Assembly (NCBI RefSeq): GCF_000332195.1
Contig: NZ_KB235922.1
Span: 3,073,322 to 3,137,321 of the forward strand
Reading direction: 5' to 3'
Length of the DNA stretch: 64,000 bases
Source of the DNA: Pleurocapsa sp. PCC 7319
Lineage (GTDB): Bacteria > Cyanobacteriota > Cyanobacteriia > Cyanobacteriales > Xenococcaceae
Position 1 is the first letter of the stretch, and each line of letters starts with the position of its first letter. The translations under genes were made by a program, and so were the position numbers. Below the pieces are notes generated by a model. The model was not told the origin of the DNA. It worked only from the letters and a program-made list of their open reading frames with translations, and made no database searches. Shown piece by piece: positions 1-64,000 of this stretch.

Positions 1-783
1 GAAACAATTGATATTCATGTCGGCGGCGGAGATTTAACATTTCCTCACCATGAGAATGAGATTGCTCAATCTGAAGCAGCAACAGGTAAAACCCTAGCAA
101 ATTACTGGCTGCATAATGGCATGATTATTGTGGAAGGAAAAAAAATGTCCAAGTCTTTGGGCAACTTTATTACCATCCGCGAATTGCTAGAGAAATTTGA
201 GCCGATGGCAGTTCGCTTGTTTATCCTACAGACTCAATATCGTAAGCCTCTAGACTTTACTGAAGAAGCTTTAGCTACTGCTACTAATAGCTGGGAAACT
301 TTAAAGGAAGGATTGTTATTTGGTTATCGGTATGGAGACAAGCTAGGATTTGCTAACTCTTCTAATACTTCATCTCCAAGTGAAGAATTAGTTAGTAGAT
401 TTAAAGCAGCAGTGGATGACGACTTTAACTTTGCCGGAGGGTTAGCCGTCATGTTTGAAATTGCCAAGAATCTGAGTAAGGAAGGTCATATTTTAGTCCA
501 TGAAGGGACAACTAAATCGACCCAGGAAGAACTAGAAACACAATGGCTAACCCTAATTGAATTTGCTGAAGTTCTAGGTTTTGAAATACAGCCAGAAGAA
601 GCTAGTAAAAATGATGAGGGAGGTTTAAGCGACGATGAGATTGATATTTTAGTGCAGCAGCGTAATGAGGCACGCAACAATAAAAATTATGCCGAAAGCG
701 ATCGCCTTAGAGATGAATTACAAGCCCTGGGGATTACTTTAATTGATAAACCAGGCGGAGTAACTATCTGGAATCGAAGTTAA
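1..783 (+). CDS. cysS: Cysteinyl-tRNA synthetase, 3' part (5' end outside window)
   Basis: Class I aminoacyl-tRNA synthetase that charges tRNA-Cys in the cytoplasm. The frame is open from base 1, so the gene starts upstream and about the first half, with the HIGH motif, is missing. Visible are the zinc and active-site segment GGGDLTFPHHENEIAQSEA (encoded near bases 22-78), the KMSKS loop as KMSKSLGN (near 142-165), then the DALR anticodon-binding region (DDFNFAGGLA) and a basic C-terminal tail ending KPGGVTIWNRS. The ATG at 121 is internal, not a real start. The next gene is an unrelated tpsA. Identity is secure from the KMSKS and HHENE motifs. Confidence 0.95.
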   Translation, partial: ETIDIHVGGGDLTFPHHENEIAQSEAATGKTLANYWLHNGMIIVEGKKMSKSLGNFITIRELLEKFEPMAVRLFILQTQYRKPLDFTEEALATATNSWETLKEGLLFGYRYGDKLGFANSSNTSSPSEELVSRFKAAVDDDFNFAGGLAVMFEIAKNLSKEGHILVHEGTTKSTQEELETQWLTLIEFAEVLGFEIQPEEASKNDEGGLSDDEIDILVQQRNEARNNKNYAESDRLRDELQALGITLIDKPGGVTIWNRS

Positions 784-867
784 TTTTTAAAGCTTTTAGC
801 CAGGAGCTTTAGGCTTTTATCTGAGAACCGCCATATCGTATTTTATCGTATTTCATAGATTAGAGCT

Positions 868-926
868 AACAGTACTGATTTGAGCTGTATAATCTAAACA
901 AAATTGACCATCAGAAGTATCTTTAA
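868..926 (+). promoter_or_regulatory. tpsA leader with extended -10 promoter
   Basis: A segment almost identical to the leaders of every other tpsA copy here. It carries an extended -10 (TGTATAAT, hexamer at 888-893) about 34 bases before the ATG at 927, and a conserved 5' untranslated stretch CCATCAGAAGTATCT. No strong Shine-Dalgarno is present. Recurrence of the same leader before five tpsA genes supports a functional promoter; the exact transcription start is inferred. Confidence 0.6.
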
Positions 927-3900
927 ATGAAACCTAGCTCTTCAATATTCCTAGGGTTATTCCTAGGTAGTGTGTTTATTGCCCCTGTTCAAGCACAAAT
1001 AAGTGTTGATCGCACGACCAATACCACTGTAACTCCGATTGATAATGGCATCAGAATCGACCAGGGCGACCAAGCAGGAGGCAATTTATTTCATAGTTTT
1101 GAGCAGTTTTCCGTACCCAATGGCAGCGAAGCTTTCTTTAATAACGCCAACGACATCGTTAATATCTTTTCTCGCGTCACTGGGGGAAATATATCTAACA
1201 TTGATGGATTAATTCGAGCCAATGATACAGCTAATTTATTTTTGATTAACCCAGCAGGAATTATCTTTGGGGAAAATGCCTCTTTAAATATCGGTGGTTC
1301 ATTTTTAGGCAGTACAGCAGATAGTATATTGTTTCCTGATGGGATTGAATTTAGTGCTACTGATTCAGAGAATCCGCCTTTATTAACCATTAATGCCCCC
1401 CTAGGATTAGGTCTAGAAGATAATCCTGGAGAAATAGTCAATCGTTCAGTTGTCGAAAATAGTTCAGAAGAAGTTATCGGTTTAGAAGTTGCCCCAGGAA
1501 ATGATCTGGCTTTGATTGGCGGTCAGATTGATTTTGAGACGGGTTTGGCTACTGCTATGGGGGGAAATATAGAATTAGGTGGTTTATCTGAAGCAGGAAC
1601 CGTGGGGATTAATTCTGATGGTAGCTTTAGTTTTCCTGAAGGAGTAACCAAGGCAAATATTAATTTGAGCAATTTGACCATTGTAGATGTCAGAGGAACA
1701 GGGGGAGGAAGTGTTACCGTTAATGCTGGTAACTTAAATTTAACAGGTATTAGTTTGATTAGCGCAGGAATTAGAGCTGAATCGACATCTACCGAGGCAC
1801 AAGCAGGGGATGTAACTATCAATGTGGCTGAAAACATAACTCTGAATGATAGTTTTATTACAAATCAAGTTAGTACTGGTGGAGTGGGTAATTCAGGCAA
1901 GATTGTGATTAATACTGGTTCAATTGAAGCAAATGGGGGAGTAGTTGATGCTAGTACTAATGGTCGAGGGAATGCCGGTTCGGTTGATCTTACTGCCACA
2001 GGAGACATTACTTTTGATGGGGAAAATTCACTAGGTTTTACTAGTGGTGCTGCTAGTCTGGTTAATTCAGGTGCAGTAGGAAATTCAGGAGGTGTGACCA
2101 TCTCTACTAATAACCTGACTCTAACCAATGGGGGAAGGGTTTCTGCTAGTACTTCAGGAGAAGGGGATGCAGGTTCGGTAGGTATTACCGCTACAGGAGA
2201 CATAACTATTGATGGGGAAAATTCACTAGGTTTTACTAGTGGTGCTACTAGTCTGGTTAATTCAGGTGCAGTAGGGAATACTGAAGGTGTGACCATCGAT
2301 ACTAATAATCTGACTGTGACTAATGGAGGACAAGTCTCTACTAGTACTAATGGTCTAGGAGATGCCGGCTTGGTCGATATTACTGCTACTGGAGATGTAA
2401 CTTTTGATGGTGAAGATTCACAAGGTTCTTCTAGTGGTGCTTTTAGTCAGGTTAATGAAGTTGGAGTAGGAAGTGCAGGAGGTGTGACCATCGATACTGC
2501 AAATTTGATTTTGAGGGCAGGGGGACAAGTCTCTGCTAGTACTTTTGGTCGAGGAGATGCCGGAACTGTTGATATTATATCTACTGGAGAAATTACTATT
2601 GATGGTAAAAGTTCAAGAGATGATGTTTTTAGTGGTGCTTTAAGTTTGGTTGGTTTAGATGCCCAAGGAGATGCCGGAGGTGTAACTATCTCTACTGATA
2701 ACCTGACTCTTACCAATGGGGGACAAGTCTCTGCTAGTACTTTTGATCGAGGAGATGCCGGAACTGTTGATATTAATGCTACAGGAGACATTACTATTGA
2801 TGGTGAAACTTCAGGTGGTTCTCCTAGTGGTGCTTTAAGTGTGGTTGGTTCAGATGCCCAAGGAGATGCAGGGGGGGTGACTATCTCCACCAATAATCTG
2901 ACTCTAAGGGCAGGGGGAAGAGTTAATGCTGGTACAGAAGGTCGAGGAAATGCCGGTTCGGTCGATCTTTCCGCTACTGGAGACATAATTATTGATGGTG
3001 AAGATTTAGGTGGTATTCCTAGTGGTGCTACTAGTCAGGTTAATTCGGGTGCAGAAGGAGATGCAGGGGGGGTGACTATCTCCACCAACAATCTAACTCT
3101 AAGGGCAGGGGGAAGAGTTGATGCTAGTACTTTGGGTCGAGGGAATGCCGGAGCTGTCAATATTACCGCTACTGGAGACATAATTATTGATGGTGAAGAT
3201 TTAGGTGGTATTCCTAGTGGTGCTACTAGTCAGGTTACTTCAAATGCAGTAGGAAATGCAGGAGGTGTGACCATCTCTACTAATAACCTGACTCTGAGCG
3301 CAGGGGGACAAGTTGACGCTACTACATTTGGTCGAGGAAATGCAGGTTTGGTCAATATTACCGCCACAGGAGACATAATTATTGATGGTGAAACTTTAGA
3401 TGGCTCTAATAATAGTGGTGCTTTTAGTCAGGTTAATGAAGTTGGAGTAGGAAGTGCAGGAGGTGTGACCATCGATACTGCTAATTTGATTTTGAGGGCA
3501 GGGGGAAGAGTTGATGCTAGTACTTTTGGTCGAGGTAATGCCGGAACTGTCGATATTACCACTACTGGAGATATTACTATTGACGGTGAAGATTCAGAAG
3601 GTATTCCTAGTGGTGCTACTAGTCAGGTTAATTCAGATGCAGTAGGAGATGCAGCAGGTGTAACTATCTCCACCAATAATCTGACTCTAACCAAGGGGGG
3701 ACGAGTTGATGCTAGTACTTTTGGTCAAGGGGATGCAGGTTCGGTAGATCTTAAAGCTACAGGAGACATAACTATTGATGGTGAAACTTCAGAAGGTATT
3801 CTTAGTGGTGCTACTAGTCAGGTAGTTTCAGGTGCAGAAGGAGATGCCGGAGGTATTACCATCTCTACTACCAATTTAATTTTGGCTAATGGACGAGTTT

Positions 3901-4628
3901 CTGCCAGTACCTCAGGTCAAGGTGAAACTGAGAATAGTGGCAATATCAATCTCCGCGCCGATAATATCGTTCTACGGGATAACAGTTTTATTTCAGCAAG
4001 AGCTTTCAGTGGTGCTAATGGCGGTAATATTGATATTGATGCTGGTTTTGTGGTTGCTTTCCCCGACCAAAACAACGATATTATTGCTAATGCGGCACAA
4101 GGAACGGGGGGCAACATTAATATTTCTACTAATTCAATTTTTGGGATTGAAGAAAGAAGTTCGATACCTGCCAATGAAACTAATGATATTGATGCTAGTT
4201 CAGAATTTGGCTTAGATGGGACAATAGACATCAATCAACTGGATGTTAATCCCGTCGAAGCACTAGAAGAGTTACCCATGTCCTTAATCGATGTAGTGGG
4301 CTTAGTAGCGCAAAATCTCTGTCAGCAAGGAAAAGGAAGTGAATTTATTGTCACAGGTAAAGGTGGTGTAGCACCAAACCCAAGTCAAGTAAGGGATGGG
4401 GAGATTAGTACCGTAGATTTGGTAGCACCTGCAACTGGGGAAGAATCAGAGAAAGTCGAGACAGTGAAGGTAACAGGGGCAGATAGAGAAATAGAGGAAG
4501 AAAAAGAGATTATTGAGGCTCAGGGATGGATAATCAACGATCGCGGCAAGGTGGAGTTAGTGGCTCAGAAGACTAATGTGAATGGTGCTTCTCCACAACC
4601 TAAAAATGACAAAATATGTCGCCATTGA
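927..4628 (+). CDS. TpsA-type filamentous haemagglutinin exoprotein, copy 1
   Basis: Secreted two-partner-secretion exoprotein of 1233 residues. Residues 1-23 form a signal peptide ending PVQA before QIS. Residues about 28-165 match the TPS secretion domain, with NPAGIIFG (108-115) standing for the conserved NPxG motif. The middle (about 400-990) is about ten imperfect 65-residue repeats of GGVTISTNNLTL plus ATGDITIDGE type, predicted to fold as a right-handed beta-helix. The C-terminus carries the paralogue-conserved NLCQQGKGSEFIVTGKGG and ends PQPKNDKICRH. It is the only intact copy on the + strand, opposite to the array at 13-31 kb. The probable exporter is the TpsB at 6155. Role in adhesion or aggregation is inferred from the family. 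Confidence 0.9.
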   Translation: MKPSSSIFLGLFLGSVFIAPVQAQISVDRTTNTTVTPIDNGIRIDQGDQAGGNLFHSFEQFSVPNGSEAFFNNANDIVNIFSRVTGGNISNIDGLIRANDTANLFLINPAGIIFGENASLNIGGSFLGSTADSILFPDGIEFSATDSENPPLLTINAPLGLGLEDNPGEIVNRSVVENSSEEVIGLEVAPGNDLALIGGQIDFETGLATAMGGNIELGGLSEAGTVGINSDGSFSFPEGVTKANINLSNLTIVDVRGTGGGSVTVNAGNLNLTGISLISAGIRAESTSTEAQAGDVTINVAENITLNDSFITNQVSTGGVGNSGKIVINTGSIEANGGVVDASTNGRGNAGSVDLTATGDITFDGENSLGFTSGAASLVNSGAVGNSGGVTISTNNLTLTNGGRVSASTSGEGDAGSVGITATGDITIDGENSLGFTSGATSLVNSGAVGNTEGVTIDTNNLTVTNGGQVSTSTNGLGDAGLVDITATGDVTFDGEDSQGSSSGAFSQVNEVGVGSAGGVTIDTANLILRAGGQVSASTFGRGDAGTVDIISTGEITIDGKSSRDDVFSGALSLVGLDAQGDAGGVTISTDNLTLTNGGQVSASTFDRGDAGTVDINATGDITIDGETSGGSPSGALSVVGSDAQGDAGGVTISTNNLTLRAGGRVNAGTEGRGNAGSVDLSATGDIIIDGEDLGGIPSGATSQVNSGAEGDAGGVTISTNNLTLRAGGRVDASTLGRGNAGAVNITATGDIIIDGEDLGGIPSGATSQVTSNAVGNAGGVTISTNNLTLSAGGQVDATTFGRGNAGLVNITATGDIIIDGETLDGSNNSGAFSQVNEVGVGSAGGVTIDTANLILRAGGRVDASTFGRGNAGTVDITTTGDITIDGEDSEGIPSGATSQVNSDAVGDAAGVTISTNNLTLTKGGRVDASTFGQGDAGSVDLKATGDITIDGETSEGILSGATSQVVSGAEGDAGGITISTTNLILANGRVSASTSGQGETENSGNINLRADNIVLRDNSFISARAFSGANGGNIDIDAGFVVAFPDQNNDIIANAAQGTGGNINISTNSIFGIEERSSIPANETNDIDASSEFGLDGTIDINQLDVNPVEALEELPMSLIDVVGLVAQNLCQQGKGSEFIVTGKGGVAPNPSQVRDGEISTVDLVAPATGEESEKVETVKVTGADREIEEEKEIIEAQGWIINDRGKVELVAQKTNVNGASPQPKNDKICRH

Positions 4629-4660
4629 GCCAACAGTGCTGATTTGAGCTGTATAATCTA
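4629..4660 (+). promoter_or_regulatory. Orphan tpsA leader copy (no gene behind it)
   Basis: Directly after the stop of tpsA copy 1 lies a second copy of the leader segment, with AACAGTGCTGATTTGAGCTG and a TATAAT at 4652-4657. It is followed not by a tpsA start but by the 3' end of the convergent AAA gene. In the 13-31 kb array the same segment joins consecutive tpsA genes, so this is best read as the scar of a lost downstream tandem copy. Confidence 0.55.
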
Positions 4661-4676
4661 ATTTCTGAACTTCCTT

Positions 4677-6029
4677 TTAAAATACTCTTTTGAAATAATC
4701 TCGATACAGTTTACAGCGCGGGGAAACAAAATTTTGTTGATGTTGAACCAAACCGATGCTATGTAACTGATAAATTTGCAGAGAATTTAGTTCTACAGGT
4801 TTGTCAGATTTTACTACTTGTTCAAATACAGAACTAAGTTCGGGTGATTGTTTGAGAATATTTAATAAACGACGTAAAGGATTGCTATAAATTCCTGTTT
4901 CAGAAATAGCTCCTTGTAAAAACTGTTCTAGGTTAAGAGATGAAGTCTTAATTTGGTACATCGCTAATCTGACTAAATAAGGATGACCCCCGACTAAATC
5001 CATTAATTTTGTAATTTGAGATTTATCCCAATTTAGTTGATACCAAGAAGCTAAAGTTTCTACTTGTGAATGAGTAAATTCTTCAAGTAGAATTGGCACT
5101 CCTGCATTAAAGGGAGATTGATGAATATCTAAAGGTATGTATACTTCTGTAGAATGTGCCAGTATTAGTTTGAATTTTGCCCAAGAATCATCTATCTTGC
5201 CCTTTTCATGCCAACTGCGCAACATACCAAAAAAATCTTCGATTACCTCTTCGTAAGAAAATAATTTATCAATATTATCCAAAGCTAATACGATCTCGCT
5301 GGTTATTTCTGCTGATATGTATTCTTCAAAATAAACGGTGCAGTTATCATTACTACCGAGAATATCTGTATCCCAATAATCATTTACTTCATTGGTCAAT
5401 TCCAACTGACGTGAAACCATAACGCATAGCCAGCGCAATAGTTTGTCTAAATCTTTGAGAATAGAACGTTCAATACTACCAAAATCCAAATATACTGTTT
5501 TGTGACCAGAGACACGACCCTGTTCGAGGATTCTGTTAACTAAAGAGGTTTTACCCATCCATTTAGCTGCTTTGATCCGAATTAAAGAACCTGGTTTAAT
5601 AACTGTTTGATAGCAGAGAGATTCAACAAGCGATCGCTCAATATAAAAAGGAGATTCTAAAGCAACTGAACCTTCAGGAAAAGTTAGATTTTCGGTTGAA
5701 AATTCTGATAATTGAGGTTGATATTGAGCTAAATTACTTGGAGCCTGATTGTAATATTTGCGCTGTAAAGCAGCTCTAAAATTTTTCTTGGATACCTTTT
5801 CTTGCAAAGCGAGGGAAAGATTACTCCAAAGCTTATTTCCAACATCTTTGCTCAGATAGTTACTGGTATAGCCCTCGGCTTCAGCAATTTCTTCATAAGT
5901 TTTATTATCCCAAGCACCCCGTAAAACCACAATTTCAAGATCGCTGAGATGTTTACCTGTTTGCTGAAAAACTAAACTCTCTAAAGTTTGTTGCGCTTTT
6001 TCCCAAGTAAATTCCGTATTTAGTTTCAT
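4677..6029 (-). CDS. AAA-like ATPase with N-terminal HTH (vMAP-type)
   Basis: Cytoplasmic protein of 450 residues. Residues 1-90 resemble the helix-turn-helix N-terminal domain found on cyanobacterial vWA-MoxR-associated and signalling ATPases (LSDLEIVVLRGAWDNKTYEEIAE). Residues about 125-440 form an AAA-like (AAA_35) NTPase: Walker A is KAAKWMGKTSL with Lys160, lacking the first glycine as is common in this family (usual form RQMGKTSL), followed by a Walker B-like VLALDNIDKLF. The C-terminus (SPRCKLYRDYFKRVF) is also typical. A decayed relative of its C-terminus lies at 39142-39279. It is transcribed towards tpsA 1, with TpsB upstream on the same strand (125-base gap). Regulatory or STAND-like role is inferred, not shown. 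Confidence 0.8.
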   Translation of the reverse strand: MKLNTEFTWEKAQQTLESLVFQQTGKHLSDLEIVVLRGAWDNKTYEEIAEAEGYTSNYLSKDVGNKLWSNLSLALQEKVSKKNFRAALQRKYYNQAPSNLAQYQPQLSEFSTENLTFPEGSVALESPFYIERSLVESLCYQTVIKPGSLIRIKAAKWMGKTSLVNRILEQGRVSGHKTVYLDFGSIERSILKDLDKLLRWLCVMVSRQLELTNEVNDYWDTDILGSNDNCTVYFEEYISAEITSEIVLALDNIDKLFSYEEVIEDFFGMLRSWHEKGKIDDSWAKFKLILAHSTEVYIPLDIHQSPFNAGVPILLEEFTHSQVETLASWYQLNWDKSQITKLMDLVGGHPYLVRLAMYQIKTSSLNLEQFLQGAISETGIYSNPLRRLLNILKQSPELSSVFEQVVKSDKPVELNSLQIYQLHSIGLVQHQQNFVSPRCKLYRDYFKRVF

Positions 6030-6154
6030 TTTTGTCTAAGTATTCCACTTGCATCTTCAAAATCGGTTGTTTGAACTATTCATATTAATACCTTACCTTT
6101 ATTGCTTAACCTACGAAATTTCTATTCAATAAATGGTTCATCTATTTATGCTGA

Positions 6155-8032
6155 CTAGAAGAAGTTGTAATCTACGGAGAAGTAAATCCCATCTTCTTGA
6201 AGAGAATCACCCTCATTGTCGACATTTACTAGAGGAATTCCCCAATCTAAACGGGCATTAAAATTAGTTCCCGCAGCAAAATTCAAGCCCACACCCAAGG
6301 AAGGTAGAGTTGTATTGGCAATTTCAACCTCATCATTATTCCAAACTGTTCCAACATCAACGAAGGGAGCAATTTGGAATAAGCCATCAACTTTTCTCCA
6401 TCTGAGAATTGGGATGCGTAACTCTGCCGAGGCAAATAAACCATTATCTCCCAAACTCAAATCTTGACGATAACCTCTAGCACTACTAACTCCGCCGATC
6501 CGAAATTGTTCTAAGGGTACTAAACTTCCGCCCGATAATTGAGCATCAGCCCTTAAAAGCAATAAAAAATCTTCGTCTAACCTTCTTACCCATTGGCTTT
6601 GTCCTCGCCAAGCAAAAAAAGTACTGTCAGGCTCATCGTCATTAATGGTTGCATTGAGAGCATCCACCCCAATACTAAATTGAGAACGAAATGCTAATAC
6701 CTGTTTGTCATCTCGATTAACAAACTCTTGAAATAACCTGATGGCACTAATTCTAGTTTCTCCATTTTCATCGGCACCACGAGATAAAGGAAATGTCTCA
6801 TCGAGAAGAAAAGATTCGCTGTCGGTATGAGAGAGACCCAAGCCTAACGAAAATTCCTGATTTGGTTTGAGTATCACAGGCTGACGAAAACTTAACTCGT
6901 AATACTGTGATTTAGATTCAATATTAAGAGGTTCAAAGGGTTCTTCAATCACATCATTATCATTACTACTGTAAGCTGCTTTAATCGTGCCATTTTTGGT
7001 GTTTACAGGTAAAGCATAGGCAAAATCAAAACTATTGCTGCCGTCAGTATTGGTATAGTTAAAGTTAAATTGATCCCCAAACCCGAATAAATTACCGTGA
7101 TTTAAACCGACAGAACGCTGATTACTGCCGACGCTAGGGGATCTATTATTATTGAGACTAGTGGAAATATTAAACACATCTGCTTCTTCAATTTCAATAT
7201 CTAATAAGCTGGTTCCGGGGTGAATACCCGCCGATAATTCTGCCGAAATGTTATCAATTAGAGGATTAAGCCGTAATAACTGTAGACCAGACAATAAAGA
7301 GTTAACATTCAAGGGTTTTCCCGCAGCAGCCTCAAGGCGAGAGGAGATGTATTGAGGAATGAGATGTTTGGTTCCTGAAACGTTAATTCTTTCTAATTGA
7401 CCTTCCAAAACGGCGATCGTGATCGTGACAGGACCATCTTCAAGCTCTTGTTCAGGAGGTATATAAGCACCAGAATTGACATATCCTCGTTCGGTGTAAA
7501 GTTCGGTGATGACGCTTCTGGCTTGAAATAGCTCTGATAAAGTTAGAGGACGATTACGATAAGGTTTAAGTTCCTTAGCTAATTCTTCTTGACTAAAAAC
7601 ACTACTGCCAACCACCTTAAAGTTTTTAACGACAATTTCTTCAGGAATATCATCAGAATTTTGAGCGACAATTAAGTCTTGATTATTGATCTTGATTTCT
7701 GAAAATGTCTGCCCTTGAGATAGCGGATAGGCTGAGTTACGGAAAGATTTTTGCTGGCTATTGTCTCGTTCTTGAGTTATTGGTTTAGGTGTAGGTAGAG
7801 ATTTAGTTAACAGCTCTGAGTAGTGGTGGGAACTATCTTGATGTTTAGCTGTTTCGATTAAACTTACTTCCTTCGCACTTAGTGGCTGTACTCCTATCAG
7901 TGCTGCTATTAAAGCTAGCCAAGAAATTGAGAGGGAATACAGATATCTATGTAGATTAGCTTGATTGAGCTGATATACTTTCTTTAAAGTAATTGTATAT
8001 TCTCTACGTTGAGCGACAATTAGATTCACCAT
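6155..8032 (-). CDS. TpsB outer-membrane transporter (ShlB/FhaC/HecB family)
   Basis: Outer-membrane pore that secretes TpsA partners. From the chosen start (625 residues) there is a hydrophobic signal segment at about 34-53 (WLALIAALIG, PLSA before KE), a POTRA_2 domain at about 133-208 (EEIVVKNFKVVG onwards), further periplasmic sequence, and a C-terminal 16-strand barrel with the conserved ARGYRQ (the VRGY-type loop motif). It ends in SVDYNFF with a terminal Phe, as barrel proteins do. The frame stays open to an ATG at 8446, which would give 763 residues. That extension is made of palindromic repeats (three NELPWGPPQ units) and looks like non-coding DNA read through, so the ATG at 8032 is preferred with moderate confidence. 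It is the only TpsB seen and probably serves all the TpsA paralogues. Confidence 0.88.
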   Translation of the reverse strand: MVNLIVAQRREYTITLKKVYQLNQANLHRYLYSLSISWLALIAALIGVQPLSAKEVSLIETAKHQDSSHHYSELLTKSLPTPKPITQERDNSQQKSFRNSAYPLSQGQTFSEIKINNQDLIVAQNSDDIPEEIVVKNFKVVGSSVFSQEELAKELKPYRNRPLTLSELFQARSVITELYTERGYVNSGAYIPPEQELEDGPVTITIAVLEGQLERINVSGTKHLIPQYISSRLEAAAGKPLNVNSLLSGLQLLRLNPLIDNISAELSAGIHPGTSLLDIEIEEADVFNISTSLNNNRSPSVGSNQRSVGLNHGNLFGFGDQFNFNYTNTDGSNSFDFAYALPVNTKNGTIKAAYSSNDNDVIEEPFEPLNIESKSQYYELSFRQPVILKPNQEFSLGLGLSHTDSESFLLDETFPLSRGADENGETRISAIRLFQEFVNRDDKQVLAFRSQFSIGVDALNATINDDEPDSTFFAWRGQSQWVRRLDEDFLLLLRADAQLSGGSLVPLEQFRIGGVSSARGYRQDLSLGDNGLFASAELRIPILRWRKVDGLFQIAPFVDVGTVWNNDEVEIANTTLPSLGVGLNFAAGTNFNARLDWGIPLVNVDNEGDSLQEDGIYFSVDYNFF

Positions 8033-8121
8033 TTCTGTTTCCGTGCGCGTATGTACGGGCAAGCACTTTGTATTGCGTCTGTCACCAACGCAGTTTGGCA
8101 ACGTGGTCTTGCGAGACAGTT

Positions 8122-8256
8122 CGTTGGCGATGGAATAGTTGCGTTGCGGGGGTCCCCAGGGTAGTTCGTTGGCGATGAAACAGTCACTTTGCGGGGGTCC
8201 CCAGGGTAGTTCGTTGGCGGTGAAACAGTTACGTTGCGGGGGTCCCCAAGGTAGTT
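8122..8256. repeat. Three tandem 45-bp GC-rich repeats with GGGGGTCCCC palindrome
   Basis: Three consecutive 45-bp units at 8122-8166, 8167-8211 and 8212-8256, each starting CGTTGGCG and containing GCGGGGGTCCCCA. 45 is a multiple of three and the minus strand has no stops here, so the units appear as repeated NELPWGPPQ peptides in front of TpsB. Neighbouring sequence (GCGAGACAGTTCGTTGGCG, CCCGCTTAAAGGAACTG) belongs to the dispersed repeat family also seen at 34427 and 49454. Confidence 0.85.
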
Positions 8257-8632
8257 CGTTGGTCGCCCGCTTAAAGGAACTGTTGAGGCTGGGAGTTTCC
8301 CCCAACGAGCAACTACTGAACCCTATAGGGGATTGTCTCTCCTCGAATGGTGACATCGCTTTCTGGTAGTCTATGACATTAAGAGTATCTATGGCTCCAG
8401 ATAGTTCTAAAATCTTAAAATAATTGAGTAATAGCTGTAATTTCATTCGATTTTGTCACGACAGAATAAAACCTAAATCAGCGGGTTTAGTTGGAGTAAT
8501 CATACCATCAAGATTGAGGATTCTTTTTCTGAGCTTATCTAAGCTAAGTGATGGGGAAAACCCACTTGATTCATAGGTGAGATGATAAAGCAATATGGAT
8601 TTACATTAGGACGCTGATTACTGATTACTGAT

Positions 8633-8677
8633 GAGCAATCAAATAAACTTGTCCTAATGTTACTCGGTACGGCTATA
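8633..8677 (+). repeat. 45-bp dispersed repeat, copy 1
   Basis: Starts GAGCAATCAAATAAACTTGT and ends CTATA. It matches 57341-57385 with only a handful of differences. Both copies sit close to the paralogous leader and signal-peptide modules (8703-8962 and 57430-57660) but on different sides of them. The remaining sequence between 8447 and 8702 shows no gene. Confidence 0.6.
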
Positions 8678-8702
8678 AGTCATCCCATTGCTTTGTTGAT
8701 CG

Positions 8703-8837
8703 TTAACTGCGATCGCTTTTTGGCTGGTTCTGTTGGTCTATAGTATTACCCCAACTCTTATTCGCTTTGACACCACTATTGAAGCCGAAGGCTGTAGCCA
8801 CCAACATACTAATAACTAAAATTGTTGTGAATTTCAT
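8703..8837 (-). CDS. 44-residue secreted peptide, truncated paralogue of the VOC protein at 57555
   Basis: Small frame of 44 residues. It begins MKFTTILVIS, has a hydrophobic core and the segment TAFGFNSG followed by KANKSWGNTIDQQNQ, then ends early at PKSDRS. The first 37 residues align with the start of the 200-residue protein at 57555 (TTFGFNS, ANESLINTIDQQNQ). The upstream regions also match: AGGAGA eight bases before the ATG, and the same hairpin leader 88 bases upstream. The VOC domain is missing, so this is either a remnant or a free signal-peptide-like peptide. The conserved ribosome site suggests it can still be translated. Confidence 0.55.
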   Translation of the reverse strand: MKFTTILVISMLVATAFGFNSGVKANKSWGNTIDQQNQPKSDRS

Positions 8838-8898
8838 AATCGATTTCTCCTAAATTAAACTCGTTTAAATTAATAGTAGAGATTCAACATGGGAAATA

Positions 8899-8962
8899 CA
8901 TCTGAAAAACGTCTCGAATCTAGCCTCAACGAAAGAGATAGCAATTTTCTAACTTTCGTTGA
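8899..8962 (-). promoter_or_regulatory. Hairpin plus CAGATG leader element, copy 1
   Basis: On the minus strand a perfect 10-bp inverted repeat (TCAACGAAAG at 8953-8962, CTTTCGTTGA at 8926-8935) encloses a 17-nt loop. It is followed by ATTCGAGACGTTTTTCAGAT. The same layout occurs at 18473 and 57430. Here it lies exactly 88 bases before the start of the 44-residue peptide gene, the same distance as at 57430-57466 before 57555. It could be a protein-binding site or an RNA structure. Confidence 0.6.
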
Positions 8963-9040
8963 TAGTTAAGTATATTTACTTAAGACCAAAGTGGCTTAAC
9001 TGTAATATTTGAGCGTCTACTCTAAGCGTAAGAGTCAAAA

Positions 9041-9055
9041 TGTCCAAAATTTGGA
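9041..9055. other. Short palindrome GTCCAAA-A-TTTGGAC
   Basis: Seven-base arms around a single central A, about 50 bases past the stop codon of the CHAT gene, which is transcribed away from it. It could be an operator or part of a terminator; it lacks a U-run. Apart from this and the leader element, 8963-9107 holds nothing recognisable. Confidence 0.3.
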
Positions 9056-9107
9056 CAAAAATAAGCAAATATACGGATAGAGTGAGTATAACTATAACGC
9101 TCTCAAA

Positions 9108-11828
9108 CTACAACCAATTGCCAACTAGAACAAAAGCCGACCAATAGTAAGGATGTTGGTGTCTAGGATCTTCCAATAATTTTAATTGTGCTTGACGTAG
9201 TGCTGCTGATTTACTGATTCCTGGAATCTTTAAAGCTTTATAAAATTGAGTGACTAATTCGGCGGTAGAATCATCTTGTACCGACCATAATGTAGCTACC
9301 GTACTCCTCGCGCCAGAGCGTACAGCGACTCCTGCTAAACCTAGTGCCGCTTGATTATCTCCAGCAGCGGTTTGACAAGCACTCAGAATGAGGAGTTCTA
9401 TGGGATTATTTTCTGTGAAATTTCTTTCTTGGAGTAATTCGTCTAAGTCTTTAACACGAATACGATTGTTCCAAGTAAGTAAGAAAGTATTTTCGGCGCG
9501 AGAAGAAAACTGCCCGTGGGTTGCTAAATGCACTATAGGATAAGGTGAAGTTGCAATTTGCATTTGTAAGCGATCGCGAGTAAAGTCTCCATCTAACAAT
9601 ATTTCTGAGGGAACTAAAGTACCAATTTCTTTGACTTCTGTGTTGACATTGGGTAATGGGTCAAAACCCTGACGGGATTTAGTTAAGCCGGCGGAAATAG
9701 TTTCTAAGCTATCAGAGCTTAAAGAACGAGATGCTAATAGTTGTAAGCCAGGAGTTAGGGCTAAATTATAATCTTTTTCAATTAGATATTGTTCGCCATC
9801 GTGAAGTGAAGCTACAGGAATTCCTCGCATGATCCCGTCTAAGATAAATACTAAGTTCTTGGTTCCATTTTGTTCTAGTTCGCTTTCTAGGGGACGAATT
9901 AACCAATCGTAGAAAGTTTGATGAGGTTTTAATGGAGCGTTAGAAGATAGAACGGGGAGGAGGTTCGCATTCAGCTCTGTAAAGACGCTCTCAATTTCTC
10001 GAAGACCACTATCGGTTTCATAATACTTTAGGTCTTTTCCTGGTTGAGATAAGATAACAGCAAAACGATCTTCAAAAATAATCGAGTAAATAACTGCCGC
10101 TTTGCCGTCTACATCCTCTATTGTTTGAGGTTTAGCATCTAAACAAGCTTCTCGAAAAAAGTTATTCAATTCTGCTAACTGCAAAGCTTCAATCGTATCG
10201 CGGGCTTGTCTGAGATTTTTTTGACTAGGATTATTATTGTTTAACAGTAACGCTGCTCGTTCGCGATATACTGGCTCCAGGCGATCGCGAAAAGCAAACT
10301 GTATTTCAGGATTAATCGCAACTAAATTCTGTCTTAAGGATTGTAAGATAGCAAAAGTAGTATTGTAAGCTTGCAAAGCTTTTTCTGGCTGATTTTGAAG
10401 TTGATAGAGTCTACCTAGCTGCCAATGCCATAGATACTCTGTTTCTGGTGCTGTAGTGCTATCCATAGTCAACAAAGCCTTATTGGTTGACTCTAGTGCT
10501 GGGGTAAATCTTCCTGTTTGTTGATAGATTGCGCCCAAATAGCCTAGAGTATGAGCTTGTGCTTGTTTATCTTGTAATTGATTAGCTTGTTGCTGAGCAA
10601 TGTTAATTTCTGATTCAATTTCTCCCCAAGATATATTTAAATTATTTTTGGTTGATGCTGGGCATTGTTGAGCAATAGGAGAAGAAAATTGAATTGTATT
10701 CGGCTGAAGACAGATTAGACTTTGAACTAAATTAAGGCGATCAAAAATGCTGGTGCGTGTAACAGGTAACTGAGCTAGATTGGTTTTTATCTGAGTAATA
10801 AGCTCGGAAATTGATGATTGCCCTTGTAGGTCAATCACTTCTCTGTCTTGATTTTGATTTTGTACAGCCAAACTAAGCAAATTCAGTTGAGCTTTAATTT
10901 TTGTGGCTTGATCGGGGGATAAAGCTGCTTGTTGATAACAGTCTGCTGCCTGGGCATAGTAGGCGTTTTTGGTTCCTAAATTACTCTCGGCTATACATTG
11001 AGACGAGGATAAATTTACTGTCTGAATGCTTGGAGATTGGCTATCTCGATTACCTAAAGCACGGAGCGTATTTCCTAGACTCAGTAAAACTGCACTTTGT
11101 TGATGCTCGGTTTTTAATTTATCAGCTGCTTCCCTAGCTTGTTTTAAAACTTCTTCTGAGCGTTCTAAGTTTCCTGTCTCCCGCAGAGTATTACCCAAAC
11201 TTAGTAATCTAGACGCCTTTTGTTCAGAAATAGGTTGATTAGCAAGTTGCTCTCGAACTGACTTTAAGATTTTACTAGCGCGATTATAAGATCCTAAATC
11301 TTGTAGAGCCTGAGCCTGATTTAAATGATTTTGAATTATGGCACTATGATTATCTGATTCCCGATAAATTTCTGCTGCTTGCTGCCAAGTCTCAAAAGCT
11401 TTTTTAGATTTTCCCTGCGATCGCTCTATACTTCCTCTGATATCTAAACTATTAGCGAAAATACGTTGTTGAGTTTCTGTCTGAGATTGAGTTTCTAGTA
11501 ATTCTAAACTAGAGGCGATCGCATCTTGTGCTGCGGTTAAATCTCCTAATTTTTGTTGCGTCAAAGCCAGATTACTTAACGCCATAGCTTGGTTCAGAAT
11601 ATCTTCCCGTTGCTGATAATCGCTAACTGCTTGTTGCCAGACTCGAATTGCCTCTACATATTGCTCGTTTTGATAGAGTTGTTGAGCTTGTTTAATTAAT
11701 TGCTCAGAATCTTGATTCTTTTGAATTGTAGAAACAGAAGACGCGGCAACAACTTTAGTTTGAGTTACAGGTATTGCTAAAACCAAAACGAAGAAAGTAA
11801 TTAAGTACTTATCTAAAATTGAATTCAT
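9108..11828 (-). CDS. TPR and CHAT-domain caspase-like protein, exported
   Basis: 906 residues from the preferred start. A signal peptide (MNSILDKYLITFFVLVLAI, cleavage near VVAAS) is followed by about 500 residues of TPR-like helical repeats (AEAIRVWQQA-type units) and a C-terminal CHAT domain. The CHAT domain has the HLATHG histidine (about 771) and the LSACQTA cysteine (about 818), the expected caspase-like dyad, and ends HPYYWSAFVLVGNWL. The frame continues to an ATG at 11882 with an apparent GGGGAG site. That stretch is part of the tandem CCTGAA promoter module (11870-11925) and would put the signal peptide 18 residues in, so 11828 is favoured. In cyanobacteria such proteins commonly neighbour TPS genes. 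Periplasmic peptidase or scaffold role is inferred. Confidence 0.88.
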   Translation of the reverse strand: MNSILDKYLITFFVLVLAIPVTQTKVVAASSVSTIQKNQDSEQLIKQAQQLYQNEQYVEAIRVWQQAVSDYQQREDILNQAMALSNLALTQQKLGDLTAAQDAIASSLELLETQSQTETQQRIFANSLDIRGSIERSQGKSKKAFETWQQAAEIYRESDNHSAIIQNHLNQAQALQDLGSYNRASKILKSVREQLANQPISEQKASRLLSLGNTLRETGNLERSEEVLKQAREAADKLKTEHQQSAVLLSLGNTLRALGNRDSQSPSIQTVNLSSSQCIAESNLGTKNAYYAQAADCYQQAALSPDQATKIKAQLNLLSLAVQNQNQDREVIDLQGQSSISELITQIKTNLAQLPVTRTSIFDRLNLVQSLICLQPNTIQFSSPIAQQCPASTKNNLNISWGEIESEINIAQQQANQLQDKQAQAHTLGYLGAIYQQTGRFTPALESTNKALLTMDSTTAPETEYLWHWQLGRLYQLQNQPEKALQAYNTTFAILQSLRQNLVAINPEIQFAFRDRLEPVYRERAALLLNNNNPSQKNLRQARDTIEALQLAELNNFFREACLDAKPQTIEDVDGKAAVIYSIIFEDRFAVILSQPGKDLKYYETDSGLREIESVFTELNANLLPVLSSNAPLKPHQTFYDWLIRPLESELEQNGTKNLVFILDGIMRGIPVASLHDGEQYLIEKDYNLALTPGLQLLASRSLSSDSLETISAGLTKSRQGFDPLPNVNTEVKEIGTLVPSEILLDGDFTRDRLQMQIATSPYPIVHLATHGQFSSRAENTFLLTWNNRIRVKDLDELLQERNFTENNPIELLILSACQTAAGDNQAALGLAGVAVRSGARSTVATLWSVQDDSTAELVTQFYKALKIPGISKSAALRQAQLKLLEDPRHQHPYYWSAFVLVGNWL

Positions 11829-11869
11829 AACTATATTTTTTTTGTTCCCGAAAACTACAGTGTTAGATA

Positions 11870-11925
11870 CCTGAAAAAACATCTGAATTTCTCCCCTGTT
11901 ACTTCCTCAAGATGAATCGGATAAT
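11870..11925 (+). promoter_or_regulatory. Tandem CCTGAA promoter module, copy 1
   Basis: Two sites, CCTGAA at 11870 and TCTGAA twelve bases later, run into TTTCTCCCC. Then come a -35-like TGTTAC (11897-11902), a 17-base spacer and GATAAT (11920-11925). The same geometry is present at 31568, 32991 and 37475. It faces the small + strand frame at 11987; the CHAT gene lies behind it on the other strand and could share the site. Confidence 0.5.
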
Positions 11926-11986
11926 ACGAGCAAATGAACTTTAAATATTATTTATCAAAAAGCTTTCAAAAGGGAAGTTAAGGAAA

Positions 11987-12214
11987 ATGAGAATTAGCTG
12001 GACAAGACAAGTAACTAAAACATTATCAACTAAAATATTATTCTGGCTCACATTCCAAATTTTACTCAATTCTGTAGGAATAAATACAGCGGTTTTCAGT
12101 TGGGTCAAGTCTAGTAGCAACATAGTGCAAACCCACGAAGAATATTGTCCCACGAATTCTGAGCAAAGTCAGAAGAACTATCTTCAACAAAAGCTTAATG
12201 AGTTCTTGAACTAA
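11987..12214 (+). CDS. Small putative exported protein, unknown
   Basis: 75 residues with a basic start (MRISWTRQVTK) and a hydrophobic stretch around ILFWLTFQILLNSVGI, compatible with a signal peptide or single membrane anchor, then a polar Gln/Asn-rich tail. AAGGA lies three bases before the ATG (11980-11984), AGGGAAG slightly upstream, and a promoter module ends about 60 bases upstream. No family recognised. An antisense frame of 70 residues overlaps but lacks these signals. Confidence 0.45.
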   Translation: MRISWTRQVTKTLSTKILFWLTFQILLNSVGINTAVFSWVKSSSNIVQTHEEYCPTNSEQSQKNYLQQKLNEFLN

Positions 12215-12451
12215 CGGATTCAATAACTCCGCCCTGCCCTAACGGGACGAGAACGGAGAATGTCAGACCCAGTTGACTTGAAACGTTGAATAGACCCATA
12301 GCCTAACTATCTAACAGACTTCCGAATATCTCCCTAGTTCGGATTATCTCTAAAATTCCTGGGTGGAATTTCATCTCAAAGGTGGACATGGTTAGTTGGG
12401 TGGTCGAAGGGACGTACTAAAAGTACAAACACTTATATAGGATTATCTCTT
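12215..12451 (+). other. Structured non-coding stretch before an iscB-like remnant
   Basis: No protein frame. Several short hairpins are visible, for example GTACTAAAAGTAC near 12411 and ATTCCTGGGTGGAAT near 12355, and the stretch runs directly to the ATG of the 49-codon remnant that begins like an IscB/RRXRR protein. In IscB elements the guide omega-RNA is encoded immediately upstream of the gene, so this could be a relic omega-RNA. The assignment rests on position and hairpins only. Confidence 0.25.
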
Positions 12452-12601
12452 ATGCAACGAGTACCAGTTATAGACAATGATAGGTTTCTGGGACGGAAGC
12501 CACAGCAGGATTTAAGGGTACATTATGAAGACAAATTAAAGGGAAAAAGTCACTTCATCGAACTGATTTTACCTGAACAGTATTGCCCTAGAAAAAACTA
12601 A
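12452..12601 (+). pseudogene. Possible IscB (RRXRR) remnant with internal deletion
   Basis: A 49-residue frame starting MQRVPVID, the way many cyanobacterial RRXRR/IscB proteins start, but passing straight into a short C-terminal-like tail (DRFLGRKPQQDLRVHYEDK to EQYCPRKN). The PLMP, RuvC, bridge-helix and HNH parts are all absent. It overlaps the end of the convergent yoeB gene by four bases. It may instead be an unrelated small gene; eight matching residues are weak evidence. Confidence 0.3.
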
Positions 12602-12867
12602 TAATGATATCTAGCTTGCAAAAATTCGATAAAGCGATCTGTTACTCGATAAACTAGCCTATGCTCTTGGGTAATTCTTCTTGACCAAACTCCACTAGCT
12701 ATATGTTTTAGGGGTTCGGGCTTACCTAATCCTTTAAATGGATCTTCTGTTGCCGATTCAATCAAATCCAAAATCTTCTCGGCTTTAGATTTATCTTTTC
12801 TAAACCACCATCTAAGATCTTCGCGAAAAGCCTTGTTGAATATGATTTTTCTACTTTTGGCAATCAT
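12598..12867 (-). CDS. yoeB: YoeB-type toxin (Txe/YoeB mRNA interferase)
   Basis: 89-residue ribosome-dependent endoribonuclease toxin of the RelE fold. Family features seen are AFREDLRWWFRKDKSKAEKI, the PFKGLGKPEPLKH segment, WSRRITQEHRLVYRV with the catalytic Glu/His/Arg region, and a C-terminal ARYHY ending in the conserved His-Tyr. It starts 17 bases inside the end of the antitoxin gene, the usual order and overlap for yefM-yoeB. The pair sits next to a truncated tpsA copy and probably arrived with, or stabilises, this unstable region. Confidence 0.93.
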   Translation of the reverse strand: MIAKSRKIIFNKAFREDLRWWFRKDKSKAEKILDLIESATEDPFKGLGKPEPLKHIASGVWSRRITQEHRLVYRVTDRFIEFLQARYHY

Positions 12868-13147
12868 CTATTAACTTGGCAAGACTTTCATCAGGTAGAT
12901 TGTGATCGCTTTGAGCATCCCTAGCAATTGACTCTTCTAATGCAGCAAACAAACGTTGAGCATTTTTAGGCGATCGCAGTAAATGCAAACTCTCAGTTAG
13001 TGCTATTAATTCCTCAGCAGGTAAAATAGCAATATCTTTATGTCCTCTTCTAGTGACCAGCGCGACCGCGTTTTCTTGTTCAATACGATCCAACAAGGAT
13101 GCTAGATTTTGCCTAGCATCTGTATACGAAGTAGATATCGGAAACAT
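12851..13147 (-). CDS. yefM: YefM/Phd-type antitoxin
   Basis: 98-residue antitoxin that binds YoeB through its C-terminal half and represses its own operon through its N-terminal Phd/YefM DNA-binding domain (SYTDARQNLASLLDRIE, ALVTRRGHKDIAILPAEE). First gene of the two-gene operon. Upstream lie two TGTACA half-palindromes, the core recognised by YefM in the Escherichia coli system. The C-terminal tail (DESLAKLIDDCQK) is acidic and probably disordered when free. Confidence 0.93.
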   Translation of the reverse strand: MFPISTSYTDARQNLASLLDRIEQENAVALVTRRGHKDIAILPAEELIALTESLHLLRSPKNAQRLFAALEESIARDAQSDHNLPDESLAKLIDDCQK

Positions 13148-13158
13148 CTTGGTCTATC

Positions 13159-13177
13159 TGTACATATTACCTGTACA
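13159..13177. promoter_or_regulatory. YefM operator, paired TGTACA motifs
   Basis: TGTACA at 13159-13164 and 13172-13177, 13 bases centre to centre, 12-30 bases before the antitoxin start. In E. coli the yefM-yoeB operator is built of palindromes with this same hexamer core. A TAATAT between the two copies (minus strand) could be the -10, so binding would cover the promoter. Confidence 0.7.
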
Positions 13178-13234
13178 TTGTATCATCATTTCCCTCCTAT
13201 CTCCTACTTTCTCTGGCGTTGCTCAATAATCGGT

Positions 13235-13457
13235 GATGTTTTATTAAAAAAGGCTTCGCTGCCGTTGGGGACAGAAAACTCCTCAAAACTAGAAATAAAT
13301 TGCCTCCAGCTCGATCGCCTTCGTCGATTCTGATGCCATTATCAATCGGAGTTACAGTAGTATTAGTCGTGCGATCAGGACTGATTTGTGCTTGAACAGG
13401 GGCGATAAACACACTACCCAGAAAAAACCCTAGGAGTATTGAAGAGCAAGGTTTCAT
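13235..13457 (-). pseudogene. tpsA N-terminal fragment
   Basis: Starts with an intact tpsA leader and signal peptide (MKPCSSILLGFFLG, PVQAQISPD) and the TPS domain up to GGNLF. A base is lost in the CATAG that normally encodes the following HSF, shifting the frame. Homology continues to the codons for GSEAFF and stops near 13235, where unrelated sequence carrying the toxin-antitoxin module begins. It is the most distal unit of the minus-strand tpsA array. Confidence 0.85.
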
Positions 13458-13518
13458 TATAGATACTTCTGATGGTCAATTTGGTTTTGATTATACAGAT
13501 TAAATCAGTACTATTGGC
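13458..13518 (-). promoter_or_regulatory. tpsA leader (fragment copy)
   Basis: Same leader as the other tpsA genes, with the minus-strand TATAAT at 13490-13495. It occupies the whole gap between the stop of tpsA copy 2 and the start of the N-terminal fragment. Confidence 0.55.
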
Positions 13519-16500
13519 TCAACGCCGACATATTTTGTCATTTTTAGGTTGTGGGGAAGCACCATTCACATCAGTCTTCTGAGCCACTAACTCCACCTTA
13601 CCGCGATCGTTGATTATCCATCCCTGAGCCTCAATAATCTCTTTTTCTTCCTCTATTTCTCTATCTGCCCCTGCTTCCTTCACTGTCTCGACTTTCTCTG
13701 ATTCTTCCCTAGTCGCAGGTGCTACCAAATCTACGTCACTAATCTCCCCATCCCTGACTTGACTTGGATTTGGCGCTACACCACCTTTTCCTGTGACAAT
13801 AAATTCACTTCCTTTTCCTTGCTGACAGAGATTTTGCGCTACTAATCCCACCACATCGATTAATGACATCGGCAACTCTTCCAATGCTTCGACGGGATTA
13901 ACATCTAGTTGATTAATGGCGATCGTTCCATCTAAGCCAAATTCTGAACTAGCATCTATGTCATTTGTTTCATTAGCAGGTAGCGAACTTCTTTCTTCGA
14001 TTCCAAAAATTGAATTAGTAGAAATATTAATGTTGCCCCCCGTTCCTTGTGCCGCATTAGCAATAATATCATTGTTTTGGTTGGGGAAAGCAACCACAAA
14101 ACCAGCATCAATATCAATATTACCGCCATTAGCACTATTATTAAGAGCTTCTGCTGATATCAAACTGTTATCCAGTAGAACAATATTATCGGCGCGGAGA
14201 TTGATGTTGCCACTATTCTCAGTTTCACCTTGACCTGAGGTACTAGCAGAAACTCGTCCATTAGCCAAAATTAAATTGGTAGTAGAGATGGTAATACCTC
14301 CGGCATCTCCTTCTGCACCTGAAACTACCTGACTAGTAGCACCACTAGAAAAACCTTGTGAACTTTCACCAGTCAAAATAATGTTTCCTGTAGCGGTAAT
14401 ACCTACCGAACCTGCATCCCCTTGACCAAAAGTACTAGCAGAAATTTCTCCCCCATTAGTTAGAGTCAGGTTATTAGTAGAGATGGTGACACCTCCGGCA
14501 TTTCCTTGTGCATTTGAACCAACCAGACTAATAGCACCACTAGGAAAACCACCTAAATCTTCACCATCAATAGTTATATCTTCTGTTGCGGTAAGATCTA
14601 CCGAACCTGCATCCCCTTGACCAAAAGTACTAGCATCAACTCGTCCCCCATTGGTTAGAGTCAGGTTATTAGTAGAGATGGTGACACCTCCGGCATTTCC
14701 TTGTGCATTTGAACCAACCAGACTAATAGCACCACTAGGAAAACCACCTAAATCTTCACCATCAAAAGTAATGTCTCCTGTAGCGGTAATATTGACAGTT
14801 CCGGCATCCCCTCGACCTCCTGTACTAGCATCAACTCGTCCCCCATTGGTCAGAGTCAGATTAGTAGTACTAATGGTCACACCTCCGGCATTTCCTTGTG
14901 CATTTGAACCAACCAGACTAGTAGCACCACTAGGAATACCTTCTGAATCTTCACCATCAAAAGTGATATCTCCTGTGGCAGTAAGATCGACAGTTCCGGC
15001 ATTCCCTTGACCAAAAGTACTAGCAGAGACTTGTCCTCCATTAGTCACAGTCAGGCTAGCAGTATCGATAGTCACCCCTTCTGAATTTCCTTCTGCACCT
15101 GAATTAACCTGACTAAAAGCACCACTACTATCAGAGCCATCTAAAGTTTCACCATCAAAAATTATGTCTTCTGTTGCGGTAAGATCTACCGAACCTGCAT
15201 CCCCTCGACCTCCTGTACTAGCAGAAATCCTTCCCCCATTGGTTAGAGTCAGATTAGTAGTAGAGATAGTCACACCTCCGGCATTTCCTACTGCACCTGA
15301 ATTAACCAGACTAGTAGCACCACTAGGAAAACCACCTAAATCTTCACCATCAATAATTATGTCTCCTGTAGCGGTAATATTGACAGTTCCGGCATCCCCT
15401 CGACCCAAAGTACCAGCATCAACTCGTCCTCCCTTGGTTAGAGTCAGGTTATTAGTAGAGATAGTCACACCTCCTGCATTTCCTTCTGCACCTGGATTAA
15501 CCAGACTAGTAGCACCACTCTGGAAACCTTGTGAATTTTCACCATCAAAAGTTATGTCTCCAGTAGCCGTAATATCGACCGAACCGGCATTTCCTTGTCC
15601 AAAAGTACTAGCATCGACATCCCCTCCTGCCCTCAGAGTCAGATTAGTAGTAGAGATAGTCACACCTCCGGCATTTCCTTCTGTATTTGAACCAACCTGA
15701 CTAAAAGCACCACTACTATCAGAGCCATCTAAAGTTTCACCATCAAAAGTTATGTCTCCAGTAGCGGTAATATCGACCGAACCGGCATTTCCTCGACCTT
15801 CTGTACCAGCATTAACTCTTCCCCCTGCCCTTAGAGTCAGATTATTGGTGGAGATAGTCACCCCCCCTGCATCTCCTTGGGCATCTGAACCAACCAGACT
15901 AAAAGCACCACTAGGAATACCTTCTGAATCTTCACCAGCAAAAATAATGTTTCCTGTGGCAGTAATATCGACAGTTCCGGCATTCCCTTGACCAAAAGTA
16001 CTAGCAGAGACTTGTCCTCCATTAGTCACAGTCAGGCTAGCAGTATCGATAGTCACCCCTTCTGAATTTCCTTCTGCACCTGAATTAACCTGACTAAAAG
16101 CACCACTACTATCAGAGCCATCTAAAGTTTCACCATCAAAAATTATGTCTCCAGTAGCGGTAAGATCAATCGAACCAGCATCCCCTTGACCAAAAGTACT
16201 AGCAGAAATTCCTCCCCCATTAGTTAGAGTCAGATTATTGGTGGAGATAGTCACCCCCCCTGCATTTCCTTCTGCATCTGAAGCAACCTGACTAAAAGCA
16301 CCACTCTGGAAACCTTGTGAATCTTCACCAGCAAAAATAATGTTTCCTGTGGCAGTAATATCGACAGTTCCGGCATTCCCTCGACCTCCTGTACTAGCAA
16401 AAACCCTTCCCCCATTGGTTAGAGTCAGGTTATTAGTCGAGATAGTCACACCTCCTGCATTTCCTTCTGCACCTGGATTAACCTGACTAAAAGCACCACT

Positions 16501-18024
16501 ACTATCAGAGCCATCTAAAGTTTCACCATCAAAAGTAATGTCTCCAGTAGCGGTAAGATCAATCGAACCAGCATCCCCTTGACCAAAAGTACTAGCAGAA
16601 ATTCCTCCCCCATTAGTTAGAGTCAGATTATTGGTGGAGATAGTCACCCCCCCTGCATTTCCTTCTGCATCTGAAGCAACCTGACTAAAAGCACCACTCT
16701 GGAAACCTTGTGAATCTTCACCAGCAAAAATAATGTTTCCTGTGGCAGTAATATCGACAGTTCCGGCATTCCCTCGACCTCCTGTACTAGCAAAAACTCT
16801 TCCCCCATTGGTTAGAGTCAGATTATTAGTCGAGATAGTCACCCCCCCTGCATTTCCTTCTGCATCTGAAGCAACCTGACTAGCAACACCACTAGGATTA
16901 CCATCTAAATCGTCACCATTAAAAGTTACATCTCCAGTAGCGGTAATATCCACCAAACCTCCATCCCCTTGACCAAAAGTACTAGCAGAAACTTGACCCC
17001 CACTCATTGCTTCAATTGAACCAGTATTAATCGCGATCCTGCCTGAATTACCCACTGCACCAGACTCAACTCGATTTGTAATACTACTGTCATTCAGAGT
17101 TATCTTTTCCGCAACATTAATAGTCACATCTCCTGCTTGTGCCTCGGTAGATGTAGATTCAGCTCTAATTCCTGCCCGAATCAAACTCCTACGGAATTCT
17201 CCTGCTGCTACATTTAAGTTACCAGCATTAACGGTAATACTTCCTCCTCCTGTTCCCCTGGCATCTACATCCGCAGCATTGCTCAAATTGACATTTGCTT
17301 TGGTTACTCCATCAGGAAAGCTTAAGCTACCATCTTCATTGATACCTACTGTTCCTGCGACTGATAAACCACCTAATTCTATATTTCCTCCTTTAGCAGT
17401 AACTTGACCTCCCTCAAAATCAATCTGACCGCCAATCAAAGCCAGATTATTTCCTGGGGCAACTTCTAAACCGATAACTTCTTCTGAACTATTTTCGACA
17501 ACTGAACGATTGACTATTTCTCCAGGATTATCTTCTAGACCCAATCCCAGAGGTGCATTGATGGTTAATAAAGGCGGATTCTCGGAATCGGTAGCACTAA
17601 ATTCAATTCCATCAGGAAATAAAATACTACTGGCAGTACTGCCTAAAAAAGAACCACCAATATTTAAAGACGCATTTTCCCCAAAGATAATTCCTGCTGG
17701 GTTAAGCAAAAATAAATTAGCAGTATCATTGGCTCGAATCAAACCATCAATGTTAGATATACTTCCCCCAGTGACGCGAGAAAAGATATTAGCAATATCA
17801 GCGGTGTTATTAAAGAAGGCTTCGCTGCCATTGGGTATGGAAAACTGCTCAAAACTATGAAATAAATTGCCTCCTGCTTGATCGCCATCGTCGATTCTGA
17901 TGCCATTATCAATCGGAGTTACAGTGGTATTGGTCGTGCGATCTGGACTGATTTGAGCTTGAACGGGGGCAATAAACACACTACCCAGAAAAAACCCTAA
18001 GAGTATTGAAGAGCAAGGTTTCAT
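13519..18024 (-). CDS. TpsA-type filamentous haemagglutinin exoprotein, copy 2 (longest)
   Basis: 1501 residues from the ATG at 18024, which matches the start of all the paralogues (MKPCSSILLGFFLG). The frame is open a further 16 codons into the leader, but that is read-through. Signal peptide to PVQA, TPS domain with NPAGIIFG, about 14 beta-helix repeats of 65 residues, then the conserved NLCQQGKGSEF block and the tail KNDKICRR. Compared with the 972-978-residue copies it has gained about eight repeat units, some nearly identical, so it seems to have grown by recent internal duplication. Same strand and spacing as the other array members. Export by the single TpsB is inferred. Confidence 0.9.
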   Translation of the reverse strand: MKPCSSILLGFFLGSVFIAPVQAQISPDRTTNTTVTPIDNGIRIDDGDQAGGNLFHSFEQFSIPNGSEAFFNNTADIANIFSRVTGGSISNIDGLIRANDTANLFLLNPAGIIFGENASLNIGGSFLGSTASSILFPDGIEFSATDSENPPLLTINAPLGLGLEDNPGEIVNRSVVENSSEEVIGLEVAPGNNLALIGGQIDFEGGQVTAKGGNIELGGLSVAGTVGINEDGSLSFPDGVTKANVNLSNAADVDARGTGGGSITVNAGNLNVAAGEFRRSLIRAGIRAESTSTEAQAGDVTINVAEKITLNDSSITNRVESGAVGNSGRIAINTGSIEAMSGGQVSASTFGQGDGGLVDITATGDVTFNGDDLDGNPSGVASQVASDAEGNAGGVTISTNNLTLTNGGRVFASTGGRGNAGTVDITATGNIIFAGEDSQGFQSGAFSQVASDAEGNAGGVTISTNNLTLTNGGGISASTFGQGDAGSIDLTATGDITFDGETLDGSDSSGAFSQVNPGAEGNAGGVTISTNNLTLTNGGRVFASTGGRGNAGTVDITATGNIIFAGEDSQGFQSGAFSQVASDAEGNAGGVTISTNNLTLTNGGGISASTFGQGDAGSIDLTATGDIIFDGETLDGSDSSGAFSQVNSGAEGNSEGVTIDTASLTVTNGGQVSASTFGQGNAGTVDITATGNIIFAGEDSEGIPSGAFSLVGSDAQGDAGGVTISTNNLTLRAGGRVNAGTEGRGNAGSVDITATGDITFDGETLDGSDSSGAFSQVGSNTEGNAGGVTISTTNLTLRAGGDVDASTFGQGNAGSVDITATGDITFDGENSQGFQSGATSLVNPGAEGNAGGVTISTNNLTLTKGGRVDAGTLGRGDAGTVNITATGDIIIDGEDLGGFPSGATSLVNSGAVGNAGGVTISTTNLTLTNGGRISASTGGRGDAGSVDLTATEDIIFDGETLDGSDSSGAFSQVNSGAEGNSEGVTIDTASLTVTNGGQVSASTFGQGNAGTVDLTATGDITFDGEDSEGIPSGATSLVGSNAQGNAGGVTISTTNLTLTNGGRVDASTGGRGDAGTVNITATGDITFDGEDLGGFPSGAISLVGSNAQGNAGGVTISTNNLTLTNGGRVDASTFGQGDAGSVDLTATEDITIDGEDLGGFPSGAISLVGSNAQGNAGGVTISTNNLTLTNGGEISASTFGQGDAGSVGITATGNIILTGESSQGFSSGATSQVVSGAEGDAGGITISTTNLILANGRVSASTSGQGETENSGNINLRADNIVLLDNSLISAEALNNSANGGNIDIDAGFVVAFPNQNNDIIANAAQGTGGNINISTNSIFGIEERSSLPANETNDIDASSEFGLDGTIAINQLDVNPVEALEELPMSLIDVVGLVAQNLCQQGKGSEFIVTGKGGVAPNPSQVRDGEISDVDLVAPATREESEKVETVKEAGADREIEEEKEIIEAQGWIINDRGKVELVAQKTDVNGASPQPKNDKICRR
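14470..16990. repeat. 195-198-bp tandem coding repeats of tpsA copy 2
   Basis: Units recur at 195-bp spacing (for example the segment at 14476 recurs at 14671), each encoding a 65-residue beta-helix turn set. A two-unit block of 393 bp is duplicated almost perfectly: the sequence at 16158 recurs at 16551. Similar repeats are present in every tpsA copy and are a substrate for recombination between and within genes. Confidence 0.9.
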
Positions 18025-18078
18025 TTTAAAGATACTTCTGATGGTCAATTTGGTTTTGATTATACAGCTCAAATCAGT
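18025..18078 (-). promoter_or_regulatory. tpsA copy 2 leader
   Basis: Conserved leader with the minus-strand TATAAT at 18059-18064, 35 bases before the ATG. Ends where the next upstream tpsA 3' fragment begins. Confidence 0.55.
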
Positions 18079-18362
18079 ATTGTTGACTCAACTGCGACAC
18101 ATTCTGTCATTTTTAGGTTGTGGGGAAGCACTATTCATACTAAATCCGTTTCGTATAGGTCACTTAAAAAATTGAGTAATAAGTAACGAGTAACGAGTAA
18201 CGAGTATTGGTGATTCTGATTTCAGAGTAAGACTTTTATGAAGAAATTAAACACTACCTTTGTTAATCGGATTTAGTATCACATCAGTCTTCTGAGCCAC
18301 CAACTCTACCTTACCGCGATCGTTGATTATCCATCCCTGAGCCTCAATAATTTTTTTCTCTG
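18079..18362 (-). pseudogene. tpsA C-terminal fragment interrupted by a MITE
   Basis: The last codons of a tpsA gene: on the minus strand IIEAQGWIINDRGKVELVAQ, then, beyond a 141-bp insertion, ASPQPKNDR and a stop. Homology to the other copies ends near 18362. With the orphan tpsA leader at 21232-21289 on the same strand it brackets the 18363-21231 gene block, as if that block replaced the body of a former tpsA copy. Confidence 0.85.
18138..18278. mobile_element. 141-bp MITE with 11-bp perfect inverted ends and TCA target duplication
   Basis: Begins TACTAAATCCG (18138-18148) and ends CGGATTTAGTA (18268-18278), perfect inverted repeats. It is flanked by TCA at 18135-18137 and 18279-18281. Intact tpsA copies have a single TCA at this point (ATTCACATCAG), which shows the precise insertion and the 3-bp duplication. 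Inside is a short tandem run of GAGTAAC-like heptamers (about 18183-18206). No transposase is encoded; the parent transposon is not in the window. Confidence 0.85.
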
Positions 18363-18472
18363 ACACCGGGACCCCAATCAACAAAAAAACTGGGTGACAT
18401 TAAGGAAGCTTGTAGTTACTTGATTAAAGACCGAGTGGAATACTTTAGTCTTAAGAAGATCTACCTAATGAA

Positions 18473-18535
18473 TCAGCGAAAGTTAGAGAGTGCCTATTTC
18501 TTTCGTTGATGACCAATTCGAGACTTTTTTCAGAT
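18473..18535 (+). promoter_or_regulatory. Hairpin plus CAGATG leader element, copy 2
   Basis: TCAGCGAAAG (18473-18482) and CTTTCGTTGA (18500-18509) pair over ten positions with one G-U wobble around a 17-nt loop, followed by ATTCGAGACTTTTTTCAGAT. Same arrangement as at 8899 and 57430. Ends about 80 bases before the PAP/fibrillin start. A G-U in place of A-U keeps the pairing, which favours an RNA or at least a selected palindrome. Confidence 0.6.
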
Positions 18536-18614
18536 GTTTGCTTATCTGAGAATTTATAAGATTGGAGTAATCGAGCATTGATAGATATTTTCAAATAAGC
18601 TCAACATAATAACT

Positions 18615-19385
18615 ATGAATACAGACAGCATAGATGCTCAAAGGGAAAAAGCAAAAGCAGATCTGAAAACAGCCTTAGCCACTCATAATGGTGATACAAA
18701 AGAGATCGCGGTAGCAGAAGCGATCGCTCTGTTATCTTCTCTTAATCCCACACCAAACCCAGCCCAGAATCAAACCTTGTTAGAAGGTAATTGGATACTG
18801 ATTAGTGCGCCCAATTTTCCTGGCAAACTATCAGATGAAGCCAACAGATATGTCTATACTTTGGGCAGATTAGCATTTAATAAGTTTGAACCTGCTAATC
18901 TTCGAGTTGCCATAGAGCGAGTTTCCCAACCAATCTTTTTTAAAGAACAAGAAAATGATTATAGCTACGATATCGTAGTGGAGTTCAAAATTATCGACGA
19001 AAATTTTCCCGAACTTCAAGGAGTAGTTAAAAATCTGGCAGTTTGCTCTCCTGTCGAAGACGATACATTGCAAGTAATGTTTACTGGCGGAGAATTAATC
19101 CCTGCCGTTGATAGCGATCGAGAACAGATTAAACAATGGTTGGAGATATTTGGTAGTAGTCAAACAAAGTCCCAGATTTCCTTATTAGAGCGTCTGACAT
19201 TTTGGTTGGTGCAGAAAATGTTCAGTATGAGTCAAGTATCTGCGATCGATCCAACAACAGGAAAACAATCCTTTGCGATCGATAAATCACCCAAAGGCAA
19301 ATTGAAATTACTTTATCTAGATGAAGAGTTGCGAATTACCCAGGGAAATCGAAAGTCAGTCTTAGTGTGTCAACGAGAAGTTTGA
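18615..19385 (+). CDS. PAP/fibrillin-family lipid-associated protein
   Basis: 256 residues, no signal peptide. The N-terminal helical part (AKADLKTALATHNGDTKEI) and LLEGNWILISAPNFPG match the start of the PAP/fibrillin (plastid lipid-associated) domain, a lipocalin-like family that in plants and cyanobacteria associates with thylakoid membranes or plastoglobule-like lipids. The C-terminus (LDEELRITQGNRKSVLVC) fits the family ending, RITRGNRGSLFV-like. It follows hairpin element copy 2 and is read in the same direction as the two genes behind it. It sits in a block flanked by tpsA fragments, hence a relocated segment. No clear Shine-Dalgarno. Confidence 0.8.
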   Translation: MNTDSIDAQREKAKADLKTALATHNGDTKEIAVAEAIALLSSLNPTPNPAQNQTLLEGNWILISAPNFPGKLSDEANRYVYTLGRLAFNKFEPANLRVAIERVSQPIFFKEQENDYSYDIVVEFKIIDENFPELQGVVKNLAVCSPVEDDTLQVMFTGGELIPAVDSDREQIKQWLEIFGSSQTKSQISLLERLTFWLVQKMFSMSQVSAIDPTTGKQSFAIDKSPKGKLKLLYLDEELRITQGNRKSVLVCQREV

Positions 19386-19676
19386 TTTCTTCAATAGCTG
19401 TTAGCTGTTAGCAATTAGCTTAAGTTAACTGTTGACATTGTCATTTGTATTCAGTGGGAGATTGTGACCCGCCACTGAATGATATGCCGCCAAACTTCGT
19501 TTTGGCGGTGGTCGTAGACCCATAGTTGTTAGCTACAAGACATTTAATCTTCTCACTTTAGAGCTAAAGGCTAAAGGCTAATAGCTAATAGCTTTAAAGA
19601 TAAGAACAGACTTTCAGAAAACAAGAAATACTTTCATCAGAAAACCTTAACTTAAATCGAATTGGAGGGCAATTTT

Positions 19677-20069
19677 ATGTTGACGGACGACCAAAGGGTT
19701 CTTAACCAACTCGCCTTTGCTAGGAGAAAACTTTTTGCTCCAGATATTCCTCTCTGCCTAAAAGCAATCTCCTATGTGCGAATCTGCTGTTCGGCGATGA
19801 AAAAGCTTGACTACTTCCCCTCAAATGATCGAGGGAGCAATGACCATAAGACACCTTATCTAAGTTTGTTGAAATCACTTTCTCAAAGGGATTCACAGTG
19901 GTGGAACAAATGCCAAGTTACTAATGAAGGAAGACTAAGGTCTGACGATCCCATTATCGATCAACTATTACAACCTTTAAATCACTTCATTGATTGCCAA
20001 ATGTTTAATACACTATCTGAAAATAGACCCGTAGATGAGCAATTTAAAGAACTCTCAAACCTACCTTAA
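19677..20069 (+). CDS. Conserved-looking protein of unknown function
   Basis: 130 residues from the ATG at 19677, preferred over an upstream TTG because GGAGG ends eight bases before it. Composition is ordinary and soluble, with several Cys (PLCLKAISYVRICCSAMKK) and no membrane segment. No family recognised. Its end overlaps the FAD-monooxygenase start by 35 bases, so the two are probably translationally coupled. The 19386-19676 gap before it contains only short GTTAGCT-like heptamer repeats and a hairpin CCGCCAAAC with GTTTTGGCGG. Confidence 0.6.
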   Translation: MLTDDQRVLNQLAFARRKLFAPDIPLCLKAISYVRICCSAMKKLDYFPSNDRGSNDHKTPYLSLLKSLSQRDSQWWNKCQVTNEGRLRSDDPIIDQLLQPLNHFIDCQMFNTLSENRPVDEQFKELSNLP

Positions 20070-21231
20070 AAAAGTCGGTATCATCGGGGCAGGTCCTGCT
20101 GGATTAGCCACAGCGATCGCCCTAAAACAACAAGGTATTGAAGTCCACATTTATGATCGAGCCAGAGCATTTCGACCTATTGGCGCAGGACTGACTCTGT
20201 CCCCTAACGGATTAAGAAGTTTAGCAGCGATCGCTCCAGATATCGCTCGGCAACTCAAACTACAAGGTTCTCAAATTAAACGATTCAAAGTCAGAACATC
20301 TAAAAGAGGATGGCCGATCATCACCCAACGCATATTTGGCGACAAATACGATCAGCCGTTTATGGCGATTCGTTGGTTTCACCTACAGGAAATTCTGAGA
20401 TCTCAACTGCCACCAGATAACTTTCATCTCGATCATCGATTAATTGCCTTTGAACAAAATCATCAGAGTGTCACGCTTTGCTTTGAAAATAATAAAGCTG
20501 CAACCGTCGATTTACTTATTGGTGCAGATGGTATTCGCTCTGTTGTTCGTAAACAGTTGTTTGGGGTTGAAAACCCGACCTATAGCGGTTGGATGACTTG
20601 GCGCGGGGTACTGAAATATCAACATCGTTTATTGCCTCCTCATCAAGCAACCGTGTTTGCCAATAAAGGAAAGATATTTCTAGTTATGGATAATGGAGAT
20701 GGGTATATTTCCTGGTCGCTGGAGATGCTTTCTGAAACAAGCCATCGATCCCAGAATGCCCAAGAAGTTAAAGAACGAGTTATTCAAGAACTGGCAAAAT
20801 GGCATCCTGTAGTGCAAAAAGTTATTGACCTAACGGATGCAGATATCATCGTGGAGAGACCAGTTGGCAAGCCCCTAATCTTGCCCAAATGGGGTGACAA
20901 CAGAGTAATTTTAGTGGGAGATGCAGCCCATTATATGGGACCTCATCTTGGACAAGGCACTAATACCACATTTGAAGATGTGTGGGAATTGTCTGCTTGT
21001 TTATCTAATTATGGCGATCTGGGAGAGGCTTTAGAATATTACGAAAAAAGTCGTATCGAGCGCACCACTATTGTGCAATATCGCACGCTGTTTTCTGCCG
21101 CTCAAATGTTCAATCCTTTCCTAAGTCCAAAACGGTTTTTTAATAAATCATTTGCAGCAGTGCCAGAACAAGCCCAAATTGGTCAAAAGGCTTTTTCGGA
21201 CTGGCTTTATGGGTATAATCTACCGTTTTAA
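20035..21231 (+). CDS. FAD-dependent monooxygenase (zeaxanthin-epoxidase/salicylate-hydroxylase-like)
   Basis: 398-residue class A flavin monooxygenase. FAD-binding GAGPAG at 18-23, DG motif in GADGIRSVVRKQLFG, and the GD motif in LVGDAAHYMGPHLGQG, in the order expected. Such enzymes use NAD(P)H and O2 to hydroxylate or epoxidise aromatic or carotenoid substrates; the substrate cannot be told here. The start overlaps the upstream gene and no other start precedes the Rossmann motif. The stop codon abuts an orphan tpsA leader, so the gene's 3' end marks a recombination joint. Neighbouring PAP/fibrillin suggests a lipid or carotenoid context, an inference. Confidence 0.88.
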   Translation: MSNLKNSQTYLKKVGIIGAGPAGLATAIALKQQGIEVHIYDRARAFRPIGAGLTLSPNGLRSLAAIAPDIARQLKLQGSQIKRFKVRTSKRGWPIITQRIFGDKYDQPFMAIRWFHLQEILRSQLPPDNFHLDHRLIAFEQNHQSVTLCFENNKAATVDLLIGADGIRSVVRKQLFGVENPTYSGWMTWRGVLKYQHRLLPPHQATVFANKGKIFLVMDNGDGYISWSLEMLSETSHRSQNAQEVKERVIQELAKWHPVVQKVIDLTDADIIVERPVGKPLILPKWGDNRVILVGDAAHYMGPHLGQGTNTTFEDVWELSACLSNYGDLGEALEYYEKSRIERTTIVQYRTLFSAAQMFNPFLSPKRFFNKSFAAVPEQAQIGQKAFSDWLYGYNLPF

Positions 21232-21289
21232 AGATACTTCTGATGGTAAATTTGGTTTAGATTATACAGCTCAAATCAGCACTGTTAGC
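21232..21289 (-). promoter_or_regulatory. Orphan tpsA leader at the end of the FAD gene
   Basis: Minus-strand tpsA leader (TATAAT at 21261-21266) whose start codon is gone: the expected CAT is replaced by the last codons of the FAD gene. It is identical to the leader at 24212-24269 together with the adjoining 3' end of the next tpsA, so the copy is recent. Confidence 0.75.
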
Positions 21290-24208
21290 TCAACGGCGAC
21301 ATATTTTGTCATTTTTAGGCTGTGGCGGAGCACCATTCACATCAGTCTTCTGAGCCACTAACTCCACCTTACCGCGATCGTTAATTATCCATCCCTGAGC
21401 CTCAATAATCTCTTTTTCTTCCTCTATTTCTCTATCTGCCCCTGCTTCCTTCACTGTCTCAACTTTCTCCGATTCTTCCCCAGTTGCAGGTGCTACCAAA
21501 TCTACGGTACTAATTTCCCCATCCCTTACTTGACTTGGATTTGGCGCTACACCACCTTTTCCTGTGACGATAAATTCACTTCCTTTTCCTTGCTGACAGA
21601 GATTTTGCGCTACTAATCCCACCACATCGATTAATGACATCGGCAACTCTTCCAATGCTTCGACGGGATTAACATCTAGTTGATTAATGGCGATCGCGCC
21701 ATCTAAGCCAAATTCTGAACTAGCATTAATATCATTGGTAACAGGATCGAGAGGACGTTCTTCAATTCCAAAAATTGAATTAGTAGAAATATTAATGTTG
21801 CCCCCCGTTCCTTGTGCCGCATTAGCAATAATATCGTTGTTTTGGTCGGAGAAAGCAACCACAAAACCAGCATCAATATCAATATTACCGCCATTAGCAC
21901 TATTGAAAGCTCTTGCTGAAATTAAACTTTCATCCCGTAGAACAATAGTATCAGCAATGCGGAGATTGATGTTGCCACTATTATCCGTTTCACCTTGACC
22001 TGAAGTGCTAGCAACAACTCGTCCATTAGCCAAAAACAAATTGGTAGCAGAGATGGTAATACCTCCCGCATCTCCTTCTGCATCTGAACTAACCCCACTA
22101 GTAGCACCACTAGAAAAACCTTCTGAAGTTTGACCATCAAAAGTTACATCTCCAGTAGCGAAAATATCCACAGTCCCGGCATTCCCTTGACCAAAAGTAC
22201 TAGCATCAACTCGTCCCCCATTGGTCAGAGTCAGATTAGTAGTACTAATGGTCACACCTGCTGCATTTCCTTCTGCATTTGAACTAACCCCACTAGTAGC
22301 ACCACTAGGAATACCTTCTGAAGTTTGACCATCAAAAGTTATATCTCCAGTAGCGGTAATATCGACTGTTCCGGCATTACCTCGACCCAAAGTACTAGCA
22401 TCAACTTTTCCCCCCTTGGTTAGAGTCAGATTATTAGTAGAAATAGTCACACCTCCTGCATCTCCTTCTGCATTTGAACTAACCAGACTAGTAGCACCAC
22501 TAGGAATACCTTGTGAACTTTCACCAGTCAAAATAATGTTTCCAGTAGCGGTAATATCGACCGAACCTGCATCCCCTCGACCAAAAGTACTAGCAGAAAA
22601 TTGTCCCCCCTTGGTTAGAGTCAGATTATTGGTGGAGATAGTCACCCCTTCTGCATCTCCTTCTGCACCAGGAGCAACCTGACTAGCAGCACCACTAACA
22701 AAACCGTCTGAAGTTTCACCATCAATAGTAATGTCTCCGGTAGCGGTAATATCGACCGAACCTGCATTCCCTCGACCAAAAGTACTAGCAGAGACTACTC
22801 CTCCATTGGTCAGAGTCAGATTAGTAGTACTAATGGTCACACCTGCTGCATTTCCTTCTGCACCTGGATTAACCTGACTAAAAGCACCACTACTATCAGA
22901 GCCATCTAAAGTTTCACCATCAAAAGTAATGTCTCCAGTAGCGGTAATATCGATAGTTCCGGCATTCCCTCGACCTCCTGTACTAGCGGAAACCTGTCCC
23001 CCATTAGTCACAGTCAGATTATTAGTGGAGATGGTCACACCTCCGGCATTTCCTTCTGCATCTGAAGCAACCTGACTAAAAGCACCACTAGGAATACCAA
23101 TTGAAGTTTCACCATCAATAGTTACATCTCCAGTAGCGGTAAGATCCACAGTTCCGGCATCACCTCGACCAAAAGTACTAGCATCAATATCTCCCCCATT
23201 GATTGCTTCAATTGAACCAGTATTAATCGCGATCCCGCCTGAATTACCCACTCCACCAGAAGCAACTTGATTAGTAATACGACTTTCATTCAGAGTGATC
23301 TTTTCCGCAACATCGATAGTCACATCTCCTGCTTGTGCCTCGGCAGATGTCGATTCAGCTCTAATTCCTGCGCTAATCAAACTAATACCTGCTAAATTTA
23401 AGTTACCAGCATTAACGGTAATACTCCCTCCCCCTGTTCCTCTGACATCTACATCCGCAGCATTGCTCAAATTAATATTTGCCTTGGTTACTCCCTCAGG
23501 AAAGCTGAGGCTACCATCAGAATTAATTCCTACAGTTCCCGCTTGAGATAATCCTCCTAATTCAATATTTCCCCCTCTGGCGGTAGCCCAACCCGTCTCA
23601 AAATCAATCTGACCGCCAATCAAAGCCAGATTATTTCCTGGGGCAACTTCTAAACCGACAACTTCTTGATTGCTATTTTGCCCTAAGGAACGGTTGATTA
23701 TTTGCCCTGGATTATCTTCTAAACCTAATCCTAGAGGCGCATTAATGGTTAATAAAGGCGGATTCTCAGAATCGTTGGCACTAAATTCAATCCCATCAGG
23801 AAACAAAATGCTACTGGCAGTACTGCCCAAAAATGAACCACCAATATTTAAAGAGGCATTTTGCCCAAAGATGATTCCCGCAGGATTAAGCAAAAATAAA
23901 CTCGCACTACCATTGGCTCGAATCAAACCATCAATGTTAGAGATATTCCCCCCAGTGACACGAGAAAAGATATTAGCAATATCATTGGCATTATTAAAGA
24001 AAGCTTCGCTGCCGTTGGGTACAGAAAACTGCTCAAAACTATGAAATAAATTGCCTCCTGCTTGATCGCCTTCGTCGATTCTGATGCCATTATCAATCGG
24101 AGTTACTGTGGTATTGGTCGTGCGATCTGGACTGATTTGTGCTTGAACGGGGGTGATCAACACACTACCCAGAAAAAACCCTAAGAGTATTGAAGAGCAA
24201 GGTTTCAT
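21290..24208 (-). CDS. TpsA-type filamentous haemagglutinin exoprotein, copy 3
   Basis: 972 residues. Signal peptide (MKPCSSILLGFFLG, PVQA), TPS domain with NPAGIIFG, about seven 65-residue beta-helix repeats, the conserved C-terminal NLCQQGKGSEF block and a KNDKICRR ending. Near the C-terminus it carries ERPLDPVTNDINASS, shared with copy 4, where copies 1, 2 and 5 have ERSSLPANETNDID. This shows segment shuffling between paralogues. The leader is intact. Confidence 0.9.
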   Translation of the reverse strand: MKPCSSILLGFFLGSVLITPVQAQISPDRTTNTTVTPIDNGIRIDEGDQAGGNLFHSFEQFSVPNGSEAFFNNANDIANIFSRVTGGNISNIDGLIRANGSASLFLLNPAGIIFGQNASLNIGGSFLGSTASSILFPDGIEFSANDSENPPLLTINAPLGLGLEDNPGQIINRSLGQNSNQEVVGLEVAPGNNLALIGGQIDFETGWATARGGNIELGGLSQAGTVGINSDGSLSFPEGVTKANINLSNAADVDVRGTGGGSITVNAGNLNLAGISLISAGIRAESTSAEAQAGDVTIDVAEKITLNESRITNQVASGGVGNSGGIAINTGSIEAINGGDIDASTFGRGDAGTVDLTATGDVTIDGETSIGIPSGAFSQVASDAEGNAGGVTISTNNLTVTNGGQVSASTGGRGNAGTIDITATGDITFDGETLDGSDSSGAFSQVNPGAEGNAAGVTISTTNLTLTNGGVVSASTFGRGNAGSVDITATGDITIDGETSDGFVSGAASQVAPGAEGDAEGVTISTNNLTLTKGGQFSASTFGRGDAGSVDITATGNIILTGESSQGIPSGATSLVSSNAEGDAGGVTISTNNLTLTKGGKVDASTLGRGNAGTVDITATGDITFDGQTSEGIPSGATSGVSSNAEGNAAGVTISTTNLTLTNGGRVDASTFGQGNAGTVDIFATGDVTFDGQTSEGFSSGATSGVSSDAEGDAGGITISATNLFLANGRVVASTSGQGETDNSGNINLRIADTIVLRDESLISARAFNSANGGNIDIDAGFVVAFSDQNNDIIANAAQGTGGNINISTNSIFGIEERPLDPVTNDINASSEFGLDGAIAINQLDVNPVEALEELPMSLIDVVGLVAQNLCQQGKGSEFIVTGKGGVAPNPSQVRDGEISTVDLVAPATGEESEKVETVKEAGADREIEEEKEIIEAQGWIINDRGKVELVAQKTDVNGAPPQPKNDKICRR

Positions 24209-24269
24209 TATAGATACTTCTGATGGTAAATTTGGTTTAGATTATACAGCTCAAATCAGCACTGTTAGC
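24209..24269 (-). promoter_or_regulatory. tpsA copy 3 leader
   Basis: Conserved leader with minus-strand TATAAT at 24241-24246, filling the gap to the stop codon of copy 4. Confidence 0.55.
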
Positions 24270-27200
24270 TCAACGGCGACATATTTTGTCATTTTTAGGC
24301 TGTGGCGGAGCACCATTCACATCAGTCTTGTGGGCAACTAACTCTACATTACCGCGATCGTTGATTATCCATCCCTGAGCCTCAATAATTTCTGTTTCTT
24401 CTTCTATTTCTCTATCTGCCCCTGCTTCCTTCACTGTCTCGACTTTTTCCGATTCTTCCCCAGTTGCAGGTGCTACCAAATCTACGTCACTAATCTCCCC
24501 ATCCCTGACTTGACTTGGATTTTGTGCTACACCACCTTTTCCTGTGACAATAAATTCACTTCCTTTTCCTTGCTGACAGAGATTTTGCGCTACTAATCCC
24601 ACTACATCGATCAGAGACATGGGTAACTCTTCCAATGCCTCGACGGGATTAACATCCAGTTGATTAATGGCGATCGTTCCATCTAAGCCAAATTCTGAAC
24701 TAGCATTAATATCATTGGTAACAGGATCGAGAGGACGTTCTTCAATCCCAAAAAGACCATTGTTAGTAATATTAATATTCCCCCCTCTCCCTTGTACTGC
24801 ACTCGCAATAATATCGTTGTTTTGGTTGGGGAAAGCAACCACAAACCCCCCATTAATATTGATATTGCCGCCATTAGCACCACGGTCTGCACTTGCCGAT
24901 ATCCGACTGCGATCGCGCAGGAGTAAGAAATCATCAATATTTAAAGTCATAATACCCCCTTGACCTTGTTCGGCAGTAGTTGAAGCAGAAATAGATGCTT
25001 CATTCTCCAGAGTTAAAGAATCTGTATTCAGCGTGAGATTCCCACCAATGCCATTAGCATTATTGGCATCGATCTCGCCTTGATTACTTACTTCCACCGA
25101 GCCAGCATTAATTTCCAGATTACCAGCAGCACCTGTTCCTGGGGGAAGTGGTTCTGGTCCTCCTTCAACCACTTTTTGAAAATTACCCACAGTGATTACT
25201 GCTTGATCTCGAAGGATTAATTGGTCAGTAGCTATGGATAAATTGCCACCGTTGCCATTACCTTCAATAGTATTAGCAAATAAACCACTAGGAAATGAAC
25301 CATTTGACCCAACCAATTCAATGGATTCTGAAGCTGTCACTGTCAAGTTTCCCGCATCCCCTCGACCAAAAGTACTAGCAGTAACTTGTCCCCCATTGGT
25401 TAGAGTCAGATTATTAGTGGAGATAGTCACCCCCCCGGCATCTCCTTCTGCGTCTGAACTAACCAGACTAGTAACACCACTACCATCAAAAGTGATGTCT
25501 CCTGTAGCGGTAATATCGACAGTTCCGGCATTTCCTTGACCATTAGTAGTAGCAGAGACTCTTCCTCCATTGGTTAGAGTCAGATTATTAGTGGAGATAG
25601 TCACCCCCCCGGCATCTCCTTCTGCGTCTGAACTAACCCGACTAGTAACACCACTAGCCAAATTTTGTAAATTTTCACCATCAAAAGTGATGTCTCCTGT
25701 AGCGGTAATATCGACAGTTCCGGCATTCCCTTGACCAAAAGTAGTAGCGGAAACCTGCCCCCCATTAGTCACAGTCAGATTATTAGTGGAGATGGTCACA
25801 CCTCCGGCATCTCCTTCTGCACCTGAAAAAACCTGACTAGCAACACCACTAGCCAAATTTTGTAAATTTTCACCATCAAAAGTGATGTCTCCTGTAGCGG
25901 TAATATCGACAGTTCCGGCATTCCCTCGACCTCCTGTACTAGCGGAAACCTGTCCCCCATTAGTCACAGTCAGATTATTAGTAGAGATGGTCATACCTCC
26001 GGCATCTCCTTCTGCATCTGAACCAACCTCACTAAAAGCACCACTACCAACACCATCAAAAGTGATGTCTCCTGTAGCGGTAATATCGATAGTTCCGGCA
26101 TTCCCTCGACCAAAAGTAGTAGCATCAACTTGTCCCCCATTAGTCACAGTCAGATTATTAGTAGAGATGGTCATACCTCCGGCATCTCCTTCTGCATCTG
26201 AACCAACCTGACTAAAAGCACCACTACTATCAGTACCTCCTAAAGTTTCACCATCAAAAATAATGTTTCTTGTAGCGGTAATACCTACCGAACCGGCAAT
26301 TTCTTGTTCAAAAAGTACTAGCAGAAATGCTTCCCCCATTGGTTAAAGTCAGATTAGTAGTAGAGATGGTCACACCTCCGGCATCTCCTTCTGCATCTGA
26401 ACCAACCTGACTAAAAGCACCACTACTATCAGTACCTCCTAAAGTTTCACCATCAAAAATAATGTTTCCTGTAGCGGTAATACCTACCGAACCGGCATTT
26501 CCTTGTCCAAAAGTACTAGCAGAAATGCTTCCCCCATTGGTTAAAGTCAGATTAGTAGTAGAGATGGTCACACCTCCGGCATCTCCTTCTGCACCTGGAG
26601 CAACCTGACTAAAAGCACCACTACTATCAGTACCTCCTAAAGTTTCACCATCAAAAATAATGTTTCCTGTAGCAGTAATACCTACCGAACCGGCATTTCC
26701 TTGTCCAAAAGTACTAGCAGAAATGCTTCCCCCATTGATTGCTTCAATTGAACCAGTATTAATCGCGATTCTGCCTGAATTACCCACTCCACCAGACTCA
26801 ACTCGATTTGTAATACGACTATCATTCAGAGTTATCTTTTCAGCCACATTGATAGTCACATCTCCTGCTTGCGCCTCAGCAGATGTCGATTCAGCTCTAA
26901 TTCCTGCGCTAATCAAACTACTACCGAATTCTCCTGCTGCTACATTTAAGTTACCAGCATTAACGGTCACACTTCCTCCTCCTGTTCCCCTGGCATCTAC
27001 ATCCGCAGCATTGCTCAAATTGATATTTGCCTTGGTTACTCCTTCAGGAAAGCTGAGGCTACCGTCTTCATTAATTCCCACTGTTCCTGCGACTGATAGA
27101 CCACCTAATTCTATGTTTCCCCCCATGGCAGTAACTTGACCACCCTCAAAATCAATCTGACCACCAATCAAAGCCAGATTATTTCCTGGGTCAACTTCTA

Positions 27201-27756
27201 ATCCGACGTTTTCTTCTAAACTATTTTCGACAACTGAACGATTGACTATTTCTCCAGGATTATCTTCTAAACCTAATCCCAGAGGCGCATTAATGGTTAA
27301 TAAAGGCGGATTCTCGGAATCGGTAGCACTAAATTCAATTTCATCAGGAAATAAAATGCTACTGGCAGTACTGCCCAAAAATGAACCACCGATATTTAAA
27401 GAGGCATTTTGCCCAAAGATAATTCCTGCAGGGTTAAGCAAAAATAAATTCGCACTACCATTGGCTCGAATCAAACCATCAATGTTAGATATATTTCCTC
27501 CTGTGACACGAGAAAAGATATTAACGATATCATTAGCATTATTAAAGAAGGCTTCGCTGCCATTGAGGACAGAAAACTGCTCAAAACTATGAAATAAGTT
27601 GCCTCCAGCCCGATCGCCCTGGTCGATTCTGATGCCATTATCAATCGGAGTTACTGTGGTATTGGTCGTGCGATCAACACTTATTTGTGCTTGAACGGGG
27701 GCGATAAGCACACTACCCAGAAATAACCCTAAGAGTATTGAAGAGCAAGGTTTCAT
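24270..27756 (-). pseudogene. TpsA exoprotein, copy 4, broken by a single-base frameshift
   Basis: Two frames, 26308-27756 (signal peptide, TPS domain and first repeats) and 24270-26339 (remaining repeats and C-terminus), together form one tpsA of about 1160 codons. At 26310-26314 there are five A where the sister repeats have four (GTCCAAAAGTAC), which shifts the frame. Nearby substitutions also depart from the repeat consensus (EIAGSV for GNAGSV, ATRNIIF for ATGNIIF), so real decay is more likely than a read error. The C-terminal half has an extra beta-helix segment (SIELVGSNGSFPSGLF to LTLENEASISAS) not found in the other copies. Confidence 0.85.
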
Positions 27757-27817
27757 TATAGATACTTCTGATGGTCAATTTGGTTTTGATTATACAGATT
27801 AAATCAGTACTATTGGC
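27757..27817 (-). promoter_or_regulatory. tpsA copy 4 leader
   Basis: Conserved leader with minus-strand TATAAT at 27789-27794, between copy 5 and copy 4. Confidence 0.55.
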
Positions 27818-30754
27818 TCAACGCCGACATATTTTGTCATTTTTAGGTTGTGGGGAAGCACCATTCACATCAGTCTTCTGAGCCACTAACTCTACCTTAC
27901 CGCGATCGTTGATTATCCATCCCTGAGCCTCAACAATTTCTTTCTCTTCCTCTATTTCTTTATCTGCCCCTGTTCCCTTCACTGTCTCGACTTTTTCTGA
28001 TTCTTCCCCAGTTGCAGGTGCTACCAAATCTACGTCACTAATCTCCCCCTCCCTGACTTGACTTGGATTTGGCGCTACACCACCTTTACCTGTGACAATA
28101 AATTCACTTCCTTTTCCTTGCTGACAGAGATTTTGCGCTACTAATCCCACTACATCGATCAGAGACATGGGTAACTCTTCCAATGCCTCGACGGGATTAA
28201 CATCTAGTTGATTAATGGCGATCGTTCCATCTAAGCCAAATTCTGAACTAGCATCTATGTCATTTGTTTCATTAGCAGGTAGCGAACTTCTTTCTTCGAT
28301 TCCAAAAATTGAATTAGTAGAAATATTAATGTTGCCCCCCGTTCCTTGTGCCGCATTAGCAATAATATCGTTGTTTTGGTTGGGGAAAGCAACCACAAAA
28401 CCAGCATCAATATCAATATTACCGCCATTAGCACTATTATTAAGAGCTTCTGCTGATATCAAACTGTTATCCAGTAGAAAAATATTATCGGCGCGGAGAT
28501 TGATGTTGCCACTATTCTCAGTTTCACCTTGACCTGAGGTACTAGCAACAACTCGTCCCCCATTGGTAAGAGTCAAATTGGTAGCAGAGATGGTAATACC
28601 TCCAGCATCTCCTTCTGCATCTGAATCAACCATACTAGTAGCACCACTAGGAAAACCTTGTGAAGTTTCACCATCAATAGTAATGTCTCCGGTAGCAGTA
28701 AGTTCAATAGTTCCGGCATTCCCTTGACCAAAAGTACTAACATCAACTCTTCCCCCCTTGGTTAGAGTCAGATTATTAGTGGAGATAGTCACTCCCCCTG
28801 CATCTCCTTCTGCACCTGGATTAACCGCACTAGAAGCACCACTAGGAAAACCTTCTGACTCTTCACCATCAATAGTTATATCTCCTGTGGCAGTAAGCTC
28901 AACAGTTCCGGCATTCCCTTGACCAAAAGTAGTAGCATCAACTCTTCCCCCCTTGGTTAGAGTCAGATTATTAGTGGAGATAGTCACTCCCCCTGCATCT
29001 CCTTCTGCACCTGGATTAACCGCACTAGAAACACTACTAGGAAAAACTTGTGAAGTTTCACCATCAATAGTTATATCTCCTGTGGCAGTAAGCTCAACAG
29101 TTCCGGCATTCCCTCGACCAAAAGTAGTAGCATCAACTCTTCCCCCATTAGTTAGAGTCAGATTATTAGTGGAGATAGTCACTCCCCCTGCATCTCCTTC
29201 TGCACCTGGATTAACCGCACTAGAAACACCACTAGGAAAACCTTCTGACTCTTCACCATCAATAGTTATATCTCCTGTGGCAGTAAGCTCAACAGTTCCG
29301 GCATTCCCTTGACCAAAAGTAGTAGCATCAACTTGTCCTCCATTGGTTAGAATCAGATTATTAGTGGAGATAGTCACTCCCCCCGCATCTCCTTCTGCAC
29401 CTGGAGCAACCTGACTAGAAACAACACTAGGAAAACCTTGTGAAGTTTCACCATCAATAGTAATGTCTCCGGTAGCAGTAAGCTCGACAGTTCCGGCATT
29501 CCCTCGACCAAAAGTACTAACAACAACTCTTGCCCCCTTGGTTAGAGTCAGATTATTAGTGGAGATAGTCACTCCCCCTGCATCTCCTTCTGCACCTGGA
29601 TTAACCGCACTAGAAACACCACTAGGAAAACCTTCTGACTCTTCACCATCAATAGTTATATCTCCTGTGGCAGTAAGCTCAACAGTTCCGGCATTCCCTT
29701 GACCTCCTGTACTAGCATCAATATCTCCCCCATTGATTGCTTCAATTGAACCAGTATTAATCACGATTCTGCCTGAATTACCCACTCCACCAGACTCAAC
29801 TCGATTAGTAATACGACTATCATTCAGAGTGATCTTTTCAGCCACATCGATAGTCACATTTCCTGCTTGTGCCTCGGCAGATGTCGATTCAGGTCTAATT
29901 CCTGCTCGAATAAAACTTTTACGGAATTCTCCTGCTGCTAAATTTAAGTTACCAGCGTTAACGGTAATATTTCCTCCACCTGCTCCCCTGGCATCTACAT
30001 CCGCACCATTGCTCAAATTGATATCTGCTTGGGTTACTCCTTCAGGAAAACTAAAGCTACCATCAGAATTAATACCTACTGTTCCTGCGACTGATAAACC
30101 ACCTAATTCTATGTTTCCCCCCATAGCAGTAACTTGACCTCCCTCAAAATCAATCTGACCGCCAATCAAAGCCAGATCATTTCCTGGGGCAACTTCTAAA
30201 CCGACAACTTCTTCTGCGCTATTTTCGACAACTGAACGATTGACTATTTGCCGAGGATTATCTTCTAAACCTAATCCTAGAGGCGCATTAATGGTTAATA
30301 AAGGCGGATTCTCGGAATCGGTAGCACTAAATTCAATCCCATCAGAAAACAAAATACTACTGACAGTACTGCCTAAAAAAGAACCACCAATATTTAAAGA
30401 CGCATTTTTCCCAAAGATAATTCCTGCTGGGTTAATCAAAAATAAATTAGCAGTATCATTGGCTCGAATCAAACCATCAATGTTAGAGATACTTCCCCCG
30501 GTGACACGAGAAAAGATATTAACTATGTCGTTGGCATTATTAAAAAAGGCTTCGCTGCCATTGGGTACGGAAAACTGCTCAAAACTATGAAATAAATTGC
30601 CTCCAGCCTGATCGCCATCGTCGATTCTGATCCCATTATCTATTGGAGTTACAGTGGTATTGGTCGTGCGATCTGGACTGATTTGTGCTTGAACGGGGGC
30701 GATAAACACACTACCCAGAAAAAACCCTAAGAGTATTGAAGAGCAAGGTTTCAT
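27818..30754 (-). CDS. TpsA-type filamentous haemagglutinin exoprotein, copy 5
   Basis: 978 residues, first gene of the minus-strand array. Signal peptide to PVQA, TPS domain with NPAGIIFG, six or seven repeats with a distinctive GTVELTATGDITIDGE variant in place of GSVDITATGD, and the shared C-terminal block. The uniform VELTATGD variant through this copy suggests its repeats were homogenised within the gene, unlike copies 2 and 3. It is preceded by transposase debris instead of another tpsA. Confidence 0.9.
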   Translation of the reverse strand: MKPCSSILLGFFLGSVFIAPVQAQISPDRTTNTTVTPIDNGIRIDDGDQAGGNLFHSFEQFSVPNGSEAFFNNANDIVNIFSRVTGGSISNIDGLIRANDTANLFLINPAGIIFGKNASLNIGGSFLGSTVSSILFSDGIEFSATDSENPPLLTINAPLGLGLEDNPRQIVNRSVVENSAEEVVGLEVAPGNDLALIGGQIDFEGGQVTAMGGNIELGGLSVAGTVGINSDGSFSFPEGVTQADINLSNGADVDARGAGGGNITVNAGNLNLAAGEFRKSFIRAGIRPESTSAEAQAGNVTIDVAEKITLNDSRITNRVESGGVGNSGRIVINTGSIEAINGGDIDASTGGQGNAGTVELTATGDITIDGEESEGFPSGVSSAVNPGAEGDAGGVTISTNNLTLTKGARVVVSTFGRGNAGTVELTATGDITIDGETSQGFPSVVSSQVAPGAEGDAGGVTISTNNLILTNGGQVDATTFGQGNAGTVELTATGDITIDGEESEGFPSGVSSAVNPGAEGDAGGVTISTNNLTLTNGGRVDATTFGRGNAGTVELTATGDITIDGETSQVFPSSVSSAVNPGAEGDAGGVTISTNNLTLTKGGRVDATTFGQGNAGTVELTATGDITIDGEESEGFPSGASSAVNPGAEGDAGGVTISTNNLTLTKGGRVDVSTFGQGNAGTIELTATGDITIDGETSQGFPSGATSMVDSDAEGDAGGITISATNLTLTNGGRVVASTSGQGETENSGNINLRADNIFLLDNSLISAEALNNSANGGNIDIDAGFVVAFPNQNNDIIANAAQGTGGNINISTNSIFGIEERSSLPANETNDIDASSEFGLDGTIAINQLDVNPVEALEELPMSLIDVVGLVAQNLCQQGKGSEFIVTGKGGVAPNPSQVREGEISDVDLVAPATGEESEKVETVKGTGADKEIEEEKEIVEAQGWIINDRGKVELVAQKTDVNGASPQPKNDKICRR

Positions 30755-30805
30755 TTAAAGATACTTCTGATGGTCAATTTGGTTTTGATTATACAGTTTA
30801 AATCA
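30755..30805 (-). promoter_or_regulatory. tpsA copy 5 leader
   Basis: Conserved leader with minus-strand TATAAT at 30788-30793. Homology to the other leaders stops near 30802, where IS4 debris begins. Confidence 0.5.
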
Positions 30806-30991
30806 GTAGTTTCGATCCCCCAACGCTTGGCATAATCTTGACGCTCCCACCTTTCCGCTTCGCTTTCTCTTAAGTAGTTCTGATTGACCAATTTTGAGAT
30901 GAGAAAAAACAATAAGAGTCGGGAGATGATGTTGTCCATCACTGAGACAATCTACTTTCAAGAATGCGAACCGTTGTTGAACAACGCCCAT
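30806..30991 (-). pseudogene. IS4-type transposase fragment
   Basis: On the minus strand two frames carry pieces of an IS4-like transposase: VFSHLKIGQSELLK in one and DYAKRWGIET in another. The latter is the YREK-region motif (Y..RW.IE) that lies much further on in intact proteins, so the interior is deleted and frameshifted. It abuts the copy 5 leader. Confidence 0.55.
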
Positions 30992-31093
30992 ATTTTTTCA
31001 TGAGTTTTTTTATGAATTCTGGGATGAATTTTATGATATTGATAGGTATTTAATCAAACTATTATTAAACATAGATGTAGAGAGAAGTAGGAA

Positions 31094-31560
31094 TTGAGCC
31101 AGGGAGCATCTCTTATGCAATTTACTCTTTTAGACAATCGTTACGAAGGAAATTCATCCCAAATTCCTGTCGTTAAAGGTCAAACAGTTGGCAAATATCG
31201 ACTTAATAAAACCCAGGTAATTAAAAGTCGTGGCTTTAACCTCGAAGATACTCACTTGATTGATTTTGAACGCCTTAGTCGTCTATTTACTTTATTAACC
31301 ATTGTTCTGTCCTAAAGGATATCGCTCCGCATATGTTGGGCAGATCCTACTGGTCAATGGTTATCTATGGTTATCTAAGGAAAAACTGATCGCGATTACA
31401 AAGCATGGACGGAAAGCCACAAAGGCGATTCGGTTCGCCATATGTAGTGTTTTTCGCTAAGGCTTCGAGCACTTACGTCGTATCTTTTTCAATTTAGAGC
31501 AGTTTGAAATTGACTTTGTTCAATCTCTCTAGTTTTTGTCCTTGTGTCTTAAAAGAAGTA
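31094..31560 (+). pseudogene. IS4-type transposase C-terminal remnant
   Basis: IKSRGFNLEDTHL followed by DFERLSRLFTLLTIVLS (frame ending 31315) and, in another frame after 31380, LIAITKHGRKATKAIRF, FEHLRRIFFNLEQFE and FLSL with two internal stops. These are the ordered C-terminal blocks of IS4-family transposases. The frame at 31094 starts with unrelated sequence. No intact ends found. A dispersed repeat (CGCTCCGCATAT) interrupts near 31320. Confidence 0.7.
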
Positions 31561-31567
31561 GGCTCTG

Positions 31568-31623
31568 CCTGAACAAACACCTGAATTTTTCCTCTTGTAC
31601 GGACTAAAAGCCTGAAGCATAAT
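31568..31623 (+). promoter_or_regulatory. Tandem CCTGAA promoter module, copy 2 (histidine kinase)
   Basis: CCTGAA at 31568 and 31580, twelve bases apart, then TTTTTCCTC, TTGTAC (31595-31600), a 17-base spacer and CATAAT (31618-31623). About 47 bases before the kinase start at 31670. This is the best -35/-10 pair of the four modules, with the tandem sites just upstream of -35, where an activator would bind. Confidence 0.55.
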
Positions 31624-31669
31624 ACTCACATAGATTTTAAATCGAGAAGATTCCAAGCAAGAAAATATC

Positions 31670-32938
31670 ATGCTAAAAACTCAACTTACTCCTCCACTAT
31701 CTTTTCCCACAGATACTCAACAAAGCAATAATACCCAACACCATTTCTCTAATCATAATTTAGCGCTCTCTGTGGCGCAGTTAACTAATCAAGTACGAGC
31801 TGAACGTCAGATGCGACAAAAATTGGCTCATGCTCACGAACAGTTACAGCAATATTCTCAGAAGATTGAAGAACTGGCCACGATACAAGAACGTAATCGT
31901 ATTGCTCGGGAACTCCATGACTCTTTGGGTCACGCTCTCACTAGTTTAAACATTCAGATGCAAACTGCCCTCAAACTCTGGGACAAAGAACCCGAACAAG
32001 CTCACTCTTTTCTAGCGCAAGCTCAACAGTTAGGAAAGACAGCCATAAAAGAAGTGCGTCAATCCATTAGCAGCCTTAGAGAAGATGCTCAAGATGAAAA
32101 ACCTCTAGCAGCCAAAATTGACGTTTTAGTAGATGATTGTCGCAGAGGAACTGGTCTAGACATTGATACCAACATTAGTTGCTGTGGTTCAGTTCCCTCT
32201 CCAGTAGCCCAAAATGTTTATCGGATTGTCCAAGAAGCTTTGACCAACATTTTTAAATATGCACAAGCCACAAAAGTACAAATTAACCTTAAAAGTACCC
32301 CAGAAGGAATTTATTTGACTGTAGAAGATAACGGTAAAGGTTTTGATTTAAACCAAAAGCGTTCTGGGTTTGGACTTCAAGGAATGCAAGAGAGGGTAGC
32401 TAGTGTTAACGGTCATCTTCAGCTCAAGACTTCACCAGGAAACGGCTGTCGAATAGAAGTCGAAATCTCTTGCATCAAAGCAAGCCCCCAGACAAAGCAA
32501 GAGGAGGAATTTTCAGAAAGACATAATAATGATCGTGTTCTTTCTATGAACCCAGAAAGACAAGAAGAAAAAGCAGCAACTTTAGAGACAGAAAATCAAG
32601 CACTGCTAGAGAGAAGTTGGAGGCTAGATGGTCAGACAAGTTCTCAGCCATCATCATCTGATGAATTGAAAAAGACAAGAAAGAACAGAATGAAGATTTG
32701 GCTTCCAGAAGTAAAACTGCAAACAGGTGGGCAAGAAAGTCTTTCTGGTAAAAGGTGGGAACAAGTCTCAAAACCAGACTTGAGAGTGAACTATTCAACA
32801 CCAAATATTGGTTCAGGAGAAGGATTTGAGATAAAGAAAGAGAAAGTAATATCGGTATCGAGGCGAAAAGCCTTGGAGATTCCAGAACCACGAATGTCTG
32901 TCTGGGAGAATCAAGGAAAAGTGCAACAATTTGCCTAA
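31670..32938 (+). CDS. NarL-type (HisKA_3) sensor histidine kinase, cytoplasmic
   Basis: 422 residues without membrane segments. A coiled-coil lead (QVRAERQMRQKLAHAHEQLQ, about 35-75) precedes the HisKA_3 dimer domain with the phospho-acceptor His83 in ARELHDSLGH, and a HATPase domain with N box EALTNIFKYAQAT (about 189-201), DNGKGF (220-225) and GFGLQGM (233-239). Residues 271-422 form a charged low-complexity tail of unknown role. The sensor input usual for the family is absent, so input may come from a partner. No response regulator is in the window. It is driven by promoter module 2, which it may itself help control, as an inference. Confidence 0.88.
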   Translation: MLKTQLTPPLSFPTDTQQSNNTQHHFSNHNLALSVAQLTNQVRAERQMRQKLAHAHEQLQQYSQKIEELATIQERNRIARELHDSLGHALTSLNIQMQTALKLWDKEPEQAHSFLAQAQQLGKTAIKEVRQSISSLREDAQDEKPLAAKIDVLVDDCRRGTGLDIDTNISCCGSVPSPVAQNVYRIVQEALTNIFKYAQATKVQINLKSTPEGIYLTVEDNGKGFDLNQKRSGFGLQGMQERVASVNGHLQLKTSPGNGCRIEVEISCIKASPQTKQEEEFSERHNNDRVLSMNPERQEEKAATLETENQALLERSWRLDGQTSSQPSSSDELKKTRKNRMKIWLPEVKLQTGGQESLSGKRWEQVSKPDLRVNYSTPNIGSGEGFEIKKEKVISVSRRKALEIPEPRMSVWENQGKVQQFA

Positions 32939-32990
32939 TATTAGTAAAACTCTAGTTATTTAAGGATTTGTAGATTGATTAAAAACTGTA

Positions 32991-33045
32991 CCTGAAAAAT
33001 ACCTGAATTTTTCCTCTTTTAATATTTCTCTATTGGATGCACAAT
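32991..33045 (+). promoter_or_regulatory. Tandem CCTGAA promoter module, copy 3
   Basis: CCTGAA at 32991 and 33002, eleven bases apart, then TTTTTCCTC, TTTTAA (33017-33022), 17 bases and CACAAT (33040-33045), the weakest -10 of the set. It precedes the frameshifted small membrane frame at 33187 and the DUF928 gene. The rest of 32939-33186 shows nothing else. Confidence 0.45.
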
Positions 33046-33186
33046 TATAAAAAATAAACTTCAATTAAATTAAAAATTATGATAAAACATAATATCTAAA
33101 TTTCCCCTCGGAACTTAAATTTATCAAATCTTATTAACTAATCTGCATCTCCGAAACTATATTTCTCATTTACCCAGAATGTTTCG

Positions 33187-33418
33187 ATGTATCAGCAGAC
33201 AAAACCAAAAAGATTCATAGTCAATCTTCTTAAAAAAAATTATTTTTGCTTGGTTATTTATAGCTACATTGGTGATACTGAGTGTTTTTCAATTTTCAAG
33301 TTCTTTAGAAGTTACTCTAGCTAATCTAAAATTCGCCAAGTATAGAAAATTATCTATTCCCACAGATACGAAGAAAAATATTGACAAAGATTATAAGCAA
33401 AAAAATGAAGCTCTTTAA
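33187..33418 (+). pseudogene. Small single-membrane-segment protein, frameshifted in an A-run
   Basis: An ATG at 33187 opens MYQQTKPKRFIVNLLKK. In another frame, after an eight-A run at about 33232-33239, the sequence IIFAWLFIATLVILSVF is a clear membrane segment, followed by VTLANLKFAKYRKLSIP and a stop at 33416-33418 inside the start of DUF928. One base gained or lost in the A-run would join them into a 76-77-residue protein with a 14-base overlap to DUF928. Could be a decayed gene, a sequencing error or A-run slippage. Confidence 0.4.
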
Positions 33419-34223
33419 AAAAAATATGTCTTTAAAAAAATCAAACAATAATTTAGGCTCGATCGCTTTTGTAAGTTTATTAAGCTTTTCATTAACATTA
33501 GTAGCGATCTCGAAATGTCTCGCAGAAGGCGAGATAGAAAATATCAATGCTCCGATCTTATTTCAACCTCCATCTGGAGAAGAACGCCCAGAAAAGACCG
33601 ATGCAGCGGCTTCACGTCAAGATGCAAGATGTTCTGAAGATCGTTTAGTATCTCAACAACAAAAGTCCGAACGCGATCGCCTTCAACTAACTCCTATTGT
33701 ACCCGATCGCTTTGGGTTAACAGTAGCCGAACGTCCTACTTTTTGGGTTTATTTACCCAAAACTTCAGCAAAAAAGGCAATTTTGAGTATTAAAGAAAAA
33801 GGTGCTAACCCTCATTGGCAACAGTCGATTAGTTTGACAGGAAAAACTGGGATTTTGGGGATTAGATTATTAGATGATGCTCCTGCTTTAGAAATTGGCA
33901 AACAGTATCAATGGGCGGTAGTGTTAGTTTGCGGTAACAGAGCTAATCCTAATGATCCATTTGTTACTGCTGGGATTAAGCGTGTTGCTGAGGAATCTCC
34001 AGTGACTGATTCTTCATTATCGGCAAACAGTATGCTAGAAAAGGCGAACATATATGCAAAAAAGGGAATTTGGTATGATTCGCTAGATATGTTGATATCC
34101 GAAAAAAAATCGTCTTTAAGTAATTGGAACAATCTTTGGACTCAATATCTAAAATCTGCTGGTTTAGGTAAAATTGCTAATCAACCAATTTTAGGCAGGA
34201 TTCAGGGATCGTCTTTACCTTGA
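33405..34223 (+). CDS. DUF928 family exported protein
   Basis: 272 residues from the ATG at 33405; an in-frame ATG-like start at 33381 adds eight residues but lies further into the upstream frame. The N-terminus is basic then hydrophobic (LGSIAFVSLLSFSLTLVAI), a signal peptide ending near KCLAEG. The body matches the cyanobacterial DUF928 pattern: NPTFW-like ERPTFWVYLPKTSAKKAILS, a central HWQQSISLTGKTGILGIRL and QYQWAVVLVC. Function unknown. DUF928 genes often lie beside CHAT and CHASE2 genes, as here. A truncated paralogue is at 58289. Confidence 0.82.
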   Translation: MKLFKKNMSLKKSNNNLGSIAFVSLLSFSLTLVAISKCLAEGEIENINAPILFQPPSGEERPEKTDAAASRQDARCSEDRLVSQQQKSERDRLQLTPIVPDRFGLTVAERPTFWVYLPKTSAKKAILSIKEKGANPHWQQSISLTGKTGILGIRLLDDAPALEIGKQYQWAVVLVCGNRANPNDPFVTAGIKRVAEESPVTDSSLSANSMLEKANIYAKKGIWYDSLDMLISEKKSSLSNWNNLWTQYLKSAGLGKIANQPILGRIQGSSLP

Positions 34224-34671
34224 CTCCTCACCATCATAAATAAACGGTGAAGAGTAGGTTAAAGGGAAAAGGGAAAAGGGAAAAAAATTAATCCTTTCCC
34301 CCTTAACTTTTACCTTAAAAAGCTTTAAGCTCTAAGCCTTAAGCTTTAAGCTCTAAAGTTTACGCTTGGTAAACGGCTAACAGTGAGACAGTTCGTCCCT
34401 AAAGGGATACCGCTCCGCATATTGGCGGGGTACGATGCGGCCATACGCCTGGCCTTTGTCCCGCTTAAAGAAACTGTCGTTGGCGGAGCCTTCTCGAAGA
34501 GTACCCGAAGGGCTTATAGCTATCGGGTTTAATGCCCCCAGCAAACGAAGTTTGGTGGTCTACAATTAGGAGAGGTTAAAGCCTCTTCTAATTGGCTTAC
34601 AGCTTACAGCTTACAGCTTATAGCTGCGGCTCTGCCGCTTTACCCTTTCAATCGTCATCAATGAAGGGGGT
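34224..34671. repeat. Repeat-filled intergenic region
   Basis: No gene. It holds runs of AAAAGGG (34260-34285), TTAAGCT-like units (34318-34350), a GC-rich dispersed repeat at 34427-34479, and CTTACAG heptamers in tandem (34596-34625). A possible hairpin with stems ACTC and TCACC just after DUF928 (34225-34256) could terminate it. The heptamer arrays resemble the short tandem repeats common between cyanobacterial genes. Confidence 0.7.
34427..34479 (+). repeat. 52-bp dispersed GC-rich repeat, copy 1
   Basis: Core from GGGGTACGATGCGG through GGCCTTTGTCCCGCTT to AACTGTCG. The same core is present inverted at 49454-49507 with very few changes. Fragments recur near 8265 and 31320. Confidence 0.8.
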
Positions 34672-37398
34672 TTAAACCCCTTTATTAAATGGTAATTGTT
34701 TTATCTCTTGTTCTATTAGGTCTGAATTGTCTTTATTTTCTGATTGCTTGAGATGTTCTAGAGCAATTCTACTGACAATAGGTCGCTCACGATGTTCTGC
34801 TAACAGAAATGCTAAGGTAAGTTGAAACTTTTGGCGATCGCGTTGTTGATTTCTCAGTGTGATCGCCATAATTACTGTCATAATTAGTGTCAGTATTGAA
34901 GGCACTAGAGGAAGCCACCAGCCTGATAGAAATGCTAGATAACAAGTAATAATCAATATGATGGTGGTTAAGCAAACATAACCAGAAATTGCGAGCGTCG
35001 ATTGCCAACGCCAAAAAATAATAACCCCAATGATTCCCCACAAGAGAATCCAGAGAGATTCTGAGAGTTTGTTATGGGTGCGAAGTAATGGGCGCTTACC
35101 GAGCGCAGCATCAATTATTTGACTGGCGACATTAGCATGAATAAAAACCCCAGGCATTTTCTCTGGAGAACGAAACCAACCTTGATTATTACTATAGGGT
35201 GTATCAAAGACATCTTTGATACTTTCAGCAGTAGTACCAATAAAAATTAAGCGATTTTGAAGGTCTTGGGGAGCTATTTTGCCGTTTAGCACTTCTGTTA
35301 AAGAATACTGTTTAAAATTAGCTTGTGTTCCCCAAAAATTGAGTAATATTTGAGTTCCCCCATTATCTGTACGCACATATCCTCCATCATTACTCTCAAA
35401 TCGTTTAAAGATAGCTTTTCCTAAACCATAGCGAATAGGATCTTCGTCTATAGGGTCTGGATGGATGTCTCGCTCTCCTAAATAATGTAGGGCTAATTGA
35501 GCACCCAAACTTAAACGCACCTTGTCATTATCGGTTCCCAAAGATAATAACGCCCGGCGTACTCTACCATCACCATCTGTAATTTGATCGGCAAAGCCAA
35601 CTTGTTCTTGCTTAAAATCTTTGGGGGGAGAAATACCAGGATCTCCGATTACTTTTTCGACGGCAAACAGATTGGGAGTAGAGTTAAAGATTTGGAGTAA
35701 TTCTCGATTTCCTGAATCATCGCAATTGGATAAATCTGGAACTGGTATATCGCGATAGACATCTAAGGCGATCGCACTTGGTTGATGCGCTTTTAAATTT
35801 TTAATGGCTTTTGCAAAGACACTGTCGGGAATGGGCCATTGATTAATATCTGCAATATCTTGATCATCAATCGTAACTACTGCGATTTGAGGTTCCTGGT
35901 GATCTGTAAGTCGCCAACCAAAAAAGAGATCGAGTGCATTCCATTCCCAAGTTTGTAAAATTCCCGTAGAACGTAATAGTAAGATCAATGCTGTTACTCC
36001 CGAAGCAATTAATGCTAGCCAGGAAATGTCTAAGCGTTGTTGATATACTCTATGTCGCGCTTTTTTTCTCGCTCTTGCTAATAATTTACTAGCTGCTTTT
36101 ACTGCTGTTAAAGTATCTTCTGTCTTCTGTTTGGCTAAGTTTTGACTAGCAACCAAAAACTGATAGTCTATATCGCCAAGACTTTTACCCAACGACCAAG
36201 ATAAAGCATCTTGCAAATCTTTCCCTTTGAGTAAATAAGTTGGATCGCAATTATTGCTGGTCATCCAATTCGCGATCTCTTTGCTGTAGGGACGTAGTTG
36301 TGCTAATTGATTGTCAACCCAAGCTAAATTAAATACTTTGGTATAAATCGGATTATTAGCTTCCAAGTTCCCATGTCTTTCGACAACTAAACCCGATAAA
36401 CGTAGTTCTATCTGCTCGGGGTTATTATTAACCCGAATTTTTCCCTGTTGTAATACCTCTCGATATAGACCTAGTAAACGAATAGTTGCTGATGAATTTC
36501 GATAGCATAGGCGATCGCGTATGGTACGAAGATGTTCTGGTTCATCTTGGGTATCCCAATCAGTAACAATATATTTATCAACGATATTAGCTACGATGTT
36601 GTTTTCTTCACTATTCCCTTTTTCTACAACTAATTGGCATAATTTTTGAGTTAAAAAAGGTTGTCCTCCTGTCCAATACAAAATATCTGCTAATATTTGT
36701 TCAGGATAAGTAACCTTATTCATTAACCCCGATGTCAAAGGTAAAGCTTCTTCTAATTTAAAACCTTGTAAGATTATTGCTTTACCAATATCAAATGGAG
36801 ATTGAGTTTTATCGCTAATTAAATCTCTAGGTGCTGCTACTCCTAAAAGAGTAAAAGTAAGACGATGATAATGTGGATTAACTTGACGCTTTTGATAGCA
36901 GCTATGCATTAAAGCGAAAAAATCATCTAGAGAAAATTTTTGGCTAAGAACTCGGTCTATTTCATCAATAAAAATAACAATTTTTTCTGTAATTTCTACT
37001 AATAAAACTTCCTCAATAAATAAACTTAATCTCTGTAAAGGACTGAATAAATCTCTTTTTTCTCGCCACCATTTACGCCAATTAAACTTCAGTTGAGAAC
37101 CACTAACTAGCGAACGGACAATTCCTGCGTACCACTTTTCCGGAGTCAAATCTTGGGTTCCCATACCCGTCAAGTCAATAAAAATACAAACAGTCTTTTC
37201 TGCTTGTAATTTCTCCATTGCTCGCACACGCAAACTAGATTTTCCCATTTGTCGTGAGTTTAAAACATAGCAAAATTCTCCTTGTCTTAAAGCTCGATCT
37301 AATTCTTGGTCGGCTTTTCGTTCTATGTAGCTGGGAGATTTACTAGCTAAACTTCCTCCAATTTGATAAGAGAATATAGTTTTATGCTCCTTCATCAA
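34672..37398 (-). CDS. AAA-like ATPase fused to CHASE2 sensor with C-terminal membrane helices
   Basis: 908 residues. Residues 1-370 are an AAA-like (AAA_35) domain with Walker A SRQMGKSSL (about 48-56) and Walker B-like VIFIDEID. A linker leads to a membrane helix at about 454-474 (WLALIASGVTALILLL), then an extracytoplasmic CHASE2 domain (EPQIAVVTIDDQDI to VFIHANVASQII), then three helices (about 770-850) and a short cytoplasmic end. CHASE2 usually senses an unknown extracellular signal; here the output is the N-terminal ATPase in place of a kinase or cyclase. Upstream is promoter module 4. A 20-bp palindrome (AAAGGGGTTTAAACCCC) overlaps the stop codon and may help termination. Confidence 0.88.
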   Translation of the reverse strand: MMKEHKTIFSYQIGGSLASKSPSYIERKADQELDRALRQGEFCYVLNSRQMGKSSLRVRAMEKLQAEKTVCIFIDLTGMGTQDLTPEKWYAGIVRSLVSGSQLKFNWRKWWREKRDLFSPLQRLSLFIEEVLLVEITEKIVIFIDEIDRVLSQKFSLDDFFALMHSCYQKRQVNPHYHRLTFTLLGVAAPRDLISDKTQSPFDIGKAIILQGFKLEEALPLTSGLMNKVTYPEQILADILYWTGGQPFLTQKLCQLVVEKGNSEENNIVANIVDKYIVTDWDTQDEPEHLRTIRDRLCYRNSSATIRLLGLYREVLQQGKIRVNNNPEQIELRLSGLVVERHGNLEANNPIYTKVFNLAWVDNQLAQLRPYSKEIANWMTSNNCDPTYLLKGKDLQDALSWSLGKSLGDIDYQFLVASQNLAKQKTEDTLTAVKAASKLLARARKKARHRVYQQRLDISWLALIASGVTALILLLRSTGILQTWEWNALDLFFGWRLTDHQEPQIAVVTIDDQDIADINQWPIPDSVFAKAIKNLKAHQPSAIALDVYRDIPVPDLSNCDDSGNRELLQIFNSTPNLFAVEKVIGDPGISPPKDFKQEQVGFADQITDGDGRVRRALLSLGTDNDKVRLSLGAQLALHYLGERDIHPDPIDEDPIRYGLGKAIFKRFESNDGGYVRTDNGGTQILLNFWGTQANFKQYSLTEVLNGKIAPQDLQNRLIFIGTTAESIKDVFDTPYSNNQGWFRSPEKMPGVFIHANVASQIIDAALGKRPLLRTHNKLSESLWILLWGIIGVIIFWRWQSTLAISGYVCLTTIILIITCYLAFLSGWWLPLVPSILTLIMTVIMAITLRNQQRDRQKFQLTLAFLLAEHRERPIVSRIALEHLKQSENKDNSDLIEQEIKQLPFNKGV

Positions 37399-37474
37399 AA
37401 TATTTAGTAATGGGTTAAATTATTGCTGTTCACTGTAATTTGGCTTCAGTCTATCGTTTGGCTTCAGTCTATTA

Positions 37475-37544
37475 ATTATACAGTTACTCTTTAGTCAATA
37501 CTAGGGGAAAAATTCAGGTGTTTTTTCAGGTGTTTTTTCAGGTG
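37475..37544 (-). promoter_or_regulatory. Tandem CCTGAA promoter module, copy 4 (three sites)
   Basis: On the minus strand three CACCTG sites at exact 12-base steps (37539-37544, 37527-37532, 37515-37520) run into AATTTTTCCCC, then TAGTAT (37498-37503), a 17-base spacer and a perfect TATAAT (37475-37480). About 77 bases before the CHASE2 start. The + strand also has CATAAT at about 37561-37566, within a TTGAAGCATAATA string shared with module 2. Confidence 0.6.
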
Positions 37545-37569
37545 TTTGTTGTGACTTGAAGCATAATAT

Positions 37570-37837
37570 TGCCACAACGAACTCTACAAGGTGAAACAAT
37601 TAGCGGGGCATCAATTTCTCAGCATTGGTAAATAGCGATGTGGTGTTGCAAGCAGATAACGATATTACCATTGATGATGATATTACTAGCCTGACTAATA
37701 GTAATCTAACTTTTCAAGCAGGGCGTAGCGTAGCCATGCCGTTAGGCTTATCGCTAAATATTTTAGACAACCGTACTATCGCCAGTTCAAACAACGAGCC
37801 GCATATTGGGCAGAAAAATTTCAATTGTCATAGATAA
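37570..37837 (+). pseudogene. Filamentous-haemagglutinin repeat fragment
   Basis: LNSDVVLQADNDIT-like sequence (VNSDVVLQADNDITIDDDI, NSNLTFQAGRS), typical of a different haemagglutinin-repeat family from the tpsA array, preceded in another frame by GETISGASISQH. A dispersed repeat (GGCGTAGCGTAGCCATGCC) interrupts it at about 37721. No start signal, frameshifted, not a gene. Confidence 0.65.
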
Positions 37838-38750
37838 AAGTTGGATCGGTTTTTTCCACATCAGTTCCATATTGAATTAATTGTTCTATATTTCCGTGAA
37901 GTATTTTACATAGATCGTCTAAAGGCAAATCGTTAGGGTCTCTACCAAAAGGGTTTTCAATTTCAATACCGATTTCTTCTACCCCTAATAAAGCAAAACT
38001 AACCAAACCAACTGCAGGAATTGCTCCCCAGCCTAAATCGGAAACGTAGGAAAAAGGTAAGCCCAAACAGTAGATTAATAATAAGTGTCTCAAGTGAATG
38101 GAGTAAGCTTTTGGCAGAGGTGTATTTAAAATTCGCTCGCAACCAATCATATCCCCTGCAATAAGATCTAAAGATTTATTCAACAAATCAAAAAATCGGT
38201 CGTTGATCAGACCTTTTTGATAATAAAGGTCGCTAAAATATGCGGCTAACCAGTTAATCATTCTCAAAGGTATATGAGTAACATTTTTTAGTTCTAAATA
38301 CTGTTGATCGGTTAGTAAATTACTAAGCTCTGGATTCAAATATTCTTTTCTTAAGTGAGTTTTGATTGCTACAATTAAGCTAAAAACCAATCTAACTTGA
38401 GTAATTTTCTCTTGCTGTTGCTCTTGAGTTTTATCTGGAATTATGAACCAAATATTTCTAGATAAGATTCTACTATTATTAATCAAACTACCGAAAAGCT
38501 TACGTCCTTCCCAATATCTGTCATAGGCTGTGTTAGTTCTAAAAACAATTAATAACCCTAAAACAATAGTCGGAATCAAACTATTAATAATTGGCTGATT
38601 GACTGAAAATCCTTCATAATAAGCTACAGTAACGATCGCTGCAAATATCATAGTCGCAACTACTCTTCTCCAAATTGCAGGAATAACCGAACTGCGTAAA
38701 TCTATTGCCAATTTAATCCATGTAAACCATTTTTCTCTACCAGAAGACAT
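37821..38750 (-). CDS. Bestrophin-family ion channel
   Basis: 309-residue inner- or thylakoid-membrane protein of the bestrophin-like (UPF0187, RFP-TM) family, anion-selective in characterised members. Family features are KWFTWIKLAIDLRSSVIPAIW at the start, several helices (TMIFAAIVTVAYYEG, PTIVLGLLIVFRTNTAYDRYWEGRKLFG with the conserved FRTN.AYDR.WE motif), and the C-terminal EIENPFGRDPNDLPLD segment. Length is usual. A 19-bp AT-rich palindrome sits upstream (38823-38841). It overlaps the 3' end of a haemagglutinin relic on the other strand. Confidence 0.93.
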   Translation of the reverse strand: MSSGREKWFTWIKLAIDLRSSVIPAIWRRVVATMIFAAIVTVAYYEGFSVNQPIINSLIPTIVLGLLIVFRTNTAYDRYWEGRKLFGSLINNSRILSRNIWFIIPDKTQEQQQEKITQVRLVFSLIVAIKTHLRKEYLNPELSNLLTDQQYLELKNVTHIPLRMINWLAAYFSDLYYQKGLINDRFFDLLNKSLDLIAGDMIGCERILNTPLPKAYSIHLRHLLLIYCLGLPFSYVSDLGWGAIPAVGLVSFALLGVEEIGIEIENPFGRDPNDLPLDDLCKILHGNIEQLIQYGTDVEKTDPTFIYDN

Positions 38751-38822
38751 TTTTTCCTTAATTAAAACGAATAATGTGGTAACTATTTAGTCGCAGGTCA
38801 AAGCGATCGCAAATAGCTTTTT

Positions 38823-38841
38823 AATTATACAATGTATAATT
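38823..38841. promoter_or_regulatory. AT-rich palindrome upstream of bestrophin
   Basis: AATTATACA, one base, TGTATAATT. On the minus strand it overlaps a TATAAT about 75-80 bases before the bestrophin start, so it can serve as -10 and operator in one. Confidence 0.4.
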
Positions 38842-38909
38842 ATATAATTATTTCAAGTATAGGCACATTGAAATCAAGTTAAGGAAATGGGGCAATAGTA
38901 TTGGACTAA

Positions 38910-39065
38910 GAATTCCTTACAAATACGGGCAAACAATATTATGATCGCGGACAATATTCTGAAGCCGCTCAGCTTTGGCAACAGGTAGCTAATAAAGATG
39001 CCGAAATAGAAAAGAAGATTCTTGGTTATAACTATCTGGCGATCGCCTATCATATCAGGATTTAG
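38910..39065 (+). pseudogene. TPR (CHAT-type) protein fragment
   Basis: GKQYYDRGQYSEAAQLWQQV followed by ILGYNYLAIAYH is one TPR-like unit as at the N-terminus of the CHAT gene here (QNEQYVEAIRVWQQA). No start, and a frame break before DLEQWEKK. A relic of a second CHAT/TPR gene. Confidence 0.6.
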
Positions 39066-39141
39066 AACAATGGGAGAAGAAGGATAATCAATTAATGTCT
39101 GCAATGTATCGATTAGTTAATAGTTAATAGTTAATAGTAAC

Positions 39142-39279
39142 GAACCCGTAAGAATAGATACTTTGGTAGCGTATAAGTTAGAAAGTATCGGACTTATATC
39201 ATTGGATGGTTTCTTAGCTCAACCCAGTTGTGAACTTTATCGTCTTTATTTTCGCGAAGTTTTAAATGAAAAAAATTAA
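39142..39279 (+). pseudogene. AAA-like ATPase C-terminal fragment
   Basis: EPVRIDTLVAYKLESIGLIS, then PSCELYRLYFREVL and a stop, matches the end of the AAA gene at 4677 (ELNSLQIYQLHSIGLV, SPRCKLYRDYF). Separated from the TPR relic by a tandem TAGTTAA repeat (39116-39138). Both relics together look like a decayed duplicate of the CHAT plus AAA pair. Confidence 0.65.
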
Positions 39280-39412
39280 GCTTAGGTGGTAAAAAACTAG
39301 TTAAACAAACCATTCTGAATCGAGAAAGCTTTTAAAAATCATAAAAAATATAGCTTAAAGCAATTTAGCATCTTTGGGAAATTGGTATAGTTTGAGGAAA
39401 TAATCACTATTT

Positions 39413-39460
39413 TTTTGTTATCTAGATTACCTTTTCTCGAATGTAATCTAGATAACAAAA
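39413..39460. other. Perfect 18-bp inverted repeat with 12-nt loop
   Basis: TTTTGTTATCTAGATTAC (39413-39430) and its exact complement (39443-39460) around CTTTTCTCGAAT. No U-run follows on either strand, so a simple terminator is unlikely. Lies alone in an AT-rich gene-free stretch (39280-39955) about 500 bases before the vWA gene. No other feature seen in that stretch. Confidence 0.7.
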
Positions 39461-39955
39461 CAGACAAAACATCTGTTTGACAACTTATTTTTAAGACAAT
39501 TCTCTCAAATCTACTATTTATAAAATATTCAGCTCTTTAATACCATTTGAAATCCTGATAAAAATATAAAAATCATAAATTACTTTCTACCAAAAAGTCA
39601 TAAAGTAAGTTTTCTAACCATTTTTGTATGGTTTACGAATAAGATTTGAAGTTAAGTTAAGAAAAAAGTAATTATCATTTAGAATAAGCTCTCAAAGTAG
39701 TAAGGTTAATCTATATGACATTTATCCGAGTAGCCAAAATTCAAATACAAAATAAAAGTCAACTTATTTTATTAGAGGAAAACTTGTATTTGGTACATTC
39801 TAATTCAAGTTTCATCGTATTCTAAGGTCTTTAACGTTAGATATACCTTAATATCGACAAACAAGTTATGCTGAAATATTTGAAGTTTTTATCTACTGAA
39901 ACTACCAATAAAGTGTAGATCTAATTCTAATTAGACCAACGTAGTTTTAAGCTAT

Positions 39956-42900
39956 TTGCTAAAGACAAAAATAGCTTTTCTTTTGATGGCTATGTGTTTT
40001 ATGCCTAGAAATATTTTCTCCTTTTTTAAACCAAGAAAGTCCCAAAAAATGAATAATCAGTCTTTAAGTAATATTCCTAGCGTCGATTTGGTTATCGTAA
40101 TCGATACTAGTCCCTCTATGAAAGATGAAGCCCAAGCTTTGAGTAAAGCAGCAGAGGCAGCAATTAACACGGCTAAATCTAGCTGTCCGTCAAATTTAAA
40201 AGTGACTTGGCTTGGTATTGAGGGAATTTGGAAAGGAACACTATTCAATCGAACGGTTAGAAGTTATTTAACCGAGGAGTGTAAAGTTTCTGAGTCTGAC
40301 TTTAGGAGTAGAAAGCGGGGTGAATTAAAGTCGGCTGGAGCGCAAGAAGATGGGGCAAGAGCCGTTGCCGATCTTGTCGATTATTTTAACTGGCGTCAAG
40401 ATGCCGCAAAAGCTATTTTTTATCTGGGCGACGAAGCACTTGAAGGAGGTGGAGCGAAAACTGAACGGGCAGACATTGAATCAGCCAATGTTGCCATTCA
40501 AAAAGCTCAAGCCCAAGAAGTTAAGGTTTATACTTATTTTGGTACTTCTAAAAGCAAGCATCGCCAAGGTATTACCTCTGAATACGCCAGACTTGCTACC
40601 GACACTGGAGGACAGGCTTTTACAGACCAAGATACCCTCAAAGGTTTTAGCGCAGTTTTGGAACAAGTCATCTGTGGCAGTCGCACTGTGAACACAGATA
40701 TTGTGAACCTTCAATCTGGCACAGTATATATTCAAGATTTTGTTGCTGGCAAAGCGAGTAATCTCTACACTTTAAATCTACAAATAGGTAAAGCAGATTT
40801 AGTCGGCTCAATTGCAACTAATGTCTACGATCTAGCTTTTGTTGGTTCGCAGCTATACGGACTACAGCAAGGCAAAAAGAATACTCAGCTAGTCAAAATA
40901 GAGCGTGCTACAGGAAAAACTACAGTAGTCGGTGATATTGGCTTTGATGTTGTGGGGTTGGCATATAACACTCAGCGTGAAACTTTATATGCCTCAGCAG
41001 CTAAACAACTAATTGCGATCGCTTTAGAAACGGGTAAAGGTCAACCTGCTGTAACGGTAAGCAAAGATAAACGGGGTTGTGGCGAAGTTGCTTTTGATAG
41101 TTCGGGAAAAGCTTACATTACCCTGATCGGCACTGATAAAAAGAAACAACTAGCAAGCTGCAATTTAGACAGTGGAGAAGTTAGTGTCATTGGCGATATT
41201 GGTTTCCCCGATCTTGCCAGCATGGAATTTATTGACGATGTTCTCTATGGCGTAACGGGTAACTTTTTTAATTTGGGCAAAGATGGTCAACTGCTTCGAA
41301 TTGATACGAGGACAGGGAAAGGGATCGTCGTGACCAAAACCAATCCTGTTGGTCGTTGGGCGGGTATGACCGTATATCAACCAACTACAGCAAAGACAAA
41401 AACTGTTCCCCAAATTAATCCTAATCAATCTCAAAGCGCAGTGGAGGAAAATATGCAGCTATTAACTATCGATACTAAAAATAACTGTTATGTGATCGAT
41501 CCCAACGGCATGAACGAGCTACAGGAAAATGTCGCTAGCAAGATGATCCTAGATCGAGGCAACTTTGAAATTCAGATTATTGATGGTCGTTATAGCTATA
41601 GCAAGAATGAGACTGAGGGAGAACCTTTTGTATTGTTATGGATTTATGGCAGTGAGGGCAGTACTTTTATCAATCGGGGAACAGGTGTTGAAACTGGTGC
41701 TACCTGGACAACTCTCAATGGATACAATCAAAAATTACAGTTAGAAGTCAAACAGCAGGCTGTATTGTGTGCTTTGTTCTTTAACCAAAGTAATCGAGAT
41801 AATAGCGGTTCAGTTAAATTGACGATTAAGGACGAATCATCTCAAGTTCGAGAACTAACGGTTAATAGTCGAGATCATAGCTACATACTTAACGAACAAT
41901 ATCTATCAAGTCTCAAACAGTGGGAACAAAACTTTATTGAACTAGAACCTGGTAACTATCGAGTCAAGATACGGGAAGGTAATGCTAGCTATTGGTCTGA
42001 CCAAAAGAAATTTAAGTTAGAACCCTGGGCATTGATCTGGATCAAGGCAGGTTCATTTATCACTCAACTAACTGGAGTAGAAACTAGTGAAACTTGGTGT
42101 TCTTTAAATGGTTTGAAAGACGAATTTATTTTAGAAGTAAAAACCAAAACTACTTTATCAGGCTTATTTTTCGATACTTTCAACGAAGACAATGAAGGAC
42201 AAATTATTATTGCTATTGAAAATATCAACGCAGAAGAAATAGCTCAGAAATATCAGCAGCAAAAGGTTACAGCAAACGTTGAAGATACCATAAGTGGAGA
42301 ACGCATAACCGTTACCTCCTCTGGGGGAGGAAATATTCAAAGCAGTGAACGAGTAACTGTTACCGCTTCTGGGGGAAGTAGTACTACGAAACGAGAAACT
42401 CAAACCACTAGCGTTTCAGCAACTAATAGTGGGAAAACCTCACAACAGGTTAAAGTCGGCAATGGTACTAGCTTCAACTTCCGCTTTGATGAAGCTCAAA
42501 TGGAACAGATGTGGCAGCAAATGGCAGCCAAGATTGAAACTTCCGTAACAGTAACCGACGAACAGGATGAAAAGAAAGAGGCTTACTACTGGGATAATTT
42601 AGAAAAGTGGATTCTTAAGGGCTATCAAACTCAAGCTAAAGACTTAGCGATCCAAGTCGCACGGTTAGAGTTTATGATGAAGTCCATCACTCAACAGATG
42701 GAAGTCAGCTTTAATCAAAACTTCCAGGCTTGGTCTGGTTACTTCGATAGTCGTCTTAACGAACTAATCGATACCAGAATGATGACGATGGTAGAAGAAC
42801 AGGTTAACTCAAGAATTAGCGATCGCTCTACCGCAATTAAAAACCAAGTCATTCAGCAATTACAGGATGATATCGACAAACGTGTAGAGTCGGTAGTGAA

Positions 42901-43978
42901 TTTAAAGATTAGCGATCGCGCTTCTCAAATCAAGAACCAAGTAGTTGAACAGCTACAGGGTGATATCGACAAGCGCATCAGTACAATAGTTAATCTTAAA
43001 GTAGATAATCAAGCTGAAGAAATCAACAACTTGGTTGTTAATCAGCTACAAGATGAAATGGAGCGGCGGATTAATACTACTGTTAATCTCAAAGTAGAAA
43101 ACCAGGCACAGGATATTAATAACCAGGTAATCAAACAGCTACAAGCTGATATGGACAAACGCATTGATGCGGTAGTAAATCTTAAAGTTACAGACCAAAC
43201 GCCAAATATTAAAAACTTAGTCATTCAGCAGCTACAGGCGGATGTTGATAAACGCATTGATGCGGTAGTAAATCTCAAACTGGCAGACCAAACCTTAGAA
43301 ATTGATAACTCCATAACCAAAAAGTTACAGGGGGATCTAGAAAAGCGGGTTAATTCTAACGTTGACTCCAAGCTAGAAGCTAGAACTCAGAATATTAAAA
43401 ACTTGGTAGTTAATCAATTACAAGCTGACATAGACAGACGTATCAATACCGCAGTTACTGACAAGACTGACAATAGCGTTCAGGTAGTAGTTAATAACGT
43501 CATTAATAATGTAGACGATCGCATTGATGTCAAATTAGAAAACAAAATTCTCAACTTCCGCGATGATGTCACCTCCATTGTCAAAAATGAGCTGAACCAA
43601 AACTACACCGACTCAATCAAAACTACGGTCTTATCCGATATTAAGAAACAGCAATTCTTTATCGATATGGAGACTATTAAAGGCGAGGTTAATAACTTCT
43701 ACTCCCGTCTGGGACAATTTGAAACTCAGCTATATTTGCGCATCGAACAGGGAGATACTCAGCTTTATAATTGGACGTTGGAACAACTAACCGCCTTACA
43801 GGGGTGCTTGAGCGATCGCCAAACTCTATCAGATATGTTTGAGTCCTTTGCAACCAAACTTAAAGACGAACTAGATAACGCACCCTGTGTTCAACCCAGC
43901 CGTTTTACACCCATGACGGCAACTTTGGGTCAAGAGCGAATTTCCCCTGTCCAACCCCAGCAGCTACCTGGAAGCTAA
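39956..43978 (+). CDS. Giant vWA-domain protein with propeller-like, beta-sandwich and coiled-coil repeat regions
   Basis: 1340 residues in the open frame. Order: short hydrophobic N-terminus; von Willebrand A domain (about 43-240) with MIDAS DTSPS (Asp50, Ser52, Ser54) and IFYLGDEAL; a propeller-like region (about 255-470) with repeated YGL and TGK turns; two tandem beta-sandwich repeats (about 495-625 and 630-750, each with TGVET followed by TW and LNG); a Ser/Thr/Gly linker; and seven 31-residue coiled-coil repeats (about 952-1168). A TTG at 39956 starts the frame; ATGs at 39986, 40001 and 40049 are alternatives and none has a clear ribosome site. Metal-dependent ligand binding is expected of the vWA domain; the overall role is unknown. 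The nearest neighbours are CHAT and AAA relics. Confidence 0.8.
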   Translation: MLKTKIAFLLMAMCFMPRNIFSFFKPRKSQKMNNQSLSNIPSVDLVIVIDTSPSMKDEAQALSKAAEAAINTAKSSCPSNLKVTWLGIEGIWKGTLFNRTVRSYLTEECKVSESDFRSRKRGELKSAGAQEDGARAVADLVDYFNWRQDAAKAIFYLGDEALEGGGAKTERADIESANVAIQKAQAQEVKVYTYFGTSKSKHRQGITSEYARLATDTGGQAFTDQDTLKGFSAVLEQVICGSRTVNTDIVNLQSGTVYIQDFVAGKASNLYTLNLQIGKADLVGSIATNVYDLAFVGSQLYGLQQGKKNTQLVKIERATGKTTVVGDIGFDVVGLAYNTQRETLYASAAKQLIAIALETGKGQPAVTVSKDKRGCGEVAFDSSGKAYITLIGTDKKKQLASCNLDSGEVSVIGDIGFPDLASMEFIDDVLYGVTGNFFNLGKDGQLLRIDTRTGKGIVVTKTNPVGRWAGMTVYQPTTAKTKTVPQINPNQSQSAVEENMQLLTIDTKNNCYVIDPNGMNELQENVASKMILDRGNFEIQIIDGRYSYSKNETEGEPFVLLWIYGSEGSTFINRGTGVETGATWTTLNGYNQKLQLEVKQQAVLCALFFNQSNRDNSGSVKLTIKDESSQVRELTVNSRDHSYILNEQYLSSLKQWEQNFIELEPGNYRVKIREGNASYWSDQKKFKLEPWALIWIKAGSFITQLTGVETSETWCSLNGLKDEFILEVKTKTTLSGLFFDTFNEDNEGQIIIAIENINAEEIAQKYQQQKVTANVEDTISGERITVTSSGGGNIQSSERVTVTASGGSSTTKRETQTTSVSATNSGKTSQQVKVGNGTSFNFRFDEAQMEQMWQQMAAKIETSVTVTDEQDEKKEAYYWDNLEKWILKGYQTQAKDLAIQVARLEFMMKSITQQMEVSFNQNFQAWSGYFDSRLNELIDTRMMTMVEEQVNSRISDRSTAIKNQVIQQLQDDIDKRVESVVNLKISDRASQIKNQVVEQLQGDIDKRISTIVNLKVDNQAEEINNLVVNQLQDEMERRINTTVNLKVENQAQDINNQVIKQLQADMDKRIDAVVNLKVTDQTPNIKNLVIQQLQADVDKRIDAVVNLKLADQTLEIDNSITKKLQGDLEKRVNSNVDSKLEARTQNIKNLVVNQLQADIDRRINTAVTDKTDNSVQVVVNNVINNVDDRIDVKLENKILNFRDDVTSIVKNELNQNYTDSIKTTVLSDIKKQQFFIDMETIKGEVNNFYSRLGQFETQLYLRIEQGDTQLYNWTLEQLTALQGCLSDRQTLSDMFESFATKLKDELDNAPCVQPSRFTPMTATLGQERISPVQPQQLPGS
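42809..43459. repeat. Seven 93-bp (31-residue) coiled-coil repeats in the vWA protein
   Basis: Exactly 651 bases, seven in-phase units of the pattern LKISDRASQIKNQVVEQL then DIDKRISTIVN. Codon usage differs between units, so they are under protein-level selection and not freshly duplicated, unlike the tpsA repeats. Confidence 0.9.
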
Positions 43979-44074
43979 ATGATAATTAGATTTTAGGTAA
44001 TAGGTAATAAATTTTCCTGCCTGTTACCTAAAATTTCCAGCAAAATCAAGATTCTAGGTGCCAATCTTTCTGTG

Positions 44075-44680
44075 ACCTCCTCCCACACTGATTGCTTCGC
44101 AATACAGTCTGGGCTTCCCTAGACTCACGACTAGGTTTTCCTGGTTGTTTTCTCTTTCAAGATCTTGCACCACTTATCTAGATATGAAAAAAATCACACC
44201 CCCGACAGATCGATTGCCCAGGCAGTTTCCGTTCCGCATAGTCCGTGCGTACAGTTTTTAGAATGTCTCCTTCTTACAAAAATTGCTTATGGGGGAAACC
44301 CCCAAGACCGCATTTTTGCGCTTATTACGGCAAACATTTTACACAGCTACCGAGTCTCCAATCGAGACTATTTCTTAGCTATAACCCTATATGTTTGATT
44401 TTCAAGGTGCTGCCAATTTTAGTTTTTTGTTTTACTACCGATGTTCGGATATTGGCATCCCATTCATACGCTCTAGAACTATCTTACAACAACTGAAACC
44501 CTGGCTACATAAAGATTACATGAATATCAACTTAACCAGTTATAAACAAAATGCCAGCCCACGATTCATGCGGCAAAGCGTTGGCGGGGGAACCCCGCTT
44601 AAAGCTATTGCCATCCCGACACCAAACCCTGCATCCTTGGGGTTATGGTGTCGGGCTTCTCGCGGGGGATGCTAAATTTT
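44075..44680 (-). mobile_element. IS200/IS605-like relic 1
   Basis: The left edge reads on the minus strand as a terminal hairpin and GGGAGGAGGTCA, the usual right end of TnpB-bearing IS200/IS605 elements. The right edge (44540-44675) is a structured segment with a hairpin CCCGACACCA / TGGTGTCGGG around GCATCCTTGG, matching the right edge of relic 2 at 49640-49735. No transposase or tnpB frame survives between. A GC-rich palindromic repeat (GCGGGGGAACCCCGC) is inserted near 44583. Confidence 0.5.
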
Positions 44681-44885
44681 TTCTGTTCATTTCTATCCCG
44701 ACTTTTTCTAACGAGGCAAACAATTTACTCGCTGCTGCGATCGCTAGATTCTGATGGTCATTGTCGGCAGTAAGCTTAATCCTGATTTCATTATCGATCA
44801 ATTCGGCATTGAAGATAATTTGTTGATGGTTCATAGAGTGGAATCTTAAGAACAACTGAGGTTGATCGGTGAATAACACGATCAT
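44643..44885 (-). CDS. Small protein of unknown function, 3' end replaced by the IS relic
   Basis: 80 residues. An internal Met (MNHQQIIFNAELIDNEIR) may be the true start. The middle (LTADNDHQNLAIAAASKLFAS) looks like ordinary coding sequence, but the last residues (LASPARSPTP) come from the end of IS relic 1, so the original C-terminus is probably lost. It lies 22 bases after ppx on the same strand. No family recognised. Confidence 0.4.
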   Translation of the reverse strand: MIVLFTDQPQLFLRFHSMNHQQIIFNAELIDNEIRIKLTADNDHQNLAIAAASKLFASLEKVGIEMNRKNLASPARSPTP

Positions 44886-44907
44886 TTAGACCAAGTTTAG
44901 TCTTTAA

Positions 44908-46452
44908 TCAATCGTCAGCATAAGTTGGCTTAATTTTAACCTCACGTTTTAATGCTTCAGCTAGAACCTGACGACTGTTACGAGCTGACCAAATTTCTAC
45001 TTCTAAATTATCAGCACCCGTAACGGTTATTACTAGCTTTTCTGTTGATACCTGACAATCAATCCGTTCAACTCGGCGATTTTTAGTTTTGTTTAAAGCT
45101 ACTGCAATTCTGAGAATTCCTGACAACATTTGAATGATTTGACGATGTTGTTTAGAGAGATTTCTAAACTTTTTATGTCTTTTAGTTGGTTTTGCTTTGC
45201 AGTGGTAACGAACTAAGTGCTTAATCAACAGCATCTCTTCATCATTAAATCCTCTAGGATCGGTTTGTTTGAGAATATAACGCGAATTTTTATGATGTTG
45301 GCGAAAGGAAATAAACTGTCCGATGTCATGAAGTAACGCAGCAAACTCTAAGACTTCTCGTTCAAAATCGCCGTATTGATGTAGCTTTTGAATTTGGTCA
45401 AATATCTGTAAGGCTAATTTGGCGACATGACAGTTTTCGTCCCAATCTGATTCATATTTATAAACCAAATTTGCTGCTTTACGGTGTCGTAAACTTGGGG
45501 TTTCGGGTAATACAGATACTTCATTAGAATGACGTTGTATGTAGTCTAATATCATTCCTTCCCTTAAGGAAGCATCACAAAGAGTAATCTCTTTCACTCC
45601 TGCCATTTCTAATAACTGGACCAGCAGCACTCCTCCCAAATGAATGGCATCAGCACGTTTATCGCTTATTTCTTTAACTTCTGCCCGTTCTTCTGGTTTC
45701 ATGTCGAGCAATTTCTGGGTCAATTTATCAATATCTTTTAGCTGTACAACTTCAGCATTGACTGATTGCCATGATTCCCCACCAGCAGCTACGTGGGCGG
45801 CCTCTCCCATAGTCCGAATTGTGCCCGATGTGCCAATTACTCGATCAAAGCCAAGATCGTGTATCTGTTTAAAAATTTGTTTACCGACAAAGCGAATATG
45901 AGCCTCTAGAACACCCTTTCCTTCAGTACCAACAGTACCTCGATCTTCAAACATATCTAATAAACGCAGAACTCCAAGAGGCATACTATCTTTGAAGAAT
46001 ATCTTAGAGCGATCGCCTAAAACTGCTTCGGTACTCCCACCACCAATATCTAAAACTAAAGCTTTATCTGACTCTAAGGCAATGGAATTACGGACAGCTA
46101 AAAAAATTAATCGAGCCTCTTCTTGTCCTGAGATCATTCTGGGAGTAAGTCCAGTTTGAGCTACCACTTGATTTAAAAAATCTTCCCCGTTGCGTGCCTC
46201 ACGGATAGCACTAGTGGCAGCGGTGATAATTTCGTCCACTCCTAAACTATCTGCAAGTTGAACATAACGACTAATCGTTTCTAAACCAATTTTAAAAGCG
46301 CGATCGCTAATGTAATTAGAAGCAAATACCCCAGCTCCTAATTTTGCCATCTCTTTTTCGCGATTAATGATATCAAAGCTCTTTTTGTTATTCACCTCTA
46401 CCACTATCATGTGAATAGAATTAGTACCTATATCAATCGCTGCTAACTTCAT
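44908..46452 (-). CDS. ppx: Exopolyphosphatase / pppGpp phosphohydrolase (Ppx/GppA) with HD domain
   Basis: 514 residues. Actin-like ASKHA fold: phosphate-1 loop AAIDIGTNSIHMIVVEV at the start, ATSAIREARN, and phosphate-2 loop VLDIGGGSTEAVL. The C-terminal half has an HD-type domain (LLHDIGQFISFRQHHKNS). It releases phosphate from polyphosphate chains or from pppGpp in the cytoplasm. Length and order are as usual for cyanobacterial Ppx. Start at 46452 gives the conserved MKLAAIDIGTNS; no alternative needed. Confidence 0.95.
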   Translation of the reverse strand: MKLAAIDIGTNSIHMIVVEVNNKKSFDIINREKEMAKLGAGVFASNYISDRAFKIGLETISRYVQLADSLGVDEIITAATSAIREARNGEDFLNQVVAQTGLTPRMISGQEEARLIFLAVRNSIALESDKALVLDIGGGSTEAVLGDRSKIFFKDSMPLGVLRLLDMFEDRGTVGTEGKGVLEAHIRFVGKQIFKQIHDLGFDRVIGTSGTIRTMGEAAHVAAGGESWQSVNAEVVQLKDIDKLTQKLLDMKPEERAEVKEISDKRADAIHLGGVLLVQLLEMAGVKEITLCDASLREGMILDYIQRHSNEVSVLPETPSLRHRKAANLVYKYESDWDENCHVAKLALQIFDQIQKLHQYGDFEREVLEFAALLHDIGQFISFRQHHKNSRYILKQTDPRGFNDEEMLLIKHLVRYHCKAKPTKRHKKFRNLSKQHRQIIQMLSGILRIAVALNKTKNRRVERIDCQVSTEKLVITVTGADNLEVEIWSARNSRQVLAEALKREVKIKPTYADD

Positions 46453-46697
46453 CGAAAAAAACTGGGTTAATTATATTGTTAGTGAATATATTATTTCTTA
46501 TTTGTACTTCTCTCTTTTAATAATTATGCGCCGACTGCCCGCGGTTATCTGAAGATGTCCTTTAGGGTTAGTATTCTTTGATAGGCTGTCTCTTCCGCTT
46601 CCTCTACTCTGGGACACTATTTCTAACTTTTGACCCACCGAAAATTATTGTTCAACATGATACTGTGCTTGATAAAAGAATCTACCGTCATTTGTTT

Positions 46698-47267
46698 ATG
46701 TTCCAAGGTAATGAAACAAGCACAGCAACAAGTACTAACTGGCGTGGTTATCGAATTGCAGCTTGGATAGGGCAATTTTTATTAGCGATTGCTACAGCAA
46801 TTGTTTTCGTTCAAGTAGGTTGGCAAGCAGCAGTTATATTATTAGGGTTTTTAGTAGCATCTTTCATTTTTGTGCTTAAAGAGCGTCAGCTACCTACCTT
46901 ATTCGATCTGCTATTTGTGATTGCAGCACTACTTAATGCAGGAGGCTGGATTGGATTGTTTTATCAACCAGGACCTTATGATGAAATTACCCATGCCTTT
47001 ACAACTTTTTCCGTGACTTTGGCACTAAGTTTTCTGGTCTATCAACCCATGTTGACTCTGTTTCGCAGTCATCGCTGGTTATATATTTTAACCATTATTT
47101 CGTTTGGTCTTGCCATTGGTGCGCTTTGGGAAGTATTTGAATGGCTTACTGCAACAATTAATTCTCTTGACGATACCATAGTCGATCTAATTATGGATGC
47201 TATAGGCGCGATCGCAGCATCACTATTAAGTTTACGTGCTTTACAAGAGAAAATTAATAATCACTAA
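46698..47267 (+). CDS. Integral membrane protein, DUF2238/YjdF-like
   Basis: 189 residues from the ATG at 46698; the frame extends upstream to 46578 but that part (FDPPKIIVQHD) shows no coding character. Five or six membrane helices, with conserved-looking GPYDEITHAFTTFSVTLALS between helices and LAIGALWEVFEWL followed by DDTIVDLIMDAIGAI near the end, resembling DUF2238/YjdF proteins (function unknown). Lies alone between divergent ppx and a convergent small gene. Confidence 0.7.
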   Translation: MFQGNETSTATSTNWRGYRIAAWIGQFLLAIATAIVFVQVGWQAAVILLGFLVASFIFVLKERQLPTLFDLLFVIAALLNAGGWIGLFYQPGPYDEITHAFTTFSVTLALSFLVYQPMLTLFRSHRWLYILTIISFGLAIGALWEVFEWLTATINSLDDTIVDLIMDAIGAIAASLLSLRALQEKINNH

Positions 47268-47335
47268 CGTTCTCCGTCTTGGGTGTTAACAATAAAAGAA
47301 ATCACCTTTGTAGAAGATCTATTTAACTTCCCTCG

Positions 47336-47674
47336 TTAGTCCATCCTAGAAATTAAATCCTCAATAGCTCTTTGAAACATGACTATCGACAGCCCATCTA
47401 GATCGTAACTGCATTCATAAGCAGGCTCTCTGTCGTAATTTTTTAAGGCAATTATTCTTACATCTATTTTGGCAATTTGAGGATTGGAAAATACTGTTAT
47501 TTCTAGCTTCGATTTATTTCCCATATAAAAATAGCAAGGCGATTCTTGAAGGTGTACCTGAGTTTTACGGAACTTACTATTTAAATAATCAATTACTAAA
47601 GAAAAATTCCGATTGATAGCTTTTCGTTGTCGTTCGTTTAATGCTGTCATAAGTTTAAATTGAGCAATCGCCAA
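47336..47674 (-). CDS. Conserved-looking small soluble protein, unknown
   Basis: 112 residues, mixed alpha/beta composition without signal or membrane segments (NRNFSLVIDYLNSKFRKTQV, EITVFSNPQIAKIDVRII). An internal Met (MTALNERQRK) is a possible start. No family recognised. Convergent with the DUF2238-like gene, divergent from the PAP2 phosphatase. Confidence 0.6.
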   Translation of the reverse strand: MAIAQFKLMTALNERQRKAINRNFSLVIDYLNSKFRKTQVHLQESPCYFYMGNKSKLEITVFSNPQIAKIDVRIIALKNYDREPAYECSYDLDGLSIVMFQRAIEDLISRMD

Positions 47675-47803
47675 AAATACACTTAATTAAACATTAGCAG
47701 ACATTGGAAAAGGGACTCGCATAGTTCACTTAATGATTCATGTTTCTAAAATCAGCAAAACATTATCGAGTAACATTTTGATAATGTCTAACCATATTTT
47801 ACG

Positions 47804-48511
47804 ATGCAAACTATTTTACAAAGATTAGTCAAATTTTGGCAGAACAATATTCATAGTCGAATAGCTTTTTTAATTACCACTGTCGGAACAGTAGGATTAG
47901 TTAGCTGTCTCATAATTATTTATGTTGTTGCCCAAATTTCCGATGAAGTATTAGATCAAGAAGCCTTCGCCTTTGATAAAACGATTTTACTCTGGATTCA
48001 CTCCTTCGCGAATCCCACTCTTGATGGCATAATGCACTTTATTACTCGCCTAAACGATCCTAGTACGGTTACTGTAATTGCTTTTGTTACTTTGGGAATA
48101 CTTTTATGGCGACGTTATTATTCAGAAGCTCAGATATTTATCATAGACTGTTTAGGTGGTGTCGTTCTTAGCTACGGTCTTAAATCAGTATTTGGTAAGG
48201 TTAGACCCGATCTTTGGCAATCAGCTATTGAAGACCTCTCTTATAGCTATCCTAGCGGTCATGCTCTAGGTTCAACTGTATTATACGGATTTATCGCCTA
48301 TCTTATAGCAACTCGTTATCCTCAATTTTCTCTATTAATTTATGCTGTAGTAGTATGTCTGATTGGTGCAATTGGTTTGAGTCGATTATATCTAGGAGTA
48401 CATTGGCCAACTGACATTATTGGTGGCTACGGTATCGGCTTTTTGTGGCTGACGTTTTGTATCACTATGTTGAAATTACAAAGAATTAAACGGTTGAAAA
48501 TTTCAGAGTGA
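47804..48511 (+). CDS. PAP2-family membrane phosphatase
   Basis: 235 residues with an N-terminal helix and five further helices. The three phosphatase signature motifs are present in order: KSVFGKVRP, YPSGHAL and SRLYLGVHWPTD, with the catalytic His residues in the second and third. Probably dephosphorylates phosphatidic acid, undecaprenyl pyrophosphate or a similar lipid phosphate at the membrane; substrate not decidable. Followed by a long gene-poor stretch. Confidence 0.93.
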   Translation: MQTILQRLVKFWQNNIHSRIAFLITTVGTVGLVSCLIIIYVVAQISDEVLDQEAFAFDKTILLWIHSFANPTLDGIMHFITRLNDPSTVTVIAFVTLGILLWRRYYSEAQIFIIDCLGGVVLSYGLKSVFGKVRPDLWQSAIEDLSYSYPSGHALGSTVLYGFIAYLIATRYPQFSLLIYAVVVCLIGAIGLSRLYLGVHWPTDIIGGYGIGFLWLTFCITMLKLQRIKRLKISE

Positions 48512-48837
48512 TATTTTTATTCTTCTACACCACGTAATATCAAGTTCGGTTGAATACTTAAATTAAGAATGAGGTCAAGTAACAAGTAACAAGTAATAAG
48601 TTTTTCAGGTCTGCAATAAGCCTGTTTATTTCAATTAATTATCCGTACTTGATATAAGAGAGGAACAATATATCCTCCTGAGGCGATCGCCGAGTTCAAC
48701 GATTTCAACAACAAACAGGCGAGAAACTTCTAAAATTATCTTCGCAAACACCAATCGAAAATTCTCGTATTGCGAACACATGTATGACCGCCACAGACAC
48801 TTGCTGTTTTTTTTATAATTTCTGTTTTTTGCATTAT
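48512..48837. other. Gene-free stretch with heptamer-like repeats
   Basis: Contains a tandem AAGTAAC/AAGTAAT run at about 48576-48601 and one HIP1-like site; no coding frame or hairpin of note otherwise. Confidence 0.5.
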
Positions 48838-49747
48838 CTTGACATCCTCTCCGTCCTGCGCTGACGCTAAAGGACAGAGATTTTCCCTAAAATCAAGGTC
48901 AATGATATTGAATTTGATTTCAATCTCGCTATCGCTTTATTCAGGTTCACCTAGTTTGTTGCTGAATATTGATTCTCCATAGAATTTATCAATAGCTAAA
49001 GTACGACAAGCTGTCTTTTGATGCGGGTACTTTTCTCATGTTGACACTCGCGCGCTAAATCAAAGATTTTAACGCACGATTCTTGATTCATCGACTCTTA
49101 ACTAGATGCACCCTAAAATGCATCCCCGTCAGACCGTCTCTGCAAGCATTTTATGTTAAAGACCACGATATGCCCTACCGCCGACTTCTTGTAATTCAAT
49201 GTTGAAACAATTAATTTACTCACCCAGGTTCGTAATAAACTTTTACGCTTCCAACGAATTTATCTGAGACTTTTGGTTACAACCCATGTTTATTTTGTTT
49301 TCTAGGTTCTGTATGTAGTCCAGCAATCTCAGCTTGTGTCGCATACAAAAGTATTATACAACGTCTGAAGTCCTTGATATGCAAAGGCATTCTTCTTGAT
49401 GAAGTTGTTCATGGGGGAAACCCCCGCCCTTATGCGAAGCGGTATCCTTTAGGGCGACAGTTCCTTCAAGCGGGACAAAGGCCAGGCGTATGGCCGCATC
49501 GTACCCCCTAAAGGGTTCAGCAGTGGCTTCAAGCGGGGGAACCCCGCCAACGCCCTGCTTCACCGCCAACGGACTGTCTCGCAAGACCACACTTCATCGC
49601 TTTTTGCCGCATGCAAGATTAGATGAATGTCGACCCAACTGTTTACAACAAAATGCCAACCCGTGATTCACCGCCCGTTAAGCCTTACATCCTTGGTGCT
49701 TTAACGGGTGTCCTCTCACGGAATCAAGATAGATTCATAGACCATTA
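48838..49747 (-). mobile_element. IS200/IS605-like relic 2 with repeat insertions
   Basis: The left edge contains a hairpin with stems GTCCT and AGGAC next to TTGACATCCTCTCC, a typical TnpB-element right end read on the minus strand. The right edge at 49640-49735 has an outer stem CCGTGA/TCACGG enclosing a hairpin CCCGTTAAGC with GCTTTAACGGG around TACATCCTTGG. The same layout occurs in relic 1 with different stem bases. The interior has only stop-rich fragments and, at 49400-49600, a cluster of GC-rich dispersed repeats. Confidence 0.5.
49454..49507 (-). repeat. 52-bp dispersed GC-rich repeat, copy 2
   Basis: Inverted copy of 34427-34479, with CGACAGTTCCTTCAAGCGGG and GGCCAGGCGTATGGCCGCAT. 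Surrounded by further palindromic repeats, including GGGGGAACCCC and GGGGGAAACCCCC. Confidence 0.8.
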
Positions 49748-50050
49748 TTCTATATTCCTAATGCTCGACTTGAACTAACAGAATCGAGGTTTGTGCGTCA
49801 AAATCCTACTGAAGGTATATCTGAGGTTAGAGTGATTATCTCTGGAATTGATGGAACACTTACGGCAGAAACGGTAACAGGAACTCAGAGTTTAACTATT
49901 AGCGCAACACCACCCGTACCAGTAGTAGACACAGCACCAGATCAAATAACTGTATATCTGACAACAGCATTTAATTTTGACCGTTTTGCTGATGTTGCCA
50001 GCTTTGACGCACCTGCCACCTATGGTTTTCAAGTTAGAAGTAAGTTTTAA
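49748..50050 (+). pseudogene. TonB-dependent receptor relic: AMIN domain joined to last barrel strands
   Basis: FYIPNARLELTESRF and RVIISGIDGTLTAETV match the N-terminal AMIN domain that cyanobacterial siderophore receptors carry. VDTAPDQITVYLTTAFNFD to YGFQVRSKF and the stop look like a receptor C-terminus. The plug and nearly all of the 22-strand barrel are missing, so an internal in-frame deletion of about two kilobases is likely. The start is cut by IS relic 2. The MFS gene follows two bases after the stop. Confidence 0.6.
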
Positions 50051-50052
50051 TT

Positions 50053-51234
50053 ATGAATAAATGGGGATTACTCGCCAGCTTATATGTAGCACAGTTTCTG
50101 CCTGTAGCTTTCTTTGGGCAAACTCTACCCATATTCCTGCGACAACAGGGCGTTTCTCTAGAATTAATCGGCTTGACTAGCTTACTCAGTTTACCCTGGA
50201 CACTTAAGGTATTGTGGTCGCCGTTGATTGATCGCTATGGATGGACGAGATGGGGACATTATAAGTTCTGGATTATCTTGATGCAAAGTCTGATGGGGAT
50301 AGCGATCGCCATTTGTGCTTTTATCAATCTCGAAACTGATTTTACTCTCTTACTAGCTGTTATGCTAATAGCTATTACTTTGGCTGCAACTCAAGATATT
50401 GCCACCGATGCTTTAGCAATTGAACTACTTAAACCTGCTGAAAGAGGTTTTGGTAATAGCATTCAGGGGGCTGGCGGATATCTGGGAGGAATTTTGGGCG
50501 GTGGTGTGATCCTTATTTTATTAGATACTTGGGGTTGGACTAGAAGTTTATTAGTAATGGCATTGGGTGTCTTTTTATTAATATTTCCCGTCTTGTTTCA
50601 TCGTGAAAATGTAACCAATCCAAAAATCGACTATGAACTAAGTTTTTCGGCATTAGTGGGATTTTTTCGGCAGCCTGGGATGGTGCGGTGGATCTTAATA
50701 CTGGTGGTTTACATGATGGGAGTAACTATCACCAGTACTATGTCTCGACCCTTACTTGTAGACTTGGGAATGTCTATGACTGATATTGGGGTAATGAACG
50801 GTATTGTATCTTTTGGCGGAGGATTTGTCGGCTCTATTTTAGGTGGATTTCTAGTCAAACCTTTGGGACGTAAACGAGGTTTGATTGTATTCGGTATTTT
50901 GATGACAGTGGCGATCTCCACTTGGATTTTACCCACATTGGGATTTGCCAGTTTACCAGTTCTCTATCTAATTTCTACTGGCTTACATTTTGCCTATAGC
51001 ATGGCTTGTGTTCCGATGTTTGCGATCGCCATGGATAATAGCCGGCAGGGAAAGGCAGGGTTTGACTACACTCTACAAGTTACGATTATTTTTATTGGTA
51101 GTTTAATGGCTAGTAGTCTTAGTGGTTTTATTGCAGAAGCATTTGGTTATATCAGTGCATTTGCGATCGCTGCCACATTATGTCTTTTAGGAGTTTTATT
51201 TGTTACTACTCTTGATGAAAAACCCATTTTCTAG
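50053..51234 (+). CDS. MFS transporter, AmpG / RhtX-FptX siderophore-type
   Basis: 393 residues with about twelve membrane helices. LTSLLSLPWTLKVLWSPLIDRYG is the AmpG-like signature and AATQDIATDALAIELL is also typical. RhtX/FptX transporters of this branch carry siderophores across the inner membrane. Position two bases behind a TonB-receptor relic supports siderophore uptake over muropeptide transport. The outer-membrane partner here is destroyed, so the transporter either works with another receptor or is being lost. Confidence 0.8.
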   Translation: MNKWGLLASLYVAQFLPVAFFGQTLPIFLRQQGVSLELIGLTSLLSLPWTLKVLWSPLIDRYGWTRWGHYKFWIILMQSLMGIAIAICAFINLETDFTLLLAVMLIAITLAATQDIATDALAIELLKPAERGFGNSIQGAGGYLGGILGGGVILILLDTWGWTRSLLVMALGVFLLIFPVLFHRENVTNPKIDYELSFSALVGFFRQPGMVRWILILVVYMMGVTITSTMSRPLLVDLGMSMTDIGVMNGIVSFGGGFVGSILGGFLVKPLGRKRGLIVFGILMTVAISTWILPTLGFASLPVLYLISTGLHFAYSMACVPMFAIAMDNSRQGKAGFDYTLQVTIIFIGSLMASSLSGFIAEAFGYISAFAIAATLCLLGVLFVTTLDEKPIF

Positions 51235-51275
51235 TGGGAGACTTCCATGATTACCTTAATCTAAAAAATAGTTAA

Positions 51276-51626
51276 CTAACTGCCCGAATCCGGATAAGAT
51301 GCAACTATTTTTTCTAATTCAACAACCAAGATAGGTAAGCTGGTATTCACGGTTTCCCAAATAGTATCTAGATCGATATCATCATATTCGTGAACTAAAC
51401 GATTTCGCATTCCTTTAATCAGTCGCCAAGGAATTGTTGCTAAATCTTGTTGTGTTGTTTCTGAAATTCTCTTAGAAGCCTCACCAATAATTAGTAATCT
51501 TCTAATAAGTGCATCTTGAAGCTGCAAATTATTTTCCAAGTCCTCAATAGATTTTTCTTGAAGATAATTAATTGCAATTCTTGCCGACACTAACATATCA
51601 AGGAGAAATTGTTTTTCCCGATTCAT
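51276..51626 (-). CDS. hepT: HepT-type HEPN toxin (DUF86)
   Basis: 116 residues from the ATG at 51626 (MNREKQFLLDMLVSARI). The frame is open further upstream, but that part overlaps mntA. The HEPN RNase motif R-X4-H-X-Y is present as RNRLVHEY, and GEASKRIS is a family marker. In type VII systems HepT is an RNase held inactive when MntA adds AMP to the Tyr of this motif. Overlaps mntA by 29 bases. Confidence 0.92.
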   Translation of the reverse strand: MNREKQFLLDMLVSARIAINYLQEKSIEDLENNLQLQDALIRRLLIIGEASKRISETTQQDLATIPWRLIKGMRNRLVHEYDDIDLDTIWETVNTSLPILVVELEKIVASYPDSGS

Positions 51627-51924
51627 AAATAGTTTTAGCAGAATTAAGAATATTTTCTCGACGTAAATAATTACGGCTATTAGCAATTCCTTTACGAGTA
51701 ACGAGATCGACATCTCGATTAAAAATTGCTTTTAATTCATCTTCCATAACTACTAAATCAAACAAGCCATAACGTAAATTACGCTCAAATTCAACTATGA
51801 TATCAACATCACTATTACTGTGAAAATCATCTCTTAAAACAGAACCAAATAAAGCAAGTTTAGTAATTTTCCAGCGTTTGCAAAATGCTTTGATTTTATC
51901 TGCTGGTAAGGGTATTTGAACCAT
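51598..51924 (-). CDS. mntA: MntA-type minimal nucleotidyltransferase antitoxin
   Basis: 108 residues from the ATG at 51924 (MVQIPLPADKIKAFC). The motif G-S-X10-D-X-D is complete as GSVLRDDFHSNSDVD with a further Asp in RDVDLVT. It AMPylates and thereby neutralises HepT. An in-frame ATG at 51975 adds 17 residues whose DNA (about 51924-51955) copies a segment of cobN (52564-52593), so the shorter form is preferred. Confidence 0.9.
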   Translation of the reverse strand: MVQIPLPADKIKAFCKRWKITKLALFGSVLRDDFHSNSDVDIIVEFERNLRYGLFDLVVMEDELKAIFNRDVDLVTRKGIANSRNYLRRENILNSAKTIYESGKTISP

Positions 51925-51949
51925 AGTGGGGAGTTGGAAATTATGGTCT

Positions 51950-52150
51950 TCAGCGCTCAAGGCGATCGCTTCCAATATGAGAAATAGCTTGTTTTAAAAT
52001 TTGTTTTTGTTCTGCCGCATTAGTATTTGCAGGAATAGTAATTACATTTTGTTTTGGTCTTGATTTAAGTTCTTTTAAAGCCTCTTTATCATTGCGATTG
52101 TTTAAAAGATATTGTTTTAATTCGCTCTTAGTCATCGATTTATATTTCAT
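51950..52150 (-). CDS. Small DUF6887-like protein upstream of the HepT/MntA pair
   Basis: 66 residues, basic and helical (SMTKSELKQYLLNNRNDKEALKELKSR), resembling the small cyanobacterial DUF6887-type family that is often paired with DUF6888-type and TA genes. Its ATG lies within the last codons of the frameshifted gene upstream, so the two are coupled. Function unknown; the C-terminus (ISHIGSDRLER) is encoded by a HIP1-containing repeat shared with the cobN region. Confidence 0.6.
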   Translation of the reverse strand: MKYKSMTKSELKQYLLNNRNDKEALKELKSRPKQNVITIPANTNAAEQKQILKQAISHIGSDRLER

Positions 52151-52333
52151 CGCCTATTTCTACATCTACCGTTGAATCTCGATATACCGTCACCTCTATT
52201 CTGGCTCTTTTTCTGCCAAGATGGAAAATTCATTTGTATCTTCGTCATAAAGAAACAATAATATATCTTGTCTCATATCCGACAAAGCTTGACATATTTG
52301 AACCGTCTTGAGCAATTGCTCGTAATTTGGCAT
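52140..52333 (-). pseudogene. DUF6888-like small gene with a frameshift in an A-run
   Basis: ATG at 52333 opens MPNYEQLLKTVQICQALSDM and runs to FSILAEKEPE and a stop at 52196. One extra A in the run at about 52207-52211 would continue as RIEVTVYRDSTVDVEIGDEI with a stop at 52140-52142 that overlaps the ATG of the next gene, the arrangement expected of the intact pair. Decay, sequencing error or slippage cannot be separated here. Confidence 0.55.
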
Positions 52334-52479
52334 TGATTGCGATTATTGTTGATTATCTATTTTCAAGTGCGATCGCATTAACCCAAATCCCGTTCAAAGT
52401 GACAATCATCGCCTTTGTTTGAGAATTTCTTTACAATCAAGATAGGCATAATATAAAGAAATTTTAAGAAGCAGGGTAT

Positions 52480-55400
52480 ATGAAACGGATTGTCTTGATT
52501 GCCGGATTTGAATCTTTTAACGCTAACCTGTATCGACAAGCTGCTGAGATGGCGACATCGCGATGTGGGGAGTTGGAAGTTATTGTCTTCAGCGATCGCG
52601 ACATTACCGCTAATCCCAATCAAGTAGAAACTGCCTTACAGTCTGCTGATGTCTTCTTTGGCAGTTTGATTTTTGATTATGACCAAGTAATTTGGCTTCG
52701 GTCAAGAGTCAAAGATATTCCTATTAGGCTAGTATTTGAGTCGGCTCTAGAATTAATGAGTCTGACTCAGTTGGGTAAGTTTGTCATTGGCGATCAACCC
52801 AAAGGAATGCCCAAACCCGTAAAATTTATTCTCAGTAAGTTTAGTAATAGCAGAGAAGAAGACAAACTGGCTGGTTATCTCAGCTTTTTAAAAACAGGAC
52901 CCAAATTACTGAAATATATCCCTGCCAAGAAAGTTCAAGATTTGCGTAACTGGCTGATTATCTATGGTTACTGGAATGCCGGGGGAACAGAAAATGTTGC
53001 TTCCATGTGTTGGACGTTAGCAGAGAAATACCTTGGTTTAACAGTCGGTGAAATTCCCCAACCAATCGAAACCCCGAATATGGGTTTATTACATCCTGAA
53101 TACCAGGGTTATTTTACCTCTCCACAGGATTATCTCGAATGGTACATCACCCGCGTAGGGGCGAACGGCTGTTCGCCCTCACAGTGCGATATGCCCCTAC
53201 CAGTAATTGGGATATTGCTGTATCGCAAACATGTAATTACCAAACAACCTTACATTCCTCAGTTAATTAAACATTTTGAACAAGAGGGATTGATCCCCCT
53301 GCCGTTATTTATCAATGGTGTAGAAGGTCATGTCGTCGTAAGAGACTGGCTAACAACTACCTACGAACAGGAACAAAGACAGCAGGGTAATAAAGAAATT
53401 CTCTCCCTATCTGATGATGCAGTCAAAGTAGATGCGATAGTTTCTACCATTGGGTTCCCTCTGGTAGGAGGTCCCGCAGGTTCGATGGAAGCGGGAAGAC
53501 AGGTAGAAGTAGCTAAAAGAATTCTGACAGCTAAGAACATACCTTATATTGTGGCTGCACCTTTATTAATTCAAGATATCCATTCTTGGACAAGACAGGG
53601 CATAGGCGGTTTACAGAGTGTGGTGTTATATTCTCTCCCCGAATTAGATGGGGCGATCGATACAGTTCCTTTAGGTGGGTTAGTAGGAGAAGATATCTAT
53701 CTGGTACCGGAAAGACTCCATCGCCTGACAGGTAGAGTTAAAAACTGGATTAGTTTGCGCCACAAGCCGACACCAAATAGGAAAATTGCAGTCATTCTAT
53801 ATGGTTTTCCTCCTGGTTATGGCGCAACAGGTACAGCCGCATTATTGAATGTACCCAAGAGTTTATTAAACTTGCTTCACGCTTTAAAAGCAGAAGGTTA
53901 TGACGTTGGAGAGTTACCAGAAGACGGCGAAGAAATTATTAAACAAGTTAAAGAAGCTGACGAATCCACCCCCCTTGTTAAGGGGGGACAGGGGGGATCG
54001 ATAAACGTTCGCACTCTCGAAAAATGGTTAGGATACTTACAAACCACTAGAGTCGAAAAACAGTGGAAGTCATTAAAAGGGACAGGCATTAAAACTTATG
54101 GAGACGAATTTCACATTGGTGGAATTAAATTAGGTAACGTCTGGATAGGAGTACAACCGCCTTTAGGAATAGCCGGAGATCCGATGCGGTTGATGTTCGA
54201 GAAAGACCTAACACCTCATCCTCAATACACGGCTTTTTATAAATGGTTGCAAAACGAATATCAAGCTGATGCAGTAGTTCACTTTGGTATGCACGGTACA
54301 GTTGAATGGCTACCAGGTTCGCCTTTGGGTAATACGGGCTATTCTTGGTCGGATATTTTATTAGGTGACATTCCCAACCTATATATCTATGCCGCTAATA
54401 ATCCTTCAGAATCAATTTTGGCAAAACGTCGAGGTTATGGTGTTTTAATTTCTCACAATGTTCCTCCCTATGGACGAGCTGGTTTATATAAGGAATTGAT
54501 TGCGCTGCGGGAATTAATTGGAGAATATCGCGAAGATACGGAAAAGAATTCTGCACTCAGAGATATTATCTGTCAGAAGATTGTCGATGCTGGTTTAGAA
54601 AAAGATTGTAAGTTTGAAGAGGGATTAAAACAGGGTATTGCTTTTACTGTCGAGAATTCAAAGCTGTTTAGTAAGAATGTAATTAATCAATATTTTGTTC
54701 AAGTTTATGAATACTTGCAAGTATTGGAACAACGATTATTCTCTTCAGGGTTGCACATATTAGGAAATGCACCGAACGAAGAACAATTGAAATCTTATCT
54801 GGAGGCTTATTTTGATGGGGAATTATCAGAAGATGCAATTGATAGCGTAATTTCGGGCAGAGAAGATGTATCTATATCTTACAAGGATGAGCAAAGTAGG
54901 GGCGAAAGGCTTTCGCCTAACTTAGAAGAAGCAACCAAAATTAGAGATTTATTAACCCAAAACACCGACGAGATGACCAATCTCTTGCGGGGTTTAAACG
55001 GGGAATATATACCTCCTGCGCCTGGTGGTGATTTACTGCGAGATGGTAGTGGAGTATTGCCTACAGGCAGAAATATCCACGCTTTAGATCCTTATCGGAT
55101 GCCTTCCCCTGCTGCTTTTGAGAGAGCAAGGGAAATAGCCAAAAAAATTATTGCCCAAAATCTTGAAGAAAAAGGGACATACCCTGAAACCGTAGCAGTA
55201 ATGTTGTGGGGACTGGATTCGATTAAAACAAAGGGAGAATCTCTGGGTATTTTACTAGAATTAGTGGGTGCTGAACCTGTTAAAGAAGGAACAGGTAGAA
55301 TTGTTCGTTATGAATTGAAACCTATTGATGACGTAGGACATCCTCGCATCGATGTCTTAGCTAACTTATCGGGTATCTTCCGCGATACTTTTGTCAACAT

Positions 55401-56238
55401 CATTGAGTTACTAGACGATTTATTTAGACGGGCAGCAGAAGTGGAGGAATTAGAAGATAATAATTATATACGCAAGCATTATCTAGCATTAAAAGCCCAA
55501 GGCGTGGAAAATGCCAGTGCCAGAATGTTTTCTAACCCTGCTGGTGATTTTGGTTCATTAGTTAATGACCAAGTAGTTGATAGTAATTGGGAATCTGGCG
55601 ACGAACTTGCTAATACTTGGAAAAATCGCAATGTCTTTAGTTATGGACGCCAAGATAAAGGACAGGCTAGACCAGAGGTATTATCTCAGTTATTACAGAC
55701 TAGCGATCGCATTGTTCAAGAAATTGACTCAGTAGAATATGGCTTAACAGACATCCAAGAATATTACGGCAATACAGGTGGATTAAAACTAGCTGCGGAA
55801 AAACAAAGTGGTAAGGAAGTAGAAGCTTCTTTTGTCGAAAGCTTTTCTAAAGATACTAACCCCCGTAAGCTTAAAGATTTACTTCGCATGGAATATCGTA
55901 CCAAGTTACTTAATCCCAAATGGGCAGAAGCAATGGCAGATCAAGGAAGTGGTGGCGCATATGAAATATCCCAACGGATGACAGCTTTAATCGGTTGGGG
56001 TGGTACAGCTAGTTTTAAAGATGATTGGGTATACGATCAAGCTGTTGATACCTATGCTTTAGATGCAGAAATGGCACAGAAGTTAAGGGATGCTAATCCT
56101 GAAGCCTTTCGTAATATTGTCGGACGGGCGATCGAGGCTAATGGACGAGGTTTTTGGAATGCCGATGAAGAGAAGTTAGAGAAATTAAGAGAGTTATATG
56201 AATCTACAGAAGATGAATTGGAAGGAGTTACTGTTTAA
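52480..56238 (+). CDS. cobN: Cobaltochelatase CobN-type / ChlH-like large subunit
   Basis: 1252 residues, soluble. N-terminal DUF3479-type BchH/CobN domain (RIVLIAGFESFNANLYRQAA), then the long CobN/Mg-chelatase body: HFGMHGTVEWLPGSPLGN, a conserved metal-site block, IYAANNPSESILAKRRGYG, HALDPYRMPSPAAFERA, and the C-terminal LIGWGGTASFKDDWVYDQA. ChlH of chlorophyll synthesis is usually some 80 residues longer with a different start, so the cobalamin-pathway paralogue is favoured. It would insert cobalt into a hydrogenobyrinate-type ring with ATPase partners elsewhere. Three short palindromes are inserted in frame (53155, 53966, 54896), adding ANGCSPSQCDMPLP, TPLVKGGQGGS and SRGERLSPN without breaking the frame. 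Confidence 0.88.
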   Translation: MKRIVLIAGFESFNANLYRQAAEMATSRCGELEVIVFSDRDITANPNQVETALQSADVFFGSLIFDYDQVIWLRSRVKDIPIRLVFESALELMSLTQLGKFVIGDQPKGMPKPVKFILSKFSNSREEDKLAGYLSFLKTGPKLLKYIPAKKVQDLRNWLIIYGYWNAGGTENVASMCWTLAEKYLGLTVGEIPQPIETPNMGLLHPEYQGYFTSPQDYLEWYITRVGANGCSPSQCDMPLPVIGILLYRKHVITKQPYIPQLIKHFEQEGLIPLPLFINGVEGHVVVRDWLTTTYEQEQRQQGNKEILSLSDDAVKVDAIVSTIGFPLVGGPAGSMEAGRQVEVAKRILTAKNIPYIVAAPLLIQDIHSWTRQGIGGLQSVVLYSLPELDGAIDTVPLGGLVGEDIYLVPERLHRLTGRVKNWISLRHKPTPNRKIAVILYGFPPGYGATGTAALLNVPKSLLNLLHALKAEGYDVGELPEDGEEIIKQVKEADESTPLVKGGQGGSINVRTLEKWLGYLQTTRVEKQWKSLKGTGIKTYGDEFHIGGIKLGNVWIGVQPPLGIAGDPMRLMFEKDLTPHPQYTAFYKWLQNEYQADAVVHFGMHGTVEWLPGSPLGNTGYSWSDILLGDIPNLYIYAANNPSESILAKRRGYGVLISHNVPPYGRAGLYKELIALRELIGEYREDTEKNSALRDIICQKIVDAGLEKDCKFEEGLKQGIAFTVENSKLFSKNVINQYFVQVYEYLQVLEQRLFSSGLHILGNAPNEEQLKSYLEAYFDGELSEDAIDSVISGREDVSISYKDEQSRGERLSPNLEEATKIRDLLTQNTDEMTNLLRGLNGEYIPPAPGGDLLRDGSGVLPTGRNIHALDPYRMPSPAAFERAREIAKKIIAQNLEEKGTYPETVAVMLWGLDSIKTKGESLGILLELVGAEPVKEGTGRIVRYELKPIDDVGHPRIDVLANLSGIFRDTFVNIIELLDDLFRRAAEVEELEDNNYIRKHYLALKAQGVENASARMFSNPAGDFGSLVNDQVVDSNWESGDELANTWKNRNVFSYGRQDKGQARPEVLSQLLQTSDRIVQEIDSVEYGLTDIQEYYGNTGGLKLAAEKQSGKEVEASFVESFSKDTNPRKLKDLLRMEYRTKLLNPKWAEAMADQGSGGAYEISQRMTALIGWGGTASFKDDWVYDQAVDTYALDAEMAQKLRDANPEAFRNIVGRAIEANGRGFWNADEEKLEKLRELYESTEDELEGVTV
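53155..53200. repeat. In-frame palindromic insert 1 in cobN
   Basis: GTAGGGGCGAACGGCTGTTC begins it and CCCCTAC ends it, so the termini are inverted. It interrupts the family alignment between LEWYITR and VIGILLYRKHV. Confidence 0.8.
53966..54000. repeat. In-frame palindromic insert 2 in cobN
   Basis: CCCCCCTTGTTAAGGGGGG followed by a second GGGGGG block, a common cyanobacterial dispersed repeat, read as TPLVKGGQGGS. Confidence 0.75.
54896..54918. repeat. In-frame palindromic insert 3 in cobN
   Basis: GTAGGGGCGAAAGGCTTTCG with CCT, read as SRGERLSPN. The same peptide core GERLSP occurs in the glucosidase at 62880-62904. Confidence 0.8.
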
Positions 56239-56254
56239 TTGACAATGGACATCT

Positions 56255-56539
56255 TTAGGAAATTCTGCGAGGGCGAAAAGTACAATGATCGCCGATGAAG
56301 AAAAATTTACCATTATCTATAAAAAAGGTAGCTTCAAAACCAAGATAAGAATAAAATCTAAATAATTGTTTTGCTTCAGGCGATTGCGCTCCGCGCACCA
56401 GCAAAGCTGATCGCTTTTTAAATTTATAAAGAGTTCCTTTCTGTTGAAGCCATTCTATAATTTCGGTGTCTGATTGACCTATAAATTTTTCTTCAATAGC
56501 AAATACTTGTGAAATAAGATCTATTACGTGAAAAGTCAT
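56255..56539 (-). CDS. Small protein of unknown function
   Basis: 94 residues (FIGQSDTEIIEWLQQKGTLY, FRFYSYLGFEATFFIDNGKF). RGAQSPEA in the middle is encoded by a GC-rich dispersed repeat (GCGATTGCGCTCCGCGCACC, about 56379-56400), again without breaking the frame. Convergent with cobN. No family recognised. Confidence 0.5.
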   Translation of the reverse strand: MTFHVIDLISQVFAIEEKFIGQSDTEIIEWLQQKGTLYKFKKRSALLVRGAQSPEAKQLFRFYSYLGFEATFFIDNGKFFFIGDHCTFRPRRIS

Positions 56540-56633
56540 GTCTGCATAAGATTAATTTGAAATTGCGTTCTTGCTACATATAAATAAAAATCTATGCTTT
56601 AATTGTAATTAAAAAGATACAAAAAGCAGTGCG

Positions 56634-57191
56634 ATGAAAAATCGTAGATTAACGCCTCAACAAAAAAAGAAATATAGATATGACAAAGACTATGTTTTGA
56701 ATGTTGAATATCCTCATAGTTTTAGAAAAAGTTGGAAAGATGGGATGCGAGAGAAAAACAGGCATTATCGTCGAAAAGTAAAACAAAAATTCATTGACAT
56801 AGATAGTTGTGAAGATGCTGTTAAATCTATTCGCCGAAAAAAATGTAAGAAATTATCATGGGATATTATAACTGTAAGAGAAAGAGTCCAGACTCAATTA
56901 GACCAAAGACAAATCAGACAAGCATGGAGCTATTTTAAACAACCATATAACTCAAGATTTCATCGTCAAGATTTTGTCCGTTTTCTTTCATTATTAATAG
57001 AAAGTAAATCCATACAAGCTCAAAGAGCAGCTTGGGAAATAAGAGATTGGCTTTATCCATCTTCAACTGATTTTTATTATCGATGGAATAGTTTGCACCA
57101 TAAATGGCTTCGGGAATTTTTCAAAGATGAACCAGAATGGGAATTACGTTTAAAAAAATGGATTAATTCAATGCTGCATGCTAGAAAATAA
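56634..57191 (+). CDS. Basic protein of unknown function
   Basis: 185 residues, strongly basic at the N-terminus (RRLTPQQKKKYRYDKDY) and rich in Arg, Lys, Trp and Tyr throughout, no membrane segment. AAAAAGCAGTGCG before the ATG is not a clear ribosome site. Nucleic-acid binding is conceivable from charge only. No family recognised. Confidence 0.55.
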   Translation: MKNRRLTPQQKKKYRYDKDYVLNVEYPHSFRKSWKDGMREKNRHYRRKVKQKFIDIDSCEDAVKSIRRKKCKKLSWDIITVRERVQTQLDQRQIRQAWSYFKQPYNSRFHRQDFVRFLSLLIESKSIQAQRAAWEIRDWLYPSSTDFYYRWNSLHHKWLREFFKDEPEWELRLKKWINSMLHARK

Positions 57192-57340
57192 TTAAACGAT
57201 TTTATTGAATTTCAGCTTGACACAAGCGATCTCACTATTTGAAATCGATTATTTTGACTTGCGATTGTGCTCCCTTCGGGTTCAGCACTATATGCGGACA
57301 AGTCCTTTGTTACGAAAGTTGCTCATTACTCATTACTTAC

Positions 57341-57385
57341 GAGCAATCAAATAAACTTGTCTTAATGCAACTTTGTACGACTATA
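57341..57385 (+). repeat. 45-bp dispersed repeat, copy 2
   Basis: Partner of 8633-8677. Lies 44 bases before hairpin element copy 3. The other sequence in 57192-57340 includes a short GC-rich dispersed repeat (GTGCTCCCTTCGGGTTCAGC) and no gene. Confidence 0.6.
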
Positions 57386-57429
57386 TCAGTAGTGGGGGAC
57401 TTTAGTTCTAGGCAAATATACTCAACTAA

Positions 57430-57511
57430 TCAACGAAAGTTAGATGATCGCTATCTCTTTGGTTGAGAGGGGATTCGAGACGTTTTTCAGATGTTTTTCA
57501 GATGTTGAATT
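57430..57511 (+). promoter_or_regulatory. Hairpin plus double CAGATG leader element, copy 3
   Basis: TCAACGAAAG (57430-57439) and CTTTGGTTGA (57457-57466) with one mismatch, loop of 17 nt, then ATTCGAGACGTTTTTCAGAT and a second CAGATG eleven bases on. It ends 88 bases before the VOC gene, the same spacing as copy 1 before its truncated paralogue. Confidence 0.6.
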
Positions 57512-57554
57512 TCTATGATTAATTCAAAAGAATTGAATTAAGGAGAAATCAATT

Positions 57555-58157
57555 ATGAAATCTACAGTTGCAATTATTACTACTTTGTTAGTTACAACTT
57601 TCGGTTTTAACAGTGTTGCCACAGCGAATGAGAGCTTGATTAATACTATAGATCAACAGAACCAGCAAGAAATCCTGAAAGTTCAAAACGTTGGGAATGA
57701 AGCGGACGTCATTGCAGATGTTAGTATTATAGACACAATTCAAGCAACTATTGGAACAGACTCAATTACCATTAGCGTGACTAACTATGACGAGACAGTG
57801 CAATGGTATCAAGAGAATTTTAACGCAACCATAGAGGAAGAATGGACATTTCCCGAACTTCCAAACATCATGCTAGCGAATCTTAATGTGTACGGATTAA
57901 ACGTGAATATAGTGGGTAACAATGCATATTCTACTGGTACATCTCAGGTTGCAGATGTAAATGATTATTTAGGAACTATGGACTATGCTGGTCTAATTAG
58001 TTTTCAAGTCGATGATGTAGATGCAGTGATAAATGAATTAGCAGCACAAGGTGTTTCTGCTTTGATAGAAGTCGCAGACTACGCTGCTGTAGGTCGAAGG
58101 GTCGCTTTTATTCAAGATAACAATGGAAATTTAATTGAGTTTTCCCAGTCACTCTAG
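57555..58157 (+). CDS. Exported VOC-fold (glyoxalase/bleomycin-resistance-like) protein
   Basis: 200 residues. The signal peptide (MKSTVAIITTLLVTTFGFNS, cleaved near ATANE) is followed by a single VOC domain: ITISVTNYDETVQWYQENF as first beta-alpha unit and SFQVDDVDAVINELAAQGV, then RRVAFIQDNNGNLIEFSQ with the metal-type Glu near the end. VOC proteins are usually cytoplasmic, so an exported one is unusual. AGGAGA lies eight bases before the ATG. A truncated copy of its first 37 codons with the same upstream region is at 8703. Confidence 0.8.
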   Translation: MKSTVAIITTLLVTTFGFNSVATANESLINTIDQQNQQEILKVQNVGNEADVIADVSIIDTIQATIGTDSITISVTNYDETVQWYQENFNATIEEEWTFPELPNIMLANLNVYGLNVNIVGNNAYSTGTSQVADVNDYLGTMDYAGLISFQVDDVDAVINELAAQGVSALIEVADYAAVGRRVAFIQDNNGNLIEFSQSL

Positions 58158-58288
58158 CAATCACTATAGACTCAGTTTATTTTATAGTGTTGCCTTAGTA
58201 TGAAGTTATTGCGTAGTGTTGTGCTACTACTAAAAGACTTTAGTCCTAAATAAATAAAAAATTATTAACAGAGATTTTAGATCAGAAA

Positions 58289-58765
58289 ATGAAACTTTTT
58301 AAAAAAAGTACGTCTTCAAATTCAAAGAAATCAAACAATAAATTAGGCTTGATCGCTTGTATAACTATATTAGGTTTTTTATTAACACCAATAGGGATTT
58401 GCAAGTGTCTTGCCTTCAGCGAAATTGAAGATATTAATACTCCAATCTCATTTCAACCTCCACCAGAAGAAAAACAACCAGAATTTTCAGAGGGAGCAGG
58501 TTCGCGCGGCGAATCTTCGCATCACGATGAAATGTGTTCTCAAGACCTTTATCTATCTCAACAACAAAAGACTAATGCCGATCGCCTTTATCAAACTGCT
58601 GATGTAGCCGAAAACCCTACTTTTTGGTTTGATTTACCTAAGACATCAGCACAGCAAATAATTTTAAGTACTAACGAAGAAGATATTAATCCTAATTGGC
58701 AACAGTTGATTAATTTAACAGATAGTACAACTTTTTTATGTTTGGAGAGCGATATTATTCATTAA
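58289..58765 (+). CDS. Truncated DUF928 protein
   Basis: 158 residues, similar from end to end to the first 60% of the DUF928 protein at 33405: MKLFKK start, signal segment (LGLIACITILGFLLTPIGI), FQPPPEEKQPE, NPTFWFDLPKTSAQQIILS and NWQQLINLTDSTTFLCLES, then an early stop where the family continues with a C-terminal third. It could still be exported. Abuts the convergent hisC end by one base, so the lost 3' part may have been cut when the regions joined. Confidence 0.7.
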   Translation: MKLFKKSTSSNSKKSNNKLGLIACITILGFLLTPIGICKCLAFSEIEDINTPISFQPPPEEKQPEFSEGAGSRGESSHHDEMCSQDLYLSQQQKTNADRLYQTADVAENPTFWFDLPKTSAQQIILSTNEEDINPNWQQLINLTDSTTFLCLESDIIH

Positions 58766-58766
58766 T

Positions 58767-59822
58767 TTAGCTAATTACCTTAATTTGCAAGGCTTTTAGT
58801 AAAGTTTGGTTTTGTTGCTCAGTACCAACGGTGATACGTAGTTTGTCGTCTAATCCAGGCTGTTTAAAGTAGCGAACTAAAATACCTTGTGCTTTTAATT
58901 GCAGATATAATTGTTCGGCATTACCTTCTGGGGGAGTGGCTAAGACAAAATTTCCGTGGGAGTTGAGAACGGTAAAGTCTAAGCTTTGAAGATTACTAGT
59001 TAATTTTGCTCTAGACTTTTTTATTTTTGCTGCACATTCATTTTTGTAAGCTTGATCTCTAATTGCTGCTGCACCTACTAAGGTGGCGATCGCATCAATG
59101 TTGTAGCTATCTTTAACTTTGAACAAACCAGATAATAATTGGGGATTGGCGATCCCAAATCCCATGCGCAAGCCTGCCAAGGAATAACCTTTAGATAAAG
59201 TTCTGAGGATAATAACGTTCTCAAATTCTTTGACTAAAGATAATGCTGAATATTCGGCAAAATCAACATAAGCTTCATCGATAACTAATATTCCCGAGAT
59301 TCTCTGTGCCAATTCCCGTAAATCATCAAGAGGTACTATATGACCAGAAGGACTATTTGGAGAGGCAATAAAAGTCACTGCACCTTTAGCGGCAACCAGT
59401 TCGTCTATTGGTAACTGAAAACTTTGATCATAATTGATAGCGATCGCCTTAGCTGGTTGTAAAGCAGCCAATGTCTTATAGAGTACATAAGTTGGCATCG
59501 GATAAACTACAGGGCGATCGCTTCCTTCCGCACAGGCTCTAATGATCACATTGAGTAGTTCATCACTCCCATTACTCACAATAATCCAATCGGCAGGAAT
59601 TCCTAGAACTTCACTAACAGCTAAACAAAAGTCCATAGCGTAAGGATCGGGGTAGCGTCGCAGCCATTCGCTATCAATAGTACGCAATACTTTTATGGCA
59701 TCTGGAGAAGGTGGATAAGGATTTTCATTAGTGTTAAGTTTGATGATTTTTGTTCCTGGTTTGGGTTGTTCTCCAGGAATGTAGCCAGTTGTGGCATCAA
59801 CAGCAGCACGAAAGTAACTCAT
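58767..59822 (-). CDS. hisC: Histidinol-phosphate aminotransferase
   Basis: 351-residue PLP enzyme of histidine synthesis, converting imidazole-acetol phosphate and glutamate to histidinol phosphate. Features: LNTNENPYPPSP near the start, SNGSDELL cofactor loop, SPNSPSG, VIDEAYVDF, and the PLP lysine in TLSKGYSLAGLR (Lys211). C-terminal RYFKQPGLDDKLRITVGT is typical. Stands alone, as his genes generally do in cyanobacteria. Confidence 0.95.
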   Translation of the reverse strand: MSYFRAAVDATTGYIPGEQPKPGTKIIKLNTNENPYPPSPDAIKVLRTIDSEWLRRYPDPYAMDFCLAVSEVLGIPADWIIVSNGSDELLNVIIRACAEGSDRPVVYPMPTYVLYKTLAALQPAKAIAINYDQSFQLPIDELVAAKGAVTFIASPNSPSGHIVPLDDLRELAQRISGILVIDEAYVDFAEYSALSLVKEFENVIILRTLSKGYSLAGLRMGFGIANPQLLSGLFKVKDSYNIDAIATLVGAAAIRDQAYKNECAAKIKKSRAKLTSNLQSLDFTVLNSHGNFVLATPPEGNAEQLYLQLKAQGILVRYFKQPGLDDKLRITVGTEQQNQTLLKALQIKVIS

Positions 59823-59856
59823 GTTTTATTTATTTCAGTCATTGTAAGTAAAGATT

Positions 59857-60213
59857 TTATTGTGTTACATTCAGACCATAAAGTTTTAGAAAAGATAATT
59901 TATCCCAATATCCTCTTTGAAATACTATTTTTTCATCTACTATGTGAAAAAAACCACAGCCTCTTAAGCCTAAAGGATCGCGCCATTCCAGAATTGCCCA
60001 CTCACCATCTTCAAAAATATTCTCGATGATACAAATCATGTTGGCTGTAGCAAATTCTTTCTCAAACATCTTGCGTATAGCATCCCGTCCTTCCACTGGA
60101 CTATTTGCTACTTGATGATTAATAGCTGTCTCACTATAAAAATTTGCCAAACCTTCAACGTCAGCCTGATTGAATGCCTCTACAAATTCTTTGATTAATT
60201 CTTTCGGTCGCAT
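59857..60213 (-). CDS. SnoaL/NTF2-like protein
   Basis: 118 residues with the NTF2-like cone fold pattern: KEFVEAFNQADVEGLANFYS at the start, VEGRDAIRKMFEKEF, and EDGEWAILEWRD. No catalytic assignment possible; family members are small-molecule isomerases, cyclases or binding proteins. It has a GGAGAT sequence before its ATG (60213). Thirty-four bases upstream of hisC on the same strand. Confidence 0.75.
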   Translation of the reverse strand: MRPKELIKEFVEAFNQADVEGLANFYSETAINHQVANSPVEGRDAIRKMFEKEFATANMICIIENIFEDGEWAILEWRDPLGLRGCGFFHIVDEKIVFQRGYWDKLSFLKLYGLNVTQ

Positions 60214-60342
60214 AATTCAAAACATCTCCTGATATTAATTATTTTTTTTAAAAAGTTTAGGTTAGGTAAGTATCTCAGATTTTAAATATCAAACTGCGAG
60301 TGAAAAAGTTAATTTCTAGCTCACATTAAAAGAGTTATTAAA

Positions 60343-60720
60343 TTAATCCTTCACTTCAAAATAATCTTCTCGTAACTTAGCTTGTCCATCTTCTTGTAAT
60401 ACCCACAATTCCTTATGAATAATACCTTTGGCTTTATTCATTCTCCAGCCAGAAGTTAGTATGGCACTTGTTTCATCAACCACCTCTATTTTTGGTTCTA
60501 GATATTCAACATCAGAAAAACCGTCATCGATAATCTTTTGCCAAAAACTTTTAATATTTTCAGTTCCAACAAAAGTACCAAATGGCTTTGCTTCCATAAT
60601 TGCAGTTGCTTCATATTGGGCTGCACAACCAACTGCATTTCCTGAATTAAAAGCAGATTTCCATTGTGTACTTGCTTTATTTACTGCGTCTAAGAGGGCT
60701 TCTTTTTGTTCTTCTTTCAT
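60343..60720 (-). CDS. SnoaL/DUF4440-like NTF2-fold protein
   Basis: 125 residues from the ATG at 60720; an upstream TTG would add four residues. ASTQWKSAFNSGNAVGCAAQYE and FVGTENIKSFWQKIIDDGF match the helix-helix-strand start of the NTF2-like family, and WVLQEDGQAKLREDYFEVK its end. Second such gene in a row; the two share the fold, but obvious sequence identity is low. Role unknown. Confidence 0.7.
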   Translation of the reverse strand: MKEEQKEALLDAVNKASTQWKSAFNSGNAVGCAAQYEATAIMEAKPFGTFVGTENIKSFWQKIIDDGFSDVEYLEPKIEVVDETSAILTSGWRMNKAKGIIHKELWVLQEDGQAKLREDYFEVKD

Positions 60721-60763
60721 AAATTCACTCAAGTTTTAAGATTCGGACTTATATCAGATAAAG

Positions 60764-63457
60764 TTACTGTTTCTTTTGAATATACTCGCCACTTTGTTGA
60801 ATCAACTTGGCGACCAGACCTGTCCATCCTGTTTGATGATTTGCGCCAATTCCAGCACCATTATCACCATGGAAATATTCATGGAAGAGGATTAAATTTT
60901 GCCAGTGCGGATCATTTTGAAATTGATCGATGCCGCCATATAAAGGTCGTTTTTGCTCGCTATCTTTCAGGAAAATACGTGTTAGCCGAGAAGAAATTTC
61001 TTGAGAAACTTCCCACAAATTCATTAAGTTACCCGAACCTGTAGGGCATTCAACTTTAAAATCATCCCCCAGATAGTGATGAAACTTTTGTAGAGATTCA
61101 ATTAATAAGTAATTGACTGGCATCCATACGGGACCTCGCCAGTTAGAATTGCCGCCAAATAAACCACTACTAGATTCGGCTGGTTCGTAACTGACTTTAT
61201 TCTCATCTCCATTGACATAAAAAGTATAGGGGTTTTCTTTATGGAAACGAGACAAAGCACGAATGCCATAATCACCAAAGAATTCGTCTTCATCGAGAAG
61301 TTTTTCCAAGATGCGACGTAACTTATCTTCTGGTTCATATCTGTCTAAAGTTGCATAACAAAGAGCTAGCATTCTTCTGGCACCTAGCCCTTTGGTTTCC
61401 ATACAGGCAACATTTTTCTTTAAATCTGTACGATTGCTAATAAACCACTCCAAACGCTGTTTAAAGCCTGAGAGCTGATTAATAACTTCTGGTTCAAGGG
61501 TCGTGACAGCAAACAAGGGAATTAAACCTACCATCGATCGCACTTTTAATCTGACTCTCTTGCCATTAGGCAGATGGAGTACATCATAAAAGAAACCATC
61601 CTCATCATCCCAAAGCTGAGTTTTATCACCACCGATATGTACCATGGCATCGGCAATATACAGGAAATGCTCGAAGAATTTGGTTGCCATGTCTTCGTAA
61701 ACAGGGTTTTCTAATGCCAACTCCAAAGCAATTGTCAGCATATTGAGGGAGTACATTGCCATCCAGCTAGTACCATCTGCCTGTTCGATAAAACCTCCTG
61801 TGGGTAAAGGGGCACTGCGATCAAATACGCCGATATTATCTAATCCCAAGAAGCCGCCTTCAAAGATGTTATTTCCTTCTGCATCTTTGCGATTTACCCA
61901 CCAAGTAAAATTCAGTAAAAGCTTCTGAAATACTCTTTCTAAAAACTGGCGATCGCCTTTGCCTTTCCTTTTTTCCTCAATCTTGTATACTCGCCAAGTT
62001 GCCCAAGCATGGACAGGAGGGTTAACATCCCCAAATGCCCATTCATAGGCGGGAATTTGTCCATTGGGGTGCATATACCATTCCCGGGTCATGATATCCA
62101 ACTGATATTTAGCATAATCAGGATCGATTAGGGCAATAGGTAAACAGTGAAAAGCTAAATCCCAAGCAGCATACCAAGGGTATTCCCATTTATCTGGCAT
62201 AGAGATAATATCTTCATTATCTAAATGCTTCCATTGATGATTGCGTCCCTTTTTCCTTTCTGGTGGAGGTGCGGGTTGAGTGGGATCGCCTTCCAGCCAA
62301 CGTTCGATGTCGAATTTATAATATTGTTTTGTCCACAGCATCCCAGCAAAAGCTTGCCTCTGGATATTAATTAAATCTTCGTTTAAAGCTTGCTTGTTTA
62401 TTTGCTGATAAAATTCATCAGCCTCCCCTAAACGGGTTCTGAAAATATCATCAAATTCATCAGCTAAAGGTTCAGTTAAATTTGACTTATCACTCAGTCG
62501 TAATTTAATTACTTTGGTTTCTCCTGGTGGAATAGTTAATTGATAGTGCGGCGAAAATTTCGTGCCAATTTTATGGGGATTAACTGCCTCTTTTTGTTCG
62601 TTAACTACAAAATTATTAATGCCATCTTTGGCATATTTAGCACCATTGTCGTAATTAAATATCTTTTGATAATTAGTTTCGTTTTCGGTAAATAATAATT
62701 CGGGCTGACCTTCACAATATAACCAGCGATCGCCTTGTTCTGGATGATTGGTTTCGATTACGGTATGTTGTAGGGGCTGATCGAGAACAGACCCTACAGA
62801 AATTTTGGGTTTAACTGTATCTTTGTCCCAAGACCAGGTATTACGAAACCATAAAGTAGGTAGTAAATGTAATGATTGGGTGGGCGAAAGCCTTTCGCCC
62901 TTACAGCGATTAGTAATAGTAATTTTGATTAAAATATCTTCTGGTGTATCTTTGGCATATTCAACCAAAACATCGTAGTAATTATTATTTTCAAAAGCTC
63001 CTGTATCCAATAATTCATATTCCATTCCTCCCCGACCTCGTTGCCGATTTTCTGCTTCTAAATCAGCGTAGGGAAATTCTGTCTGAGGATATTTATATAA
63101 TCCCTTCATATAAGAATGAGTCGGAGTACTATCAAGATAAAAATAATAATCTTTGACATCTTCTCCATGATTGCCTTGAGAGCCAGTTAATCCATAGATA
63201 CGCTCTTTTAATATCGAGTCTTTGCCATTCCATAAGGCGATCGCAAAACAGAGTAGTTGCCGATCGTCACTAATACCCAAAATACCATCTTCTCCCCAAC
63301 GATATGCCCGCGATCGCGCTTGGTCGTGAGAAAAGTAATCCCAGGCTTCCCCTGTGGCACTATAATCTTCTCTAACTGTTCCCCACTGCCTTTCACTGAG
63401 ATAAGGTCCCCATTTTTTCCAATCATTTTGTTGTAAACGTTCCGATTCTTTAGTCAT
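60764..63457 (-). CDS. MGH1-like glycoside hydrolase (GH63-type glucosidase)
   Basis: 897 residues, cytoplasmic. Begins [20 protein letters not shown], which with [10 protein letters not shown] marks the bacterial GH63/MGH1-like family. The (alpha/alpha)6 barrel has [30 protein letters not shown], and [16 protein letters not shown]. Such enzymes act on glucosylglycerate, mannosylglycerate or short alpha-glucans, so a role in compatible solutes or glycogen is likely with the debranching-type gene upstream (35-base gap). Two GTAGGG-type palindromes are inserted in frame (62770 and 62880). Confidence 0.9.
62770..62797. repeat. In-frame palindromic insert in the glucosidase gene, 1
   Basis: Begins GTAGGG and ends CCCTAC with a short middle, read on the minus strand as [10 protein letters not shown]. 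Confidence 0.65.
62880..62904. repeat. In-frame palindromic insert in the glucosidase gene, 2
   Basis: GGGCGAAAGCCTTTCGCCC with TTAC, read on the minus strand as CKGERLSPT, the same peptide core as insert 3 of cobN. Confidence 0.75.
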
Positions 63458-63492
63458 GTTTTTGCTAATTGATAATCGTTAATTGTTAATTG

Positions 63493-64000
63493 TTAATTGC
63501 TATGAATCATCACCCAACTTCTTAATACTTCTGCTACACTCCAAGCTTGAGCAAAACAACCTCTGGGAGAAAAGGGTGTATCGCCGTCGAAAATTTCGCT
63601 AATGCTGCCGATACAACCATCTTGTAAATGATCAGCCATTGGTTCGAGAAAAGTATAAGCAAGTTCTGGATTTTGATAAACTTTCAGGTGTGCTTGAATG
63701 AAATGACCTATTAGCCAACCCCAAGTAGTTCCCTGATGATAACTCCCGTCGCGTTTTAATTGATCTCCGCCATAGATTCCAACGTAATCGGGATGATCTC
63801 TAGAAAGCGATCGCAATCCATAAGAAGTTAATAATTTTTGCCCTACTTTATCGACCACCATTTTCTGTTGTTCTGGTCGTAGGGGCGTTTCGCGAAACGC
63901 CCTTACAGAATAACCCCTACTCGGCAATGAAACGGCAAAAATTTGATTGGGACGAAAACTGGCATCATTTCCATCAGGAGAATCAATTACGTCGTAGCAA
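63493..64000 (-). CDS. Amylo-alpha-1,6-glucosidase (glycogen debranching) family, C-terminal part
   Basis: The frame is open to the window edge, so the 5' part is outside. ASFRPNQIFAVSLP, YGLRSLSRDHPDYVGIYGGD, DGSYHQGTTWGWLIGHFIQA and FSPRGCFAQAWSVAEVLR are the ordered C-terminal motifs of the GDE_C (alpha/alpha)6 domain. It hydrolyses alpha-1,6 branches of glycogen-type glucans. Between SLP and PEQQK stands RGYSVRAFRETPLR, encoded by a 42-bp palindromic insert. The TTG at 63927 is not the real start. Confidence 0.9.
   Translation of the reverse strand, partial: CYDVIDSPDGNDASFRPNQIFAVSLPSRGYSVRAFRETPLRPEQQKMVVDKVGQKLLTSYGLRSLSRDHPDYVGIYGGDQLKRDGSYHQGTTWGWLIGHFIQAHLKVYQNPELAYTFLEPMADHLQDGCIGSISEIFDGDTPFSPRGCFAQAWSVAEVLRSWVMIHSN
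63879..63920. repeat. 42-bp in-frame palindromic insert in the debranching gene
   Basis: Inverted termini GTAGGGG and CCCCTAC around GCGTTTCGCGAAACGC. Exactly 14 codons, so the frame is kept; inserted next to a conserved SLP motif. Confidence 0.85.

Follow-up and report, generated by a model that had tools for sequence, protein, structure and literature searches.

The best-studied activators of the STAND-ATPase kind are AfsR of Streptomyces and MalT of E. coli. MalT and the related LAL activators are STAND ATPases that bind several direct repeats and carry a C-terminal HTH. The protein encoded at positions 4677–6029 of the window, the 64,000-nt stretch of Pleurocapsa sp. PCC 7319 DNA analysed here, resembles them as a candidate STAND activator that would bind several direct repeats. 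It differs in its N-terminal predicted HTH, its AAA_35-type ATPase domain and a CHASE2 neighbour, and no TPR sensor was found in it.

The sites of the AfsR-type large SARPs of Streptomyces have direct repeats with a spacing of 11 or 22 bp, a constant distance to the −10 element and a poor −35 element, according to the part of the source available (PMC10936776). The box described here likewise consists of phased direct repeats at a fixed −10 distance with a poor −35, and the SARP-NOD-TPR proteins in the same part of that source fuse an ATPase (NOD) to an N-terminal DNA-binding domain, to which only a predicted HTH would correspond in our case. In contrast, neither a SARP domain nor TPR was found here, the period is 12 bp, the hosts are cyanobacteria, and from the start of the nearest repeat to the hexamer it is 38 bp, whereas the available text places the 3′ repeat of the SARP sites 8 bp from the −10.

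The vWA-MoxR/STAND/EAD conflict systems of multicellular bacteria, as presented in the accessible portion of PMC8195603, share with this work the CHAT, caspase and AAA_35 domains, which occur here among neighbours and targets. However, no vWA or MoxR domain was found in the proteins scanned, and many box targets are exported or surface proteins. The SigJ J-Box of Nostoc punctiforme, composed of GGG and aAtacT with a weak AT-rich −35, is also a conserved promoter sequence common to many genes, but tandem CCTGA repeats are not described for it in the excerpt of that paper used here (PMC6495340).

Four CCTGAA-box promoters in the window

The modules and the genes discussed below are as follows.

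11870..11925, + strand: CCTGAA-box promoter 1; repeats at 11870 and 11882, −10 GATAAT at 11920–11925
31568..31623, + strand: CCTGAA-box promoter 2; repeats at 31568 and 31580, −10 CATAAT at 31618–31623
32991..33045, + strand: CCTGAA-box promoter 3; repeats at 32991 and 33002, −10 CACAAT at 33040–33045
37475..37544, − strand: CCTGAA-box promoter 4; three repeats, −10 TATAAT at 37480–37475
11987..12214, + strand: 75-aa ORF downstream of the first box, probably exported (by eye), without Pfam match
9108..11882, − strand: TPR-CHAT protein, back to back with the first box, no box pointing inward
31670..32938, + strand: NarL-family histidine kinase with HisKA_3 and HATPase_c, regulon member
33381..34223, + strand: DUF928 protein downstream of the third box
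34672..37398, − strand: AAA_35 and CHASE2 protein, presumably in the membrane, downstream of the fourth box
6155..8446, − strand: ShlB/TpsB-type outer-membrane transporter, encoded on the same strand as the candidate activator and immediately upstream
4677..6029, − strand: candidate activator, 450 aa, predicted N-terminal HTH and AAA_35 (STAND-like)

The sequence-only reading had proposed four modules of tandem CCTGAA-type repeats, and these lie where it placed them, with two, two, two and three copies at a spacing of 11–12 bp. The proposed order of AATTTTTCCYC, six bases and a further 17 bases is borne out by the distance from the start of the proximal repeat to the hexamer, which is 38 bases in 4/4 modules; three were measured together, while the register of the fourth (proximal repeat at 11882) was taken from a separate alignment. 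The two-repeat core gave three matches in the window at up to three mismatches versus 0.01 expected from shuffles, and the four modules are far beyond chance. A single repeat followed by TTTTTCC did not reach significance in the window, with 6 matches against an expectation of 3.29; 9/100 shuffles gave at least 6. The small exported ORF, the kinase, the DUF928 gene and the CHASE2 gene each have a box, as had been claimed. A weight-matrix scan gave no inward-pointing box for the CHAT and TPS genes of the window; the true start of the TPR-CHAT protein probably lies inside the longest ORF.

The box in the genome and across cyanobacteria

A genome-wide scan, suggested by the earlier reading, yielded 11 copies in Pleurocapsa sp. 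PCC 7319, four of them in the window (50-site model, E ≤ 1e-4). The pattern CTGAATTTYTCC had 14 matches, seven of which are full modules, and ACCTGAATTTTTCCYCTWGTAC with up to three mismatches had nine, all modules, one of them with a 37-bp insertion; the control gave no match in either case (reversed for the former). From the proximal repeat to the −10, the spacing is 38 at 10 of the 11 distinct sites, and at the eleventh (L015, G000:C7:3302694) it is 75, corresponding to the 37-bp insertion, which carries a 10-bp direct repeat. The seven sites outside the four modules precede genes for RTX proteins, a C39-peptidase exporter/HlyD/response-regulator cluster, GG-leader peptides and one small ORF. 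Exported or surface-related proteins, the exporter for them and signalling proteins make up most of the targets in the genome. The earlier idea of one activator for the TPS-CHAT-CHASE2 neighbourhood is supported as to a single regulon with a fixed promoter architecture, but not as to its confinement there, as 7/11 sites lie elsewhere.

Among 388 genomes of the order Cyanobacteriales, 36 contain the box core (104 matches versus 3 for the reversed control). The boxes avoid coding sequence, and at 92/119 sites a gene in sense orientation follows within 450 bp, against 41% for random intergenic positions. The number of repeats and their spacing change by helical steps, whereas the distance to the −10 stays the same. 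Helically phased direct repeats at a fixed −10 distance are a property of the box. In alignment A2, with the consensus GCATAATACTAAC, conservation runs through the spacer to the −10. The supposed link to the TPS-CHAT-DUF928-CHASE2 island was also seen in another family, where the orthologous island (L136) bears the sister form ACCTGA(T/C)TTTTTCC(C/T)ATTGTA. A strict weight matrix applied to 80 named loci with DUF928 islands found the box in four (L156, L157, L159 and, weakly, Nostoc L166; control 0), and a looser core found variants also in L162, L163 and L164 (2/18 matches inside ORFs; 2 control matches). The 50-site model had matches in 15 genomes, three of them in family f8; the match in G244 spans 26 bases only, and the weight matrix detected no site there. 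In many cyanobacteria the CCTGAA boxes stand repeatedly in front of genes for secreted and signalling proteins, and they appear to be genuine promoter elements. In the literature searched, none of five forms of the box sequence occurred, and among the matches listed for CCTGAA with cyanobacterial promoters, nothing looked relevant by title.

A candidate activator

The protein encoded at 4677–6029 matches Pfam AAA_35 at residues 117–447 (E 3e-140). Its N-terminus has no Pfam match but contains a predicted HTH, possibly of the kind called VMAP-like, that resembles the DNA-binding domain of NarL/LuxR-type response regulators; the protein differs from these regulators in having no receiver and in the N-terminal place of its putative output domain. 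Foldseek returned 2qen (E 7e-10) and 2fna (E 2e-8) as the best hits, followed by ORC/Cdc6, NLRs and Avs3/4, and the GK of the AAA_35 P-loop is invariant in an 18-row alignment. Given these Pfam, Foldseek and P-loop matches, we read AAA_35 as a STAND family and the protein as a STAND-clade P-loop ATPase. The protein probably binds DNA. Pfam shows AAA domains only, with no SARP domain, TPR or receiver, which places the protein outside the SARP and MalT families.

The box and the HTH-AAA_35 gene occur together in 22 genomes versus 4.5 expected, also outside the family Xenococcaceae. When the overlap with the box was compared for the HTH-AAA_35 protein and for the kinase/regulator pair discussed below, P was about 6e-6 for the former and about 0.007, weaker, for the latter. 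Loci fetched by the protein alone have boxes near the gene in 13/23 cases. AAA_35-CHASE2 is the next gene after HTH-AAA_35 in 13/35 loci, which makes the pairing of a membrane STAND receptor with a STAND activator plausible. The 4677–6029 protein is the leading candidate for an activator that recognises CCTGAA boxes.

Proposed mechanism

The modules would be activator-dependent promoters of one regulon, and we consider it probable that the HTH-AAA_35 protein is the activator. Its N-terminal HTH would contact the tandem CCTGA-type repeats from one side of the helix. The nearest repeat would lie at about −50 to −45, provided that the hexamer is the −10 element, and this would set TTTTTCCCC against the −35 region. 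The bound oligomer may then keep the housekeeping sigma factor at a promoter whose −35 is poor (TAGTAC, TTGTAC or TTTTAC), and the AAA_35 (STAND) domain would switch the protein from an inactive to an oligomeric state and back. AAA_35-CHASE2, the commonest direct neighbour, would be the candidate membrane receptor for the signal. The box, its constant spacing, its orientation, its spread and its association with the candidate activator gene are computational results, and we infer DNA binding, activation, ATP switching and receptor coupling for this system.

A broader and decidedly tentative model is that AAA_35-CHASE2 and HTH-AAA_35 form a transmembrane pair that uses STAND-STAND co-oligomerisation instead of phosphotransfer, acts through phased CCTGA boxes to switch on a regulon for surface and secretion functions across cyanobacteria, and feeds a two-component system that has an AGACG-box regulon of its own. 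No description of the pair was found in the searched literature, judged by titles and the beginnings of abstracts and by portions of PMC11119718 and PMC8195603, nor was a shared role for the TPS, CHAT, DUF928 and CHASE2 island proteins found described there. If the proposed regulation is correct, these island proteins would share a regulator and a signal path, both open to experiment, and cyanobacteria would have a further kind of STAND-ATPase activator for which the DNA box is defined.

Alternative explanations

The 4677–6029 protein could be a passenger, with a paralog or another island-linked factor binding the box. In line with this, genomes encode several HTH-AAA_35 paralogs, 14/36 box genomes have no match to the protein, and G022 has boxes without an ortholog. 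This seems unlikely, as the box co-occurs with the 4677–6029 group itself across eight family labels and lies divergently 79–357 bp from the activator start in 10/11 f2 loci. A dispersed mobile element instead of a regulon would account for the spacer sequence common to some copies before different genes and in different genomes (L074, L080, L082, L083, L085), but has next to no probability given the strong sense orientation, the avoidance of coding sequence and the stepwise variation of the repeats at a fixed −10 distance. It is very improbable, too, that the element serves as promoter for an alternative sigma factor, as the J-Box does for SigJ: conservation through the spacer would fit, but the upstream tandem repeats look activator-like and the −10 CATAAT is sigma70-like. 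It lacks the GGG extended −10 with aAtacT given for the J-Box in the available part of PMC6495340, and the consensus differs from the J-Box at the −10.

The response regulator that partners the NarL-type kinase had been proposed as a possible activator. This regulator was indeed found near another box match (L017:4147-4788), where its gene comes after an exporter gene with an upstream CCTGAA box. Moreover, the window kinase gene has a box, the membrane-type kinase gene and a box occupy one intergenic region in G000, G004, G005 and G010, and boxes and the kinase/regulator pair overlap in six genomes (P about 0.007). However, boxes occur without a close copy of the pair in G015, G017, G021 and G022, the pair occurs without a strong box in G002, G025 and G026, and it tracks a different box: the AGACG box (P about 5e-5) accompanies it in 7/8 genomes with two or more copies and, by coordinate comparison, adjoins the kinase gene in seven genomes. 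G006 has the pair and one weak box. Because of this co-occurrence pattern, we rejected this regulator, which has only a slight chance of binding the CCTGAA box; the box does not follow the pair as in a NarL two-component regulon, and the window kinase is probably a target of the CCTGAA-box regulon and not its sensor.

A second group of NarL-type regulators (43–51% identity) was evaluated at 13 loci carrying such genes and at contig C211 of G015. The loose CCTGA pattern gave three matches (L290, L296, L299), each with two mismatches and none a module by eye; two loose matches in L301 (G002) were likewise unconvincing. A feed-forward loop, with an AGACG box driving TpsB and the activator, was dropped because the AGACG box at 8896–8914 first precedes a small exported ORF. 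The window kinase matches its paralog at L028:5064-6311 in the kinase core only. The tandem AGACG box, AGACGTTTTTCAGATGTTT, has 29 copies in the Pleurocapsa sp. PCC 7319 genome.

CCTGAA Boxes in the Pleurocapsa Genome

The sequence-only reading had described four promoter modules (11870-11925, 31568-31623, 32991-33045 and 37475-37544), each with tandem CCTGAA-type repeats, an AATTTTTCCYC-type core and a -10 hexamer, and all four were recovered there with this architecture. The two-repeat core matched three times in the window compared with 0.01 expected, while the longer core matched nine times in the whole genome (7.39 Mb) and its reversed control gave none. A 50-site sequence model found 11 sites in this genome, and in 10 of these the -10 hexamer starts exactly 38 bases past the start of the proximal repeat; at the exception, L015:9695, the distance is 75.

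Boxes in the genome and the next gene in sense (L, locus fetched from the genome)
window 11870: 75-aa ORF, probably exported
window 31568: histidine kinase
window 32991: DUF928
window 37518 (-): AAA_35-CHASE2
L015:9695: 660-aa protein with RTX repeats
L016:9066 (-): 232-aa protein with RTX repeats
L017:9196 (-): C39-peptidase ABC exporter, then HlyD and a NarL-type response regulator on the same strand
L028:1069, 2148 and 3429 (-): 126-aa GG-leader peptides
L028:4585 (-): 102-aa ORF

The stretch L015:9695-9775 is a natural spacing variant: between the box and the -10 lies a 37-bp insertion that contains an inverted repeat and a direct duplication of 10 bp. The one peptide of the 126-aa type that was scanned (L017:17452-17832) showed I36 and beta/gamma-crystallin similarity; of the GG-leader peptides scanned overall, two show this similarity and a third matches nothing in Pfam. 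Eight such ORFs lie in L017:9389-17832 and L028:373-3113, beside the C39-peptidase exporter, some of them under two different boxes. The window also holds tandem TPS genes (13197-30754), including a truncated copy at 13197-13457 and a gene apparently split across two overlapping ORFs (24270-26339 and 26308-27756).

Conservation and Geometry of the Box

With a nine-site model, strong copies (E below 1e-6) were present in 10 of 40 genomes, namely Pleurocapsa itself (G000), G004, G005, G010, G012, G015, G017, G019, G021 and G022; weaker matches carry no meaning, because all 40 genomes score something at E<=1. The 50-site model (E<=1e-4) detected 15 of 388 genomes of the order. Twelve of them are in Xenococcaceae; the other three belong to family f8, and one of these is a partial, doubtful match. 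G268, an f8 genome, carries four variant boxes inside an orthologous island of TPS, M23 peptidase, CHAT, DUF928 and AAA_35-CHASE2 genes. A pattern covering both the main form and this sister form, which set no -10 requirement, gave 104 matches in 36 of the 388 genomes, compared with three for the reversed pattern.

According to Pfam, the genes downstream of boxes in relatives include those for AAA_35-CHASE2, a YcaO protein, a caspase-domain protein and a Ser/Thr kinase that carries a periplasmic-binding domain. DUF928 and RTX genes were found there by similarity, and further genes appear metabolic by eye. In G017, a box lies upstream of a YcaO cyclodehydratase gene (L068:12742-15039), which ties the regulon to RiPP biosynthesis there.

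Distinct cores were in sense to a gene within 450 bp in 92 of 119 cases, compared with 41% of random intergenic points, and only eight of the 119 fell inside ORFs, compared with 73% of random points. For 112 proximal sites, whose loci were partly picked by models containing the -10, the distance to upstream CTGA repeats has maxima at 12, 23 and 53-54 bp; when loci were fetched by the core only (L266-L285), offset 38 remained the most frequent (28 cores gave 30 hexamer calls, 12 of them at this offset). In examples of the sister form, adjacent repeats are 22, 33, 42 and 54 bp apart.

A Candidate Activator

A candidate reader of the boxes was picked from genes adjoining them in unrelated families. 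It is 450 aa long, with a helix-turn-helix predicted at its N-terminus and AAA_35 after it:
window 4677-6029 (-): HTH-AAA_35 protein

Orthologs of at least 72% identity occur in seven genomes including Pleurocapsa, all seven with strong boxes (the G019 ortholog is divided over two contigs), and are absent from the box-bearing G012, G021 and G022. Across the order, 48 of 388 genomes have an activator match at E<=1e-130, and these include 22 of the 36 box genomes versus 4.5 expected (P 9e-14) and 15 of the 25 box genomes from other families (P 5e-10); these P values and the two given next assume independent genomes, which they are not. The best match is only 47-49% identical in eight of the 48; when these were dropped, 20 of 36 box genomes matched against 40 activator genomes overall (P 3e-13), and 13 of 25 against 32 of 361 outside the family (P 4e-9). 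An activator match was found in 12 of 13 genomes with two or more boxes; of the 14 box genomes that lack one, 13 hold a single box match. Part of these single matches is chance, and those of G386 and G308 fall inside ORFs. G022 has six strong boxes and neither a close activator nor a close DUF928, a recent loss or an assembly gap.

The protein was used to retrieve 23 loci (L318-L340), each roughly 3-4 kb long, and 13 of them contained a total of 18 box matches with up to three mismatches. None of the 18 fell within an ORF longer than 120 aa, and the reversed control gave no match. Eleven of these loci belong to f2, and in ten of the eleven the box is divergent, 79-357 bp from the activator start. 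Of 35 distinct loci that hold the activator, 13 have AAA_35-CHASE2 as the next same-strand gene within 510 bp (25 distinct of 29 from one comparison and ten from another, several too short to tell). In G004, G005, G010 and G015 a box between the two genes reads into AAA_35-CHASE2, in G015 with an extra ORF likewise between them; in the window the genes are 29 kb apart. Of 20 longer loci fetched by the box, three hold a full-length activator gene and two a partial or weaker relative. Because so few are full-length on the box side, our confidence was reduced very slightly after a recount with a stricter activator list, and we consider the HTH-AAA_35 protein the most probable reader of the boxes.

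The Kinase/Regulator Pair and a Second Box

The sequence-only reading had suggested the partner of the NarL-type kinase as a possible activator, and its response regulator was examined in that role. Members of this pair are a regulator (L017:4147-4788) and a membrane-type kinase (L028:5064-6311) whose kinase core shares 65% identity with the window kinase's core. They co-occur in G000, G002, G004, G005, G006, G010, G012, G019, G025 and G026, a set that mismatches the strong-box set in eight genomes, or seven when the single weak box of G006 is counted. The pair instead follows a second tandem box, AGACGTTTTTCAGATGTTT, found in intergenic regions of its kinase genes, with 29 copies in Pleurocapsa (control, none; two control matches across 40 genomes), including:
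window 8896-8914 (-): AGACG box
window 18521 (+): AGACG box
window 57478-57507 (+): AGACG box

Since the pair is present in seven of the eight genomes with two or more AGACG copies (P 5e-5), this box most probably belongs to it, and the earlier suggestion that the regulator reads the CCTGAA boxes is not upheld. Tandem arrangements of the two boxes occur next to the kinase, at the C39 exporter and at GG-leader peptides. The AGACG box is followed some 37 bases on by what looks by eye like a -10 hexamer, and it precedes genes for exported peptides, for GG-leader peptides and for the C39 exporter.

Proposed Mechanism

For the HTH-AAA_35 protein, we propose that its oligomers would bind the box repeats on one helix face, with the nearest bound repeat ending beside the -35 region, and would help to hold the housekeeping RNA polymerase at promoters whose -35 is weak. 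AAA_35-CHASE2 may be its membrane receptor, as suggested by gene order and the common ATPase type. In the Walker B region of an alignment of the candidate activator (window 4677-6029), DN occurs in 6/6 Xenococcaceae rows and DE in 8/12 other rows; the former may thus bind ATP without hydrolysis.

The nearest studied parallel is AfsR, a NOD-containing activator whose binding sites are 11-bp direct repeats located at a poor -35, and whose inhibition is lifted by ATP (PMC10936776). Compared with AfsR, the candidate has another DNA-binding domain and another geometry, and therefore would not be a SARP. A domain resembling the activator N-terminus (34% identity) is also fused to a receiver domain at L015:14416-15216 (-), 4.7 kb from a box.
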